From assembly GCA_021325035.1 (NCBI GenBank), contig JAJPHW010000064.1, positions 1-47,024 of the forward strand: a stretch of 47,024 bases of DNA. The letters are read 5' to 3'. The stretch is from Terriglobia bacterium. Its GTDB lineage: Bacteria; Acidobacteriota; Terriglobia; Terriglobales; Acidobacteriaceae. The stretch's first letter is position 1; every line of letters begins with the position of its first letter. Below the pieces are notes generated by a model. That model did not search any database, had not been told where the DNA came from, and saw only the letters and a program-made list of their open reading frames with translations. This document shows, piece by piece, positions 1-47,024 of the stretch. Made by a program: the position numbers and the translations under genes.

Positions 1-765
1 AAATACTACGGATTTGCGGGCGATGGCGGCCCGGCGACAAAGGCTTATCTCAATAATTTCGGCGTGACCGTAGATGGGTCTGGCGACTTATATATCGCTG
101 ATGGCGGAAATAATCGCGTGCGAAATATTGCATTGTCGGCTATCGCAACGACGACCGCCAACGCCCTGACCTTTTCGGCAGAACAGATTGGTGTCACCAG
201 TTCGCCGCAAAGTTTTGGCTTGGTGAATCAAGGCAGCGACGATCTCATTTTGAGCGGAGCCCCCGTTGTTGCCGGCGACTTCGCGCTGACGGCAACCAAT
301 GGCACTTCTTGCGCGCAAAACCTTATCGCGCCACTCGACCGCTGTACGTACACTTTGACGTTTACCCCAACTGGTTACGGGCTGCGTACAGGCAGCATTA
401 CCATCTCTGACAACGCATACGGGCATCCCACGCAAAAGATCGCTCTCTCGGGGCAGGCGCCGGATTTCACCATCACGGCGAATCCCAATGCGCTCACATT
501 GTCCGCTGGGGGCACTGGAACTTCTGCCGTCACATTTACCCCGCTGGTCGGATTCAATCAGCCCATTGCGGTGACTTGCGGCGCTTCCGCCGGAATCACC
601 TGCACGGCCTCTCCCAACTCCATCACTCTGGACGGCAGCGATCCGGCCACGTCCACTTTCACCGTGAAAGTAGCGGCCACTACGCCTCCGGGCACTTATA
701 CGCTGCGCCCAACCGGAACCAGCGTAGTGAAGCATGAAACGGTGATTACCCTGACCGTGCAATAA
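1..765 (+). CDS. Secreted NHL-repeat / choice-of-anchor D protein, 3' part
   Basis: The reading frame is open from the first base, so the gene begins upstream of the window. The first ~40 residues are an NHL beta-propeller blade (G-F-A-G-D-G-G-P-A pattern, then G-D-L-Y-I-A-D-G-G-N-N-R-V-R). An HYDIN/choice-of-anchor D-type Ig module follows (S-F-G-L-V-N-Q-G-S-D-D-L ... C-T-Y-T-L-T-F-T-P), and then a second beta-sandwich (F-T-I-T-A-N-P ... T-P-P-G-T-Y-T-L) of the kind common in large secreted Acidobacteriota proteins. No membrane anchor or sorting signal is visible at the C-terminus. The function is unknown; an extracellular binding or structural role is the usual guess. It converges on the regulator at 831-1538 across a shared terminator. 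Confidence 0.8.
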   Translation, partial: KYYGFAGDGGPATKAYLNNFGVTVDGSGDLYIADGGNNRVRNIALSAIATTTANALTFSAEQIGVTSSPQSFGLVNQGSDDLILSGAPVVAGDFALTATNGTSCAQNLIAPLDRCTYTLTFTPTGYGLRTGSITISDNAYGHPTQKIALSGQAPDFTITANPNALTLSAGGTGTSAVTFTPLVGFNQPIAVTCGASAGITCTASPNSITLDGSDPATSTFTVKVAATTPPGTYTLRPTGTSVVKHETVITLTVQ

Positions 766-780
766 CTCTCACCCTGCTAT

Positions 781-814
781 GAAAAATGGCGGCCCATTTG
801 GGCCGCCATTTTTC
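781..814. terminator. Bidirectional intrinsic terminator between convergent genes
   Basis: A perfect 14-bp stem (782-795 with 800-813) and a 4-nt loop. A-rich and T-rich flanks let it work in both directions. It sits between the stop of the NHL protein (765) and the stop of the minus-strand regulator (831). Confidence 0.9.
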
Positions 815-830
815 TTGTCGTGAAGTATTT

Positions 831-1538
831 TTATTCTGTTTTTTGCTGCTCACGCTGGCTAAAGGCGTAGAGCACCATCTCGACGCGGGTAGAAACTCCC
901 AGCTTGTCAAAAATCCGGAAGATGTAATTCTTCACAGTATGCTCGCTCAGCTTGAGCCTCTCGGCGATCTCGCGGTTCGACAATCCTTCCGTGATGCAAC
1001 GCACAATATCCTGCTGCCGTTTGGAAAGCAGCACAGTGCCTTGCGCGTCAGTGAGACGCGGGGGCGCTGAATCCGCAAAAGCGTCCAGCAGGAAAAGAAT
1101 TTCGTTGTTGTTGGCCCAGACCTGGCCGATGTGCACGGCGCTGATGCACTTGCGAAGGGTTTCCACTGATTCTGTGCGGCAGAAAACTCCTCGCGCGCCT
1201 GCGCCAAATGCTCCCAGAACGGCTTCTCGTTTCGAGCTTTCCAACAGCAATACGGGCTTGGATTCCGGCAACAACAAACGCGCCTGACGGCAGACATCCA
1301 GCCCCTTGGTAGGCTGTTCATCCAGCTTCAGACTGATCACGGCAACATCGGGCTTGGCGGAAGGTAATGCTTGCAGAGTTTCGTCAGCCGTTGCGCACAC
1401 CGACACAATGTCAAATTGCGAATGGCGACGCAATGCGTCGGCCAAGAGCTGGCTGCCCATGCGGGTGCTATCGGTAATGAGCACACGGATCGCCGGGGGC
1501 TTAGCATTCGCGCTGGTTGAAGGCATAAAGTCTTTCAC
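831..1538 (-). CDS. LuxR/NarL-type regulator with atypical receiver domain
   Basis: 235 aa. Residues ~16-135 fold like a response-regulator receiver and residues ~168-230 are a LuxR/GerE helix-turn-helix (L-S-K-R-Q-Q-D-I-V, then L-S-N-R-E-I-A-E-R-L, then S-E-H-T-V-K-N-Y). The receiver is degenerate. Beta-3, normally D-V-V-L-L-D-L, reads D-V-A-V-I-S-L, so the phospho-acceptor Asp is Ser69. The acidic pair near residue 23 has only one Asp, and the conserved switch Lys is Arg (F-C-R-T-E-S). It probably binds DNA without ordinary phosphorylation. It lies beside the large exopolysaccharide/NRPS block, separated by a 715-bp non-coding region with inverted repeats, so it is a candidate regulator of that block (inference). 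No cognate histidine kinase is nearby. Confidence 0.85.
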   Translation of the reverse strand: MKDFMPSTSANAKPPAIRVLITDSTRMGSQLLADALRRHSQFDIVSVCATADETLQALPSAKPDVAVISLKLDEQPTKGLDVCRQARLLLPESKPVLLLESSKREAVLGAFGAGARGVFCRTESVETLRKCISAVHIGQVWANNNEILFLLDAFADSAPPRLTDAQGTVLLSKRQQDIVRCITEGLSNREIAERLKLSEHTVKNYIFRIFDKLGVSTRVEMVLYAFSQREQQKTE

Positions 1539-1565
1539 AACACCTCAAAACTGGACAATATCCAA

Positions 1566-1616
1566 ACGAACTAGCCTGGCCCCACTTTCCATCGTGGTCG
1601 CAGGAACCTAGTTCGT
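1566..1616. repeat. 9-bp perfect inverted repeat upstream of the regulator
   Basis: ACGAACTAG at 1566-1574 and its exact reverse complement CTAGTTCGT at 1608-1616, with a 33-nt spacer. It begins about 28 nt upstream of the regulator start codon, a position suited to an operator or to a leader RNA structure. Confidence 0.5.
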
Positions 1617-1655
1617 CAAGTCAATACCCCTAAAAAATGGGGTACTTTTGGTTCC
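1603..1655. repeat. Nested inverted repeats GGAACC...GGTTCC around TACCCC-N8-GGGGTA
   Basis: TACCCC (1625-1630) faces GGGGTA (1639-1644) across 8 nt. Outside it, GGAACC (1603-1608) faces GGTTCC (1650-1655). The inner dyad has the size of a dimeric regulator site or a short hairpin. It is a plausible binding site for the LuxR-type protein encoded next door (inference). Confidence 0.45.
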
Positions 1656-2188
1656 CTTAGTCATAGTTACCGCATAGTCTCAAACCCGTGGTTTGACCTA
1701 CTCTATGCCATTAAGTTCTTTATAATCTATACGATGATATCACAATACCTAACCTTCTTAGAGTATAGCGTATGGGAGTAAATCGGGCCTCAGTACTCTG
1801 AGCCAAACAGTCCCATGGCACCTAAACCTTTCGCCTCTTCGCGGGTACCCACTATTTCTTATATTGTTAGTGAACGATTTGGTTTTGTTGTAGCTCGTTT
1901 TCGACAACAACCAAGCCCTCCTCCACAGACTCACCCATTGTTAAGTTGGCTACATGCGGCGAGAAAAACTTGGGGATCGAAAACGAAAATACGCGAATGA
2001 ATGACAAGCATTTCGATATGTTTTCCAATTCCATTCTCAAGCATTTTTTTGCACGGCAACTGGTTCGCGCAACGCGTGAGTGGGTGGAAAATCTGTCGGT
2101 GGAATTAGGGGCACACAAGGCAACATGGAAGAACGCAGAACGATTCTGAAGTGCTTGCTGTGGAATAACTTGCTGGGAATCTAATAAA

Positions 2189-2218
2189 AACTGACGGGGC
2201 GAAGCTGTGTCTGACCCC
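2189..2218. repeat. Possible REP-like palindromic fragment
   Basis: The stretch runs GACGGGG ... GTGTCTGACCCCT, with GGGG and CCCC able to pair. It resembles, from memory, short palindromic elements associated with Y1/REP-type transposases. No transposase gene is nearby and there is only one copy in the window, so the call is weak. Confidence 0.25.
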
Positions 2219-2240
2219 TGTTATATTGTCCAAGATTGTT

Positions 2241-2245
2241 GGGAG
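2241..2245 (+). promoter_or_regulatory. RBS fixing the start of the exporter gene
   Basis: GGGAG lies 8 nt upstream of the ATG at 2254. It therefore favours that start over the upstream in-frame TTG at 2236. Confidence 0.7.
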
Positions 2246-2253
2246 ATTGCATT

Positions 2254-2973
2254 ATGAAAAAAACAATTGTTTCGATTGCGATGGTGGTCATGCTTCTGTC
2301 ACTGCCGGGACTGGCTTGGCAAACGCAAGCCACGACGGAAGCGCCTTCGGCAACGCCGGCGACGCCTCCACCGACCACGAGTTCACCGAGTTTCTCCGAG
2401 CGCCACACGCGCTATAGACTGCAACCGAGCGACTCCATAGACGTATTGTTTGACTACACACCGGAGTTGAATCAGACAGTTTCCCTGCAACCGGACGGAT
2501 ACATCACGCTACGAAGCGTCGGAGATCTGAACGTGCGCGATCTCACCGTGGAACAGGCAACAGCGAAAATTGCCGACGCCTATTCCAAGATTCTTTCCAA
2601 ACCCAAGGTTTCTATTTCGCTGCGCGACTTCCAGAAGCCATACTTCATCGCGGACGGCCAAGTGCGGAGCCCCGGGAAGTATGAATTGCGCGGCGATACT
2701 ACTGTGGTTCAAGCGTTGGCGATGGCCGGCGGTTTTCAGAGTCAATATGCAAAACATTCGCAGGTCATACTTTATCGCCGGGTAAATGATACCTGGGCGG
2801 AAGCGCGTGTCGTCAATGTTAAGAAGATGCAGAGCGCACACGATCTTTCGGAGGACGTGATGCTGCAACCGGGGGATTTGATTTTCGTTCCCAAGAACGC
2901 GGCTTCGAAGATCCAGCAGTGGCTACCCATTTACAGTGTGAACGCGCTCGGCGCGCAGACCCGAACATTCTGA
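2254..2973 (+). CDS. Polysaccharide export protein (Wza/BexD family)
   Basis: 239 aa. The start is the ATG at 2254, with GGGAG 8 nt upstream and a good signal peptide directly after it (MKK, then a hydrophobic run ending L-P-G-L-A-W). A Pro/Thr-rich linker leads to a Poly_export domain at ~55-130 (Y-R-L-Q-P-S-D-S-I-D-V ... G-Y-I-T-L). One SLBB domain follows at ~135-215 (F-I-A-D-G-Q-V-R-S-P-G-K-Y, then L-Q-P-G-D-L-I-F-V-P). Family members form the outer-membrane or periplasmic part of the polysaccharide export channel. There is no lipobox Cys and only one SLBB repeat, so it is a short form. It is the first gene of the long block. Confidence 0.9.
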   Translation: MKKTIVSIAMVVMLLSLPGLAWQTQATTEAPSATPATPPPTTSSPSFSERHTRYRLQPSDSIDVLFDYTPELNQTVSLQPDGYITLRSVGDLNVRDLTVEQATAKIADAYSKILSKPKVSISLRDFQKPYFIADGQVRSPGKYELRGDTTVVQALAMAGGFQSQYAKHSQVILYRRVNDTWAEARVVNVKKMQSAHDLSEDVMLQPGDLIFVPKNAASKIQQWLPIYSVNALGAQTRTF

Positions 2974-2999
2974 GCTGAATCGCTTTAGGAGATTGCAAA

Positions 3000-4550
3000 A
3001 TGGAAAATCAAGAGTTAGTAGTCTATTCCGGCCAGCAGGGGATTTCGCTGACGGCGCGCGATTTAGCGGCAATGGGATTCCGCCATCGCAAAGCGGTGAT
3101 TATCTGCTTCTTTGCCGTGCTGCTGGGCACCGCACTGGTGGCGGCCATGCTGCCGTTGTATGAGTCGCACACAGAAATTCTGGTGCGCATGAACCGCGTA
3201 GACCCTGTAGTTACGGCTTCACCGGGCAACCCTGCCGTTTCGAATACGTACGTCACGGAAGAAATGATCAACTCCGAAGCTGAGTTGATTAAGAGCGACG
3301 ACGTCCTTCGCCAAGTCGTAATCGAAACTGGACTCGACAAGCACGAAATGTCTAAGTGGATCTTCTGGAAGCGCAAGCCGGAAGAAGCGGTGGCGAAAGC
3401 GCTTGGAAAACTAAAGGGCGGCCTCAGGGTTGATCCGTTGCCGAAAACCAACGTATTCAAAGTTGCTTACAGTTCGAGTGACCCAAAGCTGGCCGCGTAC
3501 GTTTTGACCACGCTGGACAATGTTTATCTGCAACACCACAAAGACGTAAACCATCCTGCTGGCGAATACGAGTTCTTCGATCAGCAAGTGCAGAAAGCAC
3601 AAGCAGAGTTAAACGATGCCGAAGGCAAATTGAAAGCGTTCCCCAAGAATAACGGCACGCCGAATTCAATGATGGCGCGTGACCTTGCCCTTCAAAAGGT
3701 TAATGACTTCAACTTCCAACTAGGCCAGACACGCACGGAAATTGCAGAAGCGCAGCGCCGCATTACCGCTCTGGAGCAACTTCAGAAAACCACCAATGCA
3801 CGCATGACGACGCAGGTACACAGCAATGACGATGCCGGCACAATTCAGCAGATGAAGAGCACGTTGCTCAACCTGCAATTGAAGCAAAGCGATCTTGCCT
3901 CCAAATATCAGCCAGATTATCCGCCGTTGGTGGAAGTGAACAAGGAAATTGCGGAAACTGAGGCTGCGCTGGCTGGTCAAAAGCCGTTGCAGGAAGTCAC
4001 AACCGACCAAAATCCGACTTATAACTGGATTGACGACGAACTGGCCAAGGACAAAACACAGGTGCAGGGCGCGCAATCAAAGGCCGCTGAACTGGAAGCG
4101 GTTATCAACCAGAATATGGACGCTATCCGCAAGCTGGAAACCGCTGGACTGGAAGAAAGCGATCTCGTCCGTAATGCAAAAGCAGCAGAAGCGAATTATT
4201 TGCTCTATCTGCAAAAACGCGAAGAAGCGCGCATCACCGAGGCATTGGATACAACGCAACTGGTAAACGTAGCCATTCAAGAAAAGCCGGCGGTCCCGGT
4301 TTATCCGGCACAGTCCCCCTGGCTCTTCGCATTGGTCGGGGTTCTGCTTGCCTTTACCGCTTGCGCCGGATTGATCTTCGTGATGGAGCGTATGGACGCT
4401 TCCTTCCGCACACCCGCGGAAATTGAGTCCATTCTCAACCTTCCCGTTCTGGCAGCGGTTCCAGCAACTGGCAATGGTTTTTCATTAAACGGCAATGGCT
4501 CATCTTCCAGGCATCTACCGGTGGATGTGCTACGCGAAACCCGTAGTTAA
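3000..4550 (+). CDS. Wzz/GumC-type chain-length determinant (polysaccharide co-polymerase)
   Basis: 516 aa, with AGGAG upstream of the ATG. A Wzz domain surrounds the first membrane helix (~35-55), followed by a long periplasmic region with coiled coils (~185-270 and ~340-400). A GNVR-like segment and a second membrane helix (~438-460) come after the typical proline-rich entry (V-P-V-Y-P-A-Q-S-P-W). It controls polysaccharide chain length and couples polymerase to exporter in the inner membrane. The cytosolic tail is short and has no kinase domain; the separate next gene supplies a kinase-like ATPase, as in two-component BY-kinase systems. Confidence 0.9.
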   Translation: MENQELVVYSGQQGISLTARDLAAMGFRHRKAVIICFFAVLLGTALVAAMLPLYESHTEILVRMNRVDPVVTASPGNPAVSNTYVTEEMINSEAELIKSDDVLRQVVIETGLDKHEMSKWIFWKRKPEEAVAKALGKLKGGLRVDPLPKTNVFKVAYSSSDPKLAAYVLTTLDNVYLQHHKDVNHPAGEYEFFDQQVQKAQAELNDAEGKLKAFPKNNGTPNSMMARDLALQKVNDFNFQLGQTRTEIAEAQRRITALEQLQKTTNARMTTQVHSNDDAGTIQQMKSTLLNLQLKQSDLASKYQPDYPPLVEVNKEIAETEAALAGQKPLQEVTTDQNPTYNWIDDELAKDKTQVQGAQSKAAELEAVINQNMDAIRKLETAGLEESDLVRNAKAAEANYLLYLQKREEARITEALDTTQLVNVAIQEKPAVPVYPAQSPWLFALVGVLLAFTACAGLIFVMERMDASFRTPAEIESILNLPVLAAVPATGNGFSLNGNGSSSRHLPVDVLRETRS

Positions 4551-4606
4551 TTCATACTTAGTAGCACGGCAAGCGGCTACTCCCCCAAGAAAAGGACACT
4601 AGGGCT

Positions 4607-5383
4607 ATGAGCAGAAATTTTGAATTGCTGCAAAAGGCAGCAGAAGAAGAACGAGAACGGCAACGCTTGGAACCCGCCGCGACTGGATCCGCGGCCGCCA
4701 CGACCGCATGGATTCCGCCAGCTGAAGGCACGGTTGAGAATGCCATCCTGCCTCAGGCTCTCGAAGGGCTCTCGCGTGAAGAACTGAACAAGCTGACGCA
4801 GCGCCTGTTCCAGCCCGATGGCGCTCGTGTGGTTGTCTTCACCAGCGTCGAGCGCGGCGCGGGATGCACCTGGCTGGCGGCACAAGTCGCCCAAACACTC
4901 GCGTCCCAAGGGCGAAACTCCGTCTGCGTCGTCGACGGCAACTTCCGTTCGCCGGCCCTGCACGAAGTCTTCTCGTTGAATAACCAACAGGGACTCTCGG
5001 ATGCGGTCCTCGATGGCGGGCGCACGCAGGACTATCTGCGGAATACCGCACAGCCCAACCTCTGGGTGCTCACCAACGGAACGCCGGAAAAGGCCGCCCT
5101 GGCAGTTTCCGCAACCCAGCCATTGCTCGAAAGCATTCAGCAACTGCGCGCGCAGTTTGAATATGTAATCGTTGATGCTGCGCCCATGAACCTGTTTAAC
5201 GACGCGCTCACTCTGGCCACGGCAGGCGACGGTATTGCTTTAGTCATCAAGGCCAACTCGTCGCGACGTGAAATTGCGCAGAAGATGTTGCAGGAAGCCA
5301 AAAGCGCCAATGTTCGCGTGCTCGGTGCAATTCTTAATCAACGGCAATTCCCGGTACCGGAGTCGGTTTATCGCAGGCTCTAA
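4607..5383 (+). CDS. BY-kinase/CapB-like ATPase with degenerate Walker A
   Basis: 258 aa. A charged N-terminal helix (M-S-R-N-F-E-L-L-Q-K-A) is followed by a CpsD/CapB-type P-loop domain from ~75. Walker A normally reads S-x-x-P-G-E-G-K-T. Here it is S-V-E-R-G-A-G-C-T, with Cys87 in place of the catalytic Lys. Walker A' (V-V-D-G-N-F-R-S-P) and Walker B (V-I-V-D-A-A-P) are recognisable. The C-terminus has one Tyr (E-S-V-Y-R-R-L) rather than the usual tyrosine cluster. It may therefore be a pseudokinase that modulates the adjacent Wzz-like protein through binding rather than phosphorylation (inference). Confidence 0.8.
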   Translation: MSRNFELLQKAAEEERERQRLEPAATGSAAATTAWIPPAEGTVENAILPQALEGLSREELNKLTQRLFQPDGARVVVFTSVERGAGCTWLAAQVAQTLASQGRNSVCVVDGNFRSPALHEVFSLNNQQGLSDAVLDGGRTQDYLRNTAQPNLWVLTNGTPEKAALAVSATQPLLESIQQLRAQFEYVIVDAAPMNLFNDALTLATAGDGIALVIKANSSRREIAQKMLQEAKSANVRVLGAILNQRQFPVPESVYRRL

Positions 5384-5444
5384 AACGGTAGCTTAGTTTT
5401 TTCATTCGTCGAAATCTCCCCCAATCAAATCTCAGGAACCTTCC

Positions 5445-6887
5445 ATGGTTACGGCTCGACGGCAACTGCTGACAAGCGCGCTCAAGCTGTTCGATTTGCT
5501 GGTGATGGTTGCCTGCTTCGCGGCAGCAGCCTATGTGGAGATGCGTTATACCAAGTCTGCGCTCTCCTTCGAAGAGATGTTCTCCATGCGCGTCAAACTG
5601 GGGAACATTCTGCTGTTTGTCGTACTTCTACTGGTTTGGCACGCGATTTTTGGATTGTTCGGCATGTACGGTTCGCGACGCATGTCGCGCCGCCGTTACG
5701 ACATTATTGACATCACCAAAGCGACTTCTTCCGGGACAGTCTTCATTCTTCTTGCTTCCGTCGCTTTCGGCATAAAGATGGTCTCGCCGCTGTTTCTGGC
5801 GGTATTTTGGGTTTACACCACAAGTGTCACAATCTCGGTGCGCTTTGCTTTACGGGCAGCGCTGGGACGAGTCCGGGTTCACGGACACAATCTGCGGCAC
5901 ATGCTAATTGTGGGAACCAACCCCCGCGCACTCGAGTTTGCCAACCGAATTGCATGCAAACCGGGCCTGGGATATCACATTTTGGGTTTTGTGGACCGCG
6001 ACTGGCATGGACTGCCACAGTTCAAAGAAAGCGGTTTCGCTTTAGTGGCTAATCTCGAGAACCTTCCCGAATATTTGCGCCAGCATCCTGTGGATGAAGT
6101 CATCGTGACCCTGCCGCTGGCTTCACTCAATTTTCACAATTCGGATATTCGCGCAATTTGCGACGAGCAAGGCATCACCATTCGCGTCCTGAATGATTAT
6201 TTCGACATCAACGGACGGCGTGCCAAAGCTGAAGAAATCGAAGGCGCATCCCTGATGACGCACTATGCCGGCATGGCGGATGGCTGGCCGGTGTATGTCA
6301 AACGTCTTGTGGATGTGATCATTTCTTCCCTGGTTCTACTCATGCTGGCGCCCGCGCTGCTGATCGTGGCGCTGCTCATTAACCTCACCTCAAAAGGTCC
6401 TGTTTTTTTTGCGCAATATCGCATGGGCCTGAACAAACGCCGCTTCAAGATTTATAAATTTCGCACCATGGTTCCTGATGCGGAACAGAAAATGCGCGAG
6501 ATTGAGCATTTGAACGAAGTCTCCGGGCCAGTATTCAAAATCAAAAATGACCCGCGCATTACTCCATTGGGAAAATTCCTGCGTAAAACCAGCATTGACG
6601 AACTGCCGCAGTTGATCAACGTGTTGCGTGGCGATATGAGTCTCGTCGGGCCGCGCCCTCTGCCGGTTCGCGACTACGAAGGATTCGACAAAGACTGGCA
6701 ACGCCGCCGCTTCAGCGTTCGCCCTGGCATCACCTGCCTGTGGCAAATTGCCGGACGCAGTTCCATTCCATTCGAAAAATGGATGCAGATGGACCTGCAA
6801 TACATTGACAAGTGGTCGCTGCGGCTGGATTTTGAAATCCTGCTGCGTACCATCCCCGCCGTCATTCGCGGATCGGGAGCGGCTTAA
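5445..6887 (+). CDS. Polyprenyl-phosphate sugar-1-phosphate transferase (WbaP/CpsE type)
   Basis: 480 aa, ATG with AGGA 7 nt upstream. About four N-terminal membrane helices are followed by a CoA-binding-like Rossmann segment (~150-260: L-I-V-G-T-N-P-R-A-L-E-F) and the C-terminal bacterial sugar transferase domain (~285-480). Signature residues include K-R-L-V-D-V, K-F-R-T-M, D-E-L-P-Q-L-I-N-V-L-R-G-D-M-S-L-V-G-P-R-P and R-P-G-I-T-C-L-W-Q. It transfers hexose-1-phosphate to undecaprenyl phosphate in the inner membrane and starts each repeat unit. Its substrate, glucose or galactose, cannot be read from sequence. Confidence 0.93.
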   Translation: MVTARRQLLTSALKLFDLLVMVACFAAAAYVEMRYTKSALSFEEMFSMRVKLGNILLFVVLLLVWHAIFGLFGMYGSRRMSRRRYDIIDITKATSSGTVFILLASVAFGIKMVSPLFLAVFWVYTTSVTISVRFALRAALGRVRVHGHNLRHMLIVGTNPRALEFANRIACKPGLGYHILGFVDRDWHGLPQFKESGFALVANLENLPEYLRQHPVDEVIVTLPLASLNFHNSDIRAICDEQGITIRVLNDYFDINGRRAKAEEIEGASLMTHYAGMADGWPVYVKRLVDVIISSLVLLMLAPALLIVALLINLTSKGPVFFAQYRMGLNKRRFKIYKFRTMVPDAEQKMREIEHLNEVSGPVFKIKNDPRITPLGKFLRKTSIDELPQLINVLRGDMSLVGPRPLPVRDYEGFDKDWQRRRFSVRPGITCLWQIAGRSSIPFEKWMQMDLQYIDKWSLRLDFEILLRTIPAVIRGSGAA

Positions 6888-6945
6888 CCAACCGGCCGTA
6901 GAGGCCTTTTCTGATCGTGCCTCTGTTTCACCTGCACATCATTCC

Positions 6946-9639
6946 GTGAGTCAAATTTCCACAAGCCGAGTGCCAGAGCCGATCAACCATCCTGTTTCGG
7001 CGGAGCCTGGCGTGTCGGCGGCTGAACGGCAGCTCATTGAAAACTGGAACCAGACGCAGACAGCTTATCCTTCGTCGTCCTGTCTGCACGAACTTTTTGA
7101 AGAGCAAGCCAGATCAAATTCTGAAGCGATTGCAGTCGTTCTTGGTAATCAACAGCTCACCTATCGCGAACTAAATGAAAAAGCCAATCAACTGGCGCGC
7201 CATCTGCAAAAATTAGGTGTAGGAAAAAACATACCCGTTGCGATCGGCCTTGCATCATCCCCTGAATTTGCGATTTCTTTGCTGGCCGTATTGAAAGCAG
7301 GCGGCGCGTGCGTACCTCTCGATCCCAGCTATCCCCAGCCACGCTTGCAACTGATGCTTGAAGACGTAAAGGCTCCAGTCCTCCTCACAAAGCATGGACA
7401 GTTGCCGGACATCGCGCCGGCATCCACGCAAACGCTCGATTTCACTACTCTCTCTTCCCTGCTCTCTGCCTATGCCGTTGAAAATCTTCCGGCGACGGCC
7501 ACGCCTGACAGCGTGGCTTATATCATCTACACCTCTGGCTCAACGGGCACGCCCAAAGGCGTGCTGCTTGGGCATCGGGGTTTGGTGAATCACAGCGCGG
7601 CCTCATTGAGCTTGTATGGATTGAGTCCGCGCGACCGCGTTCTACAGTTTTCTTCCATCAGCTTCGACATTGCGATTGAAGAAATTTTTCCCACCTGGGC
7701 CGCTGGCGGCACTGTCGTTTTCAAAACGGAAGACTTTTCTCTCGGTTTTGCCGAATTCATGAGTTTTATCCAGAGGCAGGCTATCAGTGTTCTGGATTTG
7801 CCGACGGCTTACTGGCATGAGTGGACAAATTACCTTCACGAAAATCCGCGTCTGCCATTACCGGAGGCTTTGCGTTTAGTGATTGTCGGCGGGGAAAAAG
7901 TTTCAGTCGCCGGACTCACGCGTTGGCAGGAACGGGTGCGGGGGAAAATAAGCTGGGTAAATACTTACGGCCCCAGCGAAGCCAGCGTAATCGCAACCGC
8001 ATTTGCACCAGAAAATAGTGGATGCACATTGAACGCCGTTCCCATCGGGCGCCCGATTGCCAATACGCAAATTCATTTGCTGGATGCGAATTTGCAACAA
8101 GTTCCGATCGGCGCGCCGGGAGAGATTTTTATCGGCGGGGATGGTGTTGCGCTCGGCTATTTAAATCGTCCTGATCTGACTGCGGAAAAATTCGTGTCCG
8201 ATCCTTTTTGCTCGGGCGCCCGCTTGTATCGGACTGGCGACATGGCGCGCTATCGCAGCAATGGCGAAATCGAATTTCTCGGACGGCAGGATAATCAAGT
8301 TAAAATCCGCGGCTTCCGCGTGGAACCGGGCGAGATCGAAGAGGTATTGGGCCGCCATGAAAATATTCGCGAAGCTGCCGTAATCGCGCAGGAATCCAGC
8401 CCAGGGCAAAAGCGCCTGGTCGCGTATGTGGTTCTGTCGCGCTCGTTAGCGGGCGGCAGCGATGATCTACGGAATTATTTGAAAGACCGTTTGCCCGATT
8501 ACATGGTGCCTTGGGCGTTTATTACGCTTGATGCGATGCCCATGACTCCAAACGGCAAAATTGACCGCCGCGCTTTGTCGTTGCAGCAGCAGCCGCAGCC
8601 GGGTGTGCCGGCTATTAAGAACGACGGAAGTTTAACATCGAAGATTGCCACAATCTGGCAGGAATTGCTTGGCCGTCCTGTAGGCCTTCAAGATAATTTT
8701 TTTGAATTAGGCGGACATTCTTTATTGGCCGCACGGATGATGCATCGCCTTGGCCAGATTGTCGGGCGTCCACTTCCTTTGGCGATTTTGTTACAAGCTC
8801 CCACGATCGAACAGCTCAGCTCCGCGCTGGAAAATCCGGAGAACGGGCTTTCTCAATTTTGGTCTTCGATTGTTGCCATTCAGCCGCAAGGCGCGAACCC
8901 GCCATTTTTCTGTATCCACGGAGTTGGCGGAAATGTTGTGGGCTTTCGCGATCTTGGCCGACACATGGGGCCGACACATCCGTTCTATGGACTACAGGCT
9001 CGCGGATTAGATGGGACCCACCCGTGTCTGACGAGTGTGGAGGAAATGGCGGCGCAATATCTTCAGGATATTCGCAGTGTGCAGCCGCAAGACCCATATT
9101 TTATAGGCGGGTATTCTTTTGGCGGATTGGTCGCATACGAAATGGCGCGCCAACTCACCGCTCGTGGTGAGCAAGTTGCATTTCTAGCCCTGTTCGACAC
9201 ATCGCCGGGAAATGTAAAGCCGCAAACTGCATCGTTGCTGAAGTCATTCGCCAGGCCCACTCCGAAGTTTTTGTTTTCAGACTTGCCCCGTGGCCTCTAC
9301 AAAGGCGTACGACGGCGCGTGCGCGCGTTGCGCGTTCCCCGCTCTTTGAAAAACGTATTCTTTGCCAATACTCGTGCCGCCGAGCAATATGCGCTGAAGC
9401 CCTACGACGGAAAGATCACATTGTTCCGCGCTACAGAGAAATCGCTGCGCGCCGCCAGCAATCCGTATGCCGCGTGGAAGAATCTTGCCCTGGGTGGTCT
9501 CGAATTTCAGGATATTTCCGGCGACCACTACGGGGTGCTCGTCGAGCCCCAGGTGGCCACCTTCGCCGAACGCCTCAAAGGCTGCATTGACGAAGCGGCC
9601 CGCACAAGCCGTTCTTATGTTGAACAGGCCGTCAGCTAG
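6946..9639 (+). CDS. Free-standing A-T-TE nonribosomal peptide synthetase module
   Basis: About 897 aa from GTG 6946; GTG 7012 with GGAG at 7002-7005 is an equally good start. The frame stays open further upstream inside the preceding gene, which I do not count. Order is adenylation (~25-555), carrier (F-F-E-L-G-G-H-S, Ser592) and thioesterase (~625-890: G-Y-S-F-G-G, Ser724; G-D-H-Y near the end). Core A motifs are intact: Y-T-S-G-S-T-G-T-P-K-G, Y-G-P-S-E, Y-R-T-G-D, N-G-K-I-D. There is no condensation domain. Pocket residues aligned by eye to GrsA PheA read D-I-E-D-I-G-T-V-I-K. The acidic pair at positions 239/278 recalls some lysine-type codes, so a basic amino acid is possible. It may load and release or transfer a single amino acid. 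Confidence 0.88.
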   Translation: MSQISTSRVPEPINHPVSAEPGVSAAERQLIENWNQTQTAYPSSSCLHELFEEQARSNSEAIAVVLGNQQLTYRELNEKANQLARHLQKLGVGKNIPVAIGLASSPEFAISLLAVLKAGGACVPLDPSYPQPRLQLMLEDVKAPVLLTKHGQLPDIAPASTQTLDFTTLSSLLSAYAVENLPATATPDSVAYIIYTSGSTGTPKGVLLGHRGLVNHSAASLSLYGLSPRDRVLQFSSISFDIAIEEIFPTWAAGGTVVFKTEDFSLGFAEFMSFIQRQAISVLDLPTAYWHEWTNYLHENPRLPLPEALRLVIVGGEKVSVAGLTRWQERVRGKISWVNTYGPSEASVIATAFAPENSGCTLNAVPIGRPIANTQIHLLDANLQQVPIGAPGEIFIGGDGVALGYLNRPDLTAEKFVSDPFCSGARLYRTGDMARYRSNGEIEFLGRQDNQVKIRGFRVEPGEIEEVLGRHENIREAAVIAQESSPGQKRLVAYVVLSRSLAGGSDDLRNYLKDRLPDYMVPWAFITLDAMPMTPNGKIDRRALSLQQQPQPGVPAIKNDGSLTSKIATIWQELLGRPVGLQDNFFELGGHSLLAARMMHRLGQIVGRPLPLAILLQAPTIEQLSSALENPENGLSQFWSSIVAIQPQGANPPFFCIHGVGGNVVGFRDLGRHMGPTHPFYGLQARGLDGTHPCLTSVEEMAAQYLQDIRSVQPQDPYFIGGYSFGGLVAYEMARQLTARGEQVAFLALFDTSPGNVKPQTASLLKSFARPTPKFLFSDLPRGLYKGVRRRVRALRVPRSLKNVFFANTRAAEQYALKPYDGKITLFRATEKSLRAASNPYAAWKNLALGGLEFQDISGDHYGVLVEPQVATFAERLKGCIDEAARTSRSYVEQAVS

Positions 9640-9642
9640 GCC

Positions 9643-9646
9643 GGAG
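9643..9646 (+). promoter_or_regulatory. RBS supporting a TTG start
   Basis: GGAG lies 8 nt before TTG at 9655, immediately after the stop of the A-T-TE gene. It supports the rare start codon over the inner ATG at 9712. Confidence 0.55.
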
Positions 9647-9654
9647 ATCGAATT

Positions 9655-11142
9655 TTGCCCGAATTGAATTCCACGGAAATACATCGCGATGATGCTGCCA
9701 TAGCGGTTGAGATGCGTGCCAGCATCGAGGCTTCTCTGGAAGCCAGCGAGAATGCAGGTGAGCCGGCTACTTTAGGCTGGCCGTGGACGGTGCTGCCTCC
9801 GCGCATGTTCGGCGTTCATCGCGACACGGTGCGGAAAAGGTTGCTGCCTCTGGCCAGCAAAGGCGGATTTGCCATTGCCGATCAGGGATTGATTTCGGGG
9901 TCGAATTTTGCCATCAGCATTTTGCTGGCACGATGGTTAGGCGCCGATCAATATGGCGCTTATGCAGTTGCTTTCGGTATTTTTGTTTTGCTGTCGCTGG
10001 TCTATCAGGCGCTTGTGCTTGAGCCGATGGCGGTGTTCGGCGGTTCGTCTTATCACAACTGCCTCAAGCAATATCTCAGCACACTGCTGCGGATTCATCT
10101 GGTTATTTCTGTTTCTTTGTGCGTTGTTCTCGGCATTTCAGCGGTTGTTCTTCATAGCTTTAGCCATGCCGGTGGTCTTGCTGGAGCCATGGCGGGAGTA
10201 ACCATCGCCTCTCCGTGCGTTCTTGTATTTGGACTCGCGCGGCGAATGTTTTATCTGGAACTGTCACCCGCTGAAGCCGCCGCAGGTTCCCTCATTTATT
10301 GCTGCCTGATTATGGCGGCGCTTTTTGTTGCATTTCGGCATGGACTGCTGTCTCCCTTCAGCGCATTTTTGCTTATCGCCTTCGGCGCTTTCGGGACGGG
10401 TGTCGCCATGTGGATCCGCATGCGAGCCAAACTTCCTCCCGGAGAAGCCGGTCCTTCGCTGAGTGAAACCTGGTCTCGACATTGGGGTTATGGGCGCTGG
10501 GCATTGGCCAGTAGCGTGGCAGGCTGGATTCCCGCAAATATTTATTACCCGCTAATCAGTTCTTTCCACGGGATGGCGGCATCGGGCCAACTCAAAGCGC
10601 TGATGAATTTGACGCTGCCTCTCGAGCAAGTGAAAGCTGCATTGTCCATGCTGTTCCTGCCCTACGCCGCCAGAGTAGCAGCGCGGAAAGATGGGTCAGG
10701 CGCGACCGCATTGACAGCACAGATGACGCTTCTCGCTTTTGCAGGAGCAGTCGTTTATTGGGCATTGATTTTGCCTTTTCCCAAGTATGTATTTCATTTG
10801 ATGTACTCGGGCAAATATCTGGATGTAGTGCATCTTCTGCCGATCGTAGCGATCGGTTCCATCGTCTGGAGTGCGGCTTATGGCCCGGCCATCGCCCTCC
10901 GGGGTATGGAAGCGCCGGATTTAGTGTTCAAGGCATTCGCCGTGGCGACGATCGGGTCATTAGTAATCGGGGTGCCTGCGACCTGGTTCTTCGGATTGCA
11001 GGGAGCTATATGGGGTGGAAATCTGGCGGATTTCAGCTCCTTGATCATGGTTTTTGTAGTGTTGCGGCGCAAACTTCGTCAACGTGCTGCACAAGTAATT
11101 ATGAATGAATCGTTAGCGACTGATGGCGGGCAACCGTCCTAA
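9655..11142 (+). CDS. Wzx-like polysaccharide flippase / oligosaccharide transporter
   Basis: 495 aa from TTG (GGAG 8 nt upstream). A hydrophilic N-terminal ~65 residues is followed by about 12 hydrophobic segments. The first of these carries G-L-I-S-G-S-N-F-A-I-S-I-L-L-A-R-W-L-G-A-D-Q-Y-G-A-Y, the usual start of the polysaccharide-synthesis/MATE-like superfamily. Such proteins flip undecaprenyl-linked repeat units across the inner membrane. The long, polar N-terminal extension is unusual for Wzx. The position between NRPS and glycan-modifying genes fits a role in moving a decorated lipid-linked unit (inference). Confidence 0.82.
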   Translation: MPELNSTEIHRDDAAIAVEMRASIEASLEASENAGEPATLGWPWTVLPPRMFGVHRDTVRKRLLPLASKGGFAIADQGLISGSNFAISILLARWLGADQYGAYAVAFGIFVLLSLVYQALVLEPMAVFGGSSYHNCLKQYLSTLLRIHLVISVSLCVVLGISAVVLHSFSHAGGLAGAMAGVTIASPCVLVFGLARRMFYLELSPAEAAAGSLIYCCLIMAALFVAFRHGLLSPFSAFLLIAFGAFGTGVAMWIRMRAKLPPGEAGPSLSETWSRHWGYGRWALASSVAGWIPANIYYPLISSFHGMAASGQLKALMNLTLPLEQVKAALSMLFLPYAARVAARKDGSGATALTAQMTLLAFAGAVVYWALILPFPKYVFHLMYSGKYLDVVHLLPIVAIGSIVWSAAYGPAIALRGMEAPDLVFKAFAVATIGSLVIGVPATWFFGLQGAIWGGNLADFSSLIMVFVVLRRKLRQRAAQVIMNESLATDGGQPS

Positions 11143-11173
11143 CTTATTGTATTTACGTTGACGAACGAGGAGC

Positions 11174-11177
11174 GGAG
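11174..11177 (+). promoter_or_regulatory. RBS fixing the sulfotransferase start
   Basis: GGAG lies 7 nt before ATG 11185. This favours that start over the upstream in-frame TTG at 11158. Confidence 0.65.
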
Positions 11178-11184
11178 TAAACCA

Positions 11185-12069
11185 ATGAGTACCCAGAATC
11201 AGGAAAATGCGGCCAAGAAACCCGAGACCAGGAAAGCGAAGCTTCGCTTCCTGTTGTCCAAGACCCCGGTCCGCATTCCCGTAATGTGGCTACGCCACCG
11301 CGGACTAAATCCCCACGATATTTTCTTCTCGACCTATCCCCGATCCGGCACAACATGGACGCGCTTCACCATGTTTGAGATCCTCACGGGTGAGAGTGCG
11401 ACCTTTGAATCGGTCAACTCCCTGCTGCTAGGTGTGGGCATGCAGGATCGCGCGCGCAGCGTGCTTCCCAACGGTGGACGGCTCATCGGCACGCATGAAC
11501 CTTTCCGCAAAGAGTACAAGCGATCGATTTATCTCATGCGCGATGTGCGCGACGTAATCCTCTCGGAATTTGCCTTCATGACCGCGCTCGACCGTTTTCA
11601 CGGCGACATGGACAAATTCCTAAAGGTATTTTTTAAAGGCAAAGTCACCGGTTATGGATCATGGCAGGCCCATGTGGCTTCCTGGCTTGATTGCCCCTAC
11701 TACGGCACCGATAATCTTTTAATCATGCGCTATGAAGATTTGCGCAAAGATCCTGAAGCGGGCTTCACCAAGTTGCTGCACTTTGCAGGGCTTGAGCGCG
11801 ACCCCGAGCATGTGCGCCGCGCCATCGCCAACAATTCCGTTGAACAAATGCGCGCCAAAGAGTTGCAATCGCCCCGTAAAGCATCCGTTCGCGGCAAGTT
11901 TGTCGGCGCTGGCAAAGTCAAAGGCTGGCAAGGCAAATTCACCGATGAACAACTCGCCATGATTGAGCACTACGCAGGCGACGTGATGGATCGTGTGGGC
12001 TATGCGCGCCATGAACCGGCAGCCAGTTCGATGGCGGGTGAACAACTTCTCGCGGTCAACCGCGGATAA
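11185..12069 (+). CDS. PAPS-dependent sulfotransferase 1
   Basis: 294 aa. The 5'-phosphosulfate loop is Y-P-R-S-G-T-T-W-T-R (~residues 53-62) and the 3'-phosphate motif is Y-L-M-R-D-V-R-D-V-I-L-S (~115-126). A downstream R-Y-E-D-L-R-K-D-P segment and the C-terminal K-G-W-Q-G-K-F-T-D-E-Q are typical of Sulfotransfer_1. It should transfer sulfate from PAPS to a hydroxyl or amine, most simply on the polysaccharide repeat unit in the cytosol. Because NRPS genes are also present, a carrier-bound amino acid is an alternative acceptor. A second, different sulfotransferase is at 27433-28536. Confidence 0.9.
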   Translation: MSTQNQENAAKKPETRKAKLRFLLSKTPVRIPVMWLRHRGLNPHDIFFSTYPRSGTTWTRFTMFEILTGESATFESVNSLLLGVGMQDRARSVLPNGGRLIGTHEPFRKEYKRSIYLMRDVRDVILSEFAFMTALDRFHGDMDKFLKVFFKGKVTGYGSWQAHVASWLDCPYYGTDNLLIMRYEDLRKDPEAGFTKLLHFAGLERDPEHVRRAIANNSVEQMRAKELQSPRKASVRGKFVGAGKVKGWQGKFTDEQLAMIEHYAGDVMDRVGYARHEPAASSMAGEQLLAVNRG

Positions 12070-12076
12070 TTACACA

Positions 12077-12105
12077 AGGCGAATTCCGTTCGAGGAATTC
12101 GCTTT
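12077..12105 (+). terminator. Intergenic hairpin inside the block
   Basis: GCGAATTCC (12079-12087) pairs perfectly with GGAATTCGC (12094-12102) across 6 nt. Flanking AA/TT and a G-T wobble could extend the stem. Only a short T run follows, so it is a weak terminator, attenuator or mRNA-processing structure. Confidence 0.45.
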
Positions 12106-12158
12106 CGATACTTCCAAAATCCAGACATTCAGTATTTTTCGACTCATGCAGTTCCCGC

Positions 12159-13400
12159 ATGAAGATCCTTCTCGTACACAATACTTATCAGTTGCCCGGC
12201 GGCGAAGATGTAGTCTGCGCCCGCGAACGTGATCTATTGCGCGCGCATGGACACACCGTCGAGGAATACCAGCGCAGCAATCACGAAATCGAACAATATT
12301 CGCCACTTCAGCGCATGCAGATGGCAGTAAATGTAGTCTGGAATTCAGATTCCAAGCACGATTTCGAAGGCCGTCTGCGTGAGTTCCGGCCCGACCTGGT
12401 TCATGTGCACAATACTTTCATGGTCATCTCGCCTTCGATCTATAGCGCGTGTCATGAATTTGGAGTGCCGGTCGTACAAACTTTGCACAACTATCGCCTA
12501 CTCTGCCCGGCTGCAACGTTCTTCCGGAATGGCAAACCATGCCATGACTGTGAGTCACACTTGGGGCATAGCATCGCACACGGTTGCTACCGGGATTCGC
12601 GTTTATCCACGGCGTCTGTCGCCGCTATGCTGGCCTGGCATCGGGCAGCAGGGACTTACTCCAAGTTCATCAACCGATATATAGCCCTGACCGAGTTTTC
12701 CCGCAGTAATTTTTTGCGTGCGGGTTTTGAACCTACGCGTATTATGGTGAAGTCTAATTTTGTAAACCCCGATCCGGGAGAACGTACAACGGACGGGGAT
12801 TATGCGTTGTACATCGGCCGCATATCCCCAGAGAAGGGATTGCGGACGGTTTTGGCAGCCTGGCGAAAGCTGCCGCAAGCGATTCCGTTGCGTCTGGCGG
12901 GAACGGGGCCGCTAGTAGATGTACTCAAAGGGGAGGCAGCAGCGCTTGGGTCGCACGTACAGTATCTCGGGCAAGTCCCGGGAGCGCGTGTGATGCAAGA
13001 GATGAAAGGCGCTCGTTTTCTGATTTTCCCCAGCGAGTTATACGAAAATTTTCCGCTCACGTTATGTGAAGCATTTGCTTGCGGAGTGCCCGTCGTTGCA
13101 TCTGACATCGGCGCGATGAAGGAAATTGTAGAGGACGGTAAAACTGGTCTTCACTTTCGCGCTGGAGACGCAAATGACCTGGCAAAAAAAATTGAATACG
13201 CCTGGACCAGACGCGAGGAAATGCGGCAATTCGGTAAACAAGCGCGAGTGGAGTTCGAAAATAAGTACACAGCTGAGATGAACTACCGCCGATTGATGGA
13301 GATTTATGGCTCCGTGCTTTCTACCGAAACCAAAGCGCGGACCGGCTTTAAGAACGTACTAGATTCTGACGCGGTGTGTGAACAGACGGCACATGCATGA
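12159..13400 (+). CDS. Glycosyltransferase family 4 (GT-B)
   Basis: 413 aa. The N-terminal Rossmann half opens M-K-I-L-L-V-H-N-T-Y with a Gly-Gly-Glu loop and includes V-H-V-H-N-T-F. The C-terminal Glycos_transf_1 half (~215-370) has Y-I-G-R-I-S-P-E-K-G and the E-x7-E-type motif P-S-E-L-Y-E-N-F-P-L-T-L-C-E-A-F. GT4 enzymes are retaining and use nucleotide-sugar donors; donor and linkage cannot be read here. A Cys-rich patch (L-C-P-A-A ... C-H-D-C-E) recurs in a subset of this family. The gene ends in an ATGA overlap with the deacetylase, so the two are translationally coupled. Confidence 0.92.
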   Translation: MKILLVHNTYQLPGGEDVVCARERDLLRAHGHTVEEYQRSNHEIEQYSPLQRMQMAVNVVWNSDSKHDFEGRLREFRPDLVHVHNTFMVISPSIYSACHEFGVPVVQTLHNYRLLCPAATFFRNGKPCHDCESHLGHSIAHGCYRDSRLSTASVAAMLAWHRAAGTYSKFINRYIALTEFSRSNFLRAGFEPTRIMVKSNFVNPDPGERTTDGDYALYIGRISPEKGLRTVLAAWRKLPQAIPLRLAGTGPLVDVLKGEAAALGSHVQYLGQVPGARVMQEMKGARFLIFPSELYENFPLTLCEAFACGVPVVASDIGAMKEIVEDGKTGLHFRAGDANDLAKKIEYAWTRREEMRQFGKQARVEFENKYTAEMNYRRLMEIYGSVLSTETKARTGFKNVLDSDAVCEQTAHA

Positions 13401-14257
13401 GCTGTAACTGCGAAGAACAAAACGTGAAGGTGTTGGAGCCGCAGGAAAAGACTGCGATAGTGCCTACCTCTGTGAATAGAACGGCTTACGTCAGCATCAG
13501 TGTGGACGATGGGCATCCTCTCGACATGCTTACTGCGGAGCTCTTGACGAAATACGGAGTTCCCGCGACTTTTTATGCGCCGGCGCGGAATCCTGAGCGC
13601 AGAGTGCTGAACCCTACGCAACTCCGGGAGATCGCCCAAAGTTTTGAAATCGGCAGTCATACCTTGAATCATCTGCCTCTAACTACAGTGACGGCTGAAC
13701 GGGCATGGCTGGAAATTTCTGAAGGTAAAGCGTGGCTGCAGGATTTACTTGGCCGCACGGTCTCTTCTTTTTGCTACCCGCGCGGCAAGTACACGCGCAA
13801 TATCATCAGCATGGTTGAGCGTGCCGGGTTTCTCGGCGCTCGCACCTGCGCATTGAACCGTACCGATTTCCCCGACAGTCCTTTCCGTTTTGGGGTAAGC
13901 ACCCAGGCCCACAACCATGCTCGAAGCATTCAGCTTCGTCATGCTCTGCTGGAAGGAAACTTCCGCGGCATCATGGATTACGTGCGCGTTTACCATACGG
14001 AAACCAAATGGGAAAGCCATTTTGAGCGCGCCCTTGACGTGGTTGAAGCAGAAGGCGGAGTGGCCCATTTGACCATGCATAGCTGGGAAATCGACGACAA
14101 CGGCGATTGGGACAAATTTGAAGACATGCTGCGCATGATTTCGCAACGTCCGCAATTAAAGCGCGTGACGAACGGTGAACTTTACGCAGAATGGGCTGCC
14201 CAGCATCCGGAATATGTAGCAGAGCACGCGTCTGCGTCCACGCATTCGACTGCTTAG
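13397..14257 (+). CDS. NodB-type polysaccharide deacetylase
   Basis: 286 aa, overlapping the GT4 stop by 4 nt. The NodB motifs are present: S-V-D-D-G-H (motif 1, metal-binding Asp), S-H-T-L-N-H (motif 2, metal-binding His pair), and a modified motif 3, F-C-Y-P-R-G-K-Y. A late H-S-W-E matches motif 5. Family members remove N-acetyl groups from glycans. The first ~35 residues are hydrophilic with no signal peptide, so it probably acts in the cytosol on a precursor, exposing an amine that could later be acylated or sulfated (inference). Coupling to the GT4 suggests both act on the same sugar. Confidence 0.87.
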   Translation: MSCNCEEQNVKVLEPQEKTAIVPTSVNRTAYVSISVDDGHPLDMLTAELLTKYGVPATFYAPARNPERRVLNPTQLREIAQSFEIGSHTLNHLPLTTVTAERAWLEISEGKAWLQDLLGRTVSSFCYPRGKYTRNIISMVERAGFLGARTCALNRTDFPDSPFRFGVSTQAHNHARSIQLRHALLEGNFRGIMDYVRVYHTETKWESHFERALDVVEAEGGVAHLTMHSWEIDDNGDWDKFEDMLRMISQRPQLKRVTNGELYAEWAAQHPEYVAEHASASTHSTA

Positions 14258-14330
14258 TGGTATGTGATCCCTAACTTAATTCCTCCCGGTCTCTCCCCGG
14301 CCGGTTGTACTCAAGGCCATTACTAAATCT

Positions 14331-16196
14331 ATGTCCAGTTCGGAACGACCTGCGGAAGCCCCCCCGGCAGGAAGCGAAATTTTGCGCTTCCCGAACGGCA
14401 GCATAATCCCTGACACAAGCGCTCCGCCTTCATCGGTGGTGCAAATGGTCAGCTATTTTGCGCGCACGACGCCCGATGCTACGGCGCTGCAATCCGAAGC
14501 CGAGGCTATTTCTTACGGAGAACTCGAAGCCCAGGCCAATCAACTCGCCCACTATCTGCGCAGTTTGGGTGTAGGCACGGACGTACTCGTCGGCTTGTGT
14601 TTGGAACGGTCCGTTGCCATGGTGGTGGCAGCATTGGCGATTATGAAGGCAGGCGGCGCATATTTACCGCTCGATCCGGCCTATCCCGCCGAGCGGCTCG
14701 CTTACATGCTTGAGGATTCGCGCGTTCCAGTTCTCATCACCAGGAACGCCATTAGTCGCACGCTGGCAACCGGCAAACGAACAGTGGTCGAACTTGATCA
14801 CCGGACCTCGGAAATTGCGCGGCAACCGCGTACTGCACTCGATGCCGCACAATCAGGAAAAGATCTCGCGTATGTGATTTATACCTCCGGTTCGGATGGT
14901 CATCCCAAGGGCGCGCAGATCACTCATGCTGGACTTCTGAATTTGATTTTGTGGCATCAGCGAGCGTTTCACATCACCGCCGCTGATCGCGCCAGCCAGC
15001 TTGCAAGCATGAGTTTTGATGCAGCGGTATGGGAACTCTGGCCTTACCTAGCGAGTGGCGCGAGTGTCACGTTCTGCGATGAGATGACGCGGCTCACGCC
15101 CCAATCTCTCCATGCGTGGCTGCTGAATAAACAAATCACAATTGGCTTCGTCCCGACCGCGCTTGCGGAACGGTTGATGACCATGGAGTGGCCTTCGCAC
15201 TGCTCGTTGCGCACGTTGCTTACCGGCGCGGACACGTTACATAGATACCCAGCGTCGAATCTACCTTTTCAAGTCGTGAATAACTATGGCCCGACCGAAT
15301 GTACCGTCGTGACAACGTCCGGAGTTGTACCACCGCGCGGCAACAACGAAAGCCAGCCTTCCATTGGCCGCCCCATTGACAACGTGGAAGTTCACATTCT
15401 GGATGAAGCATTGAAGCCAGTCGCTCCGGGGGCAAGCGGGGAGTTGTGCATCGGCGGCGCTGGTCTGGCGCGGGGATACCTCCACCGCCCTGATCTCGAT
15501 CAGGAGAAATTTATTTCTCATCCGCTGCTTGCTGGAGCGCGTTTGTACCGCACCGGAGATTTGGCGCGGCAACTGCCCAACGGAGAAATCGAATTTATCG
15601 GGCGCCGCGACGGACAAATCAAAATTCGCGGCTTCCGCGTTGAGCCCAATGAAATTGTCAGCCTGCTCGACCAACACCCCGGCGTGCAGGCGAGCATGGT
15701 CATCGCGCGTGAAGATGTCGGCGACAGCAAACAGCTCATCGCTTATGTAGTGCCGGTGCCAGACTCAGAGTTGACCCACACTTCCCTGATTGAATTTTCC
15801 CGCGAACGCTTGCCCGATTACATGGTGCCAGCCATTTTTGTGCGCATGGACACCCTGCCGCTGAATCACAATGGCAAAGTGGACCGCACACAACTTCCTC
15901 TGCCTGACGCCGGCAATATCATCGGTGATGGCAAACGCAGCTCGCCCCAAAACGCCATAGAAGCCCGCATCGTCGCAATTCTCTCAGAACTTCTTGGTGT
16001 ACCCGGTATTGGCACGCAGGACAACTTCTTCTTTCTGGGCGGCCACTCTTTATTGGGTACGCAGTTGATCGCACGTCTGCGCGACAGCTTCGGCGTGGAA
16101 CTCTCGTTACGCCGCATTTTCGATTCCCCCACCGCGGCGGAGCTCGCAGTGGAAATCGAAACGCGACTGTCAAAAATCAGTCCAGCAGCGGACTGA
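14331..16196 (+). CDS. NRPS A-T didomain with leucine-type specificity code
   Basis: 621 aa. The adenylation domain spans ~35-535 (Y-T-S-G-S-D-G-H-P-K-G, N-Y-G-P-T-E, Y-R-T-G-D-L, N-G-K-V-D-R) and the carrier ~550-615 (F-F-L-G-G-H-S, Ser573). The third Gly-region position of motif A3 has S-D-G instead of S-T-G. Aligning by eye to GrsA PheA gives pocket residues D-A-W-F-L-G-N-V-V-K, which I recognise as a classical Leu code. There is no condensation or release domain. The next gene is a P450, the arrangement seen in NovH/NovI-like pairs where the P450 hydroxylates the carrier-bound amino acid. The predicted product is leucyl-S-carrier. Confidence 0.92.
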   Translation: MSSSERPAEAPPAGSEILRFPNGSIIPDTSAPPSSVVQMVSYFARTTPDATALQSEAEAISYGELEAQANQLAHYLRSLGVGTDVLVGLCLERSVAMVVAALAIMKAGGAYLPLDPAYPAERLAYMLEDSRVPVLITRNAISRTLATGKRTVVELDHRTSEIARQPRTALDAAQSGKDLAYVIYTSGSDGHPKGAQITHAGLLNLILWHQRAFHITAADRASQLASMSFDAAVWELWPYLASGASVTFCDEMTRLTPQSLHAWLLNKQITIGFVPTALAERLMTMEWPSHCSLRTLLTGADTLHRYPASNLPFQVVNNYGPTECTVVTTSGVVPPRGNNESQPSIGRPIDNVEVHILDEALKPVAPGASGELCIGGAGLARGYLHRPDLDQEKFISHPLLAGARLYRTGDLARQLPNGEIEFIGRRDGQIKIRGFRVEPNEIVSLLDQHPGVQASMVIAREDVGDSKQLIAYVVPVPDSELTHTSLIEFSRERLPDYMVPAIFVRMDTLPLNHNGKVDRTQLPLPDAGNIIGDGKRSSPQNAIEARIVAILSELLGVPGIGTQDNFFFLGGHSLLGTQLIARLRDSFGVELSLRRIFDSPTAAELAVEIETRLSKISPAAD

Positions 16197-16226
16197 CCGC
16201 TCCTCCATCGTTTTTCGTATCGCCAC

Positions 16227-17489
16227 ATGGCAAATACAAATTCAATACTTGCAGACGCCGCGGGCAAGGAGGCCTCTACGCTGAGCCTCTACCGTCTGCT
16301 CGAACCGGAAGTTCTGGCCAATCCCTATCCGCTCTATCGCCAGCTGCGTACCGAAGATCCGGTGCATTGGGACCCGTTTCTTCATGCGTGGGTTGTCACT
16401 CGCTATGCTGATGTGGTGAATGTTCTCTCGAATTTCTCCGCTAACCGTACATATACACCGGAGCAACTCGACTCCATGGGATTGGCGGGTATCAGCCCCA
16501 TCGCCAAGGTCATGGTGCAGCAAATGCTTTTCATGGATGCGCCCATGCATACGCGCCTTCGCGGATTGTGCGCGGTCGCATTCACACCGCAACGCGTCGA
16601 GGTCATGCGCGCGCACATTCAAGAAATTGCTGACAGCCTGATAGATCAAGTTTTGGAATCAGGCCGCATGGAAGTCATCGCAGACTTCGCCGCACCGCTG
16701 CCTGCAATCGTCATCGCAGAGATGTTGGGGATCCCAGCTTCCGATCATGTGGAGTTAAAAAACTGGTCTGCCGACTTTGCGGAAATGCTCGGCAACTTCC
16801 AGCACAATCCCAATCGCACGCAGAGTGTGCTTCGCAGCCTGGAAAACCTGATCGAGTATTTTGGGCGGATGATCGCCGAGTTGCGCAAAAAACCGCGGCC
16901 CGGCCTGGTGAACGCTTTGATCGAAGCGCAAGTGGATGGTGATCGCCTCAGCGAAGAGGAAATTATCGCCAATTCCATTTTGACCATGGTTGGCGGCCAG
17001 GAAACGACGACCAATCTCATCGCAAACGGCATTTTGACTCTGTTGCGAAATCCAGCGCAGTTAAAACAGTTGCGAGACGATCCCTCGATCATTCAAGTGG
17101 CTGTCGAAGAACTCTTGCGCTATGAAAGCCCAAGTCAATACACCGGGCGTCTGGCGCATGAAGACGTTGAACTCGGTGGAAAAAAGATCCGCAAGCGCCA
17201 AGCGGTACTTGCGGTCATGGGCGCAGCGAACCGTGATCCCGAAAAATTTGCCGACCCCGACCACCTCGATTTGACCCGCAAAGACAACCGTCATGTCGCC
17301 TTCGGATGGGGCGCGCATTTTTGCTTTGGCGCGCCTCTGGCCCGTATTGAAGGGCAGATTGCCTTCGCCACTATATTGCGACGTTTATCCAACTTGCAAC
17401 TTGAACCCAGCCCGTTGGTCTGGCGCGACAATCTCGGCTTGCGCGGACTGACCGCTTTGCAAGTTTCATTTACTGCATCCCGCAATTAA
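16227..17489 (+). CDS. Cytochrome P450, probably acting on a carrier-bound amino acid
   Basis: 420 aa, complete. The I-helix oxygen-binding motif is G-G-Q-E-T-T (~254-259) and the K-helix E-x-x-R is in V-E-E-L-L-R-Y-E-S-P. The heme loop is F-G-W-G-A-H-F-C-F-G-A with Cys366 as the thiolate ligand. It is a soluble bacterial P450 with no membrane anchor. Being 30 bp after an A-T didomain and 12 bp before a C-A-T-TE gene suggests it oxidises the aminoacyl group on the carrier, giving 3-hydroxyleucine if the Leu code is right (inference). No ferredoxin or reductase gene is in the window, so redox partners must come from elsewhere. Confidence 0.92.
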   Translation: MANTNSILADAAGKEASTLSLYRLLEPEVLANPYPLYRQLRTEDPVHWDPFLHAWVVTRYADVVNVLSNFSANRTYTPEQLDSMGLAGISPIAKVMVQQMLFMDAPMHTRLRGLCAVAFTPQRVEVMRAHIQEIADSLIDQVLESGRMEVIADFAAPLPAIVIAEMLGIPASDHVELKNWSADFAEMLGNFQHNPNRTQSVLRSLENLIEYFGRMIAELRKKPRPGLVNALIEAQVDGDRLSEEEIIANSILTMVGGQETTTNLIANGILTLLRNPAQLKQLRDDPSIIQVAVEELLRYESPSQYTGRLAHEDVELGGKKIRKRQAVLAVMGAANRDPEKFADPDHLDLTRKDNRHVAFGWGAHFCFGAPLARIEGQIAFATILRRLSNLQLEPSPLVWRDNLGLRGLTALQVSFTASRN

Positions 17490-17501
17490 AACTTCTCAAT
17501 C

Positions 17502-20500
17502 ATGAGTTCGGTAGCTACAGAGCTGACACAGCGCACGACAACGGCGGAGATTCAACGCCGCAATGGGACTTCGTCCGTTCCGCTGTCGTACGGCCAGGAG
17601 CAAATCTGGCTTCATTCGCAGCTCGTGCAAAACCTTGCTCTGTACAACGAGCCTGTGACGATCCGCAAATCCGGTGCCTTGAATGTCGCAGCGCTGACCA
17701 AAGCTCTCACTGAAATTGTCCGCCGGCATGAAGCATGGCGCACCAATTTTCAAGTTGTAAATGGACAGCCGGTTCAAGTGATTCAACCTGCGGGGCCGTT
17801 TGCCATCGCCGTAAAAGACTTGCGTAGTTTGCCGAAGAACCAGCGTGAGGGCGAAGCTTTACGCCTCGCTACCGAAGATGCACTACGCCCCTTTGACTTA
17901 TCGCACGGTCCGCTCTATCGCGCACTATTGATTCACTTGGCGGATGACGACCATCGCCTTTATCTGACGTTGCACCACATTATCTTCGATGGCTCGTCCA
18001 TCTATCACGTGCTGTTGCCTGAACTCGAAGCTCTCTACACCGCTTTTGAACGCGGCGAGGCTTCTCCACTCCCGGAGTTGCCGCTGCAATTTGCCGACTT
18101 TACCCTCTGGCAACGCGAGTGGCTGACGCAGAGCGGCGCTCTCGAATCACAGTTGGCCTATTGGCGGGAACGAATTCCGGGCCTCACCATGCCGCCTCTC
18201 CCAGCTGACCATCAGCGCCCTGCGGTGCAAAGTTTCCGAGGCGCTATTCAGCCCTTTGCCCTGGATGCAAAATTGAGCGGTGACCTGAAGAACCTCGCGC
18301 GAAATAGTGGCAGTTCGCTTTTCATGACTTTGTTGACGGGCCTCGCCGTTCTGCTGCAACGCTACTCCGGCACGGATGACCTTGCCATCGGCACCGTCAG
18401 TTCCAGTCGCAAGCGTTCACAAGTAGAAAGACTGCTCGGCTATTTCTTGAATCCTTTGGTGCTGCGCAATGATTTGTCGGGAGACCCCAGTTTCCGCAAT
18501 GCCCTTAAGCGGGTTCGCAATTCAACATTGGATGCCCTTTCCAACGACGACGCGCCTTTCACGCGCATCGTGAATGAGACCCATCCCGCACGCACATTGA
18601 GTTGCAATCCGTTAATTCAGGTTTTGTTCACGCTCGAACCGCCTCTTCCTGCCAGCAAAAACGGCTGGAGTGTGGCGCTCACGCAATCGCCGGTGGACAC
18701 AGGATTGGTCAAATTTGATTTGGTCTTGGAGTTGGACGATTCGCCAACGGGCATCGCAGGAAGATTTAAGTACAACACCGACTTGTTTGATTCTTCCACG
18801 ATTGTACGCATGGCTGAGCACTTTCAAGTGTTGCTGCGCAGCGTGGTGGATAACCCAGATCTGTCGATTTCTCAAGCAGAAATCATGACTGCGGCAGAAC
18901 GCAAAAAAGTTCTCGTCGAATGGAACAATACCGAAGCTCATTTCGACAACAACATTTGCATTCATGATCTTTTTGAGAGACAGGTCGTAAAAAATCCGAA
19001 TGCAACGGCCATCGAACAAGGCGCAAGCCGCCTGACCTATAGCGCTTTAAATCGGCGCGCTGATGCGCTGGCAAATGTTCTTCACAGACGGGGCGTAACC
19101 GCTGAAACCAAAGTCGGTATCTGCTTGCAGCCATCGCTTGAGATGCTGGTTGCGATCTTGGCGGTACTCAAAGCCGGAGGTGGGTACGTGCCACTTGATC
19201 CGGCCTATCCGCAACAGCGCCTGAAATTCATCCTCGAAGATGCCCAACTTCAGCTTGTTTTGACGGACTCCGCAAGCATCAAAGAGCTGCCCGCAGTAGA
19301 TGGTGTCGAAACAGTCGTCCTCGATTCAGCCACGCCTCTTGATGGAACTCCGAGGCAAGAAATACCCGGAAGAGCGGACCCCAACAATCTGGCTTATGTG
19401 ATTTATACATCTGGCAGTTCGGGCACTCCCCGCGGAGTCGAGATTACGCATCGCAACCTCGTTAACTCCACACTGGCGCGAATGCAGTACTACGCCGCCT
19501 CTCATAGCCGTTTTCTATTGCTTTCTTCTTTCGCATTTGACAGTTCTGTAGCCGGGATTTTTGGGACTCTGTGCAGCGGCGGTACGCTGGTGATGACTCC
19601 CGGCACTTTAACTTCAAGTTTGCCGGAACTAGCGCGGCTGGTTGCGCAGCATGAAGTGACCGATCTCCTTTGTGTTCCCTCCGTTTATCGCCTCATGCTG
19701 GAGCAGGCATCGCATGGCGAGATGAAGACTTTACGGCGGGCGATTGTGGCCGGAGAATCATGCCCACCAGAACTTCTTGAGAAGCATTACAAGCTCCTGC
19801 CCGGAACCACTCTTTTCAACGAATACGGTCCCACCGAAGCGTCCGTATGGGCCACCGTGCACAAATGCGAGCACCATCCCAAACGCCCCGTGGTTTCCAT
19901 CGGCAAACCAGTCGCCAACACGCAGGTGTATATACTCGATTCGCACCTTCAGCCGGTTCCGCAAGGCATTCCCGGCGAACTCTGCGTAGGCGGACTTAAC
20001 GTATCCCGTGGATATTGGAACCGTCCTGAACTCACCACCGAGAAATTTATCCCCAATCCCTTCAGTAGCGGCAAACTCTACCGCACGGGCGACATGGCAC
20101 GGCATTTGCCCGATGGCTCACTGGAATTGCTTGGACGCTTTGATACGCAAGTCAAGATTCGCGGTTTCCGCGTTGAACTCGACGAAATATCCTCGCTCAT
20201 CGCATCATTTTCTGGGGTGCGGGAAGCTGCCACTGCCATTCGTGACCCGGAATCCAAACATGCCGAAATCGTTGCATATATCGTCCAAGACCCGAAATTA
20301 CCACCTGTAAGTTTTGGCCAGTTAAGGCGGTTTTTGAAGGAGCGCCTGCCTGAATACATGCTGCCCTCGGTGATAGTGGCGCTCAATGAATTGCCCCTGC
20401 TTCCCAATGGCAAACTCGATCGAAGCGCGCTTCCCGCGCCTCATGATTCTTTCGTGAATGTTGGGGAGCGGCCGTCAAATGCGGTCGAAGAAAAACTGGT

Positions 20501-21551
20501 GGCGATTTTCGAAAGTGTTTTAGAGAAGCATCCGGTGGGAACGAACCAGAGTTTCTTTGAGCTGGGAGGCCACTCGCTTCTGCTGGCCCGTCTTATCCTG
20601 TTGATTGAACAAAGTTTCGGCAAGACCCTTTCATGGGCCGAAGTCTTTCGCTCTCCCACGGTGCGAGAGTTAGCGGCTTTGTTGAATGATGAAACAGCAG
20701 ATTTGGGTAGCAGCGCCATCATCCCAATTCAACCGCAAGGCGGCAAACTACCATTGTTCTGGGTGCGCGGCGGTCCACTGTTTCTTACGTTGTCGCGCGG
20801 TCTGGGCATGGACCAACCCATGCTCGGTTTGGATTTACCCCCATCCGATGCGGCTCATCTGCCGGTTCCATATCGCTTGGAAGACATCGCCAGTGCGCTT
20901 GTCGAAAAAATGCGCAGTGTGCAGCCGGAAGGGCCTTACAACATTGCGGGCCTTTGCGTAAACGGCGTGATTGCGTATGAAATGGCTCGGCAGCTTCAGG
21001 ACGCCGGCCAGGAAATCGGAGTGCTCGCGTTATTCGACGCGCAAAACCCTGAGTATTATCACAATTTCACCGGTGAGGGCCGCGGTCGCGCCACGTGGAA
21101 CAAAATTGACTTTCATTTAAATAAATTGCTCTCCGCAACTCCTTCCACTCTGCCGGCCCTGGTGCGCGAGCGATTGGTTCGAATCGGCCAACGGTTAAAC
21201 GTCCTGCGCTGGCGCGTGTACCATCATCTGGCATTGCGGGTGAATGAGCAAAATCTTCGCAACCTGGACACCATTATTCACCCTTCATCTTATGATTACC
21301 GCCCCAAGCCATTGACAGGAAATGTCTTATTCTTTCAATCTAACGAGTGGCCCAAGGGTGATTATTGGAACTTTTTTGCCAGCTGGAAAGATATGATCAG
21401 GAAGATGCAGGTCTTCAGGGTCCAAGGCGGACACGAATCCATGTTCTCGGAAGAGAATGTCGCCCCGATTATTGATGGGCTGCGCGATGGACTCAAGCAA
21501 GTTCACTCCCGCCAATCTCAAACCACTCAAAAAGAAGCAGTTAACACTTAG
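17502..21551 (+). CDS. NRPS C-A-T-TE module with cysteine-type thioesterase
   Basis: 1349 aa. Condensation domain ~20-450 (active-site motif H-H-I-I-F-D-G), adenylation ~470-980 (Y-T-S-G-S-S-G-T-P-R-G, E-Y-G-P-T-E, N-G-K-L-D), carrier ~985-1060 (F-F-E-L-G-G-H-S, Ser1025), thioesterase ~1080-1340. The A3 Lys is Arg. Pocket residues by eye read D-S-A-L-I-A-E-V-W-K, which I cannot assign. The thioesterase nucleophile motif is G-L-C-V-N-G, with Cys1152 where Ser is usual. Asp (L-F-D-A-Q) and His (G-G-H-E-S) complete a Cys-His-Asp triad. It should join an upstream aminoacyl unit to its own amino acid and then release, cyclise or transfer the dipeptide. Confidence 0.93.
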   Translation: MSSVATELTQRTTTAEIQRRNGTSSVPLSYGQEQIWLHSQLVQNLALYNEPVTIRKSGALNVAALTKALTEIVRRHEAWRTNFQVVNGQPVQVIQPAGPFAIAVKDLRSLPKNQREGEALRLATEDALRPFDLSHGPLYRALLIHLADDDHRLYLTLHHIIFDGSSIYHVLLPELEALYTAFERGEASPLPELPLQFADFTLWQREWLTQSGALESQLAYWRERIPGLTMPPLPADHQRPAVQSFRGAIQPFALDAKLSGDLKNLARNSGSSLFMTLLTGLAVLLQRYSGTDDLAIGTVSSSRKRSQVERLLGYFLNPLVLRNDLSGDPSFRNALKRVRNSTLDALSNDDAPFTRIVNETHPARTLSCNPLIQVLFTLEPPLPASKNGWSVALTQSPVDTGLVKFDLVLELDDSPTGIAGRFKYNTDLFDSSTIVRMAEHFQVLLRSVVDNPDLSISQAEIMTAAERKKVLVEWNNTEAHFDNNICIHDLFERQVVKNPNATAIEQGASRLTYSALNRRADALANVLHRRGVTAETKVGICLQPSLEMLVAILAVLKAGGGYVPLDPAYPQQRLKFILEDAQLQLVLTDSASIKELPAVDGVETVVLDSATPLDGTPRQEIPGRADPNNLAYVIYTSGSSGTPRGVEITHRNLVNSTLARMQYYAASHSRFLLLSSFAFDSSVAGIFGTLCSGGTLVMTPGTLTSSLPELARLVAQHEVTDLLCVPSVYRLMLEQASHGEMKTLRRAIVAGESCPPELLEKHYKLLPGTTLFNEYGPTEASVWATVHKCEHHPKRPVVSIGKPVANTQVYILDSHLQPVPQGIPGELCVGGLNVSRGYWNRPELTTEKFIPNPFSSGKLYRTGDMARHLPDGSLELLGRFDTQVKIRGFRVELDEISSLIASFSGVREAATAIRDPESKHAEIVAYIVQDPKLPPVSFGQLRRFLKERLPEYMLPSVIVALNELPLLPNGKLDRSALPAPHDSFVNVGERPSNAVEEKLVAIFESVLEKHPVGTNQSFFELGGHSLLLARLILLIEQSFGKTLSWAEVFRSPTVRELAALLNDETADLGSSAIIPIQPQGGKLPLFWVRGGPLFLTLSRGLGMDQPMLGLDLPPSDAAHLPVPYRLEDIASALVEKMRSVQPEGPYNIAGLCVNGVIAYEMARQLQDAGQEIGVLALFDAQNPEYYHNFTGEGRGRATWNKIDFHLNKLLSATPSTLPALVRERLVRIGQRLNVLRWRVYHHLALRVNEQNLRNLDTIIHPSSYDYRPKPLTGNVLFFQSNEWPKGDYWNFFASWKDMIRKMQVFRVQGGHESMFSEENVAPIIDGLRDGLKQVHSRQSQTTQKEAVNT

Positions 21552-21637
21552 AACACCATGGTTACTGGACAGCACGAAAGCTGCATGCATACAGTTTCCA
21601 TGGGGTCCTTCGCCAACTAGAGGAACGAACTCGCAAG

Positions 21638-22861
21638 ATGCTGAAAAAGCTTAGCTTAATGATTTTTAGCGTGCTTATCACGCTCGCCGTTGCCGAGATT
21701 GTGCTGCGCGTTGCCCACATCGGCTACCCCGCCTTGGGCGGCAAACTTCATTTTTATACTTGGAACCCTTATACCGGCGTTTCTCTCCGTCCCGATGCCA
21801 AAGGCATGGTTTATGGCGAAAACACAGTCTATGTGAGCATCAATCATGAAGGGCTTCGCGACCGCGAACATACGAAAGATAAGCCAGCTAATACGTTCCG
21901 CGTCGCAATATTGGGAGACTCCTTTGCGGAAGCTCTGCAAGTGCCGGCAGATAAAACTTTCTGGAGTGTGCTGCAGCAGAACCTGAACAGCTGTTCCGCT
22001 CTCGGCGGTAAAACCCCGGAAGTCATCAACTTTGGGGTTGCGGGCTATGGCACCGGCCAGGAATTGCAAATGCTCCGCCACGCGGCGTGGGATTACTCGC
22101 CCGATCTGGTATTGCTGGCTTTTTTCACCGGCAATGACATCCAGAACAACAACCGTATTTTGCAGGATGACCCGTACCGCCCATATTTCATCCATCAGGA
22201 CGGGAAGCTCGTTCTCGACGATGCCTTCCTTCATGCTCCGGGATGGAAGTCTCAATTCAGCCTGCCGCATCGTATTTTTTCGTGGGCAATTGCTAATTCC
22301 CGTGTGCTGCAAGTGATGGCCGCCGCCAAAAACTACTCTTCCAGCAAAAATACCGATGGCGTGAAACCCACCGAGATGGGATTGAATGACGCCATCTACC
22401 ATGCTCCCACCGATCCGGTCTGGCAGGACGCCTGGAGCGTGACCGACGATTTGATCGGCGCCATGAATGACGAAGTCAAAGCGCATAACGCCAAACTGCT
22501 TGTGACAACGCTCAGCAGCAGCATTCAGGTGGATCCTGATGGCACCCGCCGCGAGCAACTGGAAAAGAAATTGGGCGTCAATGATTTGTTTTATCCCGAC
22601 GAACGGGTGCGGCAAGTAAGCGAAAAGGATGGCGTTCCTGTGCTTACGCTTGCCCCGGCATTTCTGCAATATGCGCAGGAGCACAATGCACAGTTGCATG
22701 GCTTCCGCGGCAGCAATCAAGGCCACTGGAACGAAATCGGGCACCAGCTCGGGGGCGAAATGATGGCGCAAAAAGTTTGTGAAATGTTAGCGACACCATC
22801 GGCGCCTGCAAACGCGACGACGGGCGCAACGAAGCAGGATGCTGCGAAGAAAGCAAATTAA
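21638..22861 (+). CDS. SGNH/GDSL hydrolase-like protein 1, N-terminally anchored
   Basis: 407 aa. An N-terminal hydrophobic helix (~5-22) acts as membrane anchor or signal. The SGNH blocks follow in order: block I I-L-G-D-S-F-A-E-A, block II N-F-G-V-A-G-Y-G, block III F-F-T-G-N-D-I, and a late His in G-H-W-N-E-I-G-H. All four catalytic-type residues are present. The C-terminus is Ala/Thr/Lys-rich. Relatives are O-acetyltransferases (AlgX/AlgJ-like) or esterases acting on extracytoplasmic polysaccharide; which applies here is not decidable by eye. A related protein is at 26399-27436. Confidence 0.82.
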   Translation: MLKKLSLMIFSVLITLAVAEIVLRVAHIGYPALGGKLHFYTWNPYTGVSLRPDAKGMVYGENTVYVSINHEGLRDREHTKDKPANTFRVAILGDSFAEALQVPADKTFWSVLQQNLNSCSALGGKTPEVINFGVAGYGTGQELQMLRHAAWDYSPDLVLLAFFTGNDIQNNNRILQDDPYRPYFIHQDGKLVLDDAFLHAPGWKSQFSLPHRIFSWAIANSRVLQVMAAAKNYSSSKNTDGVKPTEMGLNDAIYHAPTDPVWQDAWSVTDDLIGAMNDEVKAHNAKLLVTTLSSSIQVDPDGTRREQLEKKLGVNDLFYPDERVRQVSEKDGVPVLTLAPAFLQYAQEHNAQLHGFRGSNQGHWNEIGHQLGGEMMAQKVCEMLATPSAPANATTGATKQDAAKKAN

Positions 22862-22902
22862 ATTCGCGGAATTATTCCTCGACAACCATTGCAAGACAAG
22901 TT

Positions 22903-22906
22903 GGAG
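22903..22906 (+). promoter_or_regulatory. RBS fixing the ligase start
   Basis: GGAG lies 9 nt upstream of ATG 22916. It is therefore preferred over the TTG at 22889. Confidence 0.6.
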
Positions 22907-22915
22907 CTGCAACAA

Positions 22916-24424
22916 ATGAGTCAAATGGAAACTATCTACCGGCGGCCTGCTGATTCCGGGCGCACCGATTTGCTGCAAAGCAAAATGGGCGTACTCGTAG
23001 TGTTTGCCGCCGTCACCATGGGCACGTTTCTCGTCATCTCAATGTTGACGACGCTTAAATACGGCATCTGGAATGCTTTGTTTATCGTCGGCGGCGTGCT
23101 CGGGTTCCTGCTGCTGGCTTTGGCCGTTCCGCAGGTGATGGAAAATGCCCGCTATCTCTGGCCAAAGCTCAACAAGTGGCACCTAATTTGGTATGGCGTT
23201 TACGTCAGCTCCCTCGTGTTTCGTATTCGCGCCCTTGCAGAATTCCGTGAGCAACCCGTGGACGGCTGGGCCTTGTTACGAATCGGGCCGGAGGGTCTGA
23301 TCGGCGCTTACCTCTTCTTCTTGCTGGCCACCCGGCGGCTGCCTTGGGTTGAGTCTATGTTCACCGGCATTCCCAAGGTGCTTGCTTTCTACACCGCATT
23401 CTGTGCCGCATCCACAATCTGGTCGGTGTTTCCTCCGTGGACGGCTTACAAATCTCTCGAATACACGATGGATATAGCCGTCATCTCGGCCATCTTGTGC
23501 GTGGTGACCGATGCCGAGAAATATAAGACCTTGCTCGATTTCACCTGGTCGGTTTATGCCATAGAAGCTTTTTGGTGTTGGTGCCAGATCGGTATCTGGC
23601 CCAGCGAGGCTCTCGACGACGGCCGCCTCAAAGGCGTTTGGCCGCTGACCGGATATAACGCACTCGGTGAATACGGGGCTTTGTTATGCATCGTCGCCAT
23701 TTGCCGGCTTGTGCCCATGGCCAAATTTGATTTCAAGCGGTCGTGGTATCTTGCGGTGTTTGCCTTCGGCTTTGCTACATTGCTGGCTGCCAACACGCGT
23801 AACACCATCGGCGGGCTCGTAGCCGCTATTGTGCTGGTATTGATTATTTCTCGCGGGCTCTCAGGGGCGATGGTGATCGGTCTGTCCAGTGCCGGCATCG
23901 TCTTTACCGCTCTAGGTTCCATAATAAAAACCTTCTTGAAACGCGGCCAGAGCGATGAAGCATTTACGAGTCTTAGCGGACGCCTAGCCTGGTGGCATTA
24001 TGCCTGGATTTTCTTTCTGGAACATCCAATCGCAGGATTGGGCGCCTATGCCGCCGGAAAGTTCGCCGTCATGAAATCGTTGAATGCGAACACCGGATCC
24101 ACCCATAGCGATTACATCGAGTTGCTGGTCGGAACCGGAATCATTGGCACGGTTCTTTTCTGTTTCGCCATTCTGTGGACGTGGTGGCTGCTTTATAAGT
24201 ACGCCAAAGACGTAACCCTCAAGCCGATGGAACGACAGCTATCTATGGAATGTTTCGGCGTCATGACGATTCTGGTGGTGCACTCATTCTTCAACGTGGA
24301 GCTCATCTGGCACGCGCCGTTGTTTTACTTTGTCGTGCTGGGCTACGCCGAAATGATTCGCAGGAGAAAGAAGGCTCTGGCCGCCGCCCAATTGCGGTCA
24401 AGCTATTCGACAACCCTGGCATGA
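22916..24424 (+). CDS. O-antigen ligase / Wzy-like polymerase
   Basis: 502 aa with about 11-12 membrane helices. The Wzy_C/O-antigen ligase signature is present: a large periplasmic loop containing S-L-S-G-R-L-A-W-W, then H-P-I-A-G-L-G-A-Y and S-T-H-S-D-Y-I-E-L-L-V. It is the only polymerase or ligase candidate in the block, so it probably polymerises the repeat units on undecaprenyl diphosphate at the outer face of the inner membrane. Ligation of glycan to another acceptor is the alternative. It overlaps the next gene by 4 nt (ATGA). Confidence 0.9.
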   Translation: MSQMETIYRRPADSGRTDLLQSKMGVLVVFAAVTMGTFLVISMLTTLKYGIWNALFIVGGVLGFLLLALAVPQVMENARYLWPKLNKWHLIWYGVYVSSLVFRIRALAEFREQPVDGWALLRIGPEGLIGAYLFFLLATRRLPWVESMFTGIPKVLAFYTAFCAASTIWSVFPPWTAYKSLEYTMDIAVISAILCVVTDAEKYKTLLDFTWSVYAIEAFWCWCQIGIWPSEALDDGRLKGVWPLTGYNALGEYGALLCIVAICRLVPMAKFDFKRSWYLAVFAFGFATLLAANTRNTIGGLVAAIVLVLIISRGLSGAMVIGLSSAGIVFTALGSIIKTFLKRGQSDEAFTSLSGRLAWWHYAWIFFLEHPIAGLGAYAAGKFAVMKSLNANTGSTHSDYIELLVGTGIIGTVLFCFAILWTWWLLYKYAKDVTLKPMERQLSMECFGVMTILVVHSFFNVELIWHAPLFYFVVLGYAEMIRRRKKALAAAQLRSSYSTTLA

Positions 24425-25251
24425 GTACATCGCTAACACAATCTCCAGTCGTGGAATTGCCACAGAACGGGCTGACCCGCTTCCCGGTTCTCGGCGTGGG
24501 CGTAAACGCCGTCCAGATTCCCCAGGTCATTCAGATTCTGGAGAACTGGATCGCCGAGCGCAAAGCGCCGAAATATGTCGCGGTTACTGGTATGCACGGC
24601 GTCAGTGAAGCCCAACACGATGGATATTTTCTTTCGATTTTGCAATCCGCCGATTTGGTCGTTCCCGACGGCATGCCGCTGGTCTGGCTTGGCCGGTGGC
24701 GCGGCTTCAAACTCAAACGCCGCGTCTATGGCCCGGAACTGATGGCGACATTTTTCGAGCAGACCGGCGGGCGCTACCGTCATTTCTTCTACGGAGGCGC
24801 GCCCGGCGTGGCCGAAAAACTAGCTGAGGTAACAACAAATAAATACGGCATCAATGTCGTTGGGATTCACTGCCCTCCGTTCCGTCCGCTCACTCCGGAA
24901 GAAGATGCCGCGGTGATGAACCAAATTGCCGATTCTCAAGCTGACATTGTCTGGGTAGGTCTTAGCACCCCCAAGCAGGAACGCTGGATGTATGAGCATC
25001 GCGAAAAGATTTCCGTTCCGGTCATGCTGGGCGTAGGCGCTGCCTTTGATTTGAATGCTGGAACACTTTCGCAAGCCCCGCGTTTCATGCGGGAAAACGG
25101 CTTGGAATGGCTCTACCGGCTGTTAGCGGAGCCGAAACGCTTGTGGCGCCGCTACATCATCAATGGCGGAAAATTTGTATGGAATGTCGCACTCGAATTG
25201 CTTGGCTTAAAAGTTTTTAACCGAAGTACCAAAGCAACACCCGAAAGTTAG
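24421..25251 (+). CDS. WecG/TagA/CpsF family glycosyltransferase (GT26)
   Basis: 276 aa, started at the ATG overlapping the preceding stop rather than at the longer upstream frame. GT26 features include V-T-G-M-H-G-V, V-V-P-D-G-M-P-L-V-W (candidate catalytic Asp), F-F-Y-G-G and G-L-S-T-P-K-Q-E-R-W-M. Members add an N-acetyl-mannosamine-type sugar or a related residue to lipid-linked N-acetylhexosamine at the membrane. With the WbaP-type enzyme and the GT4 it gives at least three sugar-adding steps in the block, so the repeat unit is probably short unless genes elsewhere contribute. Confidence 0.92.
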   Translation: MSTSLTQSPVVELPQNGLTRFPVLGVGVNAVQIPQVIQILENWIAERKAPKYVAVTGMHGVSEAQHDGYFLSILQSADLVVPDGMPLVWLGRWRGFKLKRRVYGPELMATFFEQTGGRYRHFFYGGAPGVAEKLAEVTTNKYGINVVGIHCPPFRPLTPEEDAAVMNQIADSQADIVWVGLSTPKQERWMYEHREKISVPVMLGVGAAFDLNAGTLSQAPRFMRENGLEWLYRLLAEPKRLWRRYIINGGKFVWNVALELLGLKVFNRSTKATPES

Positions 25252-25280
25252 TTTTCAAACCAAGGAGAGGAAAACTCAGT

Positions 25281-26276
25281 ATGAATCGCAAACGGATTTT
25301 AGTCACGGGTGCAGGCGGCTTCATCGGCCACCACCTGGTCACCCGCCTTAAGAAGGAAGGCCACTGGGTTCGTGGCGTGGACATCAAAATGCCGGAGTAT
25401 GAAGCGTCGCACGGCGACGAATTCGAACTCCATGACCTGCGCAAGTGGGACGAATGTCTCCTGGCCACGCGCGGCGGCCTGGATGAAGTATTCACGCTGG
25501 CGGCGGACATGGGCGGCATCGGCTACATCACCGGCAATCACGCTGACATCGCTCGGAATAACATCCTCATCAACGCGCACATGCTCGAAGCGGCACGGCA
25601 AAATGCCGTCGGCAAGTTGCTTTATTCGTCTTCCGCCTGCGTCTATCCGCACGGCAAACAGACGGATGCAAATGTCACCCCACTGAAGGAAGAAGACGCC
25701 ATTCCTGCCGAACCCGAGCCGGGTTACGGATGGGAAAAGCTCTACACGGAAGAACTTTGCCGTTATTACCAGCACGATTACAAATTTGAAACTCACATCG
25801 TGCGCTTCCATAACGTTTATGGCCCGCTCGGCACCTACGACGGTGGAAAAGAAAAAGCTCCCGCCGCCATGTGCCGCAAGATTGCTTTGCAACCGGACGG
25901 TGGTGAGATCGAAGTCTGGGGCGATGGCGAGCAGACCCGTTCGTTCATGTACGTGGATGATTGCGTCGAAGGGATGATCCGCATGATGGCATCGAATTAC
26001 TACGACGCCCTCAATCTCGGCACCGACGAACTGGTCACCATCAATCAATTAGTCGACCTCGTCGCCGAAGTTGCAGGCAAGAAAATCGGCAAGCGCCACA
26101 ACCTCACCGGACCGCAAGGCGTTCGCGGACGCAACAGCGACAACAGCCGCCTGCGCAATACTCTGGGTTGGGAACCGAAAATCTTCCTGCGCGAAGGTTT
26201 GAAGAAAACCTACCCGTGGATCGAAGCCGAACTGCGCAAGCACGGACGCGTTGCTCCTCAACCGGCGCTGGTCTAA
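25281..26276 (+). CDS. GDP-mannose 3,5-epimerase-like SDR
   Basis: 331 aa with a strong SD (AAGGAGAGG). The extended-SDR NAD site is T-G-A-G-G-F-I-G and the catalytic Y-x-x-x-K is Y-G-W-E-K. Residues diagnostic of plant GDP-mannose 3,5-epimerase are kept: A-A-D-M-G-G-I-G, S-S-A-C-V-Y-P (catalytic Cys), G-G-K-E-K-A-P-A-A-M-C-R-K (catalytic Lys) and G-V-R-G-R-N-S-D-N. The enzyme converts GDP-D-mannose to GDP-L-galactose and GDP-L-gulose. It would feed L-galactose (or L-gulose) to a glycosyltransferase of this locus. Confidence 0.88.
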   Translation: MNRKRILVTGAGGFIGHHLVTRLKKEGHWVRGVDIKMPEYEASHGDEFELHDLRKWDECLLATRGGLDEVFTLAADMGGIGYITGNHADIARNNILINAHMLEAARQNAVGKLLYSSSACVYPHGKQTDANVTPLKEEDAIPAEPEPGYGWEKLYTEELCRYYQHDYKFETHIVRFHNVYGPLGTYDGGKEKAPAAMCRKIALQPDGGEIEVWGDGEQTRSFMYVDDCVEGMIRMMASNYYDALNLGTDELVTINQLVDLVAEVAGKKIGKRHNLTGPQGVRGRNSDNSRLRNTLGWEPKIFLREGLKKTYPWIEAELRKHGRVAPQPALV

Positions 26277-26286
26277 ATCACAATTC

Positions 26287-26356
26287 GGGAGCGCGGTTTG
26301 CGCTTCCCATAACACTGGCCGGCTGCCTGATTCCCTCTCCGATTTGGCAGCCGGTC
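26287..26356 (+). other. Two intra-block hairpins between the epimerase and SGNH 2 genes
   Basis: The 122-nt gap holds an imperfect hairpin at 26287-26308 (GGGAGCGC/GCGCTTCCC). A longer one pairs 26317-26327 with 26346-26356 (core CCGGCTGCC/GGCAGCCGG, one G-T pair, 18-nt loop). No T run follows. They may stabilise or process the mRNA, or allow partial termination. Confidence 0.45.
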
Positions 26357-26398
26357 GCAATATCTTCAAAGATCCCACTCCCAGGATAAAAAGCAATC

Positions 26399-27436
26399 AT
26401 GAGCACTAAAAAAGGTGGTTTCTGGCGCGGATTAGGCTGGTTCATCGGCGTTTGCCTCGCGCTCGAACTCGTTCTTCGCTTATTTGGCTACGGAAACTTT
26501 GTGGAATACAAGCCCGACGCTCGTTTGATGTGGGTACCGGAGCCTGGGCATGACCGGCGCACGCCTATCAATAAAGAACTCGTAACGATTAACGATCAAG
26601 GCTATCGCTATCCCACCGACATCGGCCCCAAGCAGCCCAATCAATTCCGCATTTTTACTTTTGGCGATTCGGTGACCATGGGCTGGGGCGTCAACGATAA
26701 ATCCACTTACAGCGCAGTGCTTGAGCAGCAACTCAATGCCTCAAGCTGCGGCGGAAAACAATTCCAGGTCATTGACGCTGGCGTGAATGCCTACCCGAAC
26801 TCCCTGGTGCGGGAGCGCTTAAAAACAGTTCTGGAGAGCAGCTATCAACCAGATCTTGTAGTTCTCGCCTACAGCTTCAATACTGGCATGGAGAACATGG
26901 TCCATCTGCAGGGCGCGGCAAAGGAGAAAATCCTCAAGGGCGTGAAGATGAAGTCTATGCTTCGCCACAGTGCCCTCTACGATTTCCTGATTGAAGGCGT
27001 GCTGCGCGATTTGGCTTATTACCGCTTCCGCGAATTGATGACCCACGGCACATGGGACACCCAGAAAGACAAACCCGATGATCCTGTCGATCAATTCACT
27101 GCCGGATTACAAGACACTTACGACGACGCCGTGGCGCACCACGTTCCCGTTGTATTGCTCGATCTCGGCTCAGATGATCAATCCTCCGACCTGCATCCCT
27201 ATCAGCAGGCCATGATTGATTTCGCCAAGAAGAACAATGTTCCTATCGTGAATATGATTGACGCCTGGAAATCGGTTGATCGCAAGCCGTTGTTTATGGA
27301 TCACGTTCATCCGACTGCAGTGGGCCATGCACAGATCGGAACGGCTTTAACTCAGGTAGTTCGCACCACGACGGCATATCAGTCGGCTTGCGCTCCAGCC
27401 GCGGCGGTCGCAGAAACGAGCGTACCCGCAAAATGA
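26399..27436 (+). CDS. SGNH/GDSL hydrolase-like protein 2, N-terminally anchored
   Basis: 345 aa. A single N-terminal hydrophobic helix (~9-27) is followed by an SGNH domain: F-G-D-S-V-T-M-G (block I Ser), D-A-G-V-N-A-Y (block II Gly), Y-S-F-N-T-G (block III Asn) and D-H-V-H-P-T (catalytic Asp/His). It shares domain plan and opening (E-L-V-L-R, then V-N-D-Q-G-Y-R) with SGNH 1 at 21638-22861. It is probably an extracytoplasmic O-acetyl transferase or esterase acting on the polysaccharide. It overlaps the following sulfotransferase start (ATGA). Confidence 0.85.
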   Translation: MSTKKGGFWRGLGWFIGVCLALELVLRLFGYGNFVEYKPDARLMWVPEPGHDRRTPINKELVTINDQGYRYPTDIGPKQPNQFRIFTFGDSVTMGWGVNDKSTYSAVLEQQLNASSCGGKQFQVIDAGVNAYPNSLVRERLKTVLESSYQPDLVVLAYSFNTGMENMVHLQGAAKEKILKGVKMKSMLRHSALYDFLIEGVLRDLAYYRFRELMTHGTWDTQKDKPDDPVDQFTAGLQDTYDDAVAHHVPVVLLDLGSDDQSSDLHPYQQAMIDFAKKNNVPIVNMIDAWKSVDRKPLFMDHVHPTAVGHAQIGTALTQVVRTTTAYQSACAPAAAVAETSVPAK

Positions 27437-28536
27437 GCGCATCGTCGCAGGTAAAGCTCACGCCGACACGCGCGAACGGCGCCGTTCCCGATTCTTTTGA
27501 AACCGGGAATGGACCGCTCTTCGTCGTCGGCATGTGGCGCTCCGGGACCTCTTTGTTTTACCGTCTGCTCAACCGCCATCCGCAGATCGCTTTGATGTAC
27601 GAAGGCGATTTGGGTCTGTTTCGCCCCTTGTTTTTCCCGGCGAGTCAGAAATCGCGATGGACCGAGCATTGGGATTTTTGGAGTGGCGCATTGCGCCGTC
27701 ATGGCATTGATCCCAAATCCATTCCCAGTGGCATTAAAGATTTCAAAACGGCCATCGAGACCGTCTATCGCTCTTACGCGGGCCCGGATGCAATTTGGGG
27801 CTGCAAGTCTCCCAACTACTACGACCGCATGGACATGCTGCACAGCATGTTTCCCGATGCGCGCTTTATCGTCATCTGGCGTGATCCGCGCGATGTTTGC
27901 CGCAGTGTGGCCCGCGCCGGCCAGGTGAAATACTCGTGGTTTGCGCGCCGCTGGATGTTTGAACGCGCCTTATTCGGCTGCCGCTTGCTCCGCAGCCAGT
28001 ACGACGAACTCGTTCGCCGCAAGGCGCATGTACATCAGGTCACGTATGAGGAATTGGTAAGCGACCCCGCCCATGTCATGCAAGGAGTTTCGGAGTTCTT
28101 AACTCTGCCGTTTGATCCTGCAACCGCGTCTTTATCCGGTGGCGATCACTCCGCGATCGAGAACGCAGCACATCACGAGAAAGTAAAGAGCAACGAAATC
28201 AGCAAGCTCGAAGATCGCGATGAAGCGCTCTCGCCGGCGGAACTTAGCAAAGTCGAGTCCTACATCAAGCTTTGGCAAGATGAATTCCATGGAGTTTGGC
28301 CGGTCGTGCGTAAACCTATCCAGGCTGCCGTGAAAAAACCATCCACCTGGCAACAGCTCTCAGACAGCATCAACTACCGCAGAATTCTGACCTGGGACCG
28401 TCTCCGCCTCGGCATTTATTGTTACGCCCCCATGTGGCTGCTCAAGCAGTACCGCACGGTGGCGAAAAAACCGATACCTCTTTCGCGTAACACAGCTCCC
28501 CAGACGGAACCGGAAACCGCATCCCGCGCTTCCTAA
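27433..28536 (+). CDS. PAPS-dependent sulfotransferase 2 (Sulfotransfer_3-like)
   Basis: 367 aa from the ATG in the ATGA overlap; longer upstream frames are ignored. The PAPS 5' loop is V-V-G-M-W-R-S-G-T-S-L (~31-41) and the 3' loop is V-I-W-R-D-P-R-D-V-C-R-S-V (~138-150). It differs clearly from sulfotransferase 1, so the two probably sulfate different positions or acceptors. A Lys/Arg-rich C-terminal ~60 residues (~300-367) could be membrane-associated. Coupling to the SGNH gene points to the polysaccharide as acceptor. Confidence 0.88.
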   Translation: MSASSQVKLTPTRANGAVPDSFETGNGPLFVVGMWRSGTSLFYRLLNRHPQIALMYEGDLGLFRPLFFPASQKSRWTEHWDFWSGALRRHGIDPKSIPSGIKDFKTAIETVYRSYAGPDAIWGCKSPNYYDRMDMLHSMFPDARFIVIWRDPRDVCRSVARAGQVKYSWFARRWMFERALFGCRLLRSQYDELVRRKAHVHQVTYEELVSDPAHVMQGVSEFLTLPFDPATASLSGGDHSAIENAAHHEKVKSNEISKLEDRDEALSPAELSKVESYIKLWQDEFHGVWPVVRKPIQAAVKKPSTWQQLSDSINYRRILTWDRLRLGIYCYAPMWLLKQYRTVAKKPIPLSRNTAPQTEPETASRAS

Positions 28537-28544
28537 CTTAAAAC

Positions 28545-30296
28545 ATGAACATTCTCGCACTCTCCTCATTCAAGCTGAACCCCGCCGCTGTGTTACTCGC
28601 CGACGGCAAGGTGAAGGCTGGCATCGAAGATCAGAAATTGTTGCGCTCGCGCACTCGCGGCATGCCGATCACCGCCATTGAGAATTGTTTGGAGAGCTCT
28701 CATTTGAGTTGGACGGATTTGGACTGCATCGCCGTGGCCAGCAAACCATTGCAAGGCTGGCGGCGGCGTTCGTGGACTCGCGCCAAGCAATCCGCATTTT
28801 CGTTGCTGGCCAATGCTTATTACGAAGCCGATGATAGCGGTGTCGCAGCTCAGCAACTCAATCACATTCGCCGCTTACGCAAACGAGTCAGCAGCGCCGA
28901 TAAAGTAATTACGCTCGATCATCATCTTTGCCATGCTTCTTCGGCGTTCTATTGCTCTCCTTACGAAAAAGCTCTGATTCTCACTCTGGATGAAGAAGGC
29001 GATGGCCGTTCTGGAACTTTATCTGTTGGCGATGGCAATAAGATTCGCGTGCTCGAAACTATCGCCTTCCCGAACTCCATCGGTTGGGTCTATACGCTGG
29101 TCACGGATTTGATCGGCTTCCGCCCGCACGAAGAAGAACACAAAACCCAGTGGTTGAGTCTTGAAGGCGAGCCTGAACACAAAGGTATTTTCTTGAAGTT
29201 GTTGCGCAGCTCAGACGGCGTCATGCCCAGCCTCGACTTCAGCTTCTTCACTCGTGGGCTGGCCGGCGGCCTGCCGTTTTCAGCGAAATTCTATAAACAG
29301 CTGGGCCTGCCCACCGCACCGGAAGAGATTACGCAAGACCAAAAGAAAGCGATCGCGGCCAGCTTGCAAGCCGCGGTCACGGAAATCATCGCAGACTTGG
29401 TCACTTCTTTCGCAAAGCGCGAAGGACTGAAGAATATCTGCCTCGGCGGCGGCATCTTTCAGAACGCGCTTCTCGTTGCCGATCTGGAAAAGCGCTTGAA
29501 CAATTTTTCTGTGTTTGTACCGCCCGCTCCCGGCAATACGGGCACTGCGTTAGGGGCGGCCTTATGGGTGTGGCATGAAAAAGGCAATCCGCGAGCGGAT
29601 ATCGCCAGCCATGTCTTTTGGGGCCCAAGCTTCCGCAGTCAGGACATCAAAGATGTTCTCGACAACTGCAAGGCCCGCTACGCCATCAGCGTTACCGATG
29701 AACGCAAGCTCGAAACCACGGTACATCTGCTCACCTCCGGCAAAATTGTGGGATGGTATCAGGGAGCAACTGAGTTCGGCCCGCGCGCGCTCGGTAATCG
29801 CAGCGTTCTTGCTTCCCCATGGGGAGGCTACGTAAAAGAGAACCTCAACGATTACATCAAGCACCGCGAGTGGTTCCGCCCCTTTGCGTTAGCGGTGCCG
29901 GAAGAAGATTGCGCAAAATATTTCCAAGCATCCACGCTTTGTGAACACATGAATTCTCTCGGGTGGGAGCACCCAGACAACAAAGTTCTTCCGGAAGGGC
30001 TCGCATTCGCAGGAGGGCGTGTTCGTCTGCAAATCGTAAAACAGGCGAGCAATCCTCTGTTCTGGCGTCTGCTCAAGCAATTCGGCGAACATGCACCAGC
30101 GCCGATTCTGGTAAATACCTCATTCAATCTCTTCGGAGAACCTCTTGTGGTGAATCCGCGCGATGCCGTGCGTAGTTATTTCTGTTCCGGCCTCGATGCC
30201 ATGGTCATTGGCAATTTCGTCCTGGCCAAAGCCGGATTATCGCAACTGCAAACCAAGCCGGGCACGATTTCATCCCGTTCTCCGGTCAATGCCTGA
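28545..30296 (+). CDS. NodU/CmcH-family O-carbamoyltransferase
   Basis: 583 aa, 8 bp after sulfotransferase 2. The N-terminal Kae1-like domain has D-H-H-L-C-H-A-S-S-A-F (metal/substrate His cluster) and L-D-E-E-G-D-G. Further on come C-L-G-G-G-I-F-Q-N and, in the C-terminal domain, Y-Q-G-A-T-E-F-G-P-R-A-L-G-N-R-S. These enzymes use carbamoyl phosphate and ATP to carbamoylate a hydroxyl of a sugar (NodU), antibiotic (CmcH) or polyketide (TobZ). Here a sugar of the repeat unit or the peptide product could be the acceptor; the locus does not decide between them. Confidence 0.92.
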   Translation: MNILALSSFKLNPAAVLLADGKVKAGIEDQKLLRSRTRGMPITAIENCLESSHLSWTDLDCIAVASKPLQGWRRRSWTRAKQSAFSLLANAYYEADDSGVAAQQLNHIRRLRKRVSSADKVITLDHHLCHASSAFYCSPYEKALILTLDEEGDGRSGTLSVGDGNKIRVLETIAFPNSIGWVYTLVTDLIGFRPHEEEHKTQWLSLEGEPEHKGIFLKLLRSSDGVMPSLDFSFFTRGLAGGLPFSAKFYKQLGLPTAPEEITQDQKKAIAASLQAAVTEIIADLVTSFAKREGLKNICLGGGIFQNALLVADLEKRLNNFSVFVPPAPGNTGTALGAALWVWHEKGNPRADIASHVFWGPSFRSQDIKDVLDNCKARYAISVTDERKLETTVHLLTSGKIVGWYQGATEFGPRALGNRSVLASPWGGYVKENLNDYIKHREWFRPFALAVPEEDCAKYFQASTLCEHMNSLGWEHPDNKVLPEGLAFAGGRVRLQIVKQASNPLFWRLLKQFGEHAPAPILVNTSFNLFGEPLVVNPRDAVRSYFCSGLDAMVIGNFVLAKAGLSQLQTKPGTISSRSPVNA

Positions 30297-30305
30297 CTCT
30301 AGATA

Positions 30306-31448
30306 ATGATTGCCACCGCCAAACCCTCTGCGCAGAAGCCGGCCCCCGTCTCGCGATGCCGCGTCCGTGAAGCGGCTTTTGCCGACTACGCGCAAATTGC
30401 CGTGCTGGAATCACGCTATGGCATGTTGCCCAAACCTTACGAAGCATGGACCCATCTTTGGGAAGGCAACCCTACGTATCGCACGCTCGCTAAGTGGAGC
30501 ATCGGTTGGGTGGTCGAAAATCCCGCGGGAGATATTGTCGGGCACATTGCGAATATCCCATCCCATGTTGAGTTCAAGGGACGCCACCTGCTCGCCGCCA
30601 GCGGCAGCGGTCTCGTGGTGGACGAACATTACCGCAGCTACGCCTTTCCGCTTTTCAGCCAGTTCTTCAACCAATCTGGCGCGGACATCATTCTGAATAC
30701 ATCCGTCAATGCCAATGGAATGAACCTGCACCAGCTTTTTCATTTTGCGCGCGTGCCTTCCGGCGCATGGAACCGCGCGGTTTTCTGGATTACTGATTAC
30801 ACGAATTTCGCCTCACGCATGTTGCAGCAAAAAGATTGGCCCGGATTGTTGAGTTACCCGGCTGCAGCAGCCTTGGCAGTGAAAGACGTTTTTCGTCCCA
30901 GTTTAGAGACGACGTTACCGGAAGGGCTGAAAATCAATATCTGCAATCAGTTTGACGAGAAATTCGACGACTTCTGGCGCACCCTGAGTAATCATTCTTC
31001 CACCCTGCTCAGTGTGCGGTCGCGTGAGACGTTGAATTGGCACTTTCAATTTCCTCTGTCGCAAGGAACAGCCTGGGTAGCCACAATCACCCAAGGTTCG
31101 ACCCTGCTCGCCTATGCCGTCTTTCTACGCCAGGACAACAACGAAGTCGGACTTCAACGCATGCGCCTCGTGGATTTCCAGTCCCTCGATGGCAACGCTG
31201 AACATCTGGTTCCCATGCTGGCAGTAGCGCTGCAAAAGTGCCGCGAGCAAAAAATTCACATGCTGGAAGCCATCGGCTTCGCCCCCGACAAGCAGCGTGT
31301 ACTGACCCGTATCGCGCCCCACCAGCGGGAGTTACCCTGCTGGCTCTACTTCTACAAAGTCAAAAATAAAGACAAGCAGTTGGCGGAAGAGCTAAAAGAT
31401 CCATCTGCCTGGGACCCCACCGCCTTCGACGGCGACGGCAGCCTCTAG
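30306..31448 (+). CDS. GNAT-like acyltransferase, acceptor unknown
   Basis: 380 aa, 9 bp after the carbamoyltransferase. The N-terminal half resembles a GNAT fold (V-R-E-A-A-F-A-D-Y-A-Q-I ... D-I-V-G-H-I-A-N-I-P ... G-S-G-L-V-V-D-E-H-Y-R-S), with the acyl-CoA motif in an atypical form. The second half (~200-345) may be a second GNAT-like lobe, as in Fem/double-GNAT proteins. It has no signal peptide and is probably cytosolic. N-acylation of an amino sugar or of the peptide amine is a reasonable guess; a FemAB-like aminoacyl transfer is the alternative. Confidence 0.65.
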   Translation: MIATAKPSAQKPAPVSRCRVREAAFADYAQIAVLESRYGMLPKPYEAWTHLWEGNPTYRTLAKWSIGWVVENPAGDIVGHIANIPSHVEFKGRHLLAASGSGLVVDEHYRSYAFPLFSQFFNQSGADIILNTSVNANGMNLHQLFHFARVPSGAWNRAVFWITDYTNFASRMLQQKDWPGLLSYPAAAALAVKDVFRPSLETTLPEGLKINICNQFDEKFDDFWRTLSNHSSTLLSVRSRETLNWHFQFPLSQGTAWVATITQGSTLLAYAVFLRQDNNEVGLQRMRLVDFQSLDGNAEHLVPMLAVALQKCREQKIHMLEAIGFAPDKQRVLTRIAPHQRELPCWLYFYKVKNKDKQLAEELKDPSAWDPTAFDGDGSL

Positions 31449-31467
31449 TTCGGGATAACAAAACTAC

Positions 31468-33435
31468 ATGTGCGGCATAGCAGGGATGATCGGATTGCGT
31501 GGAGCTAACTCCAGCCCCGACCTCCTCAAGAAAATGTCGGAAACGCTCACGCATCGCGGCCCGGATGCTTTCGGTCTCCATCTCGACCGTGAAGCTGGAT
31601 TGGCGCACTCCCGCCTGAGCATTCTCGATCTGGCCGGTGGCGCGCAGCCGATGTCAAATGCCGACGGTTCACTCTGGATCACCTACAACGGTGAAATTTT
31701 CAACTACCTCGAACTGCGTGAAGAACTCATCGCCAAAGGCCATCAATTCGCCACACGCTCCGACACAGAAGTCATTCTTCATCTCTATGCCCGCGAGGGC
31801 GAAGAGTGCGTCAGCAAACTCAATGGGCAATGGGCATTCGCCATCTGGGATGCTCGCAACCGCAAGCTTTTTGCTTCCCGCGATCGCATGGGTATCCAGC
31901 CGTTTTTCTATACGGTCGCGGATCAGACATTTCTCTTTGCTTCGGAAATCAAGGCTCTCTTTGCCCATCCAGCCGTCAGCCGTGAGCTCGACCTCAAAGC
32001 GCTCGATCAGATTTTCACCTTCTGGGTCACGCTTCCTCCGCGCACCAGCTTTCATGATGTGCAGCAGCTTCCTCCCGGCCACAATCTAACGGTTCAGGAT
32101 GGCAAAATTCGGATTCGCGAATACTGGAGCATGAATTTTTCGGAAATCGATCCCGTGGAATCAAACGACGCATGGGATGATGCAATCGTCCAGCGCAAAT
32201 CCGAAGAACTGCTCTCGCTTCTCTGTGATGCCACGCGTATTCGCCTGCGAGCTGATATTCCCGTCGGCGCTTATCTAAGCGGCGGACTCGACTCCAGCTT
32301 AGTTGCCGCTCTCACCCAGCGGGTCGCCAAAGATCGCCTGCGCACTTTTTCCGTTGCCTTTGAAGACTCCGCGCTCGATGAAAGCAGTCACCAAAGAATC
32401 GTCAGCGAACATCTCGGCACCGCGCATACCGAAATTCGTTGCTCGAACGATGACATCGGCGAAGTCTTTCCTGAAGTCGTTTGGCACGCAGAGCAACCTG
32501 TTTTACGTACAGCCCCCGCTCCGCTATTTCTCTTATCCAAGCTCGTACATGACAGCGGGTACAAAGTCGTACTCACCGGCGAGGGCGCCGACGAAGTCCT
32601 TGGTGGCTATGACATTTTCAAGGAAGCCAAGATTCGCCGTTTTTGGGCGCAGCAGCCAGAATCACGCCTGCGTCCATCGCTTCTGCGGCGGCTGTATCCG
32701 TACATGGAGAATATCCAGAAGCAGCCAGCAGCTTATCTCGCTAGTTTCTTCCGCGTCGCCGGGCAGGATATTGCCAGTCCCTTCTTTTCTCACCTGCCGC
32801 GCTGGCAGTTGACCGCCAAACTAAAGTCGTTGTACTCGCGCGAAGTCAAAAGCAATCTGGCAAATTACGATGCGTGCACGGAGTTGCAGGAAGCCCTCCC
32901 CGAAGCCTACTACCGCTGGCCCAGCTTCGCTCAGGCGCAATATTTAGAGGGGAAATACCTGCTCCCCGGCTACATCCTTTCTGCTCAAGCAGACCGGATG
33001 GCCATGTCCCATTCGGTCGAGGCCCGCTATCCGTTTCTCGACCACCGCGTGGTAGAATTCTGCCAGAAATTGCCACCCACGCTGAAAATGCGTGTCTTGG
33101 CGGAGAAATTTTTGCTAAAGCAAGCCGCAAAAAATCTGCTGCCAGATTCGATTCTTCAGCGACCGAAGCAGCCTTATCGCGCTCCGGATGGGGCCAGTTT
33201 TGCAACGCCCAACTCCCCTGGGTATGTTGCCGATGTGCTCGCGCAGGAAAGTATTGTGCGCGATGGAATTTTTGATCCCTCCCCAGTTCGCAATCTTGCG
33301 GAAAAGTTCCGCAGTGGAAACGCTACAACAATGAGCGTGAAGGACAATATGGCCATGGTGGGAGTGATTTCAACGCAACTGCTGATGCAGCAGTTCGTGA
33401 CCCCTCACCAGCCAACTACTTATGCCATCCATTGA
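31468..33435 (+). CDS. Asparagine synthase-like glutamine amidotransferase
   Basis: 655 aa. The N-terminal class II glutaminase domain begins directly at catalytic Cys2 (M-C-G-I-A-G), with R-G-P-D, S-R-L-S-I-L-D-L and Y-N-G-E-I-F-N-Y. The C-terminal ATP-pyrophosphatase domain has Y-L-S-G-G-L-D-S-S and G-E-G-A-D-E-V-L-G-G-Y. It would release ammonia from glutamine and form an amide via an acyl-adenylate. It overlaps the ACP gene by 14 nt, a strong hint that the acyl or aminoacyl substrate is on that carrier and that this is a pathway amidotransferase, not housekeeping AsnB (inference). Similar amidotransferases occur in exosortase-linked EPS loci. Confidence 0.9.
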   Translation: MCGIAGMIGLRGANSSPDLLKKMSETLTHRGPDAFGLHLDREAGLAHSRLSILDLAGGAQPMSNADGSLWITYNGEIFNYLELREELIAKGHQFATRSDTEVILHLYAREGEECVSKLNGQWAFAIWDARNRKLFASRDRMGIQPFFYTVADQTFLFASEIKALFAHPAVSRELDLKALDQIFTFWVTLPPRTSFHDVQQLPPGHNLTVQDGKIRIREYWSMNFSEIDPVESNDAWDDAIVQRKSEELLSLLCDATRIRLRADIPVGAYLSGGLDSSLVAALTQRVAKDRLRTFSVAFEDSALDESSHQRIVSEHLGTAHTEIRCSNDDIGEVFPEVVWHAEQPVLRTAPAPLFLLSKLVHDSGYKVVLTGEGADEVLGGYDIFKEAKIRRFWAQQPESRLRPSLLRRLYPYMENIQKQPAAYLASFFRVAGQDIASPFFSHLPRWQLTAKLKSLYSREVKSNLANYDACTELQEALPEAYYRWPSFAQAQYLEGKYLLPGYILSAQADRMAMSHSVEARYPFLDHRVVEFCQKLPPTLKMRVLAEKFLLKQAAKNLLPDSILQRPKQPYRAPDGASFATPNSPGYVADVLAQESIVRDGIFDPSPVRNLAEKFRSGNATTMSVKDNMAMVGVISTQLLMQQFVTPHQPTTYAIH

Positions 33436-33697
33436 GCAGGAGATACGCAGCTTCATCGTCGGCCACTTCCTGCTAGGCGATGAATCGAGTTTAAAAAACG
33501 ACGATTCCTTTCTCGAAAAAGGGACCTTCGATTCCACAGGGATTCTGGAACTGGTCTCGTTCCTCGAGCAGAAATACAGCATCGAACTGGAGCCCGATGA
33601 GCTGATTCCTGAAAACCTCGATTCGGTGAACTGCCTCGTCCAGTTTTTGCAGCGTAAAGTTCCATCCTTAAACGCGGTAGCCCAAGTACAAACTTAG
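33422..33697 (+). CDS. Acyl carrier protein
   Basis: 91 aa, overlapping the amidotransferase stop by 14 nt. It is a four-helix carrier with phosphopantetheine site F-D-S-T-G-I-L-E-L-V (Ser38) and the second-half motif E-L-E-P-D-E-L-I-P-E-N-L-D-S-V. The acidic composition is typical. It is flanked by an amidotransferase, a NadE-like ATP pyrophosphatase and an AMP ligase, which likely load and modify its cargo. It is separate from the three carrier domains inside the NRPS proteins. No phosphopantetheinyl transferase gene is in the window. Confidence 0.9.
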   Translation: MPSIEQEIRSFIVGHFLLGDESSLKNDDSFLEKGTFDSTGILELVSFLEQKYSIELEPDELIPENLDSVNCLVQFLQRKVPSLNAVAQVQT

Positions 33698-33706
33698 TTC
33701 AGCCTC

Positions 33707-34699
33707 ATGCAGCCGACCCTGGCCATTTCAAAAGACACTCTTCGTATTGACGCCGCTGCGGAAGTTGCGCACATCACGGCCGCCATCCGCGAAACCGTCG
33801 TCCACCAGCTTCACCGCAAAGGTGCGGTCGTCGGAGTTTCCGGTGGAATTGACAGTTCAGTCGTGGCATTTCTCTGCGCTCGTGCACTGGGCAAAGAACG
33901 CGTGCAGATTCTCTTTACACCTGAATCCGATTCTTCTTCCGACAGTTTGCGCTTGGGCCGCATGGTCGCCGACGCCCTCGGAGCCGATTCTCAACTGGAA
34001 GACATCGCCCCGATTCTGAAGGCAGCGGGATGCTACGAACGGCGCGATGCTGCCATTCGCCGCGTGGTGCCCGAATACGGCCCGGGATGGAAAAGCAAAA
34101 TCGTCCTCCCCGATCTGCTGACTTCCGGGCAGTATCCTATTTTTTCAGTCGTAGTGCAGTCACCTTCGGGAGAACGCAAGCAGATACGCCTCACCGCCGA
34201 AGCCTATCTCGGAATTCTCGCTGCCACCAATCTCAAGCAGCGCACGCGCAAGCTGATCGAATACTATTACGCGGATTTAAAGCATTATGCCGTCGCTGGC
34301 ACACCCAACCGTCTCGAATACGACCAGGGCTTCTTTGTGAAATATGGAGACGGTGCAGCCGACTTCAAACCGATTGCGCATCTTTACAAGTCGCAGGTGT
34401 TCCAGCTCGCAGCCTATCTCGGCGTCCCCAGAGAAATCCAGGAGCGGACTCCTACGACGGATACATACTCGCTGGAGCAAACCCAGGAAGAGTTCTACTT
34501 CTCGCTGCCGCTCGAAAAAATGGATTTGTGCCTCTACGGCAAAAATAATGCCATTCCCGCGGCGGCCCTTGCTCCCGCCGTCGGCATTCCAGAGGCGCAG
34601 GTCGAACGCATGTACAGCATGATCGAATCCAAGCGCAATGCCACCCGCTATCTGCATCTCGCGCCTGTATTGATGTCGCCCGTTCCTGAAATCGAATAG
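33707..34699 (+). CDS. NadE-like ATP pyrophosphatase (NAD synthase family) in biosynthetic context
   Basis: 330 aa against ~270 for simple ammonia-dependent NadE. The PP-loop is V-S-G-G-I-D-S-S and the conserved K-Y-G-D-G-A-A-D-F-K-P-I-A-H-L-Y-K-S-Q-V segment is NadE-like. There is no glutaminase domain, so ammonia would come from elsewhere, plausibly the adjacent amidotransferase. An extra ~50 residues (~120-170) sit in the middle. NAD synthase activity is possible, but its place between an ACP and an AMP ligase argues for a specialised amide or amidine-forming role in this pathway (inference). Confidence 0.8.
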   Translation: MQPTLAISKDTLRIDAAAEVAHITAAIRETVVHQLHRKGAVVGVSGGIDSSVVAFLCARALGKERVQILFTPESDSSSDSLRLGRMVADALGADSQLEDIAPILKAAGCYERRDAAIRRVVPEYGPGWKSKIVLPDLLTSGQYPIFSVVVQSPSGERKQIRLTAEAYLGILAATNLKQRTRKLIEYYYADLKHYAVAGTPNRLEYDQGFFVKYGDGAADFKPIAHLYKSQVFQLAAYLGVPREIQERTPTTDTYSLEQTQEEFYFSLPLEKMDLCLYGKNNAIPAAALAPAVGIPEAQVERMYSMIESKRNATRYLHLAPVLMSPVPEIE

Positions 34700-34713
34700 T
34701 TCACAAAATACTC

Positions 34714-36276
34714 GTGGTCAGTGTTCTTACACAATCCGCCGCAGCCGCGTCCCCGCGTTCGCATGCTGCCAACGTAGCTGATTTCCTGCTCGCGGGAAAA
34801 GATCCCGCGCGAACTGCACTGCTCACGTTGCAGGAATCGTTCACTTACGGCCAACTGCAATCGGCGGTGGCAGCCATCGCAGAATTCTTGCGGGCCAATG
34901 GCGGCGCCAAAGGAGATCGTGTTCTCCTTCTAGCTGACAACTCTTTTTTCTGGATCGTGTCCTATCTCGGAACTCTTCGCGCCGGACTCGTTGCAGTGCC
35001 TCTTCCAACCACCATCGAACCGGAGAACCTGGGGCACATTGTTCAACTTGCGGAACCGCGATTTGCATTTTTGCAAGAGAAGTCTGCGGCCTTTGCACAG
35101 CAGCTTTCGAATGTCTTAATCGTCAGCGACGCAAAGAAATCTTTGACGCCCGGTTTGGTCAATTTCCATACGCTGCTCGATCATGACGCGATAAGTTTTG
35201 CTGATGGCAGCCGCTTGCCGGAAGCCAGCGCAGCCGACCTCGCCGCTCTCATGTTTACGTCCGGTTCTACCGGCAAGCCCCGCGGTGTCATGATTTCGCA
35301 TGGCAACATCATCGCCAACACCAAGTCCATCATTCCCTGTTTGAATCTGACGGCGAAAGACCGCGTCATGGCGGTGCTTCCCTTCTATTACTGCTTCGGC
35401 GCTTCCCTGCTTCACACTCATTTGCGCGTGGGCGCAAGCGTGGTAACCGATTCGCGCTTCATGTACCCGGACAAAGTTTTGCAACGTATGGTCGAAACCG
35501 AGTGCACCGGCTTTGCCGGCGTGCCCAGCCATTTCCAGATTCTGCTGCGCAAATCCAGCCTTCCCCGCATGACTTTTCCCCATCTTCGCTACGTGCAACA
35601 GGCTGGCGGGCATCTGGCCCCGGTTTTTGTTCGGGAACTGGCAAAGACCCTTCCCGATGTAGAAATTTTCCTCATGTACGGTCAGACAGAAGCAACAGCC
35701 CGCCTCACCTGTCTTTCTCCGGATCTCGTAACCGAAAGACCAAATTCCATCGGCAAGGCCATTCCCGGGGTAAAAATTCGCGTCGTGAACGAAGCTGGCT
35801 ATGACGTTCCGCTTGGCGAATCCGGCGAGATCGTTGCTGAAGGAAGTAACGTCGCGCTTGGCTACTGGCATGATCGCGAGGCCACGGCCACGACTTTCCG
35901 CAATAAGGTCCTCCATACCGGTGACATCGCAACCATCGATAAAGATGGCTTTCTATATCTTCTCGACCGCACCCGCGATTTTGTAAAGTGCGGCGGCGAA
36001 CGCGTCAGTTGTCAGGCCCTGGAAGAACAGTTGCTCGAATTTGACGGATTGCTCGAAGCCGCAGTCATCGGCATTCCCGATGAAGTGCTTGGCGAAGCCA
36101 TTCAAGCCTTCGTCGTTCCCCGCGATTTTCAGTCCACAGATTTTGAAGATCAGTTGCGTCAATTCTGCAAATTGAATATTCCGTTGAAGTTGAATCCTAA
36201 AGTTTTTGTGAAGTTGCAGTCTCTTCCCAAAAACAGCGCAGGCAAAGTGCTCAAGCCGGCTTTGCGCAAGATGTAG
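34714..36276 (+). CDS. AMP-dependent acyl-CoA/ACP ligase
   Basis: 520 aa from GTG 34714, with no clear SD. ANL-superfamily motifs: M-F-T-S-G-S-T-G-K-P-R-G, Y-G-Q-T-E-A-T-A-R-L, H-T-G-D-I-A, D-R-T-R-D-F-V-K-C-G-G-E-R-V-S and the catalytic Lys in N-S-A-G-K-V-L-K. It lacks a carrier domain and sits apart from the NRPS A domains in sequence style, closer to fatty-acid or aryl acid ligases. It would activate a carboxylic acid as adenylate and pass it to the ACP at 33422-33697. The substrate is unknown. A comparable ligase is part of exosortase-A EPS loci. Confidence 0.9.
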   Translation: MVSVLTQSAAAASPRSHAANVADFLLAGKDPARTALLTLQESFTYGQLQSAVAAIAEFLRANGGAKGDRVLLLADNSFFWIVSYLGTLRAGLVAVPLPTTIEPENLGHIVQLAEPRFAFLQEKSAAFAQQLSNVLIVSDAKKSLTPGLVNFHTLLDHDAISFADGSRLPEASAADLAALMFTSGSTGKPRGVMISHGNIIANTKSIIPCLNLTAKDRVMAVLPFYYCFGASLLHTHLRVGASVVTDSRFMYPDKVLQRMVETECTGFAGVPSHFQILLRKSSLPRMTFPHLRYVQQAGGHLAPVFVRELAKTLPDVEIFLMYGQTEATARLTCLSPDLVTERPNSIGKAIPGVKIRVVNEAGYDVPLGESGEIVAEGSNVALGYWHDREATATTFRNKVLHTGDIATIDKDGFLYLLDRTRDFVKCGGERVSCQALEEQLLEFDGLLEAAVIGIPDEVLGEAIQAFVVPRDFQSTDFEDQLRQFCKLNIPLKLNPKVFVKLQSLPKNSAGKVLKPALRKM

Positions 36277-36379
36277 CTGGCTGGGATTGTCGCGTATCAA
36301 ATCAACATGCAAGCAAGAGCAGCGTAAGCCCCGTTCCCCTTTTTCGCTTAGCGGGCTCAGCATAGATCGGTGAACCATT

Positions 36380-36754
36380 GTGCCCTTAACCACTTCTTCT
36401 CCTGAAACCGTATTCTCGGCATCCAATGCCGACTACTTGATGCCACGGCCGGAGCGCCGCAAGTACCGGCGCTTTCCGTTGCGGCAATCTGCCACTATTC
36501 GCTATAAGAATGCCCTTTCGCCCGATATTCAGGCGTTTACGGTCAATGCCAGCGTGAACAGCGTATATCTCACGTCGGAAGTCGCCATGGCGGAGGGTCG
36601 CGCCGTCCACGTCGCCATATCACTCAAAAAAGACGGTACGGAAACCGTTCGTCTCTATGGCACGGGCACAATCGTGCGTACCGAAACTTTGCCCACCGGA
36701 CGATTTGGAATGGCCATCGCTTTCGAAAAGCCGCTGACTTCGGCAGCCGCCTAA
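36380..36754 (+). CDS. PilZ-domain protein, c-di-GMP motif partly degenerate
   Basis: 124 aa from GTG 36380; ATG 36440 is a shorter option. The PilZ R-x-x-x-R motif appears in R-R-K-Y-R-R-F-P-L. The second motif, normally D/N-x-S-x-x-G, reads N-A-S-V-N-S, so the final Gly is Ser. The rest fits a small beta-barrel (G-T-G-T-I-V-R-T ... G-R-F-G-M-A-I-A-F). PilZ proteins bind c-di-GMP and often control polysaccharide synthesis or export. Its position as the last gene before the strong terminator suggests post-translational control of the locus; weak or lost nucleotide binding is possible. Confidence 0.78.
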   Translation: MPLTTSSPETVFSASNADYLMPRPERRKYRRFPLRQSATIRYKNALSPDIQAFTVNASVNSVYLTSEVAMAEGRAVHVAISLKKDGTETVRLYGTGTIVRTETLPTGRFGMAIAFEKPLTSAAA

Positions 36755-36780
36755 ACCACACAAATTAAAGCTGTATCCAC

Positions 36781-36822
36781 GCCGTTTTTCCCATGCTCTG
36801 CACTGGGAAAAACGGCTTTTTT
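36781..36822 (+). terminator. Strong intrinsic terminator ending the 34.5 kb block
   Basis: A 13-bp perfect stem (36781-36793 with 36804-36816), 10-nt loop, then six T. It lies 27 nt after the PilZ stop and marks the end of the co-directional block. Confidence 0.92.
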
Positions 36823-36962
36823 GTTTTATGGGCATTTCTACCATTTGTGTTAGAAATGTTAGTCCCTGTAACGCAACTATTTGCTTCGTAGTGGGTTCTG
36901 TCAATTACTCGCAATTTTCTAGTCCGTAAAACTAAAGTGATTTATTTGGAGAAGTAACAAGT

Positions 36963-38597
36963 ATGCGTAGCCTCCCCTATGTTTTACTGTGCGCTGGCTT
37001 GTGCCTGGTTCTCGCCTCCTGCGGCGGAAGCAGTTCTTCCGACGCGACCAAGGCCAAAGTCAACACAAGCACTGCGATAACTTCCTCCGCGAACCCGTCT
37101 GTGCCTGGGGAAGTCGCGACTTTCATCGCCAGAGTGAAACCGAATGGTAGTGGCACTCCGACCGGCTCGGTCACGTTCTCGGATGGCTCCAACACTCTTG
37201 GTTCATCCACGTTGAACGGAAGCGGTGTTGCTACACTCTCCGCCTCAAACCTGAGCGTGGGCTCACATAGCATCTCTGCGTCTTACCAGGGAGACAACAG
37301 CTTTCTCGCCAGTTCCTCCTCTACCGTGACGCAAGTCGTGCAAAACGCGCCCGCCGGCTCCATTTCACCCAACTTCTTCGCATTGGACATGGGCCACATG
37401 CCCCCTAATGAACCGTGGCCTACTCAATTAGCCATTAATTTCGCGGTCTGGCGTTCTTTGGGTTCGACCCTGCGTTGGAGTGATCTTGCCACATGTGACG
37501 GTGGCACCGACCCAACCAGCTCTTGCTATTCATGGTCGTCATTCGACAATTGGATTAACACCGCAACCTCATTCGGACAGCAAGTTCTTTACACCGCGTA
37601 TTACACACCGTCGTCGCTATCGTCTAATCCCGGCGGCGCCTGTCAGTCACAAGGAACTGGCGGTTGTTATCCTCCCAATGATGTGGAAAATGGCGACGCG
37701 CATTGGAAGAATTTCCTGATTGCTCTTTACACCCATGTGCAGGGTCTGCCGCCGGTGCAGGTGAACGGCACCAACAATACCGCCCAGCCGCACATCGCAT
37801 TCTGGGAGTGTTGGAATGAACCGGACGTCACCACGGAATACAACGGAACCCTCGCTGATCTGCATACGCTGTGCAACGACATGCATGACGCGATCGCGCC
37901 CCTTGATCCCACCGCGAAATTCACCTCACCCGCGCCGGCAGAAGATAAGCAGGTAGCTCCCTGGCTGCAAGCCTGGATTACGGGCACCGGCTACGATCCC
38001 ACGAAAGTGGACATCATCGCCTTCCACGGTTATGTGCAAAGCCAGATTCCGGAAGATATCTTCAACGACATTCTCGCCCCGCTCAGCGCCTTTATTCCGC
38101 AGACTGGAAAACCGTTGTGGGACACCGAAGGCAGCGATCTTATCGGCCTTCAGCCTCTTGCCGACCCGGACATGCACGCGGCTTTCTACGCGCGCTACGC
38201 CTTGATTCAGCAATCGAATAGTGTGGCCACGTTCTCATATTGGGGCTATGACTTCGGCAATGGCGACAATTTGATTAATAATCCCGCTACGCCGCAAGCC
38301 TCTCCGAATAAAGCTGGCATGGCGTGGCAGCAAATTTATGACTGGACTGTAGGATCGGTATTTACATCTCCCTGCCATCCCACGGGAACAGTTTGGCAAT
38401 GCGCCTTGACCAACAGCAGCAGCGTTCCCACGCTTGTGGTTTGGGACACCTCGCAATCCTGTTCCAACGGAAATTGCACAACCAGCAGTTTCACCGCGCC
38501 CTCCGGCTTTACCACGTACATTGATCTGGCTGGCAACAGCACAACAATTTCTGGCGGAGTCGTGCCCATTGGCGCCAAACCTGTTTTGCTGCAATGA
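36963..38597 (+). CDS. Lipoprotein with Ig-like domain and glycoside hydrolase-like domain
   Basis: 544 aa. A lipoprotein signal ends L-A-S-C-G-G (lipid-modified Cys ~20). A Ser-rich linker leads to an Ig-like repeat (~45-125: G-T-P-T-G-S-V-T-F-S-D-G), then a TIM-barrel glycoside hydrolase-like domain (~137-544) of the GH39-like kind. The candidate acid/base is Glu286 in W-E-C-W-N-E-P-D and the candidate nucleophile Glu389 in W-D-T-E-G-S. Anchored outside the cell, it may trim or remodel the locus polysaccharide. It is a paralogue of the next gene. An SD (GGAG at 36947-36950) precedes the ATG. Confidence 0.82.
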   Translation: MRSLPYVLLCAGLCLVLASCGGSSSSDATKAKVNTSTAITSSANPSVPGEVATFIARVKPNGSGTPTGSVTFSDGSNTLGSSTLNGSGVATLSASNLSVGSHSISASYQGDNSFLASSSSTVTQVVQNAPAGSISPNFFALDMGHMPPNEPWPTQLAINFAVWRSLGSTLRWSDLATCDGGTDPTSSCYSWSSFDNWINTATSFGQQVLYTAYYTPSSLSSNPGGACQSQGTGGCYPPNDVENGDAHWKNFLIALYTHVQGLPPVQVNGTNNTAQPHIAFWECWNEPDVTTEYNGTLADLHTLCNDMHDAIAPLDPTAKFTSPAPAEDKQVAPWLQAWITGTGYDPTKVDIIAFHGYVQSQIPEDIFNDILAPLSAFIPQTGKPLWDTEGSDLIGLQPLADPDMHAAFYARYALIQQSNSVATFSYWGYDFGNGDNLINNPATPQASPNKAGMAWQQIYDWTVGSVFTSPCHPTGTVWQCALTNSSSVPTLVVWDTSQSCSNGNCTTSSFTAPSGFTTYIDLAGNSTTISGGVVPIGAKPVLLQ

Positions 38598-38612
38598 TTT
38601 TGCTGTCTCCCA

Positions 38613-38640
38613 CGGGCGGATGCTCCCATCCGCCCGCTTT
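38613..38640 (+). terminator. Intrinsic terminator between the two glycoside hydrolase-like genes
   Basis: CGGGCGGATG (38613-38622) pairs perfectly with CATCCGCCCG (38627-38636) around a 4-nt loop. CTTTTCTTTC follows. Confidence 0.85.
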
Positions 38641-38673
38641 TCTTTCCGTCATCTCTCCACCTACAATCGAGCG

Positions 38674-40113
38674 ATGCGTTACCACCGCCTTTCTTATGCC
38701 CTGTTTCTAACAGCATGGATGTTTTGCGCGGCTTCCCTGTACGCGCAGCAAATTACACGCAATTTCTTCGCCCTCGACATGAACAAGACCTCGCATGTTG
38801 GAGGGCAGCAATCTCCCTGGCCCAATGAATGTTGCCGCAGTGGCTCGCTCACGGTGGATTTCGGCGTATGGCGTAGCTTGGGCGCCCAGGTAAATTGGGA
38901 CCAGATTGCCGTGGGCTCAAACTTTCATGGGGCCAACTGTCCCCCGCGTCGCGGAGCTGACCCGCAAGACCCTTGTTATCGCTGGGAACGCCTTGACGGA
39001 TATCTGCGCCAGGCAGCCGCTCACCATCAGGAAGTGATTTATACCGTTACTGATACACCGAACTTCGCCAACGGAAACACCAGCAGCGAGTTCCCTCCCT
39101 CTGATGTGGATGGCAACGACCAGTATCTGAAAGATTTCATCACTGCCGCCTATCGCCATGTGACCGCGAATGGCTGGCACATCAAATATTGGGAATGCTG
39201 GAACGAGCCCGACGTGCGCAACGAGTACAAAGGCTCCATGCAGCAACTGGCCAATATGTGCCGCGACATTCACAACACCATCAAGGCCCTGGATTCTTCC
39301 GCGCAGGTGATTTCTCCGCCTTTTACTTCGACCGCCATTCTCGGTTATCGGCGTGTGATTGATTCCGAACGTTGCTCCGATGACGATTGCAGCTTGATGC
39401 AACGTTATCTCGCCGCAGGAGGCAGCCAGTATGCCGACATCATCGGCTACCACGGCTATGCTTTCCCTGATCCGGTCGATCCGCTTTTCGACAGCAAACT
39501 GCCGCGTGAGTCCATTCGGGTGAATGTGCCCGATCTGGTAAATGCGGTAAACGCAATCGTGCGCCGCACCGGCAATCAGGGAAAACCCATCTGGATGACC
39601 GAAGGCGGAGATGATTTGCCGCCGACTTCACAAGATGCGCTATCGAATGACGACCGGCATGCTGCCTTTGTCGGGCGTTATCTGCTGCAATTCATGGGGC
39701 GGGGCACTTCGCTCATCACCTGGTATGGTTGGGACTTCGGAGGGCCGCACGCACTTCTTGCCAACCACACCGGCATTCCTGACGACCGCCTTAACAAAGG
39801 CGGCCTTGCTTTCCGAGAAATTTACGATTGGACGGTTGGCCGGGGCGCAACCATGGTTCGAGCGTGTACGCCAAGAGACACGATTTATACCTGCACGCTG
39901 AAAGATTCCAAGGGCAAAACCATGCTGGCGATGTACGACACATCGAAAGATTGCAGCGGATCATCCGCTTGTGAAATAACCATGCAAAGGGTGCCCGCGG
40001 AGTTCACCCAATGGACGGACTTGGAGGGCGGAGTTCATCCCATTTCGGGAGGAATGGCGCCCATTGGACGGAAACCTATTCTGCTGGAAGCAGTTACGAC
40101 GAAATCGCGGTAA
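38674..40113 (+). CDS. Secreted glycoside hydrolase-like protein (paralogue of preceding gene)
   Basis: 479 aa. The ATG at 38674 directly precedes a classical signal peptide (cleavage near S-L-Y-A-Q-Q); the longer upstream frame runs through the terminator and is rejected. The whole mature protein matches the catalytic half of the previous gene: N-F-F-A-L-D-M, V-W-R-S-L-G, W-E-C-W-N-E-P-D-V (Glu178), W-M-T-E-G-G (Glu310), I-S-G-G ... P-I-G-x-K-P. The Ig-like domain and lipobox are absent, so this copy is soluble while its partner is anchored. It probably arose by tandem duplication. The substrate is unknown. Confidence 0.82.
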   Translation: MRYHRLSYALFLTAWMFCAASLYAQQITRNFFALDMNKTSHVGGQQSPWPNECCRSGSLTVDFGVWRSLGAQVNWDQIAVGSNFHGANCPPRRGADPQDPCYRWERLDGYLRQAAAHHQEVIYTVTDTPNFANGNTSSEFPPSDVDGNDQYLKDFITAAYRHVTANGWHIKYWECWNEPDVRNEYKGSMQQLANMCRDIHNTIKALDSSAQVISPPFTSTAILGYRRVIDSERCSDDDCSLMQRYLAAGGSQYADIIGYHGYAFPDPVDPLFDSKLPRESIRVNVPDLVNAVNAIVRRTGNQGKPIWMTEGGDDLPPTSQDALSNDDRHAAFVGRYLLQFMGRGTSLITWYGWDFGGPHALLANHTGIPDDRLNKGGLAFREIYDWTVGRGATMVRACTPRDTIYTCTLKDSKGKTMLAMYDTSKDCSGSSACEITMQRVPAEFTQWTDLEGGVHPISGGMAPIGRKPILLEAVTTKSR

Positions 40114-40266
40114 AAAGCGCAAAATTATCAGCTTCCAGGCTGGCTGCCGCCCATTGGATAGCCCTCCAAATCCACCCTTAAATGGCCCCAGAATGCCCCA
40201 GGATCGACGATCGCATCCCAAGTCACCCTTGAGGCCATTTCCGGCCCCGAATCGCTCATATCGCCT

Positions 40267-40458
40267 TTAAATTAGGCTAGCGAGAGTTTCCCATTTTGGG
40301 ACAGAATTGTACTTACAATCGGAGGTAAATATAACCAGCCTCCTTCTATTGCTTCTTCTCACCTTTACAACTTTGTCTTTGGGAACGATGAAGAGGGCTT
40401 TCATGCCTTCTTCAAAGTTCTCAGTTGCTTTTGATCCTTCGATGGATTCGGGCTTCAT
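40267..40458 (-). CDS. Small hypothetical protein
   Basis: 63 aa. The start is chosen at 40458 because its ATG overlaps the stop of the upstream minus-strand gene by 4 nt (ATGA), a coupling signal; in-frame ATGs at 40467 and 40482 are alternatives. The first half (M-K-P-E-S-I-E-G ... F-E-E-G-M-K-A-L-F-I-V-P-K) is acidic, and residues ~27-39 are Lys/Arg-rich. It reminds me of short uncharacterised proteins ending in a V-P-K motif that recur in Acidobacteriota, but I cannot name a family. Confidence 0.5.
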   Translation of the reverse strand: MKPESIEGSKATENFEEGMKALFIVPKDKVVKVRRSNRRRLVIFTSDCKYNSVPKWETLASLI

Positions 40459-41366
40459 GTGTTCCATCCAGATATAAGCCAATCTGGAAGTTTCTTCTTG
40501 TCTCCCTTAAACGTGTCTAAGCAAAAAGGTTCTTTGGAATTCATAGGAACCCCAATCCAATTAAACTTATCTGCGCCCTTTATAGCCTTGAATCTAAAAA
40601 ATTTCTGGACTTCAATATCAGGGTAATCCTCCAAGCTATACCAAAAAATCACTGCCACATCTGCACAATAGGTTGATGGTTTGAAGTGAAACCAGGATAA
40701 ACAGTCATTACTCTCAGCATCGCCTCCTCGATCAAGGATGGAACTAGCATCAATGCGGTCTAGATGCGGCCCTCCTATGACTCGTTTATTCCCGTTCTCA
40801 TCTCTTGTGGATTCAATCCCTGCTTCAAAGCTTGTTCCATCCACGCCCACTGCGAATTTGGTGTAACAGAAAATTCCGTGGTGCTTACTAATCTTGTGAG
40901 TCCCATGGTTAGTTACGGTAAAAAACGTATTCATGGGGTCATCTTCCGCGCCGTTTGGTATAAAGTGTTCGACAGTTAGATTCTGAAACGTATCGGCGTG
41001 AAATTTTTGCCGCTTGTCGTAATTCGTTATCCATATGCACGCAACCACCAAAAGGATGACGATTGCCGACCCTCCCCACTCCCAAACACAATAGCTCCTC
41101 GCGGCAGCAGCAAGTCTGTCGGGATGTCGCTGCATATCCCGTTTCTGCATATTACGCCGACGCTTCCTGAGGACATCAGAAGACAGCCAAAACAGGAGCA
41201 AGTAAGCACCAAACAGAACGAAAAAGACATATGCAAGAAGATAGCTCTCAGCTATTGCCATGCTGACACCGAAACTGATGAGGATGGCGAGTATGACTGA
41301 AGCGAACTTCCAGTCAAGCAAGGGGTGACCTTTTCGTATTTTTGTTAGTAAGGGCGAAGGAGGCAT
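40455..41366 (-). CDS. Hypothetical membrane protein with large soluble domain
   Basis: 303 aa. Two adjacent helices (~20-40 and ~42-62), a basic stretch (R-K-R-R-R-N-M-Q-K-R), a third helix (~97-113), and then a ~190-residue soluble region with T-V-T-N-H-G, a few Cys and an Asp/Trp-rich core. The family is not recognised; the soluble part looks like an all-beta domain. Base composition is more AT-rich than the neighbouring EPS genes, so horizontal acquisition is possible. It is coupled by a 4-nt overlap to the small downstream gene. Confidence 0.65.
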   Translation of the reverse strand: MPPSPLLTKIRKGHPLLDWKFASVILAILISFGVSMAIAESYLLAYVFFVLFGAYLLLFWLSSDVLRKRRRNMQKRDMQRHPDRLAAAARSYCVWEWGGSAIVILLVVACIWITNYDKRQKFHADTFQNLTVEHFIPNGAEDDPMNTFFTVTNHGTHKISKHHGIFCYTKFAVGVDGTSFEAGIESTRDENGNKRVIGGPHLDRIDASSILDRGGDAESNDCLSWFHFKPSTYCADVAVIFWYSLEDYPDIEVQKFFRFKAIKGADKFNWIGVPMNSKEPFCLDTFKGDKKKLPDWLISGWNT

Positions 41367-41475
41367 GACGCAAGTATGCAGGAACCTGCAACGTGTGGAA
41401 AGTATATAAATACTCAGAATTGTACTTACGAACGGATACGCTTGGGGGATGGATTTACGCTGGTAGAAAATAATT

Positions 41476-41498
41476 AAGGCGGGGTTTTCACCCGCCTT
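41476..41498 (-). terminator. Terminator of the Vgb-like gene
   Basis: An 8-bp stem (41476-41483 with 41491-41498) and 7-nt loop. On the minus strand it is followed by TAATTATTTT. It lies 27 bp beyond the stop of the minus-strand gene at 41525. Confidence 0.75.
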
Positions 41499-41524
41499 TG
41501 TTTTGGATAGAGATGGTTTAAATA

Positions 41525-42739
41525 CTACTGCCCATCTGGCGCTGCGGTTGGTCTAATCGGCGAGGCAGTGGGTACGACTGTCGCCACTTTGCTGCCGTAG
41601 TATTCCGCGAAGACCACCATGGAACCGACACCGTTAATCCCCAGCGGTCCGCTGGCGGATGTGGGCACAGTCCATTCGGTAAACCCGCCATTGGCCACAC
41701 CCGACACCTGCGTGATGGTCGGTTGCACCGGAGTAGTTTTAGGAGTCAGCGTGACCGGCGTTGCAGTCACCGCGGTCGTTGTTGGTGTTTCTGGTGTAAC
41801 CACCACGCTTGCGCCTTTAAGAATCACATCTTTCCAAGGTGTCTGCGCCGTCGTGTTCAGGAAACCAATCTTCGTGCCTGCGCGTTCCGAGAAGTAGAAG
41901 TTCGTGCCGACTACGAAAACATCCGGAACATCGGCGCTTGTGGTCGGGGCCTGCCATTCCTTCAACTCGTTGGTGACCGGATTCAAAATACCAACCACGC
42001 TGGTGGCGAGATCGCCGAAGTACACCAAGCCATTGACGTAGTGCAGGTGCTCAACCTGGCGGACGCTGGGAATCGTCCACTCGGTGATGTCGTTGGTAAA
42101 TGTGTCCAACATGCCAATCTTGTGGGTGTTGAGTTCGGCAAAGAATACTTGCGTGCCGGTGCCATCTGCTCCGCCAATCGAAACGCCACGCGGCGTGGAA
42201 CTCGCGGTAGGAATATTCCATTCGGTTACGCTTGGGCCGCCAACGGCATTGGGATCCAATAACCCCATCTTGTTGGCTGTCGCTTCGCTGAAGAAATATT
42301 CAGGAGCATTTTCGGGTGAAAGCTGGGTATCGAGATGGATGATGCCCCCACCCGCGGTAGGAATTGGATATTTCGTCAATTGCAGCGTCGTAGCGTTTGG
42401 GTTATAGACGCCGACATAGTTGCCGCTGAAGGCGGCGAACACGATATTGCCGCTCGCATCCAGCGTAATGCTGTGCGGCATGGAAGCGGCGGGAAGCACC
42501 CATTCCGTCACGGTGTTGCTTGAGATATTGACGGCGCCGATTCGGTTCTTGGCGTTTTCCGTAAAGTAAAATTCGGTGCTGCTCACGGGTATGACGTGCA
42601 ACGGCAAACTGCTGGCGGTGGGAGTTGCCCACTCGGTGAAGGTGTAACTTTGCGCGCCCGCGGGAATGCACATCCCCATGAAAACCACGATTGCGGCTAA
42701 TCCCGTGAGGTTGTGTGCGTTCATGCTAAATTTCTTCAT
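41525..42739 (-). CDS. Secreted Vgb/streptogramin lyase-like beta-propeller
   Basis: 404 aa, SD AGGA upstream. The signal peptide ends P-A-G-A-Q. About seven repeats of the type F-T-E-W-x-x-P-T-A-S-S and Y-F-T-E-x-x-x-x-R-I-G make a propeller like virginiamycin B lyase. A Thr/Pro-rich insert (~310-345, T-P-x-T-T repeats) splits the last blades. Real Vgb lyases are shorter cytosolic enzymes; such secreted multi-blade proteins are usually of unknown function, and I do not infer antibiotic inactivation. The catalytic His/Glu set was not verified. Confidence 0.75.
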   Translation of the reverse strand: MKKFSMNAHNLTGLAAIVVFMGMCIPAGAQSYTFTEWATPTASSLPLHVIPVSSTEFYFTENAKNRIGAVNISSNTVTEWVLPAASMPHSITLDASGNIVFAAFSGNYVGVYNPNATTLQLTKYPIPTAGGGIIHLDTQLSPENAPEYFFSEATANKMGLLDPNAVGGPSVTEWNIPTASSTPRGVSIGGADGTGTQVFFAELNTHKIGMLDTFTNDITEWTIPSVRQVEHLHYVNGLVYFGDLATSVVGILNPVTNELKEWQAPTTSADVPDVFVVGTNFYFSERAGTKIGFLNTTAQTPWKDVILKGASVVVTPETPTTTAVTATPVTLTPKTTPVQPTITQVSGVANGGFTEWTVPTSASGPLGINGVGSMVVFAEYYGSKVATVVPTASPIRPTAAPDGQ

Positions 42740-42901
42740 TTTCGTGTCCTTAATTCACTGGAATTTCTTGTAATCCAGGGGAGGAGGGCGCGACTAAATC
42801 TTACTACCCTCGTTCACCCCAAGCAAATACTTTTCCTGATACTTACAAGCAAAATTTTTAATCACAAGGTCGTAGCTGCTCAAGTTGCATTTTTTTGCAC
42901 T

Positions 42902-44368
42902 CTACGAACAACCGGGCAAAACAAAGTGCGCCAGCCGGGTCTTCCAGGTATGGGTCGTACCCGTCTGGTTGGCGTTTAAGTACTCGTTGACATACCAGAA
43001 TGTGCAGTCGTCGGTCGGATCCACGGTCATGCTGGTGTAACCGCCCCAATGCGATGAGTTTTCCTGATCTCCGGTGCCTTCAATCACCAAAACTTCTTTG
43101 GGAGAGCTGTTCTTGGGCAAATTGAAGTAAGAAAAAGCGATGGCGGGGTGAATTGTCGTTGATGAGCCGCTGTATCCAACGGCGACGTTGCCAGTTTTAT
43201 CCTGCGCGATGCTGGGAACGAAACGGAAATAACTTTTATCCGGGCTGATGGTGCCGGAGTTGGTCAGGCTGAAGACACCGTTATTGGATTGCAACTGATA
43301 CCAGCGAACGCCGGTTTGCAGGCCGCTTGGCGCCATCTGGATGTCGTGCGTCACCAAATACGACGCATAGGTTGGGAATTGGCGGAAGGCGAAGCGGTGC
43401 ATGAGGCGGTCGCCGACGGAGTCAATGCGAACTTTCGTCTGGGCAGTGCTGGCTTCAGGCACGCAGTAGGTATCTGTTGGATTGCTGGTGCTGTAGCAAC
43501 CGGGCTGATAGGTTGGCACAGTTAACGGCGTTGGCCCGGTGAAGGTCGAATTTGTGGGATTGTTCCAATCCACGTGGAATTGCCAGATGTTCAGCGAATT
43601 CGAAGTCGTGGAACCTGTCGCCGGATTTTGAATACTTACGAAAGCCTCAGGCGTTCCCGCGGCAGGCGGCGTGGTGCCGTCAATATCGGCAGGAAGCAAG
43701 CTGTGTGCAAGATACCAGCCTTTCGTGCTCGAGTTGCTGAAGCATTGCGGCGGGCGCATGGCCGCGCCGGTAATCATGTTGGTGCGGTCGAAGGCGCAGG
43801 CGACGACGCCGTTCTCCTGATAGCCCTTGGTGGGATTTTCGAGATCGAGGGTGACGTAGTAAGCATCCGGCCAGGTGGCGATCTTCGGGTAGTCGGGATA
43901 ATAGTTGATGCCGTTGAGATTGAGGACCGGGTTCAGCGACAACTCATAGGTGTACCAGCCAAACGTAGAAGACGTAAGGTCATCGGTGTTAGAAACGGCG
44001 ATGCAGAAGAAATAATTCGGGCCGCCTTCGCGGATGGCGACGATCCAGACGGAGGCCAGATGATCGAAGAGAATAATGCCGTTGCCGCCGCCGGTGGTGC
44101 AGTCCGACATGCCGTTCTGCGAGAACGGGGTGGTTGCGGGCAGGGGCTTGGACCATACAGCAGCCCCCGTGACTTTGTCGAAACCCTGATAAGCCTGATC
44201 CACCCATTCGAGATATTGCTTGGTACCGACCGCGCCATTGGGATCCACGGTAAAGCCGGCGACGGGGTCGTTGGAGGCGTCAATGCCTTCAAATTGCGTG
44301 ACTTTTTGCGCGCCGGCAAAGGGCGCGATGGCCAAAATGAATATGAGTAGAGTGGACGACAACTTCAT
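42902..44368 (-). CDS. Secreted hypothetical beta-propeller-like protein
   Basis: 488 aa. The start is placed at 44368 because a clear signal peptide follows (M-K-L-S-S-T-L-L ... F-A-G-A-Q) and GGAGG lies 12 nt upstream; the frame extends 20 codons further without support. The mature protein is rich in Thr/Ser/Asn/Trp, with D-P-N-G-A-V-G, S-V-G-D-R-L-M-H-R-F-A-F-R and S-S-H-W-G-G-Y-T-S-M-T-V-D-P segments, suggesting a large propeller-type exoprotein. I recognise similar proteins as common secreted hypotheticals in Acidobacteriota, with no assigned activity. It is transcribed in the same direction as the Vgb-like gene. Confidence 0.7.
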   Translation of the reverse strand: MKLSSTLLIFILAIAPFAGAQKVTQFEGIDASNDPVAGFTVDPNGAVGTKQYLEWVDQAYQGFDKVTGAAVWSKPLPATTPFSQNGMSDCTTGGGNGIILFDHLASVWIVAIREGGPNYFFCIAVSNTDDLTSSTFGWYTYELSLNPVLNLNGINYYPDYPKIATWPDAYYVTLDLENPTKGYQENGVVACAFDRTNMITGAAMRPPQCFSNSSTKGWYLAHSLLPADIDGTTPPAAGTPEAFVSIQNPATGSTTSNSLNIWQFHVDWNNPTNSTFTGPTPLTVPTYQPGCYSTSNPTDTYCVPEASTAQTKVRIDSVGDRLMHRFAFRQFPTYASYLVTHDIQMAPSGLQTGVRWYQLQSNNGVFSLTNSGTISPDKSYFRFVPSIAQDKTGNVAVGYSGSSTTIHPAIAFSYFNLPKNSSPKEVLVIEGTGDQENSSHWGGYTSMTVDPTDDCTFWYVNEYLNANQTGTTHTWKTRLAHFVLPGCS

Positions 44369-44672
44369 TGTGAAAACTTGCCTCCGGCGGGGGAATGGGC
44401 AATCCGCTGGAAACATAGGGGAGACCATCTATGCCGGTGAACTGGCGTCTTTCCAGCGTGTAGTTAGGTTATGGGAAAGCGTGGGAGATGGAAAGTGGAA
44501 GAAAGTCTCTGGTGGTGAGTTTACTAATACATAAACAGAGGAATAGCCCGCAACTGTCTGCATTTAAATGAGTTACGCAGCCCGCCATTGCCGCTCCGCG
44601 CGAGATCCCTCGGCCCGAGATGAGAAGCGCGGGCCGAAGGATGACATCTCTAAAAAATCAAATGTCGAGAAG
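44369..44672. other. Non-coding interval with a palindromic element
   Basis: 304 bp between threonine synthase and the secreted hypothetical. The part next to 44368 holds that gene's RBS and presumably its promoter. Around 44601-44655 lies a GC-rich palindrome (listed separately). I see no gene: the short plus-strand frames overlap neighbouring genes and lack an SD. Confidence 0.6.
44610..44637. repeat. GC-rich palindrome, possible interspersed repeat
   Basis: TCGGCCCG (44610-44617) pairs with CGGGCCGA (44630-44637) around 12 nt, followed by AGGATGACA. A related stretch with GCGCGGGCC and AGGATGACA occurs at 45935-46005, on the other side of threonine synthase. Confidence 0.4.
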
Positions 44673-45875
44673 CTAGTAAGGCCCGATGATGCCGCCGATT
44701 TGGCGCGAGCCGGGGCGTTTGGCGCGTTGCGAGAAGCGTTCGATTACATCGAGATACTTCAAGCCTGAGCCGGTGTTGAAGAGAACGACTTCGTCGTTAG
44801 GCGAAAAGAATCCGCTGGCGAGAAGTTTGCGATAGGCGGCGAGCGAGGCCGCGCCTTCGGGAGCGGCGAAAACGCCTTCGACGCGGGCCCAATGGTAAAA
44901 GGCGTCCATGGTTTCTTCGTCGGAGACAGCGAGCGCGGTGCCGCCGCTCTTTTTCAGAATATCGAGGATGAGGTAATCGCCGTAAGCCTTGGGCACACGC
45001 AATCCAGAAGAAATGGTCGCGGCGTTTTGCCAGAATTCTGAAACTGGTTTGTTTTCATTCCAGGCTTTAACGATGGGCGCGCATCCATCGGATTGCACGC
45101 TGATCATTTTTGGGCGTTCGGGGCCGATCCAGCCGAGAGCTTCCATTTCGTCGAAGGCTTTCCACATGCCGAGGAGGCCGACGCCACCGCCAGTCGGATA
45201 GATCACGCCTTTGGGTAATCGCCAATTTAGCTGCTCGGCGATTTCGTAGCCCATGGTCTTTTTGCCTTCCACGCGAAATGGTTCTTTCAGCGTGGACATA
45301 TCAAACCATCCTTCTTTCTCTTTGCGCTCGGCGACCATGCGGGCGCAGTCGCTGATAAGGCCGTCCACGAGCGTGACGTGCGCGCCGAAGCTTTCACACT
45401 CGAGACGATTGGCGAGCGGCACATCTTTGGGCATGAAGATGTGGGCTTCAATTCCAGCAGCAGCGGAGTAAGCCGCGAGCGCGCTAGCGGCGTTTCCTGC
45501 AGAAGGTGCAGCGAGTTTCTTGAGTCCGTAGGCTTTGGCCATGGTCACGGCGGCGGACATTCCACGCGCTTTAAATGACGCGGTCGGATTGAGGCCTTCG
45601 TCTTTGATGAAGACATGAGGAAATTCGCGGCTGGGGAGCATGGGCGTGAAGCCTTCGCCCAATGTGACGGGAGAAGCGTCCGGCAGAACGTCGGCATATC
45701 GCCACATGGAGGCGACGCGGCCTTTGAGGGATTCTTTGGTGAACTTAGTTCTTATGGTGGCGAGATCGTAATGTGCATAGAGAATGCCACCGTCTTTGGT
45801 GCATATAGTCTGCGGAGTGGCGGAAGAATAGTGTGCATCACATTTGGTGCATTCGAGGTGAGTGATGGAGGCCAT
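44673..45875 (-). CDS. thrC: Threonine synthase
   Basis: 400 aa. A short N-terminal zinc-ribbon-like segment (C-T-K-C ... C) precedes the fold-type II PLP domain. The PLP Lys lies in N-P-T-A-S-F-K-A-R-G. Substrate and phosphate loops are A-P-S-A-G-N-A-A-S-A and P-T-G-G-G-V-G-L-L-G. It converts O-phospho-L-homoserine to L-threonine. The N-terminal Cys pair places it with the archaeal/plant-like class. It looks like ordinary housekeeping metabolism, unrelated to the surface-glycan block. Confidence 0.92.
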   Translation of the reverse strand: MASITHLECTKCDAHYSSATPQTICTKDGGILYAHYDLATIRTKFTKESLKGRVASMWRYADVLPDASPVTLGEGFTPMLPSREFPHVFIKDEGLNPTASFKARGMSAAVTMAKAYGLKKLAAPSAGNAASALAAYSAAAGIEAHIFMPKDVPLANRLECESFGAHVTLVDGLISDCARMVAERKEKEGWFDMSTLKEPFRVEGKKTMGYEIAEQLNWRLPKGVIYPTGGGVGLLGMWKAFDEMEALGWIGPERPKMISVQSDGCAPIVKAWNENKPVSEFWQNAATISSGLRVPKAYGDYLILDILKKSGGTALAVSDEETMDAFYHWARVEGVFAAPEGAASLAAYRKLLASGFFSPNDEVVLFNTGSGLKYLDVIERFSQRAKRPGSRQIGGIIGPY

Positions 45876-45934
45876 GCAGGATTGAGTTTATCAGTGAGGA
45901 TGCGGGCCAAACGCGCGATTTATGAGTTGCAAAG

Positions 45935-46005
45935 AACGCAACGCTTCGCGCGGGCCCGCCCAGGTCCTTCGGGTCGCGCAAGAACGGCGCTCGCTCAGGA
46001 TGACA
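45935..46005. repeat. GC-rich repeat-like segment
   Basis: It contains GCGCGGGCC, CCTTCGGG and CTCAGGATGACA, echoing the element at 44601-44655. It fills most of the gap between threonine synthase and the TPR gene. Only two imperfect copies are in the window, so repeat status is unproven. Confidence 0.3.
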
Positions 46006-46006
46006 A

Positions 46007-46741
46007 TTACTTAATTTTATTTAGTAAACCTTCTGCTTTACGGAACCACGGGCGCTCTCTACGCTTCAAGTATCCCGGCATGTTTCGTTTCTTGGCGAGT
46101 AAGCGTTGCGCCCAATCGCGGGCCTCAGCAGTCCGTCCTTGAGCTGCGAGAAAAGTCGCATAGTTGTAATAAGTCTCCGACGAAGTAGAGATCTTCGTCG
46201 CTTCCTGGAAAAGTTTGTCAGCTTTTTCGGGTTGGCCGGTTTGGGCGTAGGCATGGGCGAGTAATCCCATGGCTTGATGGAAATCGTAGGCAGGGTCTGT
46301 GCGTACAACGCGCTCCAAATCAGGCACGGCCGCCGCGAAATCGCTTAACCGGACTTCGGCGATACCACGCCGGTAGAAGGGATCAATCGAATCCGTCCGG
46401 GAAGAGATGGCTTTGTTGTAGCAGTCGCGGGCTTGGACGTACTTCCCTTCTTCCATGTAGAGGTCGGCGAGTTCTTCGTAATTTCCGGCGGAGGGATTAT
46501 CCAAAATAGCGGCTTCGAGTTCGTGGATACGTTTGCGGCGAGGAAAGACTTTGAAGCCCTGACGGAGCAGGCCGGCATCGGGGATAACCTCGACGCAGAT
46601 ATAAACGAGCGCGCCCATCCAGTGGATGAGGATAATCCAGAGCCAGAAGTAGTCGGGGCGGCGCCGGATGAAGTGGACGAGGGCCACCACCCGCAGCAAA
46701 ATGCTCCACCACGAAAATGCAAAAAAGAGAAAAGACCCCAT
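46007..46741 (-). CDS. Membrane-anchored TPR protein
   Basis: 244 aa. Two N-terminal membrane helices (~5-23 and ~30-50; the first Trp/Phe-rich) put the remainder on one side of the membrane. About four TPR units cover ~70-235 (Y-E-E-L-A-D-L-Y-M-E-E-G-K-Y, then F-Y-R-R-G-I-A-E-V-R, then M-G-L-L-A-H-A-Y-A-Q-T-G, then Y-Y-N-Y-A-T-F-L-A-A-Q-G). TPRs mediate protein contacts; the partner is unknown. It is divergent from the HAD gene, 62 bp apart. Confidence 0.8.
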   Translation of the reverse strand: MGSFLFFAFSWWSILLRVVALVHFIRRRPDYFWLWIILIHWMGALVYICVEVIPDAGLLRQGFKVFPRRKRIHELEAAILDNPSAGNYEELADLYMEEGKYVQARDCYNKAISSRTDSIDPFYRRGIAEVRLSDFAAAVPDLERVVRTDPAYDFHQAMGLLAHAYAQTGQPEKADKLFQEATKISTSSETYYNYATFLAAQGRTAEARDWAQRLLAKKRNMPGYLKRRERPWFRKAEGLLNKIK

Positions 46742-46803
46742 GGGTGAAGTCGCACTATAGCATGCAGGGCCATGCCGGGTGCGAATGATAAAATTGAGAG
46801 GTA

Positions 46804-47024
46804 ATGTTGCCTATCCGTTTGCTGGCCATTGATCTCGATGGCACTCTCGTCAATCATCAATTTCAGATTTCCCCCGCCGATTTGGCGGCGGTGCGGCGCG
46901 TACACGAAGCTGGCGTAGAAGTCATTGTGGCCACGGGGCGGCGGCATCGTTTTGCCATGCCAATGTCTGACCAGCTTGGCTTTGACCATTGGCTCATCAG
47001 TTCGAACGGCGCTATAACGCGATC
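46804..47024 (+). CDS. HAD-superfamily (Cof-type) phosphatase, 5' part
   Basis: The gene runs off the window after 73 codons. Motif I is I-D-L-D-G-T-L with the nucleophile and acid/base Asp pair. V-A-T-G-R-R and I-S-S-N-G-A follow, as in Cof/IIB sugar-phosphate phosphatases. GAGAGG lies close to the ATG with short spacing, so a slightly later TTG start is possible. Confidence 0.85.
   Translation, partial: MLPIRLLAIDLDGTLVNHQFQISPADLAAVRRVHEAGVEVIVATGRRHRFAMPMSDQLGFDHWLISSNGAITR

Follow-up and report, generated by a model that had tools for sequence, protein, structure and literature searches.

Polysaccharide pathways and nonribosomal peptide synthetase (NRPS) pathways are usually handled as separate. 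The locus described here resembles the Wzx/Wzy-dependent exopolysaccharide (EPS) pathways in having a Wza, Wzz, WbaP/WcaJ, Wzx and Wzy core in one block, but its operon also has NRPS modules embedded in it, together with an acyl cassette of the carrier type. In the Dlt system, the ligase DltA and the carrier DltC serve transfer to teichoic acid. Adenylation, a carrier protein and aminoacyl transfer to a glycopolymer would be the common logic, while the locus differs in having NRPS modules, a P450 and a condensation domain. A-T proteins together with P450s form the beta-hydroxyamino-acid units of NRPS antibiotics of the novobiocin, nikkomycin and skyllamycin types. The locus likewise has a stand-alone A-T protein beside a P450 whose substrate is presumably an amino acid bound to a carrier, but here the pair sits in an EPS operon. 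The claim of a preliminary description that no characterised system has this set agrees with the literature searched, which describes no such locus in the text available, including that of PMC3102044, PMC8692599 and PMC7048800; subscription papers lay mostly outside the search.

Gene content and layout

The window, meaning the whole stretch of DNA analysed, is an entire contig of 47,024 nt from an acidobacterium that lives in soil. It contains 24 co-directional genes in a single row at positions 2236-36276, with every gap at most 122 bp when the A-T-TE gene is taken to start near 6946. All features given below are on the forward strand. The row comprises genes for Wza, Wzz, a kinase-like protein, a WbaP-type transferase, Wzx, Wzy, glycosyltransferases, a deacetylase, sulfotransferases and further decorators, and the A-T-TE, A-T, P450 and C-A-T-TE genes sit among them. 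Pfam and NCBIfam back the earlier list of genes in one co-directional EPS and NRPS block, and the start/stop overlaps reported at 13397, 24421, 27433 and 33422 are real (4, 4, 4 and 14 nt). The strong terminator that had been placed at 36754 does exist as a terminator-like hairpin, but it lies 1.9 kb farther on, at 38613..38636, 3' of an Ig-domain gene (10 pairs, 8 of them G-C). Terminator-like sites in the window are in total no more frequent than in shuffles (25 against 24.6, and 29 against 26.1).

The EPS genes contain the features of a Wzx/Wzy pathway: an initiating transferase, Wza and Wzz, a MOP-fold protein, and a protein of the PF04932 polymerase family. The row begins with a Wza-type polysaccharide export protein (2236..2973, with ATG 2254 a possible start; SLBB and PF02563, 63.5 bits, cut-off 28), a Wzz-type chain-length protein (3000..4550; PF02706, 27.7 bits, cut-off 25.5, with TIGR03007 below cut-off), a tyrosine autokinase-like Wzz partner (4607..5383; TIGR01007 at 100.8 bits, below the cut-off of 108.05, and no Pfam match), and an initiating sugar-phosphate transferase of the WbaP/WcaJ type (5445..6887; PF02397, and TIGR03025 at 417.6 bits, cut-off 295.55). 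The Wzx-type MOP flippase (9655..11142) has no Pfam or NCBIfam match and is assigned from its AF2 model (pLDDT 82), whose best matches include MATE, MurJ and WzxE structures and do not separate a flippase from a MATE exporter. It is followed by a sulfotransferase (11158..12069; PF00685), a GT4 glycosyltransferase (12159..13400; PF00534) and a polysaccharide deacetylase (13397..14257; PF01522). Farther along are an SGNH/GDSL-like protein (21638..22861; PF13472, 35.3 bits, cut-off 32.9), a Wzy/O-antigen-ligase family polymerase (22889..24424; PF04932, 65.3 bits, cut-off 31.7) whose Wzy_C family takes in ligases as well as polymerases, a WecG/TagA/CpsF glycosyltransferase (24421..25251; PF03808), an NAD-dependent sugar epimerase/dehydratase (25281..26276; PF01370), a second SGNH/GDSL-like protein (26399..27436; PF13472), a second sulfotransferase (27433..28536; PF13469) and a carbamoyltransferase (28545..30296; PF16861, PF02543). 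The glycosyltransferases recognised in the block are thus the initiating transferase and two others. A profile scan of the block proteins found no ABC, MFS or MATE family match. The XrtA/PEP-CTERM EPS system was rejected as a match, since TIGR03098, TIGR03108 and TIGR03027 score below cut-off and none of the block proteins matches an exosortase; the host genome has two exosortase matches elsewhere.

All four NRPS domain types (A, T, C and TE) are present in the block by Pfam, and the carrier and condensation motifs are intact (GGHS, HHIIFDG). The A-T-TE protein (6946..9639, start uncertain) is a single module without a C domain, with the pocket DIEDIGTVIK and a serine thioesterase (GYSFGG). 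It scored 254.7 (TIGR01734) and 269.7 bits against the DltA models, whose cut-offs are 559.85 and 476, and D-alanylation of the Dlt type was rejected; the A-T and C-A-T-TE proteins are likewise below these cut-offs. The A-T protein (14331..16196) has the pocket DAWFLGNVVK, which we take to be a leucine code. It adjoins a cytochrome P450 (16227..17489; PF00067) with 3ejb, a biotin biosynthesis P450-like enzyme, as top PDB match. In the C-A-T-TE protein (17502..21551) cysteine replaces serine in the thioesterase (GLCVNG), and no amino acid could be assigned from the code to its pocket, DSA[C/L]IAEVWK, in which position 278 is C in one alignment and L in others. Its condensation domain is the only one matched in the host genome. 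As claimed earlier, the window proteins scanned include no match to MbtH or a phosphopantetheinyl transferase, and a profile search of the host genome also found no MbtH. Two ACPS-family matches over cut-off in that genome suggest that a phosphopantetheinyl transferase is available to the NRPS; one lies in a 267-aa open frame, a length that we take to fit the Sfp type.

Conservation of the interleaving in relatives

Gene order in related Acidobacteriota bears out that EPS and NRPS genes co-occur and interleave, with conserved substrate-pocket residues. Two genomes (G044 and G076) have in common the order wza, wzz, kinase, wbaP, A-T-TE, wzx, sulfotransferase, in part a wzy-like gene, GT4 and deacetylase, followed by A-T, P450, C-A-T-TE, a 30306-type gene and a sulfotransferase. 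Five others (G006, G010, G376, G389 and G448) have rearranged versions of this order. Wza, Wzz and the kinase are kept in all seven of these mapped NRPS loci, each with that end in view. The survey covered 80 loci in named genomes, 63 of them with a P450 of more than 55% identity and 330 residues. A locus was called EPS-linked if it had at least two same-strand EPS orthologues (at least 35% identity and 120 bits) within flanks of up to 10 kb, and 16 of the 63 public P450 loci fall inside this EPS locus. The A-T-TE gene is directly 5' of wzx in 15 of the 16. With the A-T-TE protein as query, eight of 344 genomes match, five at 50% identity or more and three at 41-43%; in all five of the former a wzx match starts within 260 bases. 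The adenylation pockets are near-invariant across EPS-linked loci, and DIE[DN]IGTVIK is found in 16 A-T-TE domains: one in the window, one in each of 14 of the 16 EPS loci, and one in L284, where EPS genes are present too. On the P450 tree, the EPS-linkage labels change three times compared with 15.2 in shuffles, and none of 500 shuffles was as low. One clade holds 14 of the 16 EPS-linked P450s, indicating that the 16 loci are not independent events. The interleaving recurs in other genera, which is more than expected by chance.

The EPS locus is not always paired with NRPS genes. They are lacking in 14 of 15 wzx-anchored maps (one of which is only 3.8 kb; twelve weaker wzx matches were left out) and in four of the eight other members of the family in which Wzz is matched over its full length at 41% identity or more. 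One mapped locus without NRPS genes (G416) has two weak ligase-like matches. The preliminary description had named, as evidence against a single pathway, EPS loci in close relatives that routinely lack the NRPS genes with no effect on the glycan; the first half of this is what these counts give, and the NRPS set is thus an accessory, optional module.

The A-T/P450/C-A-T-TE set is also found outside EPS loci across many phyla, and so it can act without a polysaccharide; taxa with a freestanding cluster include Acidobacteriota, Rokubacteria, Rhodospirillales and Caulobacter. EPS-linked and other sets have the leucine pocket and the cysteine thioesterase in common (L241, L242 and L282, unaligned at the motif, were dropped from the thioesterase count). 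The second-residue pockets of EPS-linked C-A-T-TE proteins are not the ones seen in most freestanding sets, although two Thermogemmatispora loci (L242 and L247) share the EPS-linked type. The A-T/P450 pair is also present in non-orthologous EPS contexts such as L259 and G337. Proline-derived carrier acids form a further resemblance, seen in sister EPS loci and not in the window. A proline-type carrier ligase is found in 14 of 16 sister EPS loci; for that of L231, multimodule LgrA chains rank first, and the top match among stand-alone proteins is the L-proline carrier ligase 6o6e. A dehydrogenase of G006 best matches 4irn, a prolyl-ACP dehydrogenase (1.1e-140).

The 30306 gene and the 3' amide cassette

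The gene at 30306..31448 encodes a 380-aa 'hypothetical' protein that is a putative acyltransferase with a tandem-GNAT, N-myristoyltransferase-like fold, as judged from its AF2 model, fold matches, fixed C-terminus and neighbours. The model, of moderate confidence (pLDDT 72), aligns with N-myristoyltransferase over 318 residues, nearly its full length (Z 20.6, rmsd 4.9), but identity is only 9-12%. The position of the C-terminus, whose carboxylate acts as catalytic base in N-myristoyltransferase, is fixed and conserved in all 16 family members of at least 33% identity with the end in view, an end that is low-confidence in the model (last five residues below 50). The protein has no Pfam match at 0.001 (best 0.094), a PDB sequence search gave a single match at E 0.84, and five members had no match to a Pfam model of the N-myristoyltransferase family up to E 5, in a search in which the filters of HMMER remove most hits weaker than about 0.1. 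In contrast to N-myristoyltransferase, the 30306 protein probably uses a carrier-bound acyl group, and we infer that it is an acyl carrier-to-amine transferase. Carrier, adenylation, C or P450 genes lie within four genes on either strand in eight of 11 loci with a 30306-type protein of at least 33% identity (L319 left out), compared with two of seven loci below 33%. A second 30306-type gene in the host genome has no carrier genes nearby, as is the case in two other loci of at least 33% identity. In four loci, a 30306-type gene stands in a row with just a GT-like gene, A-T(Leu) and P450. The gene is present in 23 genomes. The five with rearranged loci are not among them, and another transfer route would be needed there.

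Directly 3' of this gene are an asparagine-synthase-type amidotransferase, AsnB (31468..33435; TIGR01536 over cut-off), an acyl carrier protein (33422..33697; PF00550, 21.1 bits, cut-off 20.8), a NadE-like ATP-dependent amidating enzyme (33707..34699; PF02540 and NF002048 over cut-off) and an AMP-dependent acyl ligase (34714..36276; PF00501). The PDB matches of the NadE-like protein are NH3-dependent NAD synthetases, and those of the ligase are malonyl-CoA, oxalate and similar ligases; no substrate could be assigned from these matches. In all eight other genomes with the NadE-like gene, the surrounding 13-55 kb has no such NRPS gene. This and the sister-locus gene order rule out the cassette as part of the NRPS core; judged by gene context, it is a separate unit outside the conserved NRPS/EPS core. 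The earlier idea of one pathway is thus upheld for the conserved, interleaved EPS and NRPS genes but not for this cassette.

Proposed pathway and competing explanations

The interleaving kept in related bacteria suggests a polymer that bears, as decoration, a short peptide made by enzymes. We estimate a probability of roughly 0.55 that a Wzx/Wzy EPS pathway here carries an accessory NRPS module that would put carrier-bound amino-acid units on the polymer. In the best reading of the sequence, a carrier-bound hydroxyleucyl unit and further residues would decorate the polysaccharide, presumably by covalent attachment, with the chemistry and order of steps predicted as follows. The A-T protein would load leucine, the residue predicted by its pocket code, onto its own carrier domain, and the P450 would hydroxylate it there, probably at the beta carbon because the two genes are paired. 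The C-A-T-TE protein would couple the hydroxyleucyl unit to a second residue and hand it on via its cysteine thioesterase. A third amino acid, probably basic, would be activated by the A-T-TE protein and transferred or released by its serine thioesterase. The deacetylase would expose a sugar amine, to which the 30306 protein may move the acyl group from the carrier. Wzx would then flip the decorated repeat unit, Wzy would polymerise it, and Wza/Wzz would export the polymer, which may also gain sulfate, carbamoyl and perhaps acetyl groups. The AsnB-ACP-NadE-ligase cassette would give a further, independent carrier-bound acyl amide.

The NRPS genes could instead make a free small peptide (a signal, siderophore or antibiotic) that is merely co-regulated and co-released with the polysaccharide. 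Freestanding sets in the taxa named above fit this, as do the genomes that lack a 30306-type gene, and either TE-bearing protein could release the product. However, the Wzx-type flippase is the only transporter-type match in the block, the EPS-linked second-residue pockets are unlike most freestanding ones, and relatives keep the NRPS genes interleaved and not flanking, so that a free peptide is rather unlikely. With the transferase-like gene at 30306 and no other transporter family match in the block, joining of peptide and glycan is favoured over mere co-export. Less probable still is a small lipid-linked or released glycopeptide without a polymer, in which Wzx and Wzy handle a peptide-capped oligosaccharide. 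The few glycosyltransferases would make a short repeat and Wzy_C includes ligases, but the usual polymer export set is retained in all seven mapped NRPS-bearing loci with that end in view.

It is very improbable that the two gene sets share no function and became neighbours by chance or because one was transferred as cargo into an EPS locus. Many EPS orthologues have no NRPS genes beside them, and NRPS genes are frequent in these genomes, with the C-A-T-TE query matched in 57 of 150 relatives at E 1e-60; against this, several genera repeat the arrangement with near-invariant pockets and adjacent A-T-TE and wzx genes, and non-orthologous EPS contexts hold the A-T/P450 pair too. A question compatible with the other readings is whether the 30306 transferase serves the amide cassette while the NRPS unit exits via the thioesterases. 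The gene is directly 5' of the cassette in the window, and weak relatives (E 7.8e-8 to 7.3e-5) are just 5' of AsnB in two genomes (G120 and G117) and close to it in G076. Its closest relatives, on the other hand, follow C-A-T-TE (G044, G076) or P450 (L259), and the stretch read there contains no cassette; this role is considered unlikely.

Acidobacteriota are abundant soil bacteria. A more specific proposal, offered tentatively and given somewhat under even odds, is a peptido-exopolysaccharide whose repeat unit bears a short beta-hydroxyleucine nonribosomal peptide, placed by a new myristoyltransferase-like family that takes its acyl group from carriers, in a group of soil Acidobacteriota that swap acyl modules among themselves. 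A conserved locus in Acidobacteriota that unites the two kinds of pathway would establish surface glycoconjugates of a new class. It would also point to a role for a transferase family that Pfam does not model, and the decoration of the polymer would be partly readable from adenylation-domain pockets.

Organization and conservation of the gene row

The INTERLEAVING of exopolysaccharide (EPS) and nonribosomal peptide synthetase (NRPS) genes is a sound observation, and its core is conserved in relatives. The window spans all 47,024 bp of contig G000:C212, one of 232 contigs in a 3.9-Mb genome. A single row of 24 genes in the same direction occupies about 2236 to 36276, and neighboring genes are no more than 122 bp apart when the start of the A-T-TE gene is set at 6946. 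The start/stop overlaps reported at gene joints in the preliminary description are real, three of 4 nt and one of 14 nt. Domain searches identified the EPS proteins Wza, Wzz, a tyrosine-kinase-like protein, a WbaP/WcaJ-type transferase (5445..6887), and Wzy, as well as sugar transferases and decorating enzymes: GT4 (12159..13400), a WecG-type transferase, a deacetylase (13397..14257), two sulfotransferases, a carbamoyltransferase, an epimerase, and two SGNH proteins. They also support the claimed placement of NRPS genes among these: A-T-TE (6946..9639; adenylation, carrier, and thioesterase domains), A-T (14331..16196), P450 (16227..17489), and C-A-T-TE (17502..21551; C, condensation), and the AsnB, ACP, NadE-like, and AMP ligase genes at the 3' end of the row (31468..36276). 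The flippase gene wzx (9655..11142) had no family match in domain searches; its predicted model (pLDDT 82) matches MATE, MurJ, and WzxE structures. A terminator-like hairpin does exist, at 38613-38636, but it lies downstream of the end originally proposed for the block (36754). A PilZ-like gene 3' of the ligase (36380-36754; 20.2 bits, below the cut-off of 22.5) hints at c-di-GMP control of EPS. Two genes 3' of the block (36963-40113, same direction) are matched jointly by the same proteins in relatives, and these proteins recur near EPS loci. The second has glycosidase-like matches only, all sub-threshold; its listed frame runs across both the first gene and the hairpin, which makes its start unsure.

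Relatives with the same locus are labeled Acidobacteriaceae, Terriglobia, Acidobacteria, or Candidatus Sulfotelmatobacter, which makes the assignment to Acidobacteriota in the preliminary description very likely correct. Comparison of gene order, as the preliminary description had suggested, showed that nearly the whole order of the window is common to genomes G044 and G076; in both, A-T-TE separates wbaP from wzx, and A-T, P450, and C-A-T-TE lie 3' of the deacetylase gene. A second layout is found in G006, G010, G376, G389, and G448, where P450 is fused to a C-A-T-TE or A-T-TE protein, with a ligase gene upstream; in G448 wzx and GT4 are separated from the remaining genes. In G072, wbaP and A-T-TE were seen on a 4.6-kb contig. 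A glycosyl hydrolase family 10 protein is encoded within the G006 locus (L067, 8562-9788).

A P450 scan of the named genomes gave 80 loci, 63 of them with a P450 of >55% identity over >330 residues. Sixteen of the 63 are EPS-linked, defined by two or more EPS orthologues on the same strand (at least 35% identity and 120 bits) in flanks of up to 10 kb, less on short contigs; L284 and L285, which have EPS genes but whose P450 is partial, are excluded from the count. A-T-TE is immediately 5' of wzx in 15 of the 16, and in L256 a 230-aa frame lies in between. In the class sample, A-T-TE matches at E 1e-180 occur in 8 of 344 genomes. All five with at least 50% identity have a wzx match within 260 bases; the remaining three (41-43%) are outside this count. 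On a P450 tree of 64 rows the EPS label changes 3 times, versus 15.2 with the labels shuffled, and none of 500 shuffles was as low. Fourteen EPS-linked rows fall in one starred clade, plus L260 (3.4-kb contig), while the window, L222, and L226 are outside it, the exact placement of the window being poorly defined. On these placements, the P450 may have entered EPS loci on two occasions, and the 16 loci do not count as 16 independent events. In G337, a non-orthologous EPS locus (L159; Wza, Wzc, and WbaP types) runs directly into A-T, P450, C, and A-T-TE, which it may have recruited independently.

Distribution of the NRPS genes and the 3' cassette

The NRPS genes are an accessory module of an EPS scaffold that has a wider distribution, since EPS loci without them are common. 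The wzx gene was found in 33 of 399 class genomes searched, and 21 of these were mapped, leaving out twelve weaker matches. NRPS genes are present in the maps of the window, G006, G010, G376, G389, and G448. The earlier question of whether related EPS loci lack NRPS genes can be answered for gene content: they are absent from 14 of the 15 other maps, including one of only 3.8 kb and G416, which has two weak ligase-like matches. The remaining map, G439, has A-T-TE alone. Among 150 relatives searched, eight family members besides the window match Wzz over its full length with at least 41% identity. The locus has NRPS genes in G044, G076, G006, and G010 and not in G053, while G085, G036 (53% complete), and G041 had no C-A-T-TE-type match at E 1e-60. 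A ninth match, G054, is partial (46%, at a contig end) and was kept out of the tally.

The 3' cassette was proposed to form one set with the NRPS-EPS genes. Of the loci read, the window alone has the two joined, and the cassette is not part of the conserved core. The NadE-like gene occurs in 9 of 150 genomes, including the window's own. In all eight others it has AsnB (56-61%) nearby. An AMP ligase is adjacent or close to the NadE-like gene, at 56-57% in three genomes and 33-34% in the other five; in G135 AMP ligase and NadE share one frame. An ACP accompanies the cassette in G017, G010, G135, and G117; elsewhere a frame this small could have escaped notice. NRPS genes were found near the cassette in none of the eight, with 13-55 kb read in each, and in G010 and G076 the cassette and the NRPS-EPS locus are on separate contigs.

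Predicted substrates and the acyltransferase-like gene

The adenylation pockets are conserved among the EPS loci. Positions follow GrsA numbering. The A-T pocket is DAWFLGNVVK, which we take to be a leucine code. Exactly this code occurs in 48 domains across the named set, and 15 of those are from the window or EPS-linked. The exceptions in EPS loci are L264 (EAWFLGNVVK) and L222, whose gene is split across two frames. The acidic residues in the A-T-TE pocket (DIEDIGTVIK) suggest a basic amino acid as substrate. DIE[DN]IGTVIK occurs in 16 domains, from the window, 14 of the 16 EPS loci, and L284; variants are DIEDIGTICK (G044, G076), DIESVGTVIK (G448), DIESAGTVIK (G439), and DAEDVGSICK (G072). 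The C-A-T-TE pocket is DSA[C/L]IAEVWK. DSAL[IV]AEVWK was found in 12 domains, nine from the window or EPS loci and three from Thermogemmatispora (L242, L247), while 12 other C-A-T-TE domains, none EPS-linked, have DILQLGx[IV]WK. The Thermogemmatispora loci encode leucine-type A-T, P450, and C-A-T proteins with the EPS-linked C-A-T-TE pocket. With three rows that failed to align excluded, Cys replaces Ser in the C-A-T-TE thioesterase in all seven readable window/EPS copies and 18 of 19 readable freestanding copies, and Ser is kept in 15 of 15 A-T-TE-type thioesterases.

A ligase with the pocket DLFYLALVCK is present in 14 of the 16 EPS loci (missing from L222 and L226). For the L231 ligase, the best-matching stand-alone protein with a solved structure is an L-proline carrier ligase, and a 380-aa enzyme of G006 best matches prolyl-ACP dehydrogenase (1.1e-140; the sole such enzyme tested). 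From these matches, sister loci of this type probably load a proline-derived acid on a carrier. A luciferase-like monooxygenase and a further ligase are encoded at the corresponding end in G044.

At E 0.001 the putative acyltransferase gene at 30306..31448 matched neither a Pfam nor an NCBIfam family. Its AlphaFold2 model (five sequences; pLDDT 72, pTM 0.70) has the fold of a tandem GNAT. Over the full length it aligns best with N-myristoyltransferases (1nmt, Z 20.6, rmsd 4.9, 318 residues) and with a mycobacterial tandem GNAT (Z 18.8). N-myristoyltransferase consists of two GNAT domains and uses its C-terminal carboxylate as catalytic base (PMC7048800); the 30306 protein resembles it in predicted fold and in a position-fixed C-terminus. 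Among family members of at least 33% identity, all 16 with the end in view stop at the same residue (two more are cut), after the motif W-x-P-[STC]-x-[FY]-[DE]-[GS]-[DN]-x-[STG]-[LI]. Of eight distant members (26-31%), five end W-D-F-x-x-F-[DE]-x-[YF], two extend two residues, and one differs. The last five residues of the model have low confidence, so the C-terminal base is putative.

Carrier, adenylation, C, or P450 genes lie within four genes on either strand at 10 of 18 tallied 30306-type loci and at 8 of 11 with at least 33% identity, two of which rest on 64-residue P450-like fragments only. Such neighbors are missing at three loci: G178:C20, which lies among EPS-type genes, G133, and the second copy in the window's genome. 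That tandem-GNAT copy (G000:C146:33069-34163, 43%) had no carrier genes in the 17 kb read. A row of GT-like gene, A-T, P450, and 30306-type gene recurs in G122, G427, L238, which stops inside the 30306-type gene, and the planctomycete L259, which has WbaP- and kinase-type genes 3' of the row. The GT-like gene is 25-28% identical to the window's GT4. This row hints more strongly than any other observation at transfer of a carrier-bound hydroxyleucyl group to a sugar.

Function of the locus

The most likely function, with a probability slightly above one half (about 0.55), is decoration of the exopolysaccharide with NRPS-made amino-acid units. This does not account for the absence of the 30306-type gene from G006-type genomes. 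A free peptide and a glycopeptide remain as alternative products. Searches across 5.39 million open-access papers listed no described system of this kind. On a bolder reading, in which the polymer's repeat unit bears a short nonribosomal peptide, the product would represent a new class of glycoconjugate.
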